From: Austropuccinia psidii
Taxonomy: Eukaryota > Basidiomycota > Pucciniomycetes > Pucciniales > Sphaerophragmiaceae
Assembly: GCA_023105745.1 (NCBI GenBank)
Contig: JALGQZ010000007.1
Span: forward strand, 56,711,569 to 56,775,568
Reading direction: 5' to 3'
Length of the DNA stretch: 64,000 bases
Position 1 is the stretch's first letter; the number at the start of each line of letters is the position of its first letter. A model generated the notes under the pieces. The model did not search any database, had not been told where the DNA came from, and saw nothing but the letters and a program-made list of their open reading frames with translations. Positions 1 through 64,000 of the stretch are shown one piece after another. Position numbers and translations under genes: made by a program.

Positions 1-1235
1 GGAGCACTTTTGGTCTGGATGATATGAATATTTATCAGCTTATGGATATCTTTAGTCAGTAGAGAGATTGTTTAATCAATATTTGTTCCTTAAAAATATT
101 TTTTTCAAGACAAAAAATGTTTTCTCTAATAATTCTTCGTTATGTCAAAGTCAAAATAAGCATTTTTTTTGATCAATTCTATAAAGTTTTTATTCTCTCA
201 ATTAAGATTCATTTTTCAATTTCATATTAATTTTAATTCTTTCCTCAAGTGGACAAATAACTATATTTTTACCTCCTTTTTCTGAATATTTTTGGTATTT
301 TCTACGTTAAAGCCTAACATTTTAGAATAATTCTTTTGAATTTTGCCAATCACCCTTCCTCACAACCAGAAAAGTTTCAATATCAAACAATATACTTCCT
401 CTTAGATTCAGATCTTTCCCATTTCCTGCCTTAGAATGATGGTACACTCCATTCTGCCACCAACCCCATCTGCTTCTATCTTCTATAAGCCAAGTATCAA
501 TTTCAATAAAATAATTCCAAGTAAAATAGGAAAAATGTCATTATTAAGTCTTGAAATTTCATTATAAGCCTACATACCAAAATACTAGCAGGATAAAATT
601 GAATAAGAAATAATTATTTGAGAAAGACATAGTAAAATGTGTGCTGGAGAACCAGTTTACTGAATATTAGATTTCAGTAAAGCTTTGAGTCCTATCCATA
701 ATTAGTTCAATGACTTGTTTGATTTGAATATCTTACATCTCCTCCTATGAGAATATTCACGAGGGAATGATTGATTCCACTTCCTAGAAAGTGATTCTAA
801 GTATGTTATAAGGCTAAATATATTTCTTGTGTTTTACTTGAAAATAATATGAAGTAATTTTAATTCATAATTATTTCAATTTGAGAGAGCCTGAAATTCA
901 CCAATATTTCTATTTTCAATTAAATTAAAGTTAAAATAACATTTACGTCAGATCACCATAATGAAATAATGGATAATTCCTCTTTAAATGTTGTTTGGAG
1001 TTTTTTATGAGCATATGTGCAATATTGAAAATGACTCCTTATAGAAATATGTGTATTCCAGGTGGTAAAACCTTTCTTCTACTTTAATTAAATAGAATTT
1101 CTCAATATAAAGAAATAGTGAAAGTCAATATTCTCCTTTAAAGAGTAAATCTTAAGAAATAAGGCTCCATGCTTGTGTACTAGTTAGTTGATTTAAATAT
1201 CAATTTGTGGTAATACTGGAGGAAGGTAAATGGGA
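1..1235. other. AT-rich stretch, nothing recognised
   Basis: No coding sequence, LTR end, tandem repeat or RNA gene could be recognised here. The base composition is the same AT-rich background as the rest of the window, so it is probably decayed transposon sequence, but no family resemblance to the elements further right was seen. Confidence 0.4.
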
Positions 1236-2110
1236 GAAGGAACTATCCAAAGTTTTAAACTGTCTCTTGGCTTCATTTGAGCTCAATTAAGCTTGATGAA
1301 GACATCTAGATTGTTCAGGTCCTGTCCCAAAGGAGCTACTTTTGACAAACCCTGTTCTCAGGAAATTCTGGGGAAAAGAGATTTTCCAAAGGGTCCCTTT
1401 TCAATACAAAAACTGTAGTAGACTCTAATTTATCAATAGCGGAGTCTCTTGTAACCATTCAAAATACTCAACAACACTTTAAAAGTGACCAGGACCCAGG
1501 AAAAGGGAATTCTTTTGAACTAAATGTAAGCGCTGATTTGTGGAAGGATTGGAGAAAGATACTTTTACAAAGGTCCCAATTGTACTTAATTATTACACTC
1601 TTGTTAAATTTCAACTTAGCTTCCTGATACCTTCTACATTTCTCTAAATTCTTGCAAGAAAATTACCCAGGTGATGGCCCAAGGGGGCTACTTGCAATTT
1701 GTTGTGATTTCTTCTTTTCCAAAGGACCCCTTTTCACTTTTTAAACTGAATTATAATTTCATTAAAAACCAATTCCTCCATTTGAGGCCATCTACATCCC
1801 TCCAAAATATTGTAAAATTGCCTTGGTCCTAGTTCAAGGGAGTTGATTTTTACTAAATGTAAGTTCAACTTTGTGGAAAGCTTGGGTAAAGTTTCTTTTC
1901 CAAATTCCCAATTTTACTTATGAAACTGAATTATGCCTTTATTAATGCATATAGTAGTTTGCCGAGGAGATCCAAATTCAAATACATCCCTGAAACCATT
2001 CCCTGGGCATGTCTCAAAGGGGGTAAATTTTGTTGATTTTAATCCCACTTTGTGTCAGTCTTGGGAAAATTACTTTGTGAAAGGGCTCATAGTTAGGTAT
2101 TATAACCGAT
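1236..2110. repeat. Degenerate tandem satellite, unit about 150-180 bp
   Basis: A phrase resembling 'ttccaaagggtccc..ttt' recurs near 1,394, 1,570, 1,721, 1,899 and 2,080, i.e. at intervals of about 150-180 bp. Each time it is followed by an aaactgaattat-like stretch, then a catccct..attg segment, a cctgggc-like run, 'caaaggg' and 'ctaaatgtaag'. Five diverged units are visible. They do not match the gypsy or MULE elements in this window. Function is unknown; it could be an old satellite or the tandem-repeat part of an unrecognised element. Confidence 0.6.
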
Positions 2111-2402
2111 TAATATCAAATTTATATTTAATGGAGATACCTAATTTAATCTCAATTTCTAAAATATAGCGTTGAATTAAAAATATTTCTGGCATAGAGC
2201 ACCATGAGAAAAAGAAAAGTTTACTAGGTGAATTATATGGTCCCATAACATGAGAGATTTCTCCTTACTGGATATTAAGATTTCTGAAAGAATTGGAGAA
2301 GACTATGATATGAGATAAGTATTTAACAATGCTAAAAGAGATCTCTTTTTCTTGTCTTAAAATTCAAATTTAACTAGAATATCTGAGTGTTACTTCTATT
2401 AT

Positions 2403-4336
2403 ATTAAGACTGAATAGTTGTCTATTAAACTCTTGATAATTTCAAGATCTAGCAAGAGTACTATGAATTTCCATATGACATATAATGAATAAATTTATCA
2501 TAATTACAAATAAACTACTCATTTCTTGATTATTTCTTTTACTTGTTATACATTAATAGCGATTATAACAGTTATCATCAATTTAATACTAGAATAGATT
2601 ACCACAATATTTGATAACATAAATTCTTATCAAAATAATATGAAATCATTTTAATCAATAAATATCTTTTACAATAGTAGTTATTATAATTCCCTGAAGA
2701 AAATTACAAAACTTAGAGAGAAAACTTTGATGATCTGAGTAATCACTCACTATTACTCCTAATAGACCTTGAAAAGATGCAAAGCACTGATTTGACATAT
2801 TATTTGTGGATCTAAAGGATCAAAAGTGCATTGAAAGAAGTAACATAACAATTATGGCTTAAATAATACTTTTTGTAGTAAGATTAATCCATTTTATTTA
2901 CTTATGGTTGGTTTTGAAAGATGAAAATGATTACAAATGATGAATAACTAATAATTACTAATTGTATCTAGTATTTGATGATTTTACTGAATGATATAAA
3001 GTTTGCTTGGAAAAAACAGAAACATTAGGCTTTCTTAAAGTCTAAAACAGTTACAGAAGCATTCTGTGTACTTAAATTAAAAAAGATGAGTGGGAAACAA
3101 CTTACACTAGTTGTATTAATGATTCCATCACTGTTTGTCATGTAAAATTATCATAACTACCTACTTAAGTGACCTACATGGAGACCAACCCATTTATGTT
3201 TAAGAAAAAATGAATTTACCTTGGTAAATCTTCTTTTATTTCAAATTTTAAACATTTCTTCAAAATTTATTAATTTTATTGGCAATTCAATCATAGAGCT
3301 TATTCTCTGTGAATTTTTGAAGACTCATTATTTCACATTGAATTTTCCAAGATTGACTGTAAGGAAACCTTTTGATTTGAATGAAGTTAGAATTATTTTT
3401 GCTTTTAATTTGTTATTTTCTCCAATGGTCCTGAAATTTTTAGAGATATCAATTAAGACTTGTAATTTGAAATATTTTTGAAGTTTTACATCATTTTATA
3501 CATAGTATGATGCAAGTAAATAGTATATTGGAAGCTGGTTTCCATGAGGTAATTCCATGTATACTAGTCCAAATAAAGTTTCAATTACTCTTGTTTGGAT
3601 TATCAATAGAAAATACTTATAAATAGAAATGGTTCAAGGGGTCAGAGCTTTTCATTAATTCCTTGTAAGATCAAAATATCATCTCATTTACCATTTTCTG
3701 CTTATTTTTTGGGACTTATTCTCAGTAACAAATTTCCTAAAAGTTCATTACTTACTAATTAAGCCAGTGACAAGACAACAGTTAAATCTCTGGCATTTTC
3801 TGCACATCAGATGCTTCAGAAATAGGGGTACCCTGCCCCCTTAGCTATTTCATGTCAAAAATAGTATTTTAGGCTTCCAGACTGATATCCATTATGGGTG
3901 TATACAAATAATACATAACACAAAATGAATTTTAAGTTCCATAAACATTGATAACCCTAATTGTAGTGTGCATGTAACATGTTAGTTTTCATAATACCAT
4001 TACTTTGGCATAAAAATGCAATAAAGAAAAACTTACATAAATCCTTTATGTAGTATTGATGATGAGGTGTTGAAGTATTTTCCATATTACCACCTCATAC
4101 AGTTAATTTAGGCTTATTCATCTCATGGAGTGACACTATGTGAAGCTTTGTGTAGAATCCAAATCTGGCCTTGACTCCATAGATTTATTTCCTTAAAAAA
4201 AGTTATCCCTATTTTCTTTACAAAAAATGCTGAAATTTGAGTATGCATACAATTTATGGTTTTTTCATATTTAAAGAGTTATTTTAAAGTAATGTGTTTC
4301 CTAATTGAATATGTAAGACATACCTCAAGACTCACA
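2403..4336 (-). mobile_element. Old solo LTR of the gypsy B/C family, strongly diverged
   Basis: Read on the minus strand this stretch aligns along its length with the 1.9-kb LTRs of elements B and C. Its right end (4,313-4,336) is a decayed form of the LTR start (TGTGAGCCTTGAGG). The stretch around 3,130-3,380 matches the LTR block near 49,390-49,620, and the block near 3,820-3,850 matches the gggtaccctgg segment near 50,093. No polypurine tract, primer site or internal coding sequence adjoins either side, so it looks like a solo LTR. The left boundary is approximate and no target duplication could be found. Confidence 0.6.
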
Positions 4337-6440
4337 AAGAAAATTCAAGTACTCTATAAATTTTGGATGTTGAAATGAATTTAGAGCTGACAGTTTTGTG
4401 GATTTTCAATGAGAATATGTTTCATTCAATTTTTTGCATGTATAGACAAATTTGGTTCAATGAGGAAGATTCCTTGAATTATTTCATAATATTTGGATAC
4501 AAACATTCATTTTTCATCACATGGTATTTTACTTCTTAGGATATAAATATTCTTATAGTTGGTAATCTCAAATATTAACTATGAGTGTATTTGCAAGGTG
4601 TGGACCTGAAACCTTAATTGGAAATCAAGTACCTTTCCTTTCCTCAAAATCTTTTCAGGTAATATTAGGTAAAAAGATAGATTTAAAGAGTTTTAAAAGA
4701 GAAACAAGCCAAAATTATTTTTTTTAAATTTCTTAGTATAAAAAAATATTATGACAATTTATTGTTTTATCAACACTAAAGAGTTAGCCAAAAACACTCT
4801 GCAAGTGCTATTTATGGCTACAAAAGAAAATTCTCAGGAGCAATTTCAATTTTAATTAAGTGAGAAAATAACTGCAGGAATTTAATATCAGAACAGAGTC
4901 TCAAAAATGAATTTCAAAAAGAAAAACATGCCCAAAATTGACAAAGCTTACCATTATGAAAGATGCTTTAATTCACCTCTCAGACAGTTCAAGGGTAAAA
5001 ATGATTATGATGATTTTCTCACATGGTTAAAAGCTTCAAACATATTCAAAAAAGTGGTTTTAATTTTTTCATTTATTGGCTTAACAGCTTGTAAGCTGAT
5101 TACAAAAGGAAAAAATTATAAAACAAAGATAAAAGAGGGGAAAATAAGACATTCTTTTATAGCCATCAAGTCTCTTCCTCTAAAGGTAAATTTCACTCCA
5201 ATCAGTATTGGTAAGCCCACTGACAACATAAAAGTTACATATGACATTGTTGAACCCTTTTTGGACCAAAAAGGGCTATTTCAGTCATTTTAGTCCCACA
5301 AACCAGCCATTTCTATAATAATAGCTGTTTTTTAGCCTTCAGAGAATGTCAGAATGTGTGTGTGAGGCCTTGAAGGAAGTTAAAGCTGTTTTTATGAAGT
5401 TTCTTTTAGCTTAAGGGTAGCTTTACCCTCTTGGAAACAGTTAAAACTGACCTGGTTAGTCACTCAATTCCAAGCCAAAATTGGCAAATGTTTGTGTGAA
5501 TTTTGACATCCCATTCCTGTCAGAAAGTAATTTGAGGAGTCTGGAACCCTTGATGCCAAGATTCCCTTTCCCCAGAGAATTAATATTTCCAATTTCTTTT
5601 TCTATAATTCCTCATCATGTACTATACCTAAAGTTTTTTATATTTAATTCAATTGAAAAGCTATAGTACAAAACTGTAATTCTTAATTCCATGTATGTGA
5701 ATTTAAGCTCAGTTATTCAATACACACACAAATTTTGAAATTTCAATTGAACATAATTTAATCCCGCATAGCTTCTAAATCACACACCACAACCCAATCT
5801 AAAACAAAAATTGATGGTTAACATCACATGTGGTGTGAATTAACTTAAGGTTTTGAGGAATTTCAGATTTTAATACAGAAAACACTAAAAAGGTAATTTA
5901 AGCTTATTGATTTGAGTAATGGAAATTTCATTCAGAGGTGACCCCGTCTGATTTTTTATGATGAATACAATGATGAAATAATTTGTATATGTTTATTTTT
6001 TGGAAAAAATTGCTAATAATTTTTATCAAATTTTTTGCAAAACATATTTCATTTTAAATATTTTTACAATTTTTATAAAGATTAAAATTAAATTATAAAT
6101 TTTATTTTTATATTTGAATGAATTTATAATTTTTTAACATAACTTTCCTTAATTTTTGTGTTATTTTGAGTATATGAAAATACCTCCAAGGCTCATATTA
6201 TTCATATATTGAAGAAAGGAAGAGATATTGAATTATCCATAATAATCTTGATAATTTCCTTGAACTCACGTACCTCTGACAGGAAAGCTCCTTGGATATT
6301 GATGTAACTCTGAAAGTCAAGTTACTTTCCAGTGAAGCTTTCTCTCAGCCCTTGAAAGAAGTGTGATGCTGAGTCACTTCATATAAAATGAAAAAAATTG
6401 CACTTTTTATTAAATAAAAAGTCACCACCATGTCCTATTC
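4337..6440. other. Unassigned AT-rich region with one weak open frame
   Basis: The only longer plus-strand frame is 4,907-5,293 (128 codons, Lys-rich, one hydrophobic stretch near residues 48-62). It resembles no family I know, has no second copy in the window, and such a frame is weak evidence for a gene. The rest is low-complexity AT-rich DNA. Confidence 0.35.
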
Positions 6441-8300
6441 TGTGAGCCTTTGAGATATGAACACATATCTAAAGAGGTCATAAGAAAAATTCTATAATAA
6501 TTATACTTATAATCATTATCTTAAAGCTAGTGAAAATACCATAAATAGGTACAAAATCTGAATTAACTCAGAATCCCATGAGTAAACACATTAAATAAAT
6601 TACACCAATAGATTCTTACTGGTAAAATAGACATATATCATTTTTAGGCATATCTGAAAAGTCAATAATTACTGAAGAATAAGTAATAATACCCTAAAAA
6701 AGACATAAATTCTTATTTAACTCAGAAACCAATGAAACAACATGTGAAATAAATTGGACCATTGAGTTCTCCATAAAAACCCACACATAAAACAATTATA
6801 TGATAATTCTCTAAAGTCACTACTTAAGGAATTAAGCTGAATATATGCACTTTTTTGTTCAATGCATATATTCATGGTTTTTAGTTAATATATCTTGAAA
6901 TATACAAGATAGATAGTTAAACCAAACAAAATTCACCACATAATTACTGTAAGAACACATATATGATCTTTATTTTACAAGCTATAAACAAGGTTATAGC
7001 TTGTAAGGGTTTATTGAACAAAATCACTGGAGCTGTTGACCACTTTGTTGTGAAAGTGATCCAAACTTGAAATCTAATAGATATTCAGATTCTACTAGTT
7101 CATAAGTAAAGAATGATGTAATTTTTATCATAATCTCCAAGGTATAACCTGTTGAAATCAAGGTTTTAAGTTTGAAATATCAAATTTCAACAGAAAAGAG
7201 TTACAAGAAAAATTATCAAAAATAGAGTTTTGATGATGTAATGAAATTCTCTTGGAATTATAATGAGGACATGCCAAGCTATCAGAATTCACTCTCAGAA
7301 TAGCTGTAGCATGTATAACCAAAAAGCTATTAATGATCAAAGTTTAAGCTTAAAATTAATCATTTAAGATCACTCCCTTTAGTCCTATTTTAAATTTAAA
7401 AGTTATAAAAGTGATAAAGCTGGTGAATACTATTATATCATGTTTGATAATAATAAACTCCATCAAGTTTAGGCTTCTGCCAAGCCTATGATGTCATCAA
7501 GCTTAGAGTTATAGTGATAGCTCTAAATAATAGCATAATAATGAGATAAGATGGTTTGATCATGATGTAATCATCACTAAGCCTTAAAAGACTGATCATT
7601 TCCAGTGGATACTATCAGTACACGTCTACTAGAAGGGAGGTATTTACTATAAATAGAGCTCTTTTTACTCTATTTTCCCCTCAGATGCATCAAAAAAATT
7701 AAATAATTAAATCAAAAGGTAAGATCTTTCATTCTTTATATATAAATCTCTTATATTATTAAAGAACAAAAGTTCTCTTTATTATAATAATCATTTTTGA
7801 CGTGATTACTTCAATTGTACTCTTGTTTTGTTCTAAATCTCTTAAAAAATCTCATTTCCACGTAAGATCAAGTAAATTTGTAATTTCTTCTCTTTATATT
7901 TGTAAATACAATTTAAATAAGCTGTATTTACATTATTAGGTGTAAATTCTCCAAAATTATTATATTAAGAATCAAAAGTGGGTTATTTTCTCTCTATTAT
8001 TACTATTAATAATTCTTTAATTAATAGTAATAGTATTTATATTAATAAATAACTTTAATATTAGTAATATTTTTGGTTATTAATTGGTTTTTATTAATAA
8101 AAAACAATTTTTTATGCCTTTATTATTTGTTTGTAACAATAATGAAGAGCACTTAAATAGATTAATTATCAAATATTAATATATTTATTTATTGTATTAT
8201 TTTTTCAAAATATAAATTATATTATTATATTTATTTAATAATATAGTTATTTTCATGCCATAATTATAATACTTCTTTATTATTATTAAGGCATCACCAA
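6441..8300 (+). mobile_element. Truncated gypsy LTR, same family as element A
   Basis: It begins with TGTGAGCCTTTGAGATATGA, the start of the A-type LTR, and stays parallel to the LTR at 9,592-11,495 (shared landmarks: the 'ttgtgaaagtgatccaaactt' block at about 7,050 and 10,212, and 'cccctcagatgca' at about 7,678 and 10,860). Similarity fades near 8,290-8,300 before the expected CTTACA end, so the 3' tip is missing or decayed. No target duplication was found. Confidence 0.75.
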
Positions 8301-9586
8301 ATAGAAATAACTATATAAATATCTATTGAATTAAGCTGTTATTTATTTTCCTCAACTCAAATATATTTCCCTTATTAAGGTGTCCAACCAAAGAGGTAGG
8401 TGATACATTTTCAACTTAAAAAGTCTTTTATGTTGAATTAACCCTTCTCTCCCTTCCTTAGTCTTTGAAAAAATGGTTTAGTGCTAAGATTTTTGGTTGG
8501 TAACTTTCAAAGGGTCGGGTTATGTACTGAAAGACAATTATGCCTGTATTTTAATGATACACAATGCCCTCCCAATTCTAATCCACAAAGCTCTTGTTTC
8601 AAAGCTTAACTTGGATCTACTATATAGTACTTGCTAATACTTCTTATTTTCATTAACTGGTAGCACTCTTGAGAAAATAATCACTAATTCATTAACTTTT
8701 GAAGTACTTCTTATTCCTTAATAAAGACTGAATTTCTAATTTCCGCATATTTCTTAGGCTCTGGAATATTTTTGTAGAGTTCCATTTTCTTGATAAACCT
8801 CTACACAGTGGTGATATCTACTTCTAATACTTTAAGCTCATCCTAAATCAGTTACTCCCTTTTTTCCTTATTCCTCAACCTATTGGTGCCATATTCTGCT
8901 AAAACCTTCTATAACTTCAGAAAAAACTCATAAAAGAGTCCAAAATTATCACCTAATCCCTATATTCCATTCAATCTTAATCCTATTTCTAATATATTGG
9001 AAAGGAGTTTAAGCTGTATTAAAAATTTATTTCAAGAACTATCATGATTGGAATGAAATATTTTAGCTAATTATCTTATTGATTTATGTCAAGTTCCTTC
9101 AGAAATAAATCATAAGCTCATTATAGATTTTTGTACCAGTAAGCTAAGGATAAATTTTGAATAAGCTTTCCAATCTATTTCCAATTTATTACAGTAATAT
9201 TCTGATCAACCATGCATTTCTCTATCATCTTAATAAAGAGCCCACTGAATGACCATGAAACTAATTTAAATTCATTTAAATTATATTATTTTAAGCTTTC
9301 TAAGATAATCAGAGAAATAAAAATACAAATCTATATGTATTCATACAAAACCTTCCTTTGATTCTTTCTATAAAAACTAATTTATTCAAAAATAAATTTA
9401 TTTTATCCAGTTTCTTTATATAAATATGAATTTCTTATAGTATCCATTTTCTGTTTCTTCAATATTTTGTAATTATTTATTAATACTTTGAGCTCTAAAA
9501 GAAGTTTAATTATGAAAAAGGAAAAAATCTTCTTAAATCATAGTAATAGTTTGGCTTTCTTTAATTTGGATATTCTCATTCATATC
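8301..9586. other. AT-rich spacer, nothing recognised
   Basis: Between the truncated LTR and element A no coding frame, repeat or RNA signal could be supported. It may be the original insertion site context of element A or unidentified decayed repeat DNA. Confidence 0.35.
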
Positions 9587-9591
9587 AATTC

Positions 9592-11495
9592 TGTGAGCCT
9601 TTGCAATATGACCATATATCCAAAATTATTACAAAATAACTTTACAATACTTATTCTAATAATAATAATTAAAAATATTATCTCAAAATAAGTGAAAATG
9701 CCATAAATGGGCATACATTCTTGATTAACTCAGAATATAATGAATAAACATGTGAGATTTATTGTACCAGTAGGTACCCCATGTCAAAATACACATATAA
9801 GATTTTTATGTCATATCTGTAAACACAATACTTACTGTGTAATAGGTAAAAATGCCATAAAAAGGCATAAAATCTTATTTATTTTAACAAAAAATGGAAC
9901 AGAATGTAAAGTAAGTTTCTAATTTGGATTATCCATGAAATACTACACATATAACATTTTTATTTCATATCTGTAAAGTCAATACTTAAGGAAATAACCT
10001 GAATATATGCCCTTTTATGATCAACACATATATTCCTGGTTTGTAGCTCATATCTCTTGAAATATACATTATAGATGGTTGAGCCAAAGATAAATTTACC
10101 AAGAAAGTATGATAATAATACATATATAAGCTTTATTTGAAAGGTTGTAAACAAGGGTATAACCTGTAAGAGGTTATTGAACAAAATTGTTATAACTGCT
10201 TACCACTTTGTTGTGAAAGTGATCCAAACTTGAAAAAAGTGGATATTCAGAGTCTACTAGCTCACGAGTGAAGAATGATGTAATTTTTATCATTATATTT
10301 CCGGTATAACCCCTTGAAATCATGATTTGAAGTTTAAAATAGTAAATTTCAACAGAAAAGAGCAGTTACAAGAAAAATAATCAAAAACAGAGTTTTGATT
10401 ATGTAAGAAGATTCTCATGGAATTTAAACAATGACATGCTAAGCTATCAGAATTCACTCTCTATATGGCTTTAGCGTGTATAAAGCAAAAGTTATTAATT
10501 ATCAAAGTTTGCGCTCAAAGTTGATCATTTATGATCACTAACTGTAATCTTAATTTAAGCTTAACAGTGATATAAGTGATAAAAGGGGTCAATACTAGTT
10601 TATTATGATTAAAAAAATAAAATACACAAATTTTAGTCTTCTGAAAATCCTATTATGTCAGAAAACTTATATTTACAGTGATAACTCTGAATAATGACAT
10701 AATAATTAGATAAGATGGTTTAATTATGATGTAATCATGACTAAACCTTGAAAGATTGATCAATTTCAATTGATACCATTTTTACATGTCTACTTGAAGC
10801 CTTCTGAACTCTATGAGGGAGGATTTTACTATATATAGAGCTCTTTCTACCTCTATTTCCCCCTCAGATGCAACAAAAGCATTAAATCATTAAAATCAAA
10901 GGTAAAATATTTATCCTTTTTATATAAAACTGTTATATATTTCAAGAATCAAGTTAATATTCATTTTAATCGTAAATCTTGATGTGATCAAGCCAATTTT
11001 CAATTTTTTTTTGTTAAATTTCTCTCTAAAATCTCCAATTCCACATAAGAATAAGAATATTTGTAATTTCTTCTATTTTTTCTAGTACATATAGTTCAAA
11101 TAAGTTTTATTAAAATGTTTAGGCGTAAATTCCTTCAAAATACTTATGTTAACTGTCAAAAGTAGGATATTTTTATCTTTTATATTAATTTTCTCTTTAT
11201 TATTATTTTAATAATTCTTTCATTTATATTAATATATAAGTTTAATATTGGTAATATGATTGTTATAAACTGTTTTTTATTATTAAATATCAATTTTTTA
11301 CACCTTTTTCTTTATTTGTAACAATAATAAAGTGCCATAAATATATTAATATATTTAGCTAATAATTTGAATATTCTTATGCCATAATTATAATAATTAT
11401 TTGTTCTCTTACTCCTTAATTTAATAACAGCATTCATAGTAAAAGAAGTAAAATATTGGTAATATTTACTTATTGTTTCATATTAAAACCTTACA
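9592..11495 (+). repeat. 5' LTR of gypsy A
   Basis: It runs from TGTGAGCCTTTGCAATATGA to AAAACCTTACA, 1,904 bp, with AATTC directly in front. The 3' LTR (33,758-33,994 plus 46,348-48,054) is its diverged partner. It is extremely AT-rich in its last 600 bp. No promoter elements could be assigned with confidence. Confidence 0.9.
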
Positions 11496-11497
11496 TT

Positions 11498-11509
11498 TGG
11501 GGGCCTGGC
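11498..11509 (+). promoter_or_regulatory. Putative primer-binding site of gypsy A
   Basis: TGGGGGCCTGGC lies two bases after the LTR end. The same 12 bases sit at the same place in element B (53,133-53,144). Position and conservation fit a minus-strand primer-binding site. The first seven bases resemble the classic proline-tRNA site, but the rest does not, so the primer tRNA is undetermined. Confidence 0.6.
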
Positions 11510-11879
11510 CATGATATTTACTTGAAACACCTTTTAAAAAGGGTCAAATTGGTTTCATTCAACAAAATTATATAATAATCTTATATTTATTGATTTTAAA
11601 GGTATTGAGGAATTTGGAAAGCAATTTTACTGTCTTCTCTAGGAATAAAAAAGATATTTTTAAATTGAAGATAAATTTATATTATGATTGAATTTTGAAA
11701 AAATCATCTTGATTTTTGTTTTATTCTTTGAAAAATGAAAATATAAAACAAAATGGAAAATAAAAAATACAATAAAAAATCATTTTTATTCCTTTTTATT
11801 GATTTCTTTTATTCATTTCATTCAAAAAGATATAAAAGCAATTACTACATGGAAATTACCATATCTTATCAAAAATGAC

Positions 11880-13323
11880 ACTTCTTATAGAAGACTTATA
11901 TTACTTTGTCTTCTTCAGTGTTTGAAGACAACCCAACAGAATACAATCAGGAAACTGTTGAGACATTGGTGGAAGAAGCTTTCCAAAGTTCTCCAACACC
12001 TTTTGTTAATAAAAAACAAAGGCCAAGAAATCAGTCTTTACAGGACCCACTGTTCAGGACTCTGAAGGTGAGTACCTCTCTTAAGATTGGTATAACAAGA
12101 TTTTTGAGTGTTCTGAAATCTTTTTATTTGTTATTCCTTAATTGTGACTACTAGAAGAGGATCCAAATACTCCATCAAATCAGATGGAGCTGGAATCAGG
12201 AGTGGAATTGATCCCTCAAAAGGAAAAATAAAGAGAAAACTCCCCGGTGGAACAGAATCCACACAAGGAAGTGCCATATCCCAAAGGCAAGTCCCAGAAA
12301 TTCCCATAATATCTTAGCCAGAGTTGCAAATAAGTATTAGTAACTCCAATAGTTTCAAATCACATTCAGAGGGCTCAAATCGACATATACATCAGCCAGT
12401 AAAAGCAGTGCTACATGGTGTACAAGGACAAGTATTGGGAAATGTTGCCACAAATCCACCAAGGAGTAATGAACTCCTGGAATATCCTGAAAACATTTCT
12501 CAAAAAGGAGAAAATGGTGAGATACTCCAATGTATGGAATCCACTATCATCCAAACCTCAAATCAAAAAAATAAAGGAGTTCCATGCCAAAAAAGAAGGA
12601 GGAAAGTAAGGAAGAAGCCCAAGTAGCTTCTACCAGCAAGCCTCAAGTCAACAAACCTCCCCAAGGATGGAAGAAGAGCAAGAAAAAGAATTGGGGGAAA
12701 CCATATTCCCCAAGTTACAAGATGCCATTGACAATGTCTTTAACATGGCCAGAACCTTGATGGAATTCAAGGAGAAAGAGGAGCAAAGAATGAGACAGCC
12801 CCACTTCCCAAAGAAATAAATTTGTCTCCTAATGCTGTAAATAATTTGACAGAAATTGAAAATAGTATTTTACCTCTAAAAGAAATTAAAGATAGCTTAT
12901 TAGATTTACCAGAAATGAATGATATCTTATTATCTTTAATATAAATTTATTCACAAAATGAAAAAGAAATTGACACCATTAAATTTATGGTTGACAATAA
13001 TAAACCAAAAGTCTTGATTTACAATACTCAGAAATTGATATAAGCATAACAGGAGCTGTATTAATAAATAAAATATATCAAAGAAAAGACTCTGAAAATA
13101 AATTATGACATGAGTATTGATAATGTGACAGAAAAATAAAACAAATTAAGCAGTTCTGTTGAAATATCTGAAGAAAAGACTTCATCACATCAAAAATTCA
13201 TTCTAGACCATGTAGAAAAATTGATGAAGAAATAATGAATCTTGAACATGACATGCAAAGTGAAAGAAGACTTATTACTGAAAAAATGGATAAAATGAAT
13301 GAGGCTAAATTTAATATACCAAA
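11880..13323 (+). pseudogene. Gypsy A gag, N-terminal part (broken)
   Basis: This is the diverged counterpart of element B's first open frame. A first exon-like segment (about 11,905-12,067) ends at a good donor, GTGAGT, with an acceptor CTAG near 12,155. Further on, the frame around 12,415-12,819 contains a W..ML..I..GVMNSW segment and ends in a basic tail FPKK followed by TAA (12,817-12,819), exactly where B's first frame also ends. Coding then continues one frame back (-1) with a Glu/Leu/Ile-rich, coiled-coil-like segment from about 12,810. MULE copy 1 cuts the gag at 13,331. Several stops make it non-functional. Confidence 0.75.
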
Positions 13324-13331
13324 GTAATAAA

Positions 13332-13471
13332 GGGGAGTGATATTTCCACACCTCAACCTAAAATTTACACCTAGGCCTACGCATAAAATTGTGGATTTAG
13401 ATACGCCTGCACACCTTTCATGGATGTAGTTTGCTAAATCTACACATCCAAGTGATTACTAAGTACACGCC
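13332..13471 (+). repeat. Left terminal inverted repeat, MULE copy 1
   Basis: 140 bp matching the inverse of 27,011-27,150. It starts GGGGAGTGATATTTCC and contains several (T)ACGCC-like motifs, possible transposase contact sites. Compared with copy 2, many CG dinucleotides have become TG or CA. Confidence 0.92.
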
Positions 13472-13610
13472 AAATAAGATGTTAGTAAGACGTCTATTTC
13501 AAAAATTTGACAACAAACTCTATAGTGAAAAAAATACTATATACAAGTGATCTGTCTACATTTGCAGAATAATTTTATTGATGAGGAATATACTATTCTC
13601 CAATTTGAAG

Positions 13611-16600
13611 CTAATTGATGTGAATGTGCCCAGGCCACTGTGGTGGCAATTTGGGAAGAGGTAATTTGCCTATCTCATGTTCATTGAAAATAATGAGTAT
13701 CCAATGATTACCATTTATGTGACCTAGGGAGGTTGTATGCATAATTGACACTCCACATGGACTGCATAGGGTTGGAAGGAATGTCTGTGGTGGAAAGGTC
13801 TTCCAATCTGGATGGAAAAATACAAATGGATTCTTATATGTATTTTTCAATATTGGTCCATGATCCCATTTACTTAACCAGTTATCCATTCTTGTAATAC
13901 CTGTAGCCATCGGATTAACTCTTATCTTATCCATTTCCACTGCTCCTCCCAATATTTTGTTGTAATAATTGCAATTCCTATCACTTTCCTTTATCAAATT
14001 TTGTCTCACTTCTCTCAATCTCTTTTCCTTTTGTGGGCTTGAAAGTGACAATCCCTTTGCCACCGCATGGAATCCACAATTCCCATCTTCAGGAGGATTA
14101 AGAATCTTCTCAATTAAATTGTGCATGAAAGCTGGCTGTATCTGATCAACATAGAGATTCTAATAAAAGGAGGCTATTTTTCAGTGATTCATTTGCATAC
14201 CACAATTTATCCACTCACAGGTTCTTCCAAACAATTTGAGTTATTTTGGGATCTCAAGTTTATTTCCAATCTTCCTATATCATTTAATAATTTTCTTTTT
14301 CTTTTTGTAGTACTTTCATCATCTTGGCTTTCCTCTTTTTGCATCAAATAGAACTTTCCCCCTCTCATAAATTGAGCTTTGGGACTAATAGTAGCTCTGT
14401 GCATATTTTTAAGAAATCTCTTGTGATGATTCAGGATATCCTGTTTGATTTCAAACTTAGATGGAAGCCTTTTGGTATACTTTACCCTCTTCCTTTTTAG
14501 TGATGACCTACCATGTGAAGTTACAGCCTTTTTGGGGTGACAGAGCTTAATGGTTGTGTATTGAAAGCTAAGTAGCTCGTGAATTTTCTTGATCAATTTC
14601 TTTTGTAATGGTATTTTGTGTTCATAAACTTCCTTTTAAATCTTTTCCATTTTTTGTTTCAAATTCCATTGTGAATTACAATCATGGTCCTGTTAAACAT
14701 GATATTAGAATGACAACAATCACACATATCAGAAATAAGATGGCACCTACTGCAAGAGGATTGTAAAGTAGATTCCATTGCAGATGAAAATATTCACTTC
14801 CAATGTAGCCTTTAGTATCAAGAAGTTTCTCAATTTCATGTGAGCAAGGAATCCCCATGCCATTCATTAGTGTTTTTGAGCATGGCTTAAGATTTGGTTG
14901 GTCTTTGAGCTTTTGAAATTGCTCTTCAATTATTTTTATTGCTTTGATTGATCTAGTACCAAGTAGCTGCTTAAAAGGTGGGGAAACATCAGTCAATTTG
15001 CCAACTATTTCTTTTCCCATAGTATGGTGGATATGTTGCAATTGAATATCAATGTCTGTTTTGAAATTTTGGAATACTGTAGAAAGCTCTCTATTAGAAT
15101 TATTGATGAATGATTTTATGTAGGAGTGTGCAGATTCAACACAGGAGCTGGCTTGCCCAAGCAGTGACAAATGTTTTCTTGAATGGGAGTAGGTTGTTTG
15201 AGATATATTCCCATTATCCTGAACAATCTTTTGAATTATATTTGATTTTTTGAAGATTGTTCTTTTATTACTCAGTTGACTGGGAACTGACCAGTAGGTT
15301 CCAGGATTTCTGATAATCCTTCCAATCATCCTCTTGAAAATATTTGCAACAATTTTGGATAGGGTTTTTGCTGATGTCCCATGTGCAATAATTATGGATT
15401 GAGCTAGTAAAAACCAATTTAATGGCCAACTTCAGAGCTGGCTTGCAATCCATAATAGTAACCTCGGGAATTCTGGGTGGCTGAAATAACATTTTGAGTT
15501 CTTGAAGGGCCCATATGTATCCATTGTCATTTTCCCATTCCATGTAGCAAAAGGCTAATGAGAAGGTGTGTCCAGTTGCAGTTTGGCCAACCATGTGGAA
15601 AAGTGGCAAATTGTACTTGCATTTCCGGTAAGTGGCATCACTCAATATCACATGGTAGTTTATATGACCCAATTTAATGGATGCTGGGTGTGCAAAGAAT
15701 AGGTTGGTAATATTTCCATTTATGTTAATTTTATTACTATGAATCCAATTGCTCTTTTTCAGAAGACGTGTTAGATATTTGAGTTGAGATTGCCCATTTC
15801 GTTCCTTGATTGATAGATGTCCTTTGTAGTTATACAGAGTTCTGCTAATGGTACAGGTACTTCCTTGGGCATAAATCTGGCTTAAAATCTGATTAGGACG
15901 TAAATTTGTCTTCATCAATCCTTCAACTTGAACAAGTTCTTTTTCATTAAGCCAGCAATGAATGGTGTGTACTGATGGGGTTGTAGAGGAAGAATGATTA
16001 TGCAGGATTTCTAGTGGGACTAAAACCAAATAACCAAATCTGGTGAGGTGAACTGTGTGAAATTCCTCAGAATTCATATCAGCTTAATGGTAAGAACATA
16101 GTAAATAAATACATTATATTTGATGACTTACTCAGAGCAGGAATAGAGCCTCTGAGCCTAAACTTGAATCCACATTTTTTTGTTGTTGACTGCCTCTGGG
16201 TAGGTCCTTTAAGGCTTATATATTCACCATATTGGGCACATACCAAGTAAATGTTCTTCCCTTGGTGAGAATTTTTCTTTGTTAATGCATAGCCATGACC
16301 TTTAGCCCACTTTTGTGCAAACTGAATCAGGGTATCTACATCATTGAGCCTTGCAAGTGGAGGTGGTTCTAATTTGACTATATAGTTATTCAAATCAGTA
16401 AAAGTGTAGTGGATGAATGGAAATATATGTAAGCTTACATCCAGTGGAGTAATCATATCTATCTGGGTCAGTAATGAGAGGAAATTGCTCATTAGGGACT
16501 GAAAAAGCAGGTGTGCAATGAGCAGTGGCCTGTATAGATGATTTTATTTCCTCAATATCACCTTTGAATTGAATTGTCCCAGATTCATGTAGATTTGGAC

Positions 16601-16790
16601 CTTCAATGGGTTGTAATGATTCCATTTTAGAGGCCAAGCATTCAGGTGGTGGAAGGTTGTGGGGCTTCAGCCTTTTTCTGGGAGTTAATATAGTATTCTG
16701 AGAAGGATATGAACACTCTGATTCATTATAATTGACTGGATGAGTATCAAATTGGGAGTTATCAGGCTCAAAGTGAAAGATAGGGGACAT
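13611..16790 (-). pseudogene. MULE transposase with FAR1-like DNA-binding domain and OTU protease, copy 1 (broken)
   Basis: Read on the minus strand from the ATG at 16,790. An acidic/Pro-rich N-terminus is followed by a FAR1/WRKY-like zinc domain (about 16,380-16,140; QFAQKWAKGHGYAL..CGFKFRLRGS), an apparent intron near 16,130-16,080 (GTAAGT donor), then the MULE DDE domain (SDATYRK, MDCKPALKLA, CVESAHS), a SWIM-like PCSH segment (about 14,840), a basic linker (SLKRKRV..TKRLPSKFE) and an OTU cysteine protease (DGNCGFHAVAKG and NGNHWILI). The protein would cut and rejoin the transposon ends; OTU domains remove ubiquitin. Lesions: an extra A near 16,501-16,506 shifts the frame; the CTWH histidine has become Asp; bases are missing just before the catalytic Glu region compared with copy 2; a missing base near the end changes the C-terminus. 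Confidence 0.88.
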
Positions 16791-17612
16791 AAGGGGGTAG
16801 ATGAGGATACTATTTGAATTAATTGACGTGTTTAAGAAATAGAGGTCTAAAAATGATTTTTGGTGGAATATAGATTGATATGAGTAGCTTAACAGGCTTG
16901 TAATAATGATGGGATTTATATATTTTGTAAAAGAGGAACACCTTTCCAATTCTTTCACACTGATATTGGCAACTTGTGGCTAGAGTGAGAATGATTTTGC
17001 AATAGAATTTTCGAGAAAATTATGATTATTCATGATTTGAATTAAGAGTTATTTAGTCTTTTCAATTAAATCAACAAACATCTGGATATCAAAAGAGAAT
17101 CATACTAGAATGGATTGTGGGATGAAGCTCTATTCCAAGGGAGCTTTTGTTTGAGTCTTTCTGGGAACAATCAAAGATAGATTTCTGAACACATCAAAAT
17201 GCACTTTGAACATTTTGGAAGTATTCAAAAAATTGTATATATTTTTCAAATGGATCCTTGATCGATGTGGCAACTCCGAACAGGAAGATTAATTTGGTGA
17301 CAGATGTACAATTGCAGTCTAATAACAGCTCTCATTAGGTTTAAGTCTCTGAGGGAAATAAATACAAAGTTCCCCTCAGGAATATGTGTGGCACTATTTT
17401 TCATTCTGTATTCTTATATGAATTAGAAGCTTCTAGACCAAAAAATTCAATAACCACATTCTGGCCCCCTTTGTCTCCTCATTGATTTTATAAAAGGGAT
17501 TCTCATTTTACTTTGTAGCTTAGAACTACACCCCTTTCTTATAGTTTCATAAAAATACTTCCCTTCAAAGCACATATATCATCTTTATCTACAATTAATT
17601 GTTTTTGTCTCT
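16791..17612. promoter_or_regulatory. Shared upstream region of two divergent transposon genes, copy 1
   Basis: About 0.8 kb lies between the starts of the minus-strand transposase and the plus-strand gene X. The same interval in copy 2 (37,464-38,288) is closely similar. It probably holds both promoters; no specific TATA or factor site is convincing in such AT-rich DNA. Confidence 0.45.
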
Positions 17613-19750
17613 ATGGAAACCAATAGTAACACCTCTCATATGGGTCCTCCAAAGGAATTCAATTCTCCCAAATCTTCTGATATGGAGTGCTCATCAAGTG
17701 AAAGTATCATTGCCATTAGTACAGCCCTCCCAAATCCACCTCCAGAATTGCCAGAAGGTATGTTTTTTGAATGGAATTCACTTCTGAACAAATCAGTCTT
17801 ATCAGTATCTCAACTAATCAGAAATAATGCATGAAAGCAACATAGAGGCACCCCATCCTCATTGGGCTTCTTCCACCCAAATATCTACTGAGGTGCTTTT
17901 TGGGGCTGAAATAGAAGTGATTACAAAGGAACAGTTCTTGAACAATTAATCACAAATAGCCCCCAGATTCAAAGGGATGTCCAAAGATGCACGTATTCCT
18001 CAATACATTCGAGAGAAGCTCCAGGAGGCTAGAAAACTGCTGGTTGCTGATATTGATTGTATGTATAAAAAAATTGTTATCTCATATATTTCAAATTCCA
18101 CCCTAATATCATGGAATTATAATTTTAGGGGTCAAATCGGGCAATACACTACCTCCCAAATCACATGTTAAAATTGGTACAATGACAAATATTTATTCAA
18201 AAAGGAAGTTCAAACCTTCAAAGAATCAAGCAAAAAAGAAAATTCGCCGAGCTTTTCAATTGTACCCTGAATTTAATGAGGGGGAATCAGAGGCTATTTT
18301 TCCTTCTGCTAATGCAAGTAATAATGGAAATCCAATAAACACCACAATTGATCACCCTGTTGAAATTCCTGAGATTGGAGGTGTAACTAATCATCATGAA
18401 AACATTGTTCCAAGTCCAAATTTGGACACTCAGGAAGCAACTACTGTTCCCAATGAAAATATCAGTACAGAAACTCAGAGAACAGTGGCTGAGGATGAAA
18501 TTTTATTGACCCATCAATGGACTCAGCTGCTTGTTCACTAAATCTAACTCCAATTCATTCATTCATGAAAATTATATTGGAAAATTAAAACAAATTTGAT
18601 TACATTCTAATGTCATATCATGTCTTCAAAAGGGAAGATTGGATCAAATTTCATTCACTCATTCAAAAGACCTTTATGAAGCACAAATCACTTGTTCCAA
18701 AAGATGAATTTCCAACCAAGCTCCAATGTGGGATTTGCTACGAGATTGGTAGGGACATTATAATGAAAGAGTGGCTTGAAGAGCTCCATGCAGCTGGTAA
18801 AGAGGCTTTCAGAAATATCTATATTGGTTATCTCACTAATCTCATTTTTTCATAGGCTTGGATCTGTTTTCACCAATATCTGAGGAGCCGTTAATCTATG
18901 AGACAATTGGGAATATGTAATTATTTCAAAGCAACATGTCCATACTGGTGGGTTTACCCAAGAGGCTCCATGCACTGTATCTATTGGTGCACAATCTTTT
19001 TCAACCAATTCAACATCAAAAAAAGCAAGCTGCCAAAATTTTATTTGAAGCCTTGCACTTTATATGGATGATCAGAACCCTCTATTTACATTTAATATTT
19101 CTGATTCAGCTTCCAGTGATTCTTTGTCTGTGGAAATTAGTGCTATGCGATATTTGGGCTCATATTTGAGTGTCAAAAACGTTCAGCTTTCTTCACAAAG
19201 CAATTAAATTAAAAAGGGTACTAGTATCACATCAAAAGGAATTTTAACACCAACTTTGATTGGCTTGGTCAATAATATCCTCCAGCTAATTATTGCATTT
19301 AATTGGGTGCATGCACATACTAAGGTTGATTCCGAAACTACTCAGAAGATTGAAAAGCAATTTGTCAAGAGAGGAGTGGATCCTTTGCAAGAATTGGTGA
19401 CCATTCAAGATCAGATGAAGGCTTGAAGGCCATGCTACAATCTGATTGCAGCATTCCTTACAGGGGGTGTACATTGACTTCTGGTGTGCTCAGCTGATTA
19501 CCACATTAGTTCAGCCAAAGGGACCCTTCAGCTTCTGGAAATTACATCAATGCTCAAGAGAAAAGAATCCTTGCCAGATGAAGATATTTGGAAGTGCACA
19601 GACAAGTATATATGTGAAATACATCATGAAAGCTTTTTCACGAATCGTTCATCTTTGCCAATTTGCCCAAGCAAATACCGCCTTGCAGAATATTTAGCAT
19701 TGGATTTTAGTGAGGCATGGCAAAAAAACAACCTTTGGAGTCTAGTTTAA
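17613..19750 (+). pseudogene. Unrecognised multi-exon transposon protein X, copy 1 (broken)
   Basis: It starts METNSNTSHMGPPKEF and is collinear with 38,289-40,428 in copy 2. Introns are suggested by GTATGT after residue 49 (about 17,759), GTATGT near 18,059 and GTAAAG..CATAG near 18,798-18,855, the last with a CTAAT branch-like site. The N-terminal half is Ser/Pro/Asn-rich with a Lys/Arg-rich segment (KRKFKPSKNQAKKKIRR), a possible nuclear signal. The C-terminal half is a better conserved, helix-rich 250-residue region. I do not recognise the family. Lesions relative to copy 2 include a stop in place of the Ser codon near 17,947 and GGA to TGA near 19,424. Its place in both copies implies a transposon function. 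Confidence 0.6.
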
Positions 19751-20069
19751 TCATGAACTCACCTAAAAAGGTTGGTATTGACAAAGAAATTCAAAAGGTG
19801 TAAAAGAGTGTGTGTGTGTCATATTACTTATTATTACCTGTTACCTGTAACTCATAACTATTGAGTGTCAAATATGTTTACTGTGCAGAGTCATGACTTC
19901 AAACATCTTTGTGCCAAGATTCCTATAAGATTATCCAGTGTGCTTTTGTCACCTGAGTGTGAAAAAGTCACAGGAAACAACTTCATGCCACAAGTATCAC
20001 AATAAAGAATAATTGTGCTTATGGAAAATTAGGCACAAAAGAGGAAAATATGAGAGAAGTGATGCCAGG

Positions 20070-20272
20070 GACTTTCTGAGGGGCTTGAACCCACAGAGCC
20101 TACCTGTTCCACCAAGAAAGAATGAGTTGGATTTGGTTTGCTGAAGCTATTGTCACCAACCACCCAGATTCACAACCCAGGTGCCCCCGGGTGAGTCTGG
20201 CCAGTGCCCAGGATCAAACATGCTACCTCTAAACCAGTTCAAGACGCAGAAGCTCTAACCATTAGGTCATTC
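20070..20272 (-). repeat. tRNA-derived (SINE-like) sequence in MULE copy 1
   Basis: On the minus strand there is an A-box-like stretch, TGACCTAATGGTTAGAGC (20,269-20,252), followed by a B-box-like TGTTTGATCC (about 20,220-20,211). About 120 bp further a second B-box-like stretch, GGGTTCAAGCCCC, appears. The cloverleaf does not close properly, so this is not a plain tRNA gene. The same block sits at the same place in copy 2, so it predates the split of the copies. A SINE or a tRNA-derived promoter are both possible. Confidence 0.5.
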
Positions 20273-20518
20273 ACATCACATTAACTTCCTCTTACACTTT
20301 GGGAGCAAAATGCTGATCTGACCTGAATTCTTTTCAGGTTGGCTATAATCAATTAAACCTGATTTTCTTCTAATTCAAAATATTATTTTCTTCAATATAA
20401 AATAATACGCTCAACTTGTAATTAAAAGATAGCCAAGTGAGTTTCTTTTTTAATTTTCAATTGATCAATTTATTATTTATTATTTTTTTTAATTGCTTAT
20501 TCGTCTTTAATTTGATCA

Positions 20519-21870
20519 CTAGGGCTCTTACAGCCCCAGCAATCAAACTTTTTTCCATTAATTTAAAAAAATATATATTATTTTTCTTATTTTAGTTTTT
20601 TGTTAATTTAATTAGATTGCTGGGGCTCCTACAGCCCCAGCAAGAATTATGATCTTAAGAAAAAAGATAGTATTTGTTTGTGTTTTTTAAGTTTTCATTA
20701 ATCTGACAAATTTTAAATTTTAAATTTTTTCTGAATATAATTAGATTGCTGGGGCTATAAGAGCCCCAGCAACAACAAATTGTTTTAAAAAAATATGTTT
20801 TAAATTTTTATTTTTTTTAATTCAATTTGCTTGCTGGGGCTTTAAGAGCCCCAGAAACTATTATAATTTGAAAAAAAAATATTCTTTGTTTTTTTTTGAA
20901 ATTTTCATTAATTTTTTTTCAAATTTTTAGTTTTTAATTTTCTTAAATTTAATTAGATCGCTGGGGCTGTAAGACCCCCAGCAACAATTATCATTTTAAG
21001 AAAAAAAATTATTTGTGTTTTTTTTAAATTTTAATTTTTTGGTTCTTTTCTTCATTAATTTAATCGCTGGGGCTGTAAGAGCCCCAGAAACAATGAATTT
21101 TTTTTAATTTAATTTGATGGCTGGGGCTCTTACAGCCCAAGCAACAATTATAATTTTTAAAAAAAAATTGTTTTTAAATCTTCATTTTTCATAAAAAAAA
21201 ATTTCTTTTAAATTTTTAATTCTTAATTTTTTAATTTAATTTGATTGCTGGGGCTCTTACAGCCCCAGCGACAATTATAATTTTTTAAAAAAAATATATG
21301 CTAAATTTTTGATTTAATTTGATTGCTGGGGCTCTTACAGCCCCAGCAACAATTATAATTTTAAAAAAAATATTATTTTTTTTTTGAAATTTTTGATTTT
21401 ATTTTTTTTTAATTTAATTAGATTTCTGGGCTCTTACAGCCCCAGAAACCATTATAATTTAAAAAAAAAATTCTTCTTTTTTTTTCATTAATTTTTTTTT
21501 TTAAAAAAAATATTTTTTAAATTTTTAATTTTTAACTTTTTTTTTGGGTTTTTTTTAATTTAATTAGATTTCTGGGGCTGTAAGAGCGCCAGCAACAAAT
21601 ATAATTCTGAAAAAAGAATATTATTTGTTTTTTTTCATTAATTTAATTTCTGGGGCTGCAAGAGCCTCAGCAACAATTATTTATATATTTTCTGAATTTT
21701 AATTTGAATTCTTTTTTTTATTTTTATTTAAATTACTTTCTCAGGCTGTAAGAGCCCAGCAACTATTTTCTTTAATTCAAATTATTCACTGCGGCTGCAG
21801 TGACTATTGTTGTTTTTTGTTTTATATTTTTTACTTTAGATTAGTCACTGGGGCTGTAAGTGCCCCAGTT
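20519..21870. repeat. Array of about 15 GC-rich hairpins in AT-rich spacer
   Basis: Units have the form GCTGGGGCT-5 nt-AGCCCCAGC (for example 20,619-20,641, 20,748-20,770, 21,247-21,269 and 21,325-21,347). The loop is either CTTAC or its complement, so units occur in both orientations. Other units are near 20,519, 20,833, 20,960, 21,066, 21,120, 21,425, 21,571, 21,650, 21,739, 21,787 and 21,846; they degrade toward the right end. Spacers of roughly 35-110 bp are nearly pure A/T. The corresponding spacer of copy 2 has none. Each unit could form a stable stem-loop in DNA or RNA. Confidence 0.9.
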
Positions 21871-22247
21871 ATTTTTTTTGTTAAAAATTCATTTTTTTAT
21901 TCCTTTTTTTATTTAAATTGATCCCTGGTATTCATTTTTATTTTGTTTCTTTTTTCATTTTTATTTATTTTTTTTCTTTTACTTTTATTGCTGTAGGTAA
22001 TTTCTTATTCTTTCCATTTTTATTTATTTTTTTATATTTTTGGTAATTTAATCTGGTTGCATTATTTTATCTTGTATTTACTTATTCTTTATTTAAGTTG
22101 CTCACTGGGGCAACTTCTTTTATTTATTTATTTTAAAGAATTTAATTTGTTTATTTCGATTTTATTTTTAAAAATTTACTTATTTTTTTTAATAAAAATC
22201 ATTCTAGGGGAAAGCCCCACACGCTGCTTCTTGCTTTTTCACTGATC

Positions 22248-23640
22248 ATGAATCAACAGTCACCATACCAACTCATCAAGCTCTTAAAATGTATGGAGTC
22301 ACTTAATGATGAAGAAAAACATTTCATGGGAAGGACTATTTCACCAGTTGTAAATGATTTTTCTTCATCAATTAGTGACTCAATGCATCCAAAAACCCTT
22401 CAAAACTCAAGCTTACACAACACAAACGGAAAGGATGAGTCATTTTTGCATTCTGAGGATCATTTCATGGGAAGGACTATTTCACCAGTTGTAAATGATT
22501 ACCCCTTATCCAAAAAGAAATTTAATCATTCACATAGAAGATTTCAAATTGCACAAAAATTACTCAGCCAAATTTTGGACCATGCATCAAGAAGCAGAGG
22601 CGAATTCAGTACAGTTCCAGTTAAACCCAAGCAAAATCAAAAAAAAACTCTTATTACCATCTATAAATGAAACCCCAAATCCTTCAATAGTTTTCAATTC
22701 AAAAAATCATGAGCCCCTATTCATTTATCACTTGCATCCATTTCATAATCCTTCTAAAATATTTACCTCATTAAATCAATTAATAATATCGCTTTACACA
22801 TTAGCCCAAAATTGTCCTCATATCAAATCCAATAGTGATCTTATTGATGGTCATATAAAAGGAGTTGGATTTTGCTGTGGAAGTGATAGTGGTAAATCCT
22901 TAGGTGAGTCTTTAGAAAATTATATTCAAGAATATTTTGTTAATTTTCTGCTCCTTTTACTAGGTGTTTATGCGAGGAAGACCACATTAAATAAAGAAAA
23001 ATTAGAGGCAGATAATGAAGAATGGATGGCCCTTTCTATATTTGAAAATTTTGTTTCCTCCCACATCAAGATTCTATCTATGTGTGCTTCCCGTGAGAAT
23101 AATGACATAATGCAAGGAGCCCAGCTACCTGAATGGCATGAAGGTGAATGGAATCCAATGTTCCACCAAAATTTACAGTCTTTCTCCAATGTAATCATAA
23201 CAAAAAATGGTTTTCATAATCATGTTCATTGAGATGAGAAGGACATAAATACTTGTACTTATGGTTTGTTCACATTCTTTGAAAAATCTGTCATACAATC
23301 AATTCCATCTCCCATCCACTCCTGTGGCTATGGGCTCTCATTTCCTGAATACTCCACACATTTGGATTTTTGTTTCAAACAAGGTATTATTGAGCTTCTC
23401 TGGAAAACTTCAACAACTTTGCACCAAACCACTGAGCAACCTCCTATTTTTGATGAACTTCCCACCATAACTCACTTTGGCTGTTCTTTGCAAATCAACC
23501 CCAAGCTATATTCAAGAGCTAGAAGCCTCATATTTATGGATCCAATAAGCCAAGAAGAGAAGACTTATGGGCTTCAAGAAAGGATTCAAAATGAAGATAA
23601 AAGAAATAAACATAAAAAAATGAAGCTTTCCAACATATAA
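22248..23640 (+). pseudogene. Tet/JBP-like 2OG-Fe(II) dioxygenase, MULE copy 1 (broken)
   Basis: Two exons: 22,248-22,903 and 22,964-23,640, with a 60-bp GTGAGT..CTAG intron that joins cleanly to give GKSLG-VYARK. The family oxidises modified bases in DNA (5-methylcytosine in animal TETs, thymine in JBPs) using Fe(II) and 2-oxoglutarate. The C-terminal half matches the fungal Tet-like pattern: an HxD iron motif, GLFTFF, a SFPEYS..LDF strand pair, GIIELLWKT, the second iron histidine in LHQTT and HFGCSLQIN. Lesions: a run of A near 22,632-22,640 shifts the frame, and TGA at 23,230-23,232 replaces the middle codon of the HxD motif. The N-terminus has a 40-bp direct repeat. Confidence 0.78.
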
Positions 23641-24321
23641 ATTTCTTGTTACTTTCCATTTCTTTTGATGTATATTTTCAACCTTAGCCTAGGAAAATTT
23701 TTCATGAAATGGGATGTCTGATGCAAACTTGGGTACAAATTTTCATTTGGTGAAATTTTTGAAATATATTTCATTAAGTATACTGGGGAATGTCCTCCAT
23801 GCATTCTGTTTGAAGTCAGGAATTCAAATAGCAAGATTCTTCTCATGCAGAGCATTATACAATTATATTGCCATATCCAAGAATAAATCTCCTTGCCTCT
23901 CTAAATTGACCTACTTTTTTCTCCGTCAGCTTAATATAAAATGATGATTATGTTAAAAAACCACCCAATTGATCAAAAAATATGTGAAGATAAGAATCCA
24001 TCCCAATAATTGATAAAGTGTGTGGCAAAGAAATGCAGAATTTATCTTATGAGATTATGATTAAGATTCTGATTGTCAAATAATATCTTCATCTGCCATG
24101 CACTCAAGCTATCAATCAGAAATAAAAATTGAGGCCTCATTTGTCACTCAAACAGTGTTTTATTGAACCTCATGTGAAATTCCTTATAATAAAAATAGAA
24201 CTGGCAAACCACAAGCCAGCCTTATTAGTATAAAAATTACTTTAGTATATATTCTCACTCTCCAGTTCATTTCATTTAATATTCATTCCTGTCAAGATCA
24301 AACTGAATCTTTTTTTGAAAT

Positions 24322-26973
24322 ATGGATTGTTCCAAGCCATATTGCCTTGGTATATTGAAAGCCCATGTATGCCTTACTAATCCCATTCAGAAACCTTTTG
24401 CACAGGATGATTGGATTTTCTTATGTCATACAAGTCAAAGTTTATTCTTGTATACACAACATCAAAGAGAAGCTTAGGGTAGCCTTCCTGTGGATGTCAC
24501 CTCTGCACTGGTATCATTTTTGGGTGACCCCAAGTGATTTATATCCTGTGGTCCTTCTGGCATGTGGCACACCAATATAGAGAAAAACCCCAACCAGAAA
24601 GTTTTCATTGAAAGTTGTCTCAATTTTGACCTTTACAACAAGATAAAAATCACTATTCCAATATTGATGTTTATTTTTTCATTTTCCTCAGCAAGAATTG
24701 ATATATTTGACCTCATTAGGCAGAATTCAATATTAATTCACCAACCAGCCACATACAACAGCTCTGAACATTGTGGGTGTTCACTTATCTCACACCTGGA
24801 GCCCCAGCCTGTTATCTCTTCTCGGAATATATTGTTGTCACCTGAGTTGCACTCACAGCTCCTGAAGATTCCAAGTGGGAATGACCTTCCACAAATAAAA
24901 ACCCTAATACCATTCTTAAAATCCTCACTCAAGCCTCATCAAAAGCAAGGATTAGCATTTCTCCTGGATAGAGAAGGCCCGAATGGAAAATCAGAAAATT
25001 CTCTGTGGTTAAATAAACCATCATCCTCATCTACAAGAATAAATTTGATACATAGCATCACAAATAAGAAAGTAAATAACCTCCAAGACTCCTTGGGCTG
25101 TCTGCTTGCCGATGACATGGGACTAGGCAAATCAATTCAGTGCATATCACTCATATGTATGACTCTTGAAGATTCCAAAAGAGATATTACACCATCCATA
25201 CAGTTTCTTAATAAAAGCCAATAGCACTCTACACTCATAATATGCTTACCTCATTTGATAAAGAATTGGGAAGATGAATTCAAATTACACACAGACATAT
25301 CCTGACTAAAGATTGTCACCTATAATGGGAAGAAAAGAAAGGAGATTGGAATGATAAAATAGTCTGAAGCTGATATTGTAATATTCAGCTATCATTTGTT
25401 AGCCCATGAGTTTGGTAAGCCTGATAATATAGAAAGCTCTTGGATTTACCATAGTGAATGGTACTGAGTTGTCTTAGATGAGGCCCAGTGAGTATTTCAA
25501 GTTATTATTTAAGAATTGTGGAATTCTGGTTAAAGATATATAAATTAAATTGACATATCTAGTCAGATAAGAAGTCAGGAGTCAACTTTCTTCAAAGCAA
25601 TTGGGGCAATAAAATTATCCAGACGCATTTGCCTGACAGGAACCCCTATTAAAAACAGTATAAATGACTTAATGAGCCTAATCACCTTCATTACAGCACC
25701 TCAAAGTGAAAAACAAGAGTATTGGGTACCCACTATATTGGAAGAGCTCAAAAAAGGAAATTATAGCCCCCTTCAGTTATGCCTGAGGCATCTTTCTCTA
25801 CAAAGAAAAAAGGACACCATTTTAAATGATCTACCTGGAATTAATCATGATTTTATCCATGAACCTCTCTCAGATTTGATGTTAGATAGATATAATGAGA
25901 TTTACAAAGAGTTCTTATCATCATCTAATCAAGGCCCAGAAATGTTCTTAAATTATATCAACAAGCTTTGCCTTTGTTGCAATCATGACTTGCTTAGTGA
26001 AAGTATATATGAGATTGAAGGTATGATATCACCATATGGGACACAGATAGAAGCGATTTTTTTTAATAGTACCGTAACAACACATGTTGATGTCAAAACA
26101 TGTCTACAAAGCACTAAAATTCAGAGGCTCCTGAAAACCCTTTTGTCATGCCGCAACATTAAAATTTGACCCCAAAATCAGTGATTTTTTCACAGTTTAC
26201 AACATTTCTTGATTTGTAAGTTTGGTTATTTCCCTTATTTTGTCTATGAAACTTCTGTTATGTACCTCTCCTTTGATAATTATGAAGCTTTTGATTGACA
26301 ATTATTTGTGATAACCTGGTAGGATTGGAATTGTATTAGAAAAAAACAAGATTATTTTTGCACATGTTGACGGAACAATAGGACAAGCTACACAGGAGGC
26401 AGAACTTCAGAAATTCAAGTAAAACAACAATGTAGAATTACTTGTGGCTTCAATAGGGGCTGCAGGGGTTGGCCTGAATATAACCTATGCAGACATGGTA
26501 TCTATAATGGTATGAATTATGATTCTATGACCATGAGGGTATATTTTAATATAACTTATATATCTAATAAATGTCTAGGAGCCTCATGGGAATCCAGCTG
26601 CTGAAGATAAAGATATTTATTGTCTAAATTGTATTGGACAAAGGAAAAATGTAATGGCATACCATTTTGTATCACCTGATACAGTGGAGATAAACATGCA
26701 AAGGGTATATTAATTCATAAGAAGTTTTAGTTAATGAAAAATTTAGAACCACTTATTTTATATTTATGACTTACAGGTACAACAGAGGAAGCGTACTTTG
26801 GCAAGGTGTGTACATTCTTAATAGTTCAAATCTCTTATTGGATTTTATTTTCCTGTCCCTATTGTGGTTCTTTTTTTCATGTAAGAACAACTGTAGCAAG
26901 TACTTTGACATATGCTGAGCTATCAAAACCTTTCTCAGAGACTCATATGAACATTGAAATTGAAAGTGGGTAA
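24322..26973 (+). pseudogene. SNF2-family ATPase (Rad5/HLTF-like), MULE copy 1 (broken)
   Basis: SNF2 proteins use ATP to translocate on DNA and move nucleosomes. Visible motifs: LKPHQKQGLAFLLDRE, Walker A as LADDMGLGKS (about 25,108-25,137), VVLDEA at the end of an exon, LTGTP (about 25,633), and the C-terminal helicase part GAAGVGLN, WNPAAED and IGQRKN. The intron 25,488-25,562 (GTGAGT..TAG) splits the DEAH box. Further introns use GTAAGT, GTATGA and GTATAT donors. No RING finger is seen between the two helicase lobes. Lesions: TAG at 24,475-24,477 near the start, TAG soon after the Walker region (about 25,222) and further stops. The last exon ends 38 bp before the terminal repeat. Confidence 0.85.
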
Positions 26974-27010
26974 CTGTGAAATTATAGTTCTTTTGGATTA
27001 AAAAAATTGG

Positions 27011-27150
27011 GGCGTGGATTTAGTAATCACTTGGATGCATGGATTTAGCAAACTACAACCATGCAAGGCATGAAGGCATATCTGAATCCACAATTTTATG
27101 CATAGGCATAGGCGTAAATTTTAGGTTGAGGCATGGAAATATCACTCCCC
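27011..27150 (-). repeat. Right terminal inverted repeat, MULE copy 1
   Basis: 140 bp, inverse of 13,332-13,471, ending ATCACTCCCC and followed by the target duplication GTAATAAA. Five or more positions that are CG in the right repeat of copy 2 are CA here. Confidence 0.92.
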
Positions 27151-27158
27151 GTAATAAA

Positions 27159-27726
27159 CCCCATTTTCTCACATAAGAAGTCCTTTTAAACCAAAAGAGG
27201 AAATAACAAATCCATTCATATCATATTTGAGCCATCAAGACAATCAAGCCTTGATGAAAGAAGCACCCCAATTAAAAGAATGGCTACCACTCACAGGTGA
27301 AGGTGAATATTACCACATGTCATTCATTAAAACAATTGACATGTCACAAGAAGATTATTCCATACCAGATGAATTCATAACTTCCAGCTTTTATTCATTA
27401 TTTGAAAAATCTACAAAAAGATGGCATTATGGCCTAAGACAAACAAATGGCAAAAATACCTGGTCTGGGTGGAAAAATTAAATAATCACCAAATTGGAAA
27501 ATGATTCCTGGAGGTAAAAAATACAAAATGCATTTAGAAATTCCTTCTTTGACCCATATAAGGATAGACCTTTGGCTTGGTTCTTAAAACAATCTGAAAG
27601 ATTAAATGCACTGTACCCAGAAATGTCACAGAAAATGGTTCATATGAAGATACTCAAAAATGTGGAGGATAACTTTAACATTCCCTGGGAAGTGGGTGCA
27701 TAGAGCCATGTTCCACATAGGAATAC
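27159..27726 (+). pseudogene. Gypsy A gag, capsid-like part (broken)
   Basis: It resumes the gag right after the MULE duplication. Matches to element B's capsid region: GEGEYYHMSFIKTIDMSQEDYSIPDEFI, FEKSTKRWHYGLRQTNGKNTWSGW and DRPLAWFLKQSERLNALYPEMSQKMVHMKIL, in more than one frame. It ends at the solo LTR insertion just before the Y-I-N-A segment. Frame breaks near 27,480 and later show decay. Confidence 0.8.
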
Positions 27727-29648
27727 TGTGAGCCTTGAGGTATATTTTACATACCCAAATAGGCCACAATTATCTTAAAAAGAAATTTTGAATTATGCAA
27801 AACTCATAAGTCATGCATATATCCAAAATTCATCATTTTCAATTTCAGAAAAGATGAATAGCTTTTTATTGAGTAAGTAAATCCATGGATTTAAGACCAG
27901 ATTTGGATTCTACCCAGAAATTCACCTAGGGTAGCTCCATAGAGTGAATAAGCTCAATTTAAGTATTTGAGGTGGTAAAATGGAAAATACTTCAATACCA
28001 CAGCATTAATACCACATAAAAGATCCGTGAAAATTTTTGTTTTTCTTGATTTTTAGCCAAAATAATGGGAAAGTGAGAAATCCCATGTTACATATACACT
28101 AAGAATAGTGTTATGCATGTTTTGAGCACTTAATATCATGGTATTCTTACATGGACTTTTGGTACACCCATAGTGGATATCTCACTTGAAGCTTAAATTA
28201 CTATTTTGACGTAAAAATTAGGCAAGGGGGACAAAAGACATCAAAGAGAGCCAGGGTACCCAACTTCTGAGGCCTCAGAGGCGTGGATAGCTCCAGAGCA
28301 TGGATCCATGGCTCATCTTGGCCCAATTGGTAAACTAAAACTCTTTGGGAACTTGGTTACCAAGTTACACCTACTGTAATCATAAGAAAAATAGCAAATA
28401 ACCTGCTATTTTGACGTGCCAAGGAGGTAATAAGCTACTTAGACTCCTGTAACCACGTCAATTCTTGATGACTTTCCATGACTAGACCCTAAAAGAGTAA
28501 TTAAACCCTTTTGGGATCCATATTCATTGATTTACCTCATAGCAACCAGCAAAATACTGCTATTTGCAATTCTACGTAGAAATAAGGTAAAAACTTCAAA
28601 AATTCATTAAAAATACAATTCTTAATGAATCCTTCTGAAAATTTCAGGACCAATGAAAAACTGTATTATATATGGTACAACCAAAAAGAATTATGGTTTT
28701 ACTAGTAAAATTAAAAGTTTTACTTACAGTCCATTTTTGACCATTCTACGTGAAGCACTGAATCTTCAAAAATTCACAGTAATTACAACCTGTGATGAAA
28801 TTGGCAATAACATTGATAACTTTGAGAAATCAATGATTATTTTAGAATAAAAGAAGATTTACAGATGTTACTCCTTTTATTCTTAACCATATTGGGGTTG
28901 GTAGTCACGTAAAAGCATTAATTAAGTAATTATGATAATCTTACGTGACAACAGATGATGCAATCATTAATCCAAAAGGGTTTATTGTTTTCTCACTCAC
29001 TGGTTTTTCAGTTTGCTCCATGGCACGCCTCTGTGAGCTGTTGTTGACTTAAAAGAAGCCTATTCTTGCTGTTTTTTCCGTATCATCATCTTATTAAATC
29101 ATTTATATCAATATTACCAACAAGTAAGTATTAGTTAAAACTTTTCTTAAGTGTTTTATTCTTTCAGAATCAATCAGAAAGACGTAAAATCATAGAAATC
29201 AACTATATATTGTTGTAATACCTTTATAAATTCATTTTGATCCCTTAAATCCACAATTCTACGTCAAATTTCTCTACTTATATCTATCAATAAGTTCTTT
29301 GGAGTATTAGTGAGTCATTTATTCTTAATTCTTAAAGTTTTTCTCTAGTAATACTTTTCTTCAAGAATTATCTTTATAATTATTCTTGCGAAAGATAATT
29401 ATATATTAAAATAATTTTATTATTTTAATAAAGAAGTTTTTATTATTAAATTCTTCTTGTAATTGATTCTTGTAGACAATTACTTGCTCACTGTTAAAAT
29501 CACTAGTAGTGCTTAACACGTGAAAGAAATAATTTTTAATTATTTAATTGTGGTTATAATAATATTTTATTATTATATTTCATAAGAACAGACATAGTAC
29601 TGTTGATTAATATTAATATTCTCATCAGTTTCATAGTCACATCTTACA
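27727..29648 (+). mobile_element. Solo LTR of the gypsy B/C family inside gypsy A gag
   Basis: 1,922 bp from TGTGAGCCTTGAGGTATATT to CACATCTTACA, flanked by the 5-bp duplication AATAC (27,722-27,726 and 29,649-29,653). No internal retroelement sequence remains, so two LTRs must have recombined. The interrupted gag resumes directly after it. It is close to element B's LTRs over its whole length, so it is younger than element A. Confidence 0.95.
28653..28850 (+). other. Conserved small open frame inside B/C-type LTR (solo copy)
   Basis: 65 codons beginning MKNCIIYGTTKKN and containing SFTYSPFLTILRE and CDEIGNNIDNFEKS. Nearly the same peptide is open in the LTR of C (49,502-49,699) and, with a changed N-terminus, in B's left LTR (52,100-52,327). 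Its meaning is unknown. It may be a small protein, an exon of a longer transcript, or simply an open stretch shared by young copies. Confidence 0.35.
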
Positions 29649-29653
29649 AATAC

Positions 29654-30620
29654 ATTAATGCACTAGAAGAAATATTGGAAGAATATGGAAAAAATTGGAT
29701 ATCAAAAGTCCAAATAAACCATTTATTAAGAAAGATAAACCAAGAGAACTCTTCAAATGCAATACACCCAACCCTAATGAGGAAATAAAATACCATAAAT
29801 GTGGTGGTATTGGACACTTAGCCGATAATTGCCTAAACAGGCAAATAGCAATGAGATTGTGGAAACAGAAGACCACAATGATAAAGAGGATGAATCTGAT
29901 TATTAAAAAGACACTTAAGAGTAAGAAACTTCTGAAAGTTATTAAATTAATATAATTAAAGCACAAATCAATAATATTGATTTAATATATGAATTACTAG
30001 ATGTAAATTCAGACTTACCACAAGTTGGAACATCTGATAAAAGCCTCACAAACATAAAAGACACCAAACTGCATAGAACCAAACCTGCCAAAGGAATGGG
30101 ATATACAGCTGGAGAGTCAAGTATAAGTATTTTCATGGCCGAAAACCAAGAGGTAAAATTAAGCCTGGACACAGGAGCATACTGCACATGTGTTGGTAAG
30201 AGTTATTTTAAAACAATTATACCAGATTAGGAAGGAAAACATATACCAATACAAGGGGTTAAATTTAGTAGTGCAAGTGAAAACATGAAGCCCCTTTTTA
30301 TATCTGAATTGAAAATAATTTTTCCCCACCCTTCCCAGTTTATAAGAGTTAAAGTAGATTTTGTAGTAATGGACAATTGTACTAGTAACCATTTTGTATT
30401 AGGAAATTATTACTTGTCAATCTATGGCATAGATATCTCTAACCAGAAAGACAGATATTTTACCATAGGAGACAATAGAAGCCAGAAAGTTTGTCTTTTA
30501 AACAATGAGAAACAAGTTACTGCTATAAAAAATGAAGAGCCAAACCCAGAAAAGCCTTCATTCATAATTGGGAGGCTCACAGGGGTAGAATTCAACAAAG
30601 AATTAACAGGAAAATTGAAA
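29654..30620 (+). pseudogene. Gypsy A gag end, zinc knuckle and protease (broken)
   Basis: The gag resumes as YINALEEILEEYGKNW. A CCHC-type zinc knuckle follows at about 29,791-29,832, read as YHKCGGIGHLADNC; the first Cys has become Tyr. The aspartic protease is recognisable as SLDTGAYCTCVGKSYF with the DTGA catalytic triplet intact near 30,168, followed by [18 protein letters not shown]. Frames are broken by several stops, so no functional polyprotein remains. Confidence 0.8.
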
Positions 30621-32125
30621 TAAAGTATGATTGGCCTCTTATTTCAATACAAAAGTTCCTTTGCAACTAAAAAAGAACGACTAGCTGCAATCATTGTACA
30701 TGAGGTAGACATTATTCTTAATGTGGAGAAACCTTATCCACCTCTCCTTAAAATACCAGCTTACCCAGCTAGCCCAAGAGCTAGAGAATCCTTGGAGGTA
30801 CACATTAAATAATGAATAGACCTTGGGGTGTTAAGGAAAGGAGGACATAATAAACAGGTAGAAGTCACTACAACTGTTAGTATAACTTGGCACAATGGAA
30901 AATAAAGGATGGTAGGGGACTCCAGAGCTTTAAATACCTATACCATCCCTGACAGATATCCAATACCCATAACCCATGAGACATCAACAAAATTGTGACA
31001 GGCTAAGTTCATCACAGCCATGGATTCCCTAAAGGGTCTTCACCAAGATGTCTTAACAGAAAACTCCAATAAACTACTAAGGATAAGAGTCCACTGTGAA
31101 ATATATGAATATTTAAGGATGTCATTTTGCATATCAAAGGAACCTTCCCACTATCAAAGAATGATGAATACCATATTTCCTCAAGAATCCTCAGAATTAT
31201 GGTTAATAATCTATATTGATGATATCATAGTTTGCTCAGGAACTTGAGAAAATTACTTAAAAATACCGGAAATTGTCTTACAAAAAATATTTCAAGTAAA
31301 TATGAAAATTTCCTTGAAAAAATGTCACTTTTCATATAGTGAACTAAAAGCACTGGGACATGTTGTATCTGGATTGAGTTTAGGAATAGACAGAAATAAA
31401 GTAGCAGCAGTACTAATAAAGCCAAAGCCCCAAACCAAACAGGACATGAAATCATTTATAGGATCTTCTGGCTATTACAAGCACCATATAAAAGACTTTT
31501 CAAGAATCTCCAAATCCTTGTGTAAGCTCTGTGACCAAGAGACAGTCTATTAAATGATTGAAGAAAGGGTGAAAGCATATGAGGAATTAAAAAATGCCCT
31601 CACAAATTCCTCATTTCTTCCCATTCCAGATTGGAAACTACCTTTTGAACTGTAAATTGATGCCTGTGGATAAGGAGTAGGTGCTGAGCTACACCAGACA
31701 CAAATCATTAATTATAAACCTGTGTAAGGACCAATTTGCTTCATTTAAAGACAAATCAAGCCAACAGAAGAAAGATATGGAACAAGCCAAATGGGATGTC
31801 TTTTCTTAGTGTGGTATCTAGAAGAATTGCACTATTATTTGGATGGAACAGTTTCTGATGTTATCACATACTGCAATGCTGTAAAGTCTTTATTAAACAT
31901 GAAGACACCAAATATACACATTCTGAGATTGAATATTTCTATCCAAGAATATAGATGAAATATGACTATAGTTCATAAATCTGTAAATATCACAAGAATA
32001 CAGATGGTATTATCAGATGGGCTTTAGCAAACACACCTGAAAACCCAGCATGGGTTCCACAGGAAGAAGGAATATGTTTTACAGATCCTGTCACAGAATT
32101 ATTTAATCAATTTGAATAAAGCTAC
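30621..32125 (+). pseudogene. Gypsy A reverse transcriptase and RNase H (broken)
   Basis: Landmarks in order: [17 protein letters not shown] (about 30,750), MDSLKGLHQDVL (31,020), [18 protein letters not shown], and the catalytic motif YIDD at 31,212-31,223. The connection region [15 protein letters not shown] follows, and RNase H pieces occur near 31,650 and 31,800-31,950. Stops and shifts occur every few hundred bases. Unlike elements B and C, this old copy keeps the second Asp of YIDD. Confidence 0.85.
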
Positions 32126-33420
32126 AAGATGTTCAAAAATTGCTATATATTATGCAAACTTTTAATTAATTATTGCAAAGCTCCATCATTATCCTCCAAA
32201 CTATATGAAGTATGGAAAAAAGCATATGATGAAGGAAGATTCCACCTCCTTGAGGGAATCCTTTATCATAGGAGCAAACACACATGTTTTATGACATTTA
32301 CAGACAGAACTATGATGAACACTATACTAAATGAATTTCATGATAGTGTTGTATCTGGAAATCTCTCAAAAGTACACTAGAGAGAGTAAAAACCTGCTCT
32401 TGGTGGCCAAATTGGAGAAACGATGTTTCAGAGTATTGCCAAACCTGTGACAGATGTCAAGAAGCAAACAGAGACACAGGAAAGAGGTTTTGGAGGATGA
32501 TCCAACTCCAAGAATCAAAATCCCCATGGGAAATAGTTCCCATGATTGGGTAACAGCCTTACCTCCAGGAGGAGATAGGAGTTTCAATGCATGCCTAGTA
32601 CTAGTTGACAGGTACAGAAAATCCCCAATGTTCTTACAATTTCATAAAGATGACACAGCTATGGGCACAGCCATAGTGATATTTAATGGAGTCATTATTC
32701 ATGAAAGCTTATTGCAAGAAATCATAAGTTATAGAGATCCAAAAATCACATCAGCATTATTGAAAAATCTCAATAACCTGTTTGGGAAAAAGCTATTACT
32801 CTCAACAGCTTACCATCCTCAAAACAATGGTTTAGCAGAAAGAATGATACAATATTTAGAAGACATTTTCAGAAGATTCTGTGCTTATTGCCTAGAATTT
32901 AAAGACTCTGATGGTTTTACCCATTATTGGTTGACATTGATACCAGCTCTTGAACTGTCATATAAGGCATCAATCCATTCTTAAACTGGAGAAACACCAG
33001 CTATGCTAGAAAAAGGCTGTAGTCCAAGACTTCCTTGTGATACTCTCAGTAAGGACTTAGTGGATATACATCCAAAATCAAGCTGTTTCAAAATTATTCT
33101 TGACAAAGAAAGACATCATTCCAACAGATGTATGCATGATTCTTTCAAATAAGCAAAAGAAAGATTGGACAAAGGTCATAAGCCACCTGATTTTAAAGTA
33201 GGATACTTGGTTGTAGTATCAATTCTATTCTTTAATAACATCAAAGGCCCAGAGAGATTGAAAGACCTCTTTACAGGATCCTTCATTATAAGAGCACTAC
33301 ATGGCCCTAATAGTGTGCAACGAGAGCTCACAAGTGAATTGATTAATAAACAGCCCAAATTTTCCTGTAAATCTGATGAAAACTTACAGATCAAGTGATA
33401 AAGAGTTACTTCCCTTAATA
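32126..33420 (+). pseudogene. Gypsy A integrase (broken)
   Basis: The sequence follows element B's integrase. The N-terminal zinc-binding region (Cys pair near 32,435-32,460) is in changing frames. The catalytic core shows [26 protein letters not shown], with the expected final Glu, in the frame 32,454-32,984. A C-terminal domain with GYLVVVSILFFNNIKGPERL and FTGSFIIRALHGPNSVQ follows. A stop after the core and frameshifts before it show that the gene is dead. Confidence 0.85.
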
Positions 33421-33757
33421 AATAAACCAGCACTTGAAACTCCCCCTCTAGAAGAAGTAGAAGAGAAGCAAATTGCAAAATTCCTCAAAGAATGGAGGAC
33501 AAGAAACAAGAAAGAAAGGGAATACCTTGTTAGGTATAGAAACCCAACTTGAGAATATGAATGGCTACTTGAGAAGGATATAAATAATTCTGATAATCTA
33601 CTGAGATGGTTCATAAAATAAAGAAGACCTAAATAATAGAAAGGTTAAGCATTATTGAGCTTCAAGACTAATAAAGTCTGATGAAGAGGTAGGACACTGG
33701 ATGATACCCTAATTAACTATATCAGATTGTGGTGAAATCCCTTTTGGTGGTAGGGAA
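33421..33757 (+). other. 3' untranslated tail and polypurine tract of gypsy A
   Basis: Non-coding tail after integrase, matching the tail of element B in position. It ends in the purine-rich stretch GGTGGTAGGGAA (33,746-33,757), the expected plus-strand primer, directly before the 3' LTR, whose first bases have decayed to TTTAAGCC. Confidence 0.7.
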
Positions 33758-33994
33758 TTTAAGCCTTTGAGATATGACCACATATCCAAAAAGGTCACAA
33801 AATAAATTTACAATAATTATTCTAAAAATAGTTGAAAATATTATCTTAAAATGAGTAAAAATTCCATAAATGGGCATAAATTCTCAATTAACTTATAATC
33901 TAATGAATAAACATGTGAAATTAATTGTACCATTTGATACCTCATGTTAAAATTCACATATAAACTTTTTAATTCATATCTGTAAAGAAAATAC
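33758..33994 (+). repeat. 3' LTR of gypsy A, first part
   Basis: The first 237 bp of the 3' LTR (…AAGCCTTTGAGATATGACCA) are cut off from the rest by MULE copy 2. The last eight bases, GAAAATAC (33,987-33,994), are the target duplication. Confidence 0.9.
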
Positions 33995-34133
33995 GGGGAG
34001 TGATATTTCCATGCCTTAACCTAAAACTTACGCCTATGCCTACGCAAAAATTGTGGATTCAGATACGCCTTCACACCTTTCATGGATGTAGTTTGCTAAA
34101 TCCACGCATCAAATTGATTACTAAATCCACGCC
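33995..34133 (+). repeat. Left terminal inverted repeat, MULE copy 2
   Basis: 139 bp matching the inverse of 46,200-46,339, starting GGGGAGTGATATTTCC, with repeated TACGCC-like motifs. Confidence 0.92.
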
Positions 34134-34197
34134 AAATAAGATGTTTATAAGATGTTTATCTCAGAAATTTGACAAAAAACTCTAAAATGAAAAAATG

Positions 34198-37100
34198 CTA
34201 TATACAAGTGATCTGTCTACATTTGCGGAATAGCTTCATTGATGAGGAATATACTCTTCTCCAATTTGAAGCTGATTGATGTGAATGTGCCCCAGGCCAC
34301 TGCGGTGGCAATTTGGGAAGAGGTAATTTGCCTATCTCATGTTCATTGAAAATGATGAGTATCCAATGATTACCGTTTATGTGACCTAGGGAGATTGGAT
34401 GCATAATTGAAACTCCACATGGACTGCATAGGGTTGGAAGGAATGTCTGTGGTGGGAAGTTCTGCCAATCTGGATGGAAAAATACAAATGGATGCTTATA
34501 TGTATTTGTCAATATTGGTCCATGATCCCATTTACTTAACCAGTTATCCATTCTTGTAATAGCTGTAGCCATTAGATTATCTCTTATCTTATCCATTTCC
34601 ACTGCTCCTCCCAATATTTGGTTGTAATAATTGCGATTCCTATCAATTTCTTCTATCAAATCTTGTCTCACTTCTCTCCAGCTCTTTTCCTTTTGTGGGC
34701 TTGAAAGTGACAATCCTTTTGCCACTGCATGGAATTCACAATTCCCATCTGCAGGAGGATTAAAAATTTTATCAATGAACTGGTGCATGAAAGGTGGCTG
34801 TATCTGATCAATATAGAGAGTCTTTGAAAAGGAGGTTATTGTTCAGTTATTCATTTGCATATCAAATTTTATCCACTCACTGGTTCTTCCAAACAATTTG
34901 AGTTATTTTGGGGTCTCAAGTTTCTTTCCAATTTTCCTATATCATTTAATAGTTTTCTTTTTATTTTTGTGGTAGTTTCATCATCTTGGCTTGCCTCTTT
35001 TTTCATCAAATAGAACTTTTCCCCCCTCATAAATTGAGTGTTGGGACCAATAGTAGCTCTGTGAATCTTTTGTGACGATTCAGGATATCCTGCTCAATTT
35101 CAAACTTGGATGGAAGCCTTTTGGTAGACTTTACCCTTTTCCTTTTTAGTGATGGCCTACCACGTGAAATTAAAGCCTTTTCGGGGTGACAAAGCTTAAT
35201 GGTTGTGTATTGAAAGCTAAGTAGCTCCTGAATTTGCTTGATCAATTTTTTTGTAATGGTATTTCGTGCTCATCAACTTCCTTTTCAATCTTTTCCATTT
35301 GTTGTTTCAAATTCCATTGTGAATTACAATCATGGTCCTGTTAAACATGATTTTAGCATGACTACAATCACACATATCAGAAATAAGATTTCACCTACTT
35401 CAAGAGGATTATAAAGTAGATTCCATTGTGGATGAAAATCTTCACTTCCAATGTAGCCTTTAGTATTAAGAAGTTTCTCAATTTCATGTGAGCAAGGAAT
35501 CCCCATGCCATTAGTTAGTGTTTTGGAGCATGGCTGAAGATTTGGTTGGTGTTTGAGCTTTTGAAATTGGTCTTAAATAATTTTTATTGCTTTTATTGAT
35601 ATAGTGCCAAGTAGCTGCTTGAAAGGTGGGGAAAAATCAGTCAATTTTCGAACTCTTTCTTTTCCCATAGTATGGTGGATATGTTTCAATTGAATATCAA
35701 TTGCTGTTTTGAAATTTTGGAATACTGTAGAAAGCTCTCCATTAGAATTATTAATAAATGATTTTAGGTATGAGTGTGCAGATTCATTACGGGAGCTGGC
35801 TTGATTTCCTAGGTGAGGATGCTTGCTTGCCCAAGCAGTGACAAACTTTTTCTTGAATGGGAGTAGGTTGCTTGAGATATATGACCATGCTCCTGAGTAA
35901 TCCTTTGACTTCTCTTTGATTTTTTCAAGATTGTTCTCATATTCCTCGGTTGACTTGGAACTGACCAGTAGGTTCCAGGATGTCTGATAATCCTTCCAAT
36001 CATCCTCTTGAAAATATTTGCGACAATTTTGGATAGGGTTTTTGCTGATATGCCATGTGCAATAATTATGGATTGAGCTAGGAAAGACCAATTCAATGGC
36101 CATCTTCAGAGCTGGCTCACAATCTGTGATAATAACCTTGGGAATTCTGGGTGGCTGAAATAACATTTTGAGTTCTTGAAGGGCCCATATGTATCCATCG
36201 TCATTTTCCCGTTCCATGTAGCAAAAGGCTAATGAGAAGGTGTGTCCAGTTTCAGTTTGGCCAACCATGTGGAAAAGTGGAAAATTGTACTTGCATGTCC
36301 GGTAAGTGGCATCAATCAATATCACATGGTGGTTTATATGACCCAATTCAATGGAGGCTGGGTGTGCGAAGAATAGGTTGGTAATCTTTCCATTTATATT
36401 AATTTTATTACTATTAATCCAATTGCTCTCTTTCAGAAGACATATTAGATATTACAGTTGAGATTGACCATTCCTTTCCTTGATTGATAGATGTCCTTTG
36501 TAGTTATACAGAGTTCTGCTAGTGGTACAGGTATTTCCTTGGGAATAAAGCCGGCTTAAAATCTGATTAGGACAGACATTTGCCTTCATCAATCCTTCAA
36601 CTTGCACAAGTTCTTTTTCATTAATCCAACAATGAATGGGATGTACTGATGGGGTTGTAGAGGGTTGATGATTGTGCAGAATTTCTAGTGGGACTAAAAC
36701 CCAATAGCCAGATCTGGTGAGGTGAATCGTGTGAACTTCCTCAGAATTGATAGTACCTTAATGGTAAGAACATAGTAAATATGTACAGTATATTTGATGA
36801 CTTACTCAGAGCAGGAATAGAGCCTCTGAGCCTAAACTTGCATCCACATTTTTTGGTTGTTGACTGCCTCTGGGTAGGTCCTTTAAGTTTTATATATTCA
36901 CCATATCGGTCACATGCCAAGTAAACGTTCTTCCCTTGGTGAGAATTTTTCTTTTTTAATGCATAGCCATGACGTTTAGCCCACTTTTGTGCAAACTGGA
37001 TGAGGGTATCTACATCATTGAACCTTGCAAGTGGAGGTGGTTCTAATTTCACCATATAGCTATTCAAATCAGTAAAAGTGTAGTGGATGAATGGAAATAT

Positions 37101-37463
37101 ATGTAAGCTTATGTCCAGTGGAGTAATCATATTGATCTGGGTCGGTAATGAGAGGGAATTGTTCATTAGGGACTGAAAAGCAGGTGTGCAATGAGTAGTG
37201 GCCTGTATAGATGATTTTTTTTCCTCAATATCACCTTTAAACTGAGTTGTCCCAGATTCATGAAGTTTCATAGCTTCAATGGGTTGTAATGATTCCATTC
37301 TAGAGGTCAAGCATTCAGGTGGTGGAAGGTTGTGGGGCTTCAAGGTTTTCCCAGGTGTTAATATAGTATTTTGAGAAGGATATGAGCACTCTGATTCATT
37401 ATAATGGACTGGATGGGTATCAAATTGGGAGTAATCAGGCTCAAAGTGAAAGATAGGGGACAT
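34198..37463 (-). pseudogene. MULE transposase with FAR1-like DNA-binding domain and OTU protease, copy 2 (nearly complete)
   Basis: Minus strand from ATG 37,463. The first exon (to about 36,820) is open and holds the FAR1-like domain (QFAQKWAKRHGYAL..CGCKFRLRGS, Cys restored relative to copy 1). An intron follows at about 36,815-36,760. The DDE domain (36,346 downward) has IDATYRT, ITDCEPALKMA, CTWHISKN and RNESAHSYLK, so both Asp, the His and the catalytic Glu are present. The OTU domain (34,788 to 34,198) has ADGNCEFHAVAKG and NGNHWILIIF, so its Cys and His are present. Lesions: TAA at 35,575-35,573 in place of a Glu codon of copy 1, and frame breaks between 36,350 and 36,740 and between 34,790 and 35,030, some of which may be introns. 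Confidence 0.88.
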
Positions 37464-38288
37464 AAGGGGTAGATGACGAAAATATTTGAAACAATTGATG
37501 TGTTTAAGAAATAGAGGTCTAAAAATGATTTTTGGTGGAATATAGATTGATATGAATAGCTTAACAGTCTTTTAATAATGGTGGAATTTATATATTTTGT
37601 AAAAGAGTAACACCTTTACAATTCTTTCACACTAATATTGGCAACTTGTGGTTAGAGTGAGAATGATTTGGCAATAGAATTTTCGAGAAAATTGTGATTA
37701 TTAATGATTTGAATTAAGATTTATTTGGTCTTTTCAATTGAATCAACCAACATCTGGATATCAAAACAGAATCATACTAGAATGGATTGTGGGATAAAGT
37801 TCTATTCCAAGGGAGCTTTTGTTTGAGTCTTTCAGGGAACAATCAAAGATAGATTTCTGAGCACATGAAAATACACTCGGAACATTTTTGAAGTATTCAA
37901 ATAGCTGTATATATTTCTCAAATGGATCCTTGATCGATGTGGCAACTCCGAACAGGAAGATGAATTTGGGGACAGGTGTACAATTTCAGTCTAATCACAG
38001 CTCTCATTAGGTTTCAGTCTGTAAGGGGAGCAAATATAAAGCTCCCCTCAGGTCTTGTTATGTGTGGTACTATTTTGCATTATGTATTCTCATATGAATT
38101 AGACGCTTCTAGACCAAGAAATTCCATAACCACATTCTGGCCCTCTTTGTCTCCTCATTGAGTTTATAAAAGGGATTCTCATTTTAATTTTTAGCCTTTA
38201 ACTACAAACCTTTTTTATAATTTCATAAAGATACTTCCCTTCCAAGAACATATATCATCTTTATCTACAATTAGTCATTTTTGTCTCT
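37464..38288. promoter_or_regulatory. Shared upstream region of two divergent transposon genes, copy 2
   Basis: Conserved counterpart of 16,791-17,612, between the starts of the transposase gene and gene X. It contains no coding frame of its own, so its similarity between the copies reflects common origin of the transposons and probably a two-way promoter. Confidence 0.45.
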
Positions 38289-40428
38289 ATGGACGCCAAT
38301 ACTACTAACACCTCTGATATGGGTCCTCAAAAGCAATTCAATTCAGCCAAATCTTCTTATATGGAGTGCTCATCAAGTGAAAGCATCATTGCAATTAGTA
38401 CAGCCATCCCAAATCCACCTCCAGAATTTCCAGAAGGTATGTTTTTTGAATGGAATTTACTTCAGAACAAATCAGTCTTATCAGTATCTCAATGAATCAG
38501 AAATAATGCACGAAAGCAACATAGAGGCACCCCATGCTCATTGGGCTTCTTCCACCGAAATATCTACTGACCTGCTTTTTGGGGCTGAAATAGAAGTGAT
38601 TACAAAGGAACAGTTCTTGAACAATTCATCACAAATAGCCCCAAGATTAGAAGGAATGTCCAAAGATGCACATATTCCTCAATATGTATGAGAGAAGCTC
38701 CAGGAGGCTAGAGAACTGCTGGTTGCTGATATTGATTGTATGTATAAAAAATTGTTATCTCATATATTTCACATTCCACCCTAATATCTTGGAATTATAG
38801 CTTTAGGGGTCAAATCGGGCAATACACTACCTCTAAAATCACATGTTAAAATTGGTACAATGACCCACATTTCTTCAAAAAGGAAGTTTAAACCTTCAAA
38901 GAATCAAGCAAAAAAGAAAATTTGCCGAGCTTTTCAATTGGCCCCTGAAGTTAATGAGGGGGAATCAGGGGCTCTTTGTCCTTCTGGTAATGAAAGTAAT
39001 AATGGAAATCCAATAAACACCACAAATGATCACCCTGTTGAAATTTCTGAGATTGGAGGTGTAACCAATCATCATGAAAACATTGTTCCAAGTCCAAATT
39101 TGGACACTCAGGAAGCAACTACTGTTCCCAATGAAAATATTGGTACAGAAACTCAAAGAACATTGGCTGAGGATGAAATTGTATTGACCCATCAATGGAT
39201 TCATTTGCTCGTTCACTAACTCCAACCCGAAGTCCTTCATGCATGAAAATTATATTGGAAAATGAAAACAAATTTGATTACATTCTAATGTCATATCATG
39301 TCTTCAAAAGGGAATATTGGATCAAATTTAATTCGCTCATTCAAATGACCTTCATGAAGTGCAAATCACTTGTTCCAAAGGATGAACTTCCGACCAAGCT
39401 CCAATGTCGGATTTGCTACAAAAGTGGTAGGGACATTAGAATGAAAGAGTGGCTTGAAGAGCTCCATGCAGCTGGTAAACAGGCTTTCAGAAATATATAT
39501 ATTGGTATCTCACTAATCTCAATTTTTCATAGGCTTAGATCTGTTTTCACCAATATCTGAGGAGCCGTTAATCTATGAGTCAATTTGGAATATGTCATTA
39601 TTTCAAAGTGACATGTCCATACTGGCAGGTTTACCCAAGAGGCTCCATGCACTGTATCTATTGGTGCACAATCTTGTTCAACCAAGTCCACATCAAAAGC
39701 AGCGAGTTGCCAACATTTTATTTGAAGCCATTGCACTTTATATGGATGATCAGAAACCTCCGGTTACATTCAATATTTCTGATTCAGCTTCCAGTGATTC
39801 TTTGTCTGTGGAAATTAGTGCTATGCAATATTTGGGCTCCTGTTTGAGTGTCAACAAGGTTCAACTAGTTTCACAAAGCAATGAAAGTCAAGAAGGTACT
39901 ACTATCACATCAAAGGGAATTTTAACACCAACTTCGACTGGCTTGGTTGATAATATCCTCCAGCTGATGATTGCATTTAATTGGGTGCTGGCGCACACTA
40001 AGGTTGATTCCAAAACTACTCAGAAAATTGGAAAGCAATTGGTCAAGAGAGGAGTGGATCCTTTGCAAGTGTTGGTGACCATTCAAGATCAGATGAAGGC
40101 TGGAAGGCCATGCTACAATCTGATTGCAGCATTCCTTACAGGGGGTGTACGTGGACTTCTGGTGTGCTCAGCTGATTACCGCACTAGTTCAGCGAAAGGG
40201 ACCCTTCAGCTTCTGGAAATTACATCAATTCTCAAGAGAAAAGAATCCTTGTCAGATGAAGATATTTGGAAGCACACAAACAAGTATATATGTGAAATCC
40301 TTCATGAAAGCTTTTTCTCGAATCCTTCATCTTCACCAATTTGCCCAAGCAAATACCGCCTTGCAGAATATTTAGCATTGGATTTTAGTGAGGCATGGCA
40401 AACAAACACCCTTTGGAGTCTAATTTAA
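38289..40428 (+). pseudogene. Unrecognised multi-exon transposon protein X, copy 2
   Basis: ATG at 38,289 (MDANTTNTSDMGPQKQF). Likely introns: GTATGT 38,437 to CAG about 38,501; GTATGT about 38,738 to TATAG about 38,802; GTAAAC about 39,475 to CATAG about 39,532. The last one joins HAAG to LDLFSPISEEPLIYE. The final long exon to 40,428 is open (LPKRLHALYLLVHN, LVKRGVDPLQVLVTIQDQ, CYNLIAAFLTGG, KYRLAEYLALDFSEAW). A basic segment near 38,875-38,930 may be a nuclear signal. TGA near 38,689 and an unresolved frame change near 39,190 suggest lesions. The family is not recognised. Being next to the transposase and kept in both copies, it may be a DNA-binding or accessory transposition factor. Confidence 0.6.
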
Positions 40429-40739
40429 TCATGAACTTACCTAAAAAGGTTGGTATTGACAAAGAAATTCAAAAGGTGTAGTAGCGTGTGCGTGTGTCAT
40501 ATTACTTATTATTACCTGTGACCTGTAATTCATCACTATTGGGTGCAGGATATGCTTACTGTGTGGAGTCATGACTTCGAACAGCTTTGTACCAAGCTGC
40601 TTGTAATATTATCCAGTGTGCGTTTGTCACCTGAGTGAAAAAAAAGTCATGGGTAACAAGTTGATGCCACAAGTATCACAATAGAGAATAATTGTGCTTA
40701 TGGTAATTTAGCGCAAAAAGATGAAGGTTTGAGAGAAGT

Positions 40740-40960
40740 GATGCCAGGGACCTTCTGAGGGGCTTGAACCCACAGAGCCTACCTGTTCCACCAAGGAAGA
40801 ATGAGTTGGATTTGGTTTGCCGAAGCTATTGTCACCAACCACCCAGATTCACAACCCAGGTGCCCCCAGGTGAGTCTGGCCAGCGCCCAGGATCAAACAT
40901 GCCACCTCTCAACCAGCTTGAGAGGCAGATGCTCTAACCGTTAGGTCATTCACATCATAT
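40740..40960 (-). repeat. tRNA-derived (SINE-like) sequence in MULE copy 2
   Basis: Minus-strand A-box-like TGACCTAACGGTTAGAGC (40,948-40,931), an anticodon-arm-like CTGCCTCTCAAGC, a B-box-like GTTTGATCC (40,898-40,890) and a second B-box-like GGGTTCAAGCCCC (about 40,771-40,759). It is at the same position as in copy 1. The arms do not form a clean cloverleaf, so it is not called a tRNA gene. Confidence 0.5.
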
Positions 40961-40964
40961 TGAT

Positions 40965-41590
40965 TTTAGTTGGTCTTTTCAAAGCAAAATAACCCCCACC
41001 ACAGACCTTTTTTCATTTTTAATTTAATCACTCAAACCTAGCCTTTTCAAAATTAATAAAATATTTTTCTTAAATATAAAGTAATCCTCTCAACCAAAAA
41101 CTTGTAATCAATACACTGAAGTAAGTTTTTTTTTAATTTTCAATTTAGCAATATTTTCTTTTTATTTCATTGTTTTTTTTTAAAAAAAAATCTTTTTTTT
41201 TTGTTTAAAATTTTATTTAAAAGAAAAATCATTTTTTTTACTTCTTAATTATTTTTTTCAATAATTTAAGCTGCAGCAACAATCATTTTTTTAAAAAATA
41301 AATATTTTTGATTTTTATTTTATTATTATTTTTTTGATTTAATTTCCAAAAAAAATATTTTTGGTTTTTTTTTTGTTAAATTTTATTTTTTTGGTTGTTT
41401 TGGTGTTAATTCAACCGTAAACTCTGATTTTTTTAAATTAAAAAATTTAAATTTATATTTACTAATTTTTTTTCAATTTTGTTACAACAATTATTTTTAA
41501 AAAAAAAAACTGATTTTTTTTATTAAAATTCAAGCAACCATGATTTTTATTGACTTATTTTACTTTTTCTTTAATAAAAATCATTCTAGG
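40965..41590. other. AT-rich spacer of MULE copy 2 without hairpins
   Basis: Counterpart of the hairpin-array spacer of copy 1 but only about 0.6 kb. It is made of T- and A-runs. A single 'gctgcagcaacaat' near 41,270 resembles the flank of a hairpin unit. No gene is seen. Confidence 0.6.
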
Positions 41591-41629
41591 GGAAAGCCTC
41601 ACCTGTAGTTTCTTGCTTTTTCACCTATC

Positions 41630-43041
41630 ATGAATCAACAGTCACCATACCAACTCATTGAGCTCCCAAAATGTATGGAGTGACTTAATGATGAAGAAAA
41701 ACATTTCATGGGAAGGACTATTTCACCAGTTGTAAATGGTTTTTCTTCATCAATTAGTGACTCAATGCATCCAAAAACCCTTCGAAACTCAAGCTTACAC
41801 AGCACAAATGGAAAGGATGAGTCATTTTTTCATTCTGAGGATCATTCCATGGGAAGGACTATTTCACCAGCTGTGAATGATTCCCCCTTATCCAAAAATG
41901 ACTCATCTCTAAATAAGAAATCTAATCATTCACATAGAACATTTCAAATTGCACAAAAATTACTCACCCAAATCTTGGACCATGCATCAAGAAGCAGAGG
42001 CAAATTCAGTACAGTTCCAGTTAAGCCCAAGCCAAATAGAATAAATAAGCTTTTATTACCTTCCATAAATGAAACACCAAATCCTTCAATTGTTTTCAAT
42101 TCAAAAAATCACGAGTCCCTCTTCATTTATCACTTGCATCCATTTCATATTCCTTCTCCAACTTTTACTTCATTAAATCAATTAATAATATCACTTTACA
42201 AATTCGCCCAAAATCGTCCTCATATTAAATCCAATAGTGATCTCATTGATGGTCATATGAAAGGAGTTGGATTTCGCTGTGGAAGTGATAGGGGTAAATC
42301 CTTAGGTGAGTCTTTAGAAAATTATATTCAAGTTTTTTTGTTAATTTTATTCTCCTTTTACTAGGTGTTTATGCCAGGAAGACCACAATGAATCCAGAGG
42401 TATTAGATGCAGATAATGAAGAATGGATGACCCTTTCTCGGTTTGAAAAATTTGTTTCCTCCCGCATCAAGAGTCTTTCTATGTCTGCTGCCCGTGAGAA
42501 TAATGAAATCATGAAAGAAGCCCAGCTACCTGAATGGCATGAAGGTGAATGGAATCCAATGTTCCACCAAAAATTACGGTCTTTCTCCAATGTGATCATA
42601 ACTACAAATGGTTTTCATAATTGTGTTCATAGAGATGAGAAGGACAAGAATACTTGGACTTATGGTTTGTTCACATTCTTTGACAAATCAGGCATAAAAC
42701 CAATTCCATCTCCCATCCGCTCCTGTGGCTATGACCTCTCATTTCCTGAATACTCCACACTTTTGGATTTTTCTCGCAAACAAGGTATTATTGAGCTTCT
42801 CTGGAAAACTTCGACCACTTTTCACCAGACCACTCAGCCACCTCCTATTTTTGATGAACTTCCTACCATAACTCACTTTGGATGTTCTTTCCAAATCAAC
42901 TCCAAGCTATATTCAAGAGCTAAAAGCCTTATATGTATGGATCCAATAACCCAAGAAGAGAAGACATATGGACATCAAGAAAGGATTCAAAATGAAAAGC
43001 AAAGACATCAACCAAAAAAAATGAAGCTTTCAAATATATAA
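41630..43041 (+). pseudogene. Tet/JBP-like 2OG-Fe(II) dioxygenase, MULE copy 2 (one early stop)
   Basis: Exons 41,630-42,305 and 42,365-43,041 with a 59-bp GTGAGT..CTAG intron; about 450 codons in total. The iron-binding His and Asp are intact in VHRDEKD (42,628-42,636) and the second His in FHQTT (42,823-42,825), 65 residues later. SFPEYSTLLDF, GIIELLWKTS, THFGCSFQIN and YSRAKSL follow, as in fungal Tet-like oxygenases. The N-terminus is Ser/Asn-rich with two HxMGRTISPxVN repeats. The only lesion seen is TGA at 41,681-41,683 (codon 18), where copy 1 has TCA. Initiation at the ATG 41,708 would avoid it and keep the whole catalytic domain, so this gene could still be active. Substrate is unknown. 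Confidence 0.8.
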
Positions 43042-43494
43042 ATTTCTTGTAATTTACCATTTCTTTTGATGTAGCTTTTCAACCTTAGACTAGGATACTT
43101 ATGCATGAAATGGGAAGGTTGATGCAAACTTTAGTACATATTTTCCTTTGTTGACTTTCTTGAAATATATTTCCTTAAGTATCCTTAGGAATTTGCTTCA
43201 TGTATTCTGTTCGAAGTCAGGACTTTGAATAGAAAGATTTTTCTCATTCAGAGCTTGATACAATTATATTTACATATCCAAGAATAAACGTCCTTGCCTC
43301 TCTAAATTGAGCTGTTTTTTTCAAACAATATTTTATTGAACCTTGCGTGTTTCTATTTATAATACAAAGAGTAACTGCAAACCACAAGCTGGCCTGATTA
43401 GTATCAAAATTACTTTAGTATATATTCTTGCTCTCCAGTTCATTGCATTTACCATTCATTCCTGTCAAGATCAAACTGAATCTTTTTTCAAAAT

Positions 43495-46161
43495 ATGGAT
43501 TCTTCCAAGCCTTATTGCCTTGGGATATTGAAAACCCATGTACGCCTCACTAATCCCATTCAGAAACCTTTTCCTCCGGATGATTGGATTTTCTTATGTC
43601 ATACAAGTCAAAATTTATTCTTGTATACACGACATCAAAGAGAAGCTTTGGGTAGCCTTCCTCTGGATGTCACCTCTGCACTTGTACCATTATTGGGTGA
43701 CCCCAATTTCTTTATATCCTGTGGTCCTTCTGGCATGAGGCACACCAATCTAGAGAAAAACCCCAACCAGAAAGTATTCATTGAAAGCTTTCTCAAGTTT
43801 AACCTTTACAACATGATAAACATCACTATTCCAATAGTAATGTTTATTTTTTTGTTTTCCTCAGCAAGCATTGATATATTTGACCTCATTAGACAGAATT
43901 CAATATTAATTCACCAACCAGCCACATACAACAGCTCTGAACATTGTGGGTGTTCACTTATCTCACACCTGGAGCCCCAGCCTGTTATCTCTTCTCAGAA
44001 CGTATTGTTGTCACCTGAGCTGCACTCACAGCTCCTAAAGATTCCAAGTGGGAATGATCTTCCACAAATCGAATCCGTAATACCATTCCTAAAATCATCA
44101 CTCAAGCCTCATCAAAAGCAAGGATTAGCATTTCTCCTAGATAGAGAAGCCCCAAATGGAAAATTGGCAAATTCTCTGTGGTTAAGTAAACCATCATCCT
44201 CATCTACAAGAATAAATTTGATACATAGAATCACAAAGAAGCAAGTAAATAACCTCGAAGACACCTTCAGCCATACTCCCTTGGGCTGTCTGCTTGCGGA
44301 TGACATGGGACTAGGGAAATCAATTCAGTGCATATCACTCATATGTATGACTCTTGAAGATTCCAAAAGAGATATTCCACCATCCATTCACTTTATTAAT
44401 AAAAAACAAAAAACTCCACACTCATAATATGCTTACCTCGTTTGATAAAGAATTGGGAAAATGAATTAAAATTACATACAGACATATCCCGACTAAAGAT
44501 TGTCACCTATCATGGGAAGAAAAGAAAGGAGATTGGACTGAAAAAATGGTCTTAAGCTGATATTGTAATATCCAGCTATCATTTTTTAGCTCATGAGTTT
44601 GGTAAGCCTAATAATATAGAAAACTCTTCGATTTACCATAGTGAATGGTACCGAGTTGTCTTAGATGAGGCCCAGTGAGTTTTTCAAATTATTATTTATA
44701 AATTGTGGAATTCTGATGAATGATATATAAATTAAATTGACATACCTAGTCAGATAAGAAATCAGGAGTCAACTTTCTTCAAAGCAATTTGAGCAATACA
44801 AACATCCAGACGCATTTGCCTGACAGGAACCCCTATTCAAAACAGTATAAATGACTTAATGAGTCTAATCACCTTCATTACAGCACCTCAAAGTGAAAAA
44901 CAAGAGAATTGGGTACCAAATATATCGGAAGAGCTCAAAAAAGGAAATTATAGCCCCCTTCAGTTATGCCTGAGGCATCTTTGTCTACAAAGAAACAAGG
45001 ACCGCATTTTAAATGATCTACCTGAAATTAATCATGATTATATCCATGAACCTCTCTCAGATTGGACGTTAGATAGATATAATGATATTTACAAAGAGTT
45101 CATATCATCATCTCATCAAGGCCCAGAAATGTTCTTCAAGTATTTAAACAAGCTTTGCCTTTGTTGCAATCATCACTTGCTTAGTGAAAGTATATATGAC
45201 ATTGAAGGTATAATCTCACCATATGGGACAAAGATAGAAGGGGGTTTTTTTAATAGTACCATAACAGAACTTGTTGATGTCAAAACATGTCTACAAAGCA
45301 CTAAAATTCAGAGGCTCCTGAAAATTCTTTTATCACGCCGAAACATTAAAAATTCAACCCCAAAATCAGTGATTTTTTCACAGTTTACAACATTTCTTGA
45401 TTTTTAAGTTGGGTTATTTCCCTTATTTTGTCTATTAAACTTCTGCTTTGTACCTCTCTTTTGATAATTATGAAGCTTTTGATTGACAATTATTTGTGAT
45501 GAACTGGTAGGATTGGAATTGTCTTAGAAAACAATAAGATCATTTTTACACGTGTTGATGGAACAATAGGCCAAGCTACACAGGAAGCAGAACTCAAGAA
45601 ATTCAAGGAAAACAGCAATGTAGAAGTACTTGTGGCTTCAATAGGGGCTGCAGGGGTTGGCCTGAATATAACTTGTGCAGAAGTGGTATTTATAATGGTA
45701 TGAATTATGATTATATGACCATGAGGCAATATTTTAATATAATCTATATATCTAATATATGTCTAGGAGCCTCATTGGAATCCAGCTGCTGAAGATCAAG
45801 CTATTGATTGTCTACATCCTATTGGACAAAGGAAAAATGTAATGGCATACCATTTTGTATCACCTGATACAGTGGAGATAAACATGCAAAGGGTATGTTA
45901 ATTCATAAGAAGTTTTATTTAATGAAAAATTTAGAACCACTTATTTTAGATTTATGAATTACAGGTACAACAGAGGAAGCGTACTTTGGCAAGGTGTGTA
46001 CATTTTTAATCATTCAAATCACTGAGTGGATTTTATTTTCCTGTCCTTATGGTGGTTATTTTTTTCATGTAAGAACAACTTTAGCAAGTACTTTGACATA
46101 TGCTGAGCTATCAAAACTTTTCTTAGAGACTCATATGAACATCGAAATTGAAAGTGGGTAA
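43495..46161 (+). pseudogene. SNF2-family ATPase (Rad5/HLTF-like), MULE copy 2 (broken)
   Basis: ATG 43,495 (MDSSKPYCLGILKTHVR). The first frame stays open to 44,427 and includes SSLKPHQKQGLAFLLDRE and Walker A LADDMGLGKS. Then come IICLPRLIKNWENELKLH, RLKIVTYHGKKRKE, WYRVVLDEA, LTGTPIQNSINDLMSLI, VIFSQFTTFLDF, GTIGQATQEAEL, ASIGAAGVGLN, EPHWNPAAEDQA and HPIGQRKN. The intron 44,675-44,749 joins GCCCA to T, completing DEAH. The last exon ends ELSKLFLETHMNIEIESG at TAA 46,159-46,161, 38 bp before the terminal repeat. Lesions: a frameshift in the A-run near 44,402-44,413, a stop near 44,554, and the donor after LDF changed from GTAAGT to TTAAGT (about 45,405). No RING finger is visible. Confidence 0.85.
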
Positions 46162-46199
46162 CTGTGAAATTATAGTTCTTTTGGATTAAAAAAAATGGG

Positions 46200-46339
46200 G
46201 GCGTGGATTTAGTAATCACTTGGATGCATGGATTTAGCAAACTACATCCATGAAAGGCGTGAAGGCGTATCTGAATCCACAATTTTATGCGTAGGCGTAG
46301 GCGTAAGTTTTTGGTTAAGGCGTGGAAATATCACTCCCC
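46200..46339 (-). repeat. Right terminal inverted repeat, MULE copy 2
   Basis: 140 bp ending ATCACTCCCC, inverse of 33,995-34,133. It retains the most CG sites of the four terminal repeats in this window (runs of GGCGTAGGCGTAGGCGTAAG), so it is closest to the ancestral end. Confidence 0.92.
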
Positions 46340-46347
46340 GAAAATAC

Positions 46348-48054
46348 TTACTGTGTATTAAGCAAACATTCCATAAAAAGTCATAAATTCTTGTTTATTT
46401 CAAAAAAAATGGAACAGAATGTGAAATAAGTTGAAAAATTGGATTCCTCATGAAAGACTACACATAATAAATTCTTATGTCATATCTGTAAAGCTAATAC
46501 CTATGAAAATAACTTGAATATATGCCCTTTTATGATCAATGCATATATTCCTGGCTTTTAGCTCATATCTCTTTAAATATACATGATAGATAGTTGAACT
46601 AAAAATAAATTTACCATGTAATTACTTTAATAATACGTAGATAAGTCTTATTTGACAAGCTATAGGCAAGGTTATAACTTGTAACAGTTTATTGAACAAA
46701 ATTGTTATAGCTGTTGACCACTTCGATGTGAAAGTGTTCCAAACTTTGAACAAAGTGTATATTAGAATCTTAATAACTCATACGCAAAGAATGATGTAGC
46801 TTTTATCATTATATTTAAGGTATAACCCCTTGAAATCATGGCTTGAAGTTTAAAATAGTAAATTTTGACAGAAAAGAGTAGTTACAAGAAAAACCATCCA
46901 AAATGGAGTTTTGATGATGTAATTAAATTCTCTTCAAAGCTAGAAAATGACACTCCAATACATCAGAATTCACTCTATGAATTGCTTTAGCATGTATAAC
47001 TCAAAATCTATCAATGATAAATATTTAACCTTAAAATTGATCATTTATGATCACTCACTGTAATGTTAATTTAAGCTTAACAGTCATATAAATGATAAAA
47101 GTGGTGAATACTAGCTCATTATTATCAAAACTACTAAACTCCACAAGGTTTAGTCTTCTTCCCAGTCTATGATGTCAGAAAACCTAGAGTTACAGTGATA
47201 ACTATAAATAATGGTGTAATAATGAGATAAGATGGCTTAATTATGATGTAATAATCACTAAGCCTTGAAATATTGATCAATTCCAGTTGATACCATTTGT
47301 AAACGTCTACTAGAATCCTTCTGCACTCTAGGAGGGAGGATTTTACTATATATAGATCTATTTTTACCTCCATTTCCCCCTCAGATGCAACAAAAACATT
47401 AAATCATTAAAATCAAAGGTAAAACCTTTATTCTTTTTGTATAAAACTGTTATATATCTAAAGGCTCAAGGTAAAATTTATTTTAACCATCAATATTGAT
47501 GTGATTAAACCAATTTGCAATTGTTTTTGTTAAATTTGTCTTGTGACTCTCTAATTGTGCATAAAAATAGGAATATTGGTAATTTCTTCTATTTTTCATC
47601 GTAAATAAAATTTAAATGAGTTTTATTTACATTTTTAGGAATAAATTTATTCAAAGCTATTATATCAAGTGTCAAAAGTAGGTTATTTTTATCTTTTATA
47701 ATAAATTTCTCATCATTATTATTTTAATAATTCTTTTATTAAGATATAAGTTTTTAAAGGGGAAATATTGTTGTTATAAATTGTTTTTTCATTATTAAAT
47801 AGCCATTTTTTACACTTTTATTATTTTTTTGTAAAAATAATAAAGTGACATACATATATTAGCTATTATATATCAATATATTTATTTTTTTATTGATATA
47901 ATTTATATTATTATATTTACTTAATAATATAGATACTTTTAACACATAATCATAATAATTATTTATTATTATAATTATTTTTTATCTTATTCTTTAATTT
48001 AATAAGGACATCAATAGTACAATATTTTATATTGTTTCATAGTCAAACCTTACA
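46348..48054 (+). repeat. 3' LTR of gypsy A, second part
   Basis: Continues the LTR begun at 33,758, giving about 1.94 kb in total. It parallels the 5' LTR throughout and ends AAACCTTACA, followed by the target duplication AATTC (48,055-48,059). Confidence 0.92.
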
Positions 48055-48059
48055 AATTC

Positions 48060-48704
48060 ATTCAAGAAAATAAATTTATGATCTTATGGAGAACACTTTA
48101 TCTATGAATCTCATCTTATTAATGATATTAAGCTTCAATTTAAAGGAAATAAAAATTTATTCTCTCTTTGTTCTTTTAATAAGTACATATATCCCTGTTT
48201 AAGGGCATACTTTTTGTGTCTATCATTATTATTTTTTATTTTAAATCAAAAATGATGAGATTTCTGAGATTTTATTTCAAAAATTAGATAAAAGGAACAT
48301 TCGATAGGAAATTATCTTCCTAGTGATAAAAAATTATAGAATTAATTAACCCTTCATGGAGGAAAAACAATTAACTGAAAATTACATGGTTTATTGAAAA
48401 AATAATACTAAGTGTTCAACTTAGAATATTGGCTTATTATTTTTTGATTCAATTGTGATCTAGGAATCATAAAATTATTTTTTTTTTCAAAGAAAGGACC
48501 AAAAATTTCCAAGGAACTACAAGGATAATTTTAAGGCACACACTTTTAAATCCCATGTATTAAATCAGGATATGAGGTAAACCCCTAATGTGCTACTAAT
48601 TAGTCTTTCTTATCATCATCAGCTTCTCCATTTTTCAGAAAAGAAGGATTTCCCATGATCACAATAACAATCTCTCAATATATCTTTTCAACTAGCAGTA
48701 CTAA
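48060..48704. other. Spacer between gypsy A and gypsy C, nothing recognised
   Basis: About 650 bp of AT-rich sequence without a coding frame or resemblance to the elements here. It is the only non-transposon candidate sequence between the two nested clusters. Confidence 0.4.
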
Positions 48705-50533
48705 TGTAAGATTTGTCTATGAAACTGATGATAATATTACTATTAATCAGCAGTACTATGATTGGTCTTATGAAATATAATAACAAAATGTTATTATAAC
48801 CACAATTAAATAATTAAAGAATTATTTCTTTCACATGTTAAACACTACTAGTGACTTTAAAAGTGAGTAAGTAATTGTCTACAAGAATCAATTACAAGAA
48901 GATTTAATAATAAAACTTCTTTTATTAAAATATCAAAATTATTTTAATATATAATTATCTTTTGCAAGAATAATTATAATGGTAATTCTTGAAGAAATCT
49001 AATTTTAGAAAAAACCTTAAGAATTCAAAATAAATCACTCACTAATATTCCAAAGAACTTATTGAAAGATAAGATAGAGAGATTTGATGTAGAATTGTGG
49101 ATTTTAAGGATCAGAATGAATTTATAACAGTATTAAAGCAATATATAGTTGAATTCTATGATTTAACGTCTTTCTGATTGATTATGAAAGATTTAAAACA
49201 CTTAAGAATAGCTATAACTAATACTTACTTGTTGGTAATAATGGTTTAAATGATAATAAGATGATGATGATCTGGAAAAAACAGCAAGAAGAGGCCTCTT
49301 TTAAGTCAACAACAGCTCACAGAGGCGTGCAATAGAGCAAACTGAAAAACCAGTGAGTGAATAACAATAAACCCTTTTGGATTATTGATTGCATCATCTG
49401 TTGTCACGTAAGATTATCATAATTACTTATGTGATGCTTTTACATGACTACCAACCCCAATATGGTTAAGAATAAAAGGAGTAACATCTGTAATTCTTCT
49501 TTTATTCCAAAATAATCATTGATTTCTCAAAGTTATCAATGTTATTGCCAATTTCATCACAGGTTGTAATTACTGTAAATTTTTGAAGATTCAGTGTTTC
49601 ACGTAGAATAGTCAAAAATGGACTATAAGTAAAACTTTTAATTTTACTGGTAACACTGAAATTCTTTTTGGTTGTACCATGGATAATACAGTTCTCCATT
49701 GGTCGTGAAAGGTTAAGAAAGATTCATTAAGATTTGTATTTTTAATGAATTTTTGAAGTTTTTACCTCATTTCTACGTAGAATTGCAAATATCAGTGTTT
49801 AACTGGTTGCTATGAGATAAATCAATGGATACAAGTCCAAAAAGGGTTTTGATTACTCTTTTGGGGTTTAGCCATGGAAAATCATTAAGAATTGACATGG
49901 TTACAGGAGTGTAAGTAGCGTTTTACCTCCTTGGCACGTCAAAATAGCAGGTTATTTGCGATTTTCTTAAGATTTACAGTAGTTGTAACATGGTAACCAA
50001 GTTCACAAAAGGTTGTAGTTTACCAATTAGGCCAAGATCAGCCATTGATCCAAGCTTTGGAGCTGTCCACGCCTCTGAGGCCTCAGAAGTTGGGTACCCT
50101 GGCTCTCTTTGATGTCTTATGTCCCCCTTGCTTATTTTTTATGTCAAAATAGAAATTTAAGCTTAAAGTGAGATATCCACTATGGGTGTACCAAAAGTCC
50201 ATTTAAGAATACCATGATATTAGGTGCTCAAAACATGCATAACACTATTCTTAGTGTATATGTAACATGGGATTTCTCACATTCCCATTATTTTGGTGTG
50301 AAATTAAGAAAAACAAAAATTTCACGGATCTTTTATGTGGTATTAAAGTATTTTCTATTTTACCACCTCAAAGAGTTAATTTGAGCTTATTCACTCTATG
50401 GAGCTACCCTAGGTGAATTTTTGTGTAGAATCCAAATCTGGCCTTAAATCCATGTATTTACTTACTCAATAAAAGGTTATTCATCTTTTCTGAAATCAAA
50501 AATGATGAATTTTGGATATATGCATGACTTATG
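48705..50533 (-). repeat. 3' LTR of gypsy C, missing its first bases
   Basis: Minus-strand LTR of the B family ending (minus strand) in CAAATCTTACA at 48,705. Its first roughly 90 bases are lost: at 50,530-50,533 the integrase sequence joins the LTR interior at a shared CATA. Confidence 0.9.
49502..49699 (-). other. Conserved small open frame inside LTR of gypsy C
   Basis: 65 codons starting MENCIIHGTTKKN, nearly the same as the frame at 28,653-28,850; the C-terminal 40 residues differ by one. Function unknown. Confidence 0.35.
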
Positions 50534-51203
50534 GCAATATTCAATGGTTTCTTTTCTCCAAGATGGCCACCATGCACAGTTCTTTACTTTTTCAAGTGTT
50601 CTGTCTTCTGACAGGTGTCAAGAGTAGATGCTATCATGGCATTCATGAAGAATGGTATTAATAAGCAATCTGCTACATAATGTCATTACACAAGAATGTT
50701 TGATTCTGTGGTATATTATCCCATCAAACAAGTGAAATCTTCCTTCATAATAGGAATTTCTCCAAACTTCATCTAGTGCATTGACCAAAGATGTATCTTT
50801 GCAGTCTTTATCTAATAAAGAAGTCAAGATATGGCAGTTCTTGTCCTGTTTATAAGATTCTCTGACCTCTTCAAAGAATTCAGTCCCAATATCAGTTATG
50901 TTAATCCCTTCAATTGGAATCTGTGGTTCAGCGTCCAAAGGTACATAAGCTGGGTTATCAGGAGTGTTGGCTAATGCCCACCTGCTAAGTCCATCAGCAT
51001 TTTTGTGAATGTTTCCTGCTTTGTGGACTATAGTCATGTTTCCTCTATATTCCTGAATGGCTATTTGCCATCTCAACGTATGTCTGTTGGGACTTTTCAT
51101 GTTAAGAAGTGATTTTACTGCATTACAGTCAGTTATCACTTCAAAAACACTGCCATCAAGATAATAGTGTAATTTCTCAAGTGCCCATACCAAGCATAAG
51201 CAC
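50534..51203 (-). pseudogene. Gypsy C RNase H end and integrase start (broken)
   Basis: Minus strand from the B insertion site: [29 protein letters not shown] (RNase H), the linker with [17 protein letters not shown], then [11 protein letters not shown] of the integrase zinc region. TGA at 50,620-50,618 replaces the Gly codon that B has there. Sequence continues recognisably to [13 protein letters not shown] and stops at the deletion joint near 50,533. The integrase catalytic core is absent. Confidence 0.88.
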
Positions 51204-53130
51204 TGTGAGCCTTGAGGTATATTTTACATACCCAAATAGGCCACAATTATCTTAAAAAGAAATTTTGAATTATGCATAACTCATAAGTCATGCATATATC
51301 CAAAATTCATCATTTTAAATTTCAGAAAAGATGAATAACTTTTTATTGAGTAAGTAAATCCATGGATTTAAGACCAGATTTGGATTCTACACAAAAGTTC
51401 ACCTAGGGTAGCCCCATAGAGTGAATAAGCTCAATTTAAGTATTTTAGGTGGTAAAATGGAAAATACTTCAATACCACATCATTAATACCACATAAAAGA
51501 TCCGTCAAAATGTTTGTTTTTCTTGATTTTAAGCCAAAATAATGGGAAAGTGAGAAATCCCATGTTACATATACACTAAGAATAGTGTTATTCATGTTTT
51601 GAGCACTTAATATCATGGTATTCTTACATGGACCTTTGGTACACCCATAGTGGATATCTCACTTTAAGCTTAAATTACTATTTTTACATGAAAAATAAGC
51701 AAGGGGGACAAAAGACATCAAAGAGAGCCAGGGTACCCAACTTCTGAGGCCTCAGAGGCGTGGATAGCTCCAGAGCATGGATCCATGGCTCATCTTGGCC
51801 CAATTGGTAAACTAAAACTCTTTGGGAACTTGGTTACCAAGTTACACCTACTGTATGCATAAGAAAATAGCAAATAACCTGCTATTTTGACGTGCCAAGG
51901 AGGTAATGAGCTACTTAGACTCCTGTAACCACGTCAATTCTTGATGAATTTCCATGACTAGACCCTAAAAGAGTAATTAAAACCCTTTTGGGACCCACAT
52001 GCATTGATTTACCTCATAGCAACCAGCAAAATACATATTTGCAATTCTACGTAGAAATGAGGTAAAAACTTCAAAAATTCATTCAAACTACAATTATTAA
52101 TGAATCTTTCTGAAACTTTCAGGACCAATGGAGAGCTTTATTACCTATGGTACAACCAAAAAACAAATCACAGCTTTACTAGTAAAATTAAAAGTTTTAC
52201 TTATAGTCCATTTTTGACTATTCTACATGAAATACTGAATCTTCAAAAATTTACAGTAATTACAACCTGTGATGAAATTGGCAATAACATTGATAACTTT
52301 GAGAAATCAATTATTATTTTGGAATAAAAGAAGAATTACAGATGTTACTCCTTTTATTCTTAACCATATTGGGATTGGTAGTTACGTAAAAGCATCAATT
52401 AAGTAATTATGATAATCTTATGTGACAACAGATGATACAATCATTAATCCAAAAAGGTTTATTGTTTTCTCACTAACTGGTTTTTCAGTTTGCTCCATGG
52501 CACGCCTCTGTGAGCTGTTGATGACTTAAAAGAAGCCTCTTCTTGCTGTTTTTTCCGCATCATCATCATCTTATTAATCATTTATATCAGTATTACCAAC
52601 AAGTAAGTATTAGTAAAACCTTTTCTTAAGTGTTTTATTCTTTCAGAATCAATCAGAAAGACGTGAAATCATAGAAATCAACTATATATTGTTTTAATAC
52701 ATTTATAAATTCATTTTGATCCTCTAAATCCACAATTCTACGCCAAATCTCTCTATCTTATCTTTCAAAAAGCTCTTTGGAATATTAGTGAGTGATTTAT
52801 CTTTAATTCTTAAAGTTTTTCTCTAAAAATTTAGTTTTCTTCAAGAATTATCATTATAATTATTCTTGCAAAAGATAATTATATATTAAAATAATTTTAT
52901 TATTTTAATAAAGAAGTTTTTATTATTAAATTCTTCTTGTAATTGATTCTTGTAGACAATTACTTGCTCACTGTTAAAATCACTAGTAGTGCTTAACACG
53001 TGAAAGAAATAATTTTTTTAATTATTTAATTGTGGTTATAATAATATTTTATTATTATATTTCATAAGAACAGACATAGTACTGTTGATTAATAGTAATA
53101 TTATCATCAGTTTCATAGTCACATCTTACA
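51204..53130 (+). repeat. 5' LTR of gypsy B
   Basis: From TGTGAGCCTTGAGGTATATT to CACATCTTACA. It contains a GC-richer block (about 51,725-51,800) with the perfect palindromes TCTGAGGCCTCAGA and CATGGATCCATG, and is very AT-rich in its last 500 bp. Confidence 0.95.
52100..52327 (+). other. Conserved small open frame inside 5' LTR of gypsy B
   Basis: Open for 75 codons. The last about 53 (FTSKIKSFTYSPFLTIL..) match the small frames in the solo LTR and in the LTR of C; the N-terminus differs through an indel. In B's 3' LTR (about 60,478-60,675) the same reading frame is open but its ATG is changed to ATA. Confidence 0.3.
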
Positions 53131-53132
53131 TT

Positions 53133-53144
53133 TGGGGGCCTGGC
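53133..53144 (+). promoter_or_regulatory. Putative primer-binding site of gypsy B
   Basis: TGGGGGCCTGGC two bases after the 5' LTR, same 12 bases as in gypsy A. The primer tRNA could not be identified. Confidence 0.6.
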
Positions 53145-53518
53145 TGTGTTTTTTTTTGAACCTTGTACCCTTAATTAATATATTTTTAAGCTCTAAAATA
53201 TATTAATTTAATATTTTTTTTCTTTCATTTTAAAGTTAAAATAATTCTTATGTTTTAAAATTGTTTTGGAAATTTTTTTCCTTGAGGAATTTGGTTTAAT
53301 TTTATACTGTTTTACACATGGCTTTTTCACATCCAAAAACTTATAAAATTATTCTTTGAGTTACTCTGAATTAATTTTCATTCAAAATCTTAAATTTTAA
53401 TTTTTTTTCTTTAAAAAGAATAATTTTTTTATTAAAAAATAGAAAACTTATAAAAAATCTTCAAAAATATTTTAAATAGTATAAAAAATAATTTTTTTTC
53501 TCTTTTGTAATTTTTCTA

Positions 53519-54495
53519 GTGTCTTTAATCAAATACTGTGCAGCTGGAAACAGACTCAGTAAAAGATATATCACTAGTCCAGAATCTTCAGAAGCAGAAT
53601 CTGAAGACAGTATTGAGGTGCAGATTGCTAAAAGAGGCACCTTATTTAACTCAGAAAACGCTAAATTACCACCAAAAGGTGTGTATTTTATCTTATATTT
53701 TCACCTTTTATCTTTAAGTTGACGTGAAAATGGTGCATACCAGAAATGGAAGCAACTATTCAGTCCAACCAGATGGATGTGGACAAGGAAGAGGCAAGAC
53801 CAAATCCAGAAGTGCCAAATCTTCCACAAGAAAGACGCATCTGGAGGATGCCAGAGTTGCCCCCCATTCCCCAAGGTCTGTACCAACAGATTTTGACGTG
53901 AATTCTGAGCCTGAACTAATCCATGATATTATTTCCAGGGCTGAACCATTTTCAAGTGGCAGCAATAGAAATATATCAATGCCAGTACAAAAATTGGTTC
54001 AGAGAAGCCAAGGAAGAAGAGTGGTAAATATGCCCAAGCCTTTGGCAGGGGGCCATGAACTCCTACATACACATCAAGAGCTTTCTGGGTCAGGAAAAGA
54101 CCATAGAACTCTTAGGAGGATGGAGCCCCCTGTCTTGCAAAGACAAGGTCAAAAAGATAAAGAATTGGTTGAAGAACCAAAGTCTTTTATCCATAGACCA
54201 GAAGAAAGAGTTTGAAATGACTCCAGCTTTGGAGACAGAGGCACCAGTGGCGTCTACCAGCTCCAAACCAGCTCCAGAAGTGTCCAAAGACAAGCCCAAG
54301 GGACCTCAGAGGAAACAGAAGGGTCCCAAGAACCATCAAGGCAAAGCCAATTGGCACAGACCTTACCCACAAGGGTACAGGATCCCCAAATTGGAGCCTT
54401 CAGCAGTGGACAGTGTCTTCAATATGGCCAGAACTCTGATGGAATTCACAGCCAAAGAGCAGGAAAGGATGAACAGAAACTTTCCACGGAAATAA
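53519..54495 (+). pseudogene. Gypsy B gag, first open frame (spliced, one stop)
   Basis: Coding-like segments are 53,519-53,680 (acidic, ESSEAESEDSIEVQ), 53,761-53,897 (DVDKEEARPNPEVP..RRIWRMPELPPIP) and 53,941-54,495. They are separated by intron-like stretches, the second having GTGAAT, a CTAAT branch-like site and TTCCAG (about 53,898-53,938). The last segment has a Trp/Tyr-rich part (IEIYQCQYKNWFREAKEEEW), then MNSYIHIKSFL and a basic Pro/Lys tail, ending FPRK-TAA at 54,493-54,495. TAA at 54,022-54,024 interrupts it where gypsy A has GAA. Splice sites are inferred. The product is probably the N-terminal part of Gag. Confidence 0.6.
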
Positions 54496-56111
54496 TTGGT
54501 GTACAGACTAGTATTAATGTAGAAATTGGAAAACTTGATTCAAAGTTAACTAAAATTACATCAGATATACTTGAATTAAAGAAAAAGGACAAGAAATACC
54601 TTGAATTACACCAAGTGACAAATGCCAAACTTGACTCAATTACCAATTCTTGCAAAAGAATTGAAAATATGTGCCGAATTCAGCATGATGAAATGGAAGA
54701 TCTTTCTATTTTTAAGGTGAATGATCAACTTACAATTTTGCAAGACCAAGTCTTAAAAATAGTTGAGAATACCAATCAATTTGCCATACACTTAGCAAAA
54801 AGTGACAGTGAAAGGCAGAAGTTGAAGAATGAAATAATTGCAAGTGTGGAACAAATTCATAAGAATCATGAACCACATATGCCAAGACATTCTACACCTT
54901 TAACTGAAGGAAAACGTTCTGTTGAAGAAAGTTTCACCCCATTCTTAGGAGAAAATGCCTACTCTACAAGGGATATTCCCAAAATAGAAGAAAGGCCAAC
55001 ATTCTCTGGTGAAGGAGAATACAACCATATTGAATTCATCAGGACTATTGATATGTTGCAAGAAGACTTCAATATACCTGATAAAATCATAGTGGGAAAA
55101 CTACACTGTTTGTTTACCAGAACTGCAAAGAAATGGTATTACAAAATGAGGATTGATCATGGTAAACATGATTGGTCCTGGTGGAAATCTGAAGTGATTA
55201 TCAAATGGGCCAACAATTCTTGGAGGTTTAAAATGGAAAATGCCTTTGAAAATGCCATTTTTAACTCAGAAAAAGATAAACCACTTACTTGGTTCTTCAA
55301 ACAAAAAGACAGATTATCAGCCTTACAACCAGATATGTCTGACACTATGATTAATATGAAAATATTAAGAAAGTGTGGAGGAGAATTGGAACATGCTATC
55401 AAAAGCAGATGTGTAGAACCCTGTTCAACAGAAGACTACATTAATGCTATGGAAGATATCATTGCCAGAACAAGAATTGGTAAAACTTGGTCTAAAATCC
55501 CAACAGAATCCAAGATGACCTCTAAGATTCCCAGAGAGGAAAGAAGACCAGAAAGACCTGTCTTGAAGTGTCATAAATGTGGAAGTACTTCACATTTAGC
55601 CAACACTTGTCCTAAGAAGACAAAGATCAATGAAGCTCAAGTCATTGAAGAAATTCAGTGTACTGAAGAGAAAGAGGAGTCTGATCAAGATTTTGAAGTC
55701 TCTGAAGATACACCAGTGGAGGACTATCCCATTGAGAACATTTCAGCTTTTTTTGAGGTCACAGAAGTCCATACCCACTTTCCACAGTACAGTGAGGATT
55801 GCTGCAACCTGATCAATATCCAAGATGCCAGAATTTGTAAAACAAAACCTGCTAGAGGAAAGGGTTATACTGCTGGGGCATCCTGTATCACATCAGTTCT
55901 GATGAGTGATATTGAAGCGAAAGTAAATTTGGATACAGGGGCATTTTGCACTTTTGTGGGCAAAGATTATCTCCAAATTATTCTTCCTGAATGGAAAAAC
56001 CATCTATTACAAATAGAAGGTGTACAATTTAGTAGTTCCAGTAACAATATGTACCCCTTGGGTATATTAGACACTAATCTTGTATTCCCACACCCAGCAG
56101 GAAGTGTATGA
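54496..56111 (+). CDS. Gypsy B gag (capsid, zinc knuckle) and protease
   Basis: This frame lies one base back (-1) from the first gag frame and overlaps its stop (STEIIGVQTSINVEIGKLDS), so it may be reached by frameshifting. In order: coiled-coil-like Lys/Glu/Leu-rich stretch (54,520-54,850), capsid-like gag domain (GEGEYNHIEFIRTIDMLQEDFNIPD..ELEHAIKSRCVEPC, about 55,003-55,420), a CCHC zinc knuckle CHKCGSTSHLANTC (55,569-55,610) and an aspartic protease with DTGA (55,932-55,943). TGA at 56,109-56,111 ends it, immediately followed by ATG. Gypsy C has AGG and gypsy A has AGA at this codon, so the stop is probably a private mutation of B that separates protease from polymerase. Confidence 0.85.
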
Positions 56112-59100
56112 ATGAAAACTGAAATTGTTGTAATGGATAATTGCACATCTCAGCACATCATTCTTGGAAATGATTACTTGAATATCTATGGTATTGACAT
56201 CAATAACCATAAAGACAGATATTTCACAATTGGGGATAACAAAAGACAAAAATTTGCTTTTTCCAATATTCCAAAACAAATATCTGTAGTATCTTCTGTC
56301 AAAGATACTTATAAAGATGAATTTGTGTCTAATCAACTTGTTGAAGCACAGATTAATCCATCTTTGTCACCAAAAATGAGGAATGAACTTATTGACGTGT
56401 TATACACATACAATACTGCATTTGCCTCTGATAATGAACCATTAGGTGCTATAAGAGGACATGAGGTTGATATTACTCTTAATATTGACAGACCATATCC
56501 CCCAGTACTTAGAAGACCAGCTTATCCAGCCAGTCCCAGAGCTAGAGAAGCCTTGGAGAAACATATCCAAGAGTTAATTCAACTTGGTGTACTAAGGAAA
56601 GTAGGCCATAATGAGGAGGTTGAGGTGACAACACCTGTTATCATTGCTTGGCATAATGATAAGTCAAGGATGGTTGGAGATTTTAGAGCTTTGAATACCT
56701 ACACAGTTCCAGATAGGTATCCAATCCCCAGAATCCAAGAAACCTTGACTCAATTATCCAAAGCCAAGTATATAACATCAATGGATGCATTGAAAGGCTT
56801 CCATCAAAATGTTTTGACGCCTAAAGCTAAGAAATTACTTAGAATTATCACTCACTGTGGTATTTTTGAGTATCTTAGAATGCCATTTGGCATTAAAAAT
56901 GCTCCATCCCATTATCAAAGGATGATGAACACCATCTTTCCTACAGAATTGTCTGAAGGATGGCTTATCATTTATATTGATGTTATTATCATATGTTCTG
57001 ATTCATGGTCTTTGCACCTTGCAAGACTTGCAAGAGTACTTCATAAAGTTGCAGAAGTGAACATGAAAATTTCACTTAAGAAATGCAATTTTGGTTTTAA
57101 AGAACTCAAAGCATTAGGACATATTGTTTCTGGTTTAAGCTTGGGTATTGACAAAAACAAAGTAGCAGCAGTGTTACTTAAACCAATACCCCAGAATAAA
57201 AAAGAAATGATGTCTTTTCTTGGATTTTCCAGCTACTATAGGCAACACCTGAAAGACTTTGCAATTCTAGCCAAGTCACTTTATAGAATCTGTGATCAAC
57301 AGACTGTATTTGAGATGACACAGGAAAGAATTAAAGCTTATGAGAAGATAAAGAAAGCCCTTACAGAAGCACCTTTACTCCTCATGCCTGACTGGAATAT
57401 TCCTTTTAAGTTGTACATTGATGCATGTGGAGATGGACTAGGGGCAGCCCTACATCAAGTCCAGATTATTGATGACAACCCTACAGAAGGACCAGTTTGT
57501 TATATCTCAAGACAAATCAAACCAACAGAAGCCAGATATGGTGCAAGCCAAATGGAGTGTTTATGTTTGGTATGGGCACTTGAGAAACTACACTATTATC
57601 TTGATGGCAGTGTTTTTGAAGTGATAACTGACTGTAATGCAGTGAAATCACTTCTTAACATGAAAACTCCCAACAGACATATGTTGAGATGGCAAATAGC
57701 CATTCAAGAATATAGAGGAAACATGACTATAGTTCATAAAGCAGGAAACATTCACAAGAATGCTGATGGACTTAGTAGATGGGCTTTAGCCAACACTCCT
57801 GATAACCCAGCTTATGTACCTTTGGAAGCTGAACCACAGATTCCAATTGAAGGAATTAACATAACTGACATTGGGACTGAATTCTTTGAAGAGGTCAGAG
57901 AATCTTATAAACAAGACAAGAATTGCCATATCTTGACTTCTTTATTAGATAAAGACTGCAAAGATACATCTTTAGTTAATGCACTTGATGAAGTTTGGAA
58001 AAATTCCTATTCTGAAGGAAGATTTCACTTGTTTGATGGGATTATTTACCATAGAACAAAACATTCTTGTGTGACGACACTGTGTAGTAGATTACTTATC
58101 AATACCATTCTTCATGAATGTCATGATAGTATCTACTCTGGACATCTGTCAGAAGACAGAACACTTGACAAAGTGAAGAACTGTGCATGGTGGCCATCTT
58201 GGAGGAAAGAAACCATTGAATATTGCCATACCTGTGATAGATGCCAAAAATCAAACAGGAGCACAGGCAAGAAATTCGGATTGATGATCCATATTCAAGA
58301 ACCAAAATCCCCTTGGGAAGTTGTTCACATGGATTGGGTCACAGCACTTCCTCCAAGTGGTGACAGAAGTTATAATGCTTGTTTAGTCATTGTAGACAGA
58401 TATAGCAAAACTCCCATATTCTTACCATGTCATAAAGATGACACTGCTATGGATACAGCTCTTCTGTTATGGAGTAGAGTTATTTCTCATACAGGATTAT
58501 TTAAGAATATCATAATTGACAGAGATCCCAAGTTCACATTTGCACTTTGGACCAATCTTCATAGATTGTTTGGGACTAAGTTATCATTCTCTACAGAATA
58601 TCACCCTCAAACAGATGGGCTAGCAGAGAGGATGATTCAGACTTTAGAAGGCATGATCAGGAGATTCTGTGCTTATGGATTAGAATTCAAATACTCAGAT
58701 GGCTTTACCCATGACTGGTGCACTCTGATACCTGCACTAGAATTGGCATACAAGACATCAGTCCATTCTTCCACAGGACAAACTCCTGCTATGTTAGAGA
58801 AAGGATGGAATCCAAGACTCCCAGCAGACACACTGAGGAAAGACTTGATTGAAATTCATCCTACAGCTTCCAGCTTCAAAATAATGCTTGATAAAGTGAA
58901 ACATCATGCAAAACGAAGTATGGATGATGCTTTTTATTATGCAAAACAGAAGTGGGACAAGAGTCATAAAGTACCAGACTTCAAAGTAGGGGACTTAGTT
59001 TTAGTTTCAACCTTGAATTTTAATAATATCAAAGGCCCAAAGAAACTTAAAGATTCTTATGTAGGACCTTTTGTTATTGTTGCTTTACATGGAACCAATG

Positions 59101-59378
59101 CAGTTCAAGTGGAATTGAGTGGTGAATTGGAAAATAAACACCCCACCTTTCCAGTCAGCTTGATAAAGCCTTACCAACCGACTGATAAAGAATTGTTTCC
59201 TTTAAGAAACCCAACTCCTTTAACTGTACCACCTGTGGAACAGAATGAAGACAAAAAGGTAAAGAAAGGAGACTTAGGGGTAAAAATCAAAGAGAATATT
59301 TTGTCAGATATAGAAATCCAGTACATGAAGATGAATGGATGGCAGAATCAGAAATACCTGACTCAGATAAACTCTTAA
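56112..59378 (+). CDS. Gypsy B pol: reverse transcriptase, RNase H, integrase
   Basis: 1,088 codons without interruption. After the end of the protease region ([11 protein letters not shown]) comes reverse transcriptase ([49 protein letters not shown]). The usual YIDD is YIDV (56,973-56,984), removing one of the two catalytic metal-binding Asp. RNase H follows ([45 protein letters not shown]). Integrase has the His-His..Cys-Cys zinc domain (ending [11 protein letters not shown]), the DDE core ([33 protein letters not shown]) and a C-terminal domain ([34 protein letters not shown]). Apart from the V it looks intact. Reading depends on readthrough or reinitiation at the TGA-ATG junction. Confidence 0.93.
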
Positions 59379-59541
59379 GAAGATTTAGACATGAAAGAAG
59401 GCCACAAGCCTGAATATTTCTATAAATGTGCTTTAAATTACTTGATCTGAGTGATGTGAAGAGGTTGGACAGTGGACATTACCCCCCTTTGGGGCCTTAT
59501 TCTTTTATCACTAATAAAATTGTAGTACAATTTTATTTTTT

Positions 59542-59553
59542 GGTGGGAGGGAA
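59542..59553 (+). promoter_or_regulatory. Polypurine tract of gypsy B
   Basis: GGTGGGAGGGAA directly before the 3' LTR, after a T-rich run; matches GGTGGTAGGGAA at the same place in gypsy A. It is the expected plus-strand DNA primer. Confidence 0.85.
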
Positions 59554-61478
59554 TGTGAGCCTTGAGGTATATTTTACATACCCAAATAGGCCACAATTAT
59601 CTTAAAAAGAAATTTTGAATTATGCATAACTCATAAGTCATGCATATATCCAAAATTCATCATTTTCAATTTCAGAAAAGATGAATAACTTTTTATTGAG
59701 TAAGTAAATCCATGGATTTAAGACCAGATTTGGATTCTACACAAACATTCACCTAGAGTATCCCCATAGAGTTAATAAGCTCAATTTAAGTATTTGAGGT
59801 GGTAAAATGGAAAATACTTCAATACCACATTATTAATACCACATAAAAGATCCGTCAAAATTTTTGTTTTTCTTGATTTTAAGCCAAATTAATGGGAAAG
59901 TGAGAAATCCCATGTTACATATACACTAAGAATAGTGTTATGCATGTTTTTAGCACTTAATATCATGGTATTCTTACATGGACCTTTGGTAAACCCATAG
60001 TGGATATCTCACTTTAAGCTTAAATTTCTATTTTTACGTGAAAAATAAGCAAGGGGGACAAAAGACATCAAAGAGAGCCAGGGTACCCAACTTCTGAGGC
60101 CTCAGAGGCGTGGATAGCTCCAGAGCATGGATGCATGGCTCATCTTGGCCCAATTGGTAAACTAAAACTCTTTGGGAACTTGGTTACCAAGTTACACCTA
60201 CTGTAATCATAAGAAAATAGCAAATAACCTGCTATTTTGACGTGCCAAGGAGGTAATGAGCTACTTAGACTCCTGTAACCACGTCAATTCTTGATGAATT
60301 TCCATGACTAGACCCTAAAAGAGTAATTAAAACCCTTTTGGGACCCACATGCATTGATTTACCTCATAGCAACCAGCAAAATACATATTTGCAATTCTAC
60401 GTAGAAATGAGGTAAAAACTTCAAAAATTCATTAAAAATACAATTCTTAATGAATCTCTATCAAACTTTCAGGACCAATAGAGAACTGTATTATCTATGG
60501 TACAACCAAAAAGAATTACAGTTTTACTAGTAAAATTAAAAGTTTTACTTATAGTCCATTTTTGACCATTCTACGTGAAACACTGAATCTTCAAAAATTC
60601 ACAGTAATTAAAACCTGTGATGAAATTGGCAATAGCATTGATAACTTTGAGAAATCAATTATTATTTTGAAATAAAAGAAGAATTACAGATGTTACTCCT
60701 TTTATTCTTAACCATATTGGGATTGGTAGTTACGTAAAAGCATCAATTAAGTAATTATGATAATCTTACGTGACAACAGATGATACAATCATTAATCCAA
60801 AAAGGTTTATTGTTTTCTCACTCACTGGGTTTTCAGTTTGCTCCATGGCACGCCTCTGTGAGCTGTTGTTGACTTAAAAGAAGCCTCTTCTTGCTGTTTT
60901 TTCCGCATCATCATCATCTTATTAATCATTTATATCAGTATTACCAACAAGTAAGTATTAGTAAAAACTTTTCTTAAGTGTTTTATTCTTTCAGAATCAA
61001 TCAGAAAGACGTGAAATCATAGAAATCAACTATATATTGTTGTAATACATTTATAAATTCATTTTGATCCTCTAAATCCACAATTCTACGCCAAATCTCT
61101 CTATCTTATCTTTCAAAAAGCTCTTTGAAATATTAGTGAGTGATTTATCTTTAATTCTTAAAGTTTTTCTCTAAAAATTTAGTTTTCTTCAAGAATTATC
61201 ATTATAATTCTTCTTGCAAAAGATAATTATATATTAAAATAATTTTATTATTTTAATAAAGAAGTTTTTATTATTAAATTCTTCTTGTAATTGATTCTTG
61301 TAGACAATTACTTGCTCACTGTTAAAATCACTAGTAGTGCTTAACACGTGAAAGAAATAATTTTTTTAATTATTTAATTGTGGTTATAATAATATTTTAT
61401 TATTATATTTCATAAGAACAGACATAGTACTGTTGATTAATAGTAATATTATCATCAGTTTCATAGTCACATATAACA
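59554..61478 (+). repeat. 3' LTR of gypsy B
   Basis: 1,925 bp from TGTGAGCCTTGAGGTATATT to CACATATAACA (TCTTACA in the 5' LTR), followed by target duplication AGCAC. It is similar to the 5' LTR with scattered substitutions and small indels. Confidence 0.95.
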
Positions 61479-61483
61479 AGCAC

Positions 61484-63999
61484 CCCATTTGGCTTGCACC
61501 ATATCTGGCCTCTGTTGGTTTGATTTGTCTTGAGATAAAACAAACTGGTCCTTCTGTAGGTTTGTCATCAATAATTTGAGCTTGATGTAGGGCAGCCCCT
61601 AATCCATCTCCACATGCATCAATGTACAATTTAATAGGAATATTCCAGTCAGGCATGAGGAGTAAAGGTGCTTCTGTAAGAGCTCTCCTTATCTTCTCAT
61701 AAGCTTTAATTCTCTCCTGTGTCATCTCAAATACAGTCTGTTGATCACAGATTCTATAAAGTGACTTGGCTAGAATTGCAAAGTCTTTCAAGTGTTTCCT
61801 ATAATAACTGGCAAACCCAAGAAAAGACATTATTTCTTTTTTATTCTGGGGTATTGGCTTAAGTAACACTGCTGCTACTTTGTTTTTGTCAATACCCAAG
61901 CTTAAACCAGAAACAATATGTCCTAATGCTTTGAGTTATTTAAAACCAAAATTGCATTTCTTAAGTGAAATTTTCATGTTCACTTCTGCAACCTTTTGAA
62001 GTACTCTTGCAAGTCTTTCAAGGTGTAAGGACCAAGAATCAGAACATATGATAATAACATCAATATAAATGATAAGCCATCCTTCAGACAATTCTGTGGG
62101 AAAGATGGTATTCATCATTCTTTGATAATGGGATGGAGCATTTTTAATGCCAAATGGCATTCTAAGATACTCATAAATACCACAGTGAGTGATAATTCTA
62201 AGTAATTTCTTAGCTTTAAGCGTCAAAACATTTTGATGAAAGCCTTTCAATGCATCCATTGATGTTATATACTTGGCTTTAGACAATTGAGTCAAGGTTT
62301 CTTGAATTCTAGGGATTGGATACCTATCTGGAACTGTGTAGGTATTCAATTCTCTGAAATCTCCAACCATTCTTGACTTATCATTATGCCAGGAAATAAT
62401 AACAGTTGTTGTTACTTCAACTTCCTCATCATGGCCTACTTTCCTTAGTACACCAAGTTGGATTAACTCTTGGATATGTTTCTCCAAGGCTTCTCTAGCT
62501 CTGGGACTGGCTGGATAAACTGGTCTTCTAAGTACTGGAGGATATGGTCTGTCAATATTAAGAGTAATATCAACTTCATGTCCCCTTATAGCACCTAATG
62601 ATTCATTATCAGAGGCAAATGCAGTATTGTATGTGTATAACACATTGATAAGTTCATTCCTCATTTTTGGTGACAATGATGGATTAATTTGTGCTTCAAC
62701 AAGTTGATTAGATACAAATTCATCTTTATAAGTATCCTTGACAGAAGATACCACAGATATTTGTTTTGGCATATTGGAAGAAGCAAACTTTTGTCTTTTG
62801 TTATCCCCAATTGTGAAATATCTGTCTTTATGGTTATTGATGTCAATACCATAAATATTCAAGTAATCATTTCCAAGAATGATGTGCTGAGATGTGCAAT
62901 TATCCATTACCACAATCTCAGCTTTCATCCTCACACTTCCTGCTGGGTGTGGAAATACAAGATTAGTGTCTAATATACCCAAGGGGTACATATTGTTACT
63001 GGCACTACTAAATTGCACACCCTCTATTGGTAATAGATGGTTTTTCCATTCAGGAAGTATAATTTGGAAATAATCTTTGTCTACACAAGTGCAAAATGCC
63101 CCTGTATTCAAATTCACTTTGGCTTCAATATCACTCATCAAAACTGATGTTATACAGGATGCTCCAGCAGTGTAACCTTTCCCTCTAGCAGGTTTTGTTT
63201 TACACATTCTTGCATCTTGGATATTTATCAGGTTGCAGCAAGCTTCACTGTACTGTGGCAAGTGGGTATGGACTTCTGTGACCTCAAAGAAAGCCGTAAT
63301 GGTTTCAATGGGATAGTCCTCCACTGGTGTATCCTCAGAGACTGCAGAATCTTGATCAGACTCCTCTTTCTCTTCAGTACACTGAATTTCTTCAATGACT
63401 TGAACTTCATTGATTTTTGTCCTTTTGGTGCAAGTGTTTGCTAAATGTGAAGTACTTCTACATTTATTAAACTTCAAGACAGGTCTTTCTGGTCTTTTAT
63501 CTTCTCTGGGAATCTTTGGGACCATCTTGGATTCCATAGGGATTTTAGTCCAGGTTTTACCAATTCTTGTTCTGGTAAGGATATCTTCCATTGCATTAAT
63601 GTAGTCCTCTGTTTAACAGGGCTCTACACATCTTCTTTTGATAACATGTTCCAGTTCTCCTCCACACTTTTTTAATATTTTCATATTAATCATAGTGTCA
63701 GACATATCTGGGTGTAAAGCAGATAATCTGTCTTTTTGCTTGAAGAACCAAGTAAGTGGTTTATCTTTCTCTGAGTTAAAAATGGCACTTTCAAAAGCAT
63801 TCTCCATTTTAAACCTCCCAGAATTATTGGACCATTTGGTAATCACTTCAGATTTCCACCAAGACCAATCATGTTTCCCATGATCTATCCTAATCTTGTA
63901 ATACCATTTCTTTGCAGTCTTGGTAAACATACAGTGTAGTTTACTAACTATGATTTCATCAGGTATATTAAAGTCTTCCTGCAACATATCAATAGTCCT
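61484..63999 (-). pseudogene. Gypsy C gag-protease-reverse transcriptase-RNase H start (broken)
   Basis: Minus strand from the right edge: capsid region (63,987 down), zinc knuckle, protease, reverse transcriptase (about 62,560-61,960) and RNase H start ([26 protein letters not shown]) at the B insertion. Stops relative to B: TCA to TAA near 63,613 and GAA to TAA near 61,936. Key residues are lost: the zinc knuckle's first Cys is Phe, the protease DTG is NTG, and the RNase H Glu (QMECL in B) is Gly. The reverse transcriptase has YIDV (62,067-62,056), exactly as in B. At the protease end it reads SVRMKAEIVV where B has a stop. Clearly a dead copy. Confidence 0.9.
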
Positions 64000-64000
64000 T

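What the first reader, a model, noticed from the sequence alone, without database searches (positions are those of the whole stretch)
13332..46339. Giant MULE-like transposon carrying a Tet/JBP-like dioxygenase, a SNF2 ATPase and an OTU protease
Seen: two copies with the same ends, 8-bp duplications and gene order (transposase-OTU on minus; unknown X, Tet-like, SNF2 on plus). Known: fungal Tet/JBP genes have been linked to another DNA transposon class (KDZ); I know of no described MULE carrying this set, but cannot search. Inference: the cargo may erase or open silencing chromatin around the element (oxidising modified bases, sliding nucleosomes, removing ubiquitin), easing transcription and excision. 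Exon joins and the DEAH box support real gene structures within the transposon.
Basis: partly seen in the sequence, partly recalled or inferred. Interest (0 to 1): 0.88.

Follow-up and report, generated by a model that had tools for sequence, protein, structure and literature searches.

The report
Transposon carrying its own anti-silencing kit
A 12-14 kb Mutator-type jumping-gene family, in what is very likely the myrtle rust fungus, carries in many copies a gene for a Tet-like enzyme (predicted to act on methylated DNA) and a gene for a SNF2-type chromatin remodeller, which would likely help it escape the host's DNA-methylation silencing.

Summary
Confirmed and extended. The window holds two separate MULE copies, E1 13332-27150 and E2 33995-46339, with ~140-bp inverted repeats; perfect 8-bp duplications flank 7 of 7 copies whose two ends I had.

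Order is fixed: OTU-like and MULE transposase on minus; unknown X, Tet-like and SNF2 on plus. Of the 50 best transposase hits in the genome, 47 have a Tet hit and 42 have Tet plus SNF2 downstream in the right orientation; the wrong-strand control over the whole lists is 0. Of 40 left ends, 31 have Tet.

TET-carrying DNA transposons are known in rusts from seven lineages, MuDR/MULE not among them (PMC12730594). New variant of a known kind; anti-silencing function is inferred. E1 and E2 themselves carry broken genes.

The parts
13332..27150 (.). Element E1 (13,819 bp, older and decayed copy)
   Evidence: Inverted repeats 13332-13471 and 27011-27150; duplication GTAATAAA at 13324-13331 and 27151-27158
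33995..46339 (.). Element E2 (12,345 bp)
   Evidence: Inverted repeats 33995-34133 and 46200-46339; duplication GAAAATAC at 33987-33994 and 46340-46347
34198..34842 (-). E2 OTU-like protease frame
   Evidence: PF02338 E 0.0038, below cut-off; DGNC and NHW boxes
35027..35269 (-). E2 frame between transposase and OTU (linking exon, assumed)
   Evidence: open frame in E2 and, as 160 aa, in c9; no Pfam family at or near cut-off
35330..37571 (-). E2 MULE transposase and its N-terminal part (interrupted by stops in E2; one 475-aa frame in c9)
   Evidence: PF10551 1.9e-26 in 35576-36451; c9 frame 3.9e-27; weak FAR1 0.25
38289..40428 (+). E2 gene X, several exons, unknown protein
   Evidence: frames; 33 relatives, all annotated A. 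psidii; no Pfam or NCBIfam family
41630..43041 (+). E2 Tet-like dioxygenase gene (two frames, one intron inferred)
   Evidence: PF20515 5.5e-25 in 42310-43038; H81-x-D83 and H146 of the 42388 frame nearly invariant among 45 sequences; fold
43495..45901 (+). E2 SNF2 ATPase gene (several exons; stops in the middle part of E2)
   Evidence: PF00176 4.7e-09 and 7e-16, PF00271 1.4e-07; stops and WNPAAEDQAID...IGQ stretch
13611..14159 (-). E1 OTU-like frame
   Evidence: PF02338 E 0.12, below cut-off; 85% identical to c9
14682..16543 (-). E1 MULE transposase, broken
   Evidence: PF10551 2.5e-19; 3 stops in the compared exon
17553..19750 (+). E1 gene X, broken
   Evidence: frames; 4 stops in the compared exon
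20518..21869 (+). E1 array of 12 imperfect 23-bp palindromes (GCTGGGGCT, 5-base loop, AGCCCCAGC)
   Evidence: also family D5
22217..23640 (+). E1 Tet-like gene, broken by a stop
   Evidence: PF20515 5.5e-06 and 1.2e-05 in two frames; stop count
24359..26604 (+). E1 SNF2 gene, decayed
   Evidence: PF00176 2.2e-09 and 4.1e-16

Best explanation
This is a large family of Mutator-type (MULE) cut-and-paste transposons that carries, inside its own terminal repeats, genes for a Tet/JBP-like dioxygenase, a SNF2 ATPase, an unknown protein X and a likely OTU protease, and that likely uses them to undo the cytosine methylation and closed chromatin with which its rust host would silence it. Shown here: boundaries, duplications, gene order, repeated occurrence in the genome, Tet-family fold (predicted model), and a CpG-decay trace of past methylation on the copies. 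Shown weakly: selection on OTU, X, Tet and the first SNF2 exon. Inferred: the Tet enzyme oxidises 5-methylcytosine on element DNA; SNF2 shifts nucleosomes so that Tet, transcription and transposase gain access; OTU removes ubiquitin from the transposase or from chromatin; X may aim the machinery at the element. Also inferred: transposase-less derivatives that keep Tet moved with transposase supplied by fuller copies.
Against: No expression, enzyme or methylation data on the element itself. Transposase and second SNF2 exon show no selection signal (shared ratios 1.15, 1.07), and no single exon is significant. No conserved Arg/Lys after the distal His, where TET2 holds its cofactor (recalled), is seen in the alignment. 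If Tet worked perfectly, copies should not decay at CpG as they do. OTU is below the Pfam cut-off. Both window copies are broken.
Confidence: 0.55

Rival explanations
1. Passive cargo: an ancestral MULE captured Tet, SNF2 and X once by chance and they merely amplify with it, as host gene pieces do in Pack-MULEs.
For: MULEs are known for capturing host sequence (PMC6446971, abstract). Selection signals are weak: transposase 1.15 and second SNF2 exon 1.07 for shared variants. Many copies have stops.
Against: Shared-variant ratios 0.37-0.49 in four exons, and 1 shared stop against 18 singleton stops. Core Tet exon differs by 0.3-0.6% among c5, c9, c10 while the next spacer differs by 2.9-4.0%; but in c1-c4 and E2-c4 exon and spacer are alike (2.5 against 2.2, 2.6 against 2.4). 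Short derivatives dropped the transposase and kept Tet.
Confidence: 0.2
2. The Tet enzyme does not erase methylation but makes a lasting modified base (5hmC or a further modified base) or shields the element from methylation-linked C-to-T mutation.
Against: TET2, an oxidising eraser, is the best structural match (19.9); no glycosyltransferase-like gene seen in the element.
Confidence: 0.15
3. SNF2 and OTU serve transposition itself (access for excision, repair of the gap, stabilising the transposase) and only Tet, or nothing, serves anti-silencing.
For: The first SNF2 exon matches repair-type SNF2 proteins RAD54 and RAD5 best among solved chains. OTU lies beside the transposase on the same strand.
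Against: The second SNF2 exon matches remodellers CHD4, SMARCA5 and CHD1 best. SNF2 sits with Tet: 101 of 150 Tet hits have it, median 2,384 bases downstream.
Confidence: 0.15
4. The Tet-SNF2 half is a separate transposon nested in a MULE.
For: A variable palindrome array separates the halves, and some derivatives keep only the Tet side.
Against: 8-bp duplications lie at the outer ends in 7 of 7 copies; all 50 best transposase hits have at least one of Tet, SNF2, X downstream. I did not search for inner ends.
Confidence: 0.04

Closest known systems
TET+ DNA transposons of rust fungi, PU-type Tet (Dileera, hAT7, Harbinger/PHISTA, IS3EU, EnSpm, ESTA, Helitron; PMC12730594)
   Same: Multi-copy DNA transposon with defined ends that carries a Tet/JBP-like gene in Pucciniales, A. 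psidii included (Harbinger and EnSpm relatives there).
   Different: MuDR/MULE is not among its lineages; OTU and SNF2 do not occur in its main text. Supplementary Table S1 was not available, so an unlisted family there cannot be excluded.
Kyakuja / KDZ elements and CcTET of mushrooms (PMC12730594)
   Same: Fungal transposon-linked Tet; CcTET is the best Foldseek hit (1.9e-08).
   Different: Other transposase class; Tet only 11% identical by structure.
Arabidopsis VANDAL elements with VANC (PMC5735166, PMC10398659; abstracts in the listing)
   Same: Mutator-class transposons that carry an anti-silencing gene against DNA methylation.
   Different: VANC is a sequence-specific binding protein; here an enzyme of the Tet type and a SNF2 ATPase are carried.
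MULE groups of Puccinia and other fungi (group 35, Hop sub-groups, PMC6446971; passages)
   Same: MULE transposase, TIR 30-220 bp, FAR1 in half the members; some other MULE groups carry minisatellites.
   Different: One reported ORF, no Tet, SNF2 or OTU in the table passages seen. Placement in that tree was not tested.

Membership tests
Mutator-like (MULE) DNA transposon | MULE transposase domain | tested here: met
   PF10551 1.9e-26 in E2, 3.9e-27 in c9, cut-off 27.6 bits exceeded; IS256 model 8.9e-10 but below its cut-off
Mutator-like (MULE) DNA transposon | Long inverted repeats and 8-11 bp duplications | tested here: met
   ~140 bp; 8 bp in 7 of 7 copies, one of them a poly-A site
Mutator-like (MULE) DNA transposon | Catalytic DDE triad | not tested
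   D, D and E candidates are visible in the c9 frame, not aligned to a solved transposase
KDZ transposon | KDZ-type transposase | tested here: not met
   Pfam up to E 1 and 0.1 gives MULE and no KDZ model
TET/JBP dioxygenase | Membership of the Tet-like family model | tested here: met
   PF20515 89 bits, cut-off 27
TET/JBP dioxygenase | TET fold | tested here: met
TET/JBP dioxygenase | Iron site HxD...H | tested here: met
   H81, D83, H146 nearly invariant among 45
TET/JBP dioxygenase | 2-oxoglutarate-binding Arg after the distal His | tested here: inconclusive
   no conserved Arg/Lys there in 14 aligned sequences; structure not superposed by residue
TET/JBP dioxygenase | Oxidation of 5-methylcytosine | not testable with these tools
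   none
PU-type transposon Tet (PMC12730594) | PU-type conserved residues and clusters A1-A4 | not testable with these tools
   figures and supplements not held; relatives found are mostly rust proteins
SNF2 ATPase | SNF2 N-terminal and Helicase C domains | tested here: met
   PF00176 1.6e-24 and 2.6e-17, PF00271 8.5e-08 in c9
OTU protease | OTU domain with catalytic Cys and His | tested here: inconclusive
   PF02338 0.0038, 0.0044 and 0.12, below cut-off; boxes DGNC and NHW present; solved chains only E 0.36-0.4
TET+ DNA transposon | Tet gene inside a repeated element with defined ends | tested here: met

The most novel reading that the evidence does not exclude
The first MULE family with a full enzymatic counter-silencing kit: Tet-like demethylase, SNF2 remodeller, OTU deubiquitinase and a new targeting protein X. 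The kit is a separable module: derivatives that dropped the transposase kept Tet, and often SNF2, and spread as epigenetic shields for the family.
Probability: 0.3. Interest if true: 0.85.

Novelty: new variant of a known kind. Interest (0 to 1): 0.66.

Why it matters
Transposons that carry their own Tet-like enzymes are a natural test of how silencing is beaten. This family adds the Mutator class to that list and couples Tet to a SNF2 ATPase and a likely protease. It sits in a 1-Gb rust genome with measured 5mC (PMC12774611) and 7,498 first-look candidates for PF20515, of which the 150 scored all passed the cut-off. Existing long reads could already show whether copies with intact Tet are less methylated than broken copies of the same age.

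Tried and rejected
One 33-kb element: rejected, two elements with separate duplications. KDZ: rejected, the transposase is MULE. A tRNA or known RNA in the X-Tet spacer: ARAGORN none in the window and 6 loci; Rfam none above threshold in 13000-47000, one chance-level match in 40400-41700. Tet model from the E2 exon with 14 sequences: too weak (pLDDT 57), hits diffuse; replaced by the annotated full-length relative P0003 with 48 sequences. Solved relatives of Tet by sequence profile: none up to E 1. X: no Pfam or NCBIfam family; fold not attempted. Pairwise pN/pS: suggestive but wide (Tet 0.58, 0.33-1.18; second SNF2 exon 1.11), hence the shared-versus-singleton test. Tet tree of 20 copies: the three short derivatives in it (c7, c8, L066) do not form one clade. 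NCBIfam hits of the SNF2 frames to bacterial helicases are far below cut-offs.

Full report
WHERE. The host is very likely Austropuccinia psidii (myrtle rust): all 33 relatives of protein X returned are annotated A. psidii; of the 22 Tet relatives, 19 are A. psidii, one is P. graminis and two are unnamed. A gigabase-sized genome fits the title of PMC8063080 (listing).

ELEMENTS. E1 is 13332-27150 (13,819 bp), E2 is 33995-46339 (12,345 bp). Both start GGGGAGTGATATTTCC and end with its reverse complement, with inverted repeats of ~140 bp. Exact 8-bp duplications flank E1, E2, c1, c4, c9, c10 and c7, 7 of 7 copies for which I had both ends; the c1 site is a run of A and says little. The six long ones measure 12.3-13.9 kb, the deletion derivative c7 8.0 kb. 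Of the other fetched copies, c2, c3, c5, c6 and c8 lacked one or both exact ends in the stretches fetched.

GENES. On minus: OTU-like frame, a linking frame, MULE transposase and its N-terminal part. On plus: X, Tet-like, SNF2. In copy c9 the transposase is one 475-aa frame with PF10551 at 3.9e-27, and SNF2 scores 1.6e-24 and 2.6e-17 plus Helicase_C 8.5e-08. That transposase and OTU are spliced into one protein is possible from the layout but untested. Broken in the window: E1 transposase, X, Tet and first SNF2 exon hold stops or frame breaks; the E2 transposase frame and the middle of E2 SNF2 hold stops.

COPY NUMBER AND LINKAGE. The searches are capped. Left end: 40 scored of 714 candidates. 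Tet core exon as DNA: 40 scored of 367 candidates, all 96% or more. As proteins: 150 Tet, 134 transposase, 150 SNF2 (151 matches, 150 listed) and 130 X places. Transposase to Tet, within 1-30 kb in element orientation: 78 of 134, median 8.2 kb; to SNF2 76 of 134; to X 68 of 134; Tet to SNF2 101 of 150, median 2,384 bases; with the strand flipped every count is 0. Best 50 transposase hits: Tet 47, SNF2 44, X 42, Tet+SNF2 42, at least one 50. 35 of the 134, all ranked 56 or lower, have none of the three in the capped lists. Left ends: Tet in 31 of 40 (15 with a transposase hit, 16 without), none in 9. Absence from capped lists is not proof of absence.

DERIVATIVES. Eight of the 40 left ends have Tet 3.7-5.7 kb away and no transposase hit; SNF2 is linked in four of these eight. 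Of similar build are c7 and c8, for which I had sequence: both lack the transposase; c7 keeps Tet and SNF2, c8 keeps Tet but lost most of SNF2. In the 20-copy Tet tree the three short copies do not group. That they moved with another copy's transposase is inference.

SELECTION. Pairwise pN/pS among copies other than E1: OTU 0.35 (0.18-0.71), X 0.44 (0.27-0.75), Tet 0.58 (0.33-1.18), SNF2 exon a 0.57 (0.33-1.05), transposase 0.68 (0.37-1.40), SNF2 exon b 1.11 (0.62-2.77). In the other two frames OTU, X, Tet and SNF2 a give 0.76-1.52; transposase gives 0.64 and 1.16, and SNF2 b 0.76 and 0.62, so these two show nothing. Splitting variants (7-20 copies per exon), those shared by two or more copies give OTU 0.37, X 0.45, Tet 0.49, SNF2 a 0.48, transposase 1.15, SNF2 b 1.07; singletons 0.90, 0.97, 0.95, 0.73, 0.71, 1.08. 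Pooled over all six exons 87:55 against 339:128, Fisher p=0.012; stops 1 shared, 18 singleton. No exon alone is significant. The core Tet exon differs by 0.3-0.6% among c5, c9, c10 and the adjacent spacer by 2.9-4.0%; in c1-c4 and E2-c4 exon and spacer are alike. By eye, 42 of the 50 best Tet hits and 32 of the 50 best transposase hits have no stop in the matched stretch.

METHYLATION TRACE. With majority letters as reference, CpG to TpG is 266 of 1758 (0.151) in copies other than E1 against 113 of 13802 (0.008) at CpA and 187 of 18449 (0.010) at CpY; in E1 71 of 207 (0.34) against 0.04 at other C. CpG observed/expected is 0.27 in E2, 0.14 in E1, 0.16 in the window. PMC12774611 (section 20 read; passages) reports 5mCpG at 0.37-0.54 of CpGs per chromosome and more in younger TEs. 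So the mark that a Tet enzyme would attack has very likely been put on these copies; that they decay shows that protection, if any, is incomplete.

PALINDROME ARRAY. Between X and Tet, 11 of 12 copies hold 3-12 copies of a 23-bp palindrome (up to 3 mismatches allowed), 86 in all, loops CTTAC 35 and GTAAG 32; E2 has none; 0 elsewhere in the window and 0 in 108 kb of other Tet loci. It may be a terminator or boundary; unknown. Minisatellites occur in some other MULE groups (PMC6446971, passages).

LITERATURE. PMC12730594 (parts 1-5 of 7 read; find) reports TET/JBP genes in 11 DNA-transposon lineages; [quoted passage not shown] MuDR is mentioned for plants and oomycetes; OTU, SNF2 and Mutator do not occur in its main text. 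Its supplements were not available. Other searches whose listings show no MULE with Tet, SNF2 or OTU. Finds in PMC12210899 and PMC8063080 show no TET; the former mentions MuDR once. The library holds open-licence papers only; the 2014 PNAS paper on fungal TET/JBP and KDZ (recalled) is not held.

VERDICT. A real, multi-copy and, in what I could search, undescribed TET-carrying MULE family; anatomy firm, function inferred.

Noticed in passing
whole genome G000; L009-L038: PF20515 gives 7,498 first-look candidates, the 150 scored all above the cut-off. The best 30 loci fall into two other Tet families, 17 and 13 loci, unrelated in DNA to the one here at the thresholds used.
   Followed up: partly
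window 20518-21869 and 10 other copies: Array of 23-bp palindromes with a 5-base loop in both orientations, 3-12 per copy, absent from E2.
   Followed up: partly
left ends; c7 (L051/L052), c8 (L053/L054): Short derivatives without transposase that keep Tet and in part SNF2.
   Followed up: partly
window 40420-40960, minus strand: Stretch that begins like a tRNA (box-A- and box-B-like pieces, by eye) next to the end of X, possibly an old SINE; ARAGORN and Rfam find nothing.
   Followed up: partly
P0019, P0066, P0067: P. graminis proteins with a Tet-like domain are named 'Ubiquitin carboxyl-terminal hydrolase 7' in the source; a misnaming or a fusion, not checked.
   Followed up: no
window 6708-7746, 9870-10910, 46385-47427: Another repeated family, the third copy starting just outside the right end of E2.
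   Followed up: no
window 27727-29537, 49010-64000: Repeats 93-98% alike with long frames (586 and 1088 aa at 54351-59378) and a 2.5-kb inverted pair 55041-57562/61478-63999; perhaps nested retroelements.
   Followed up: no
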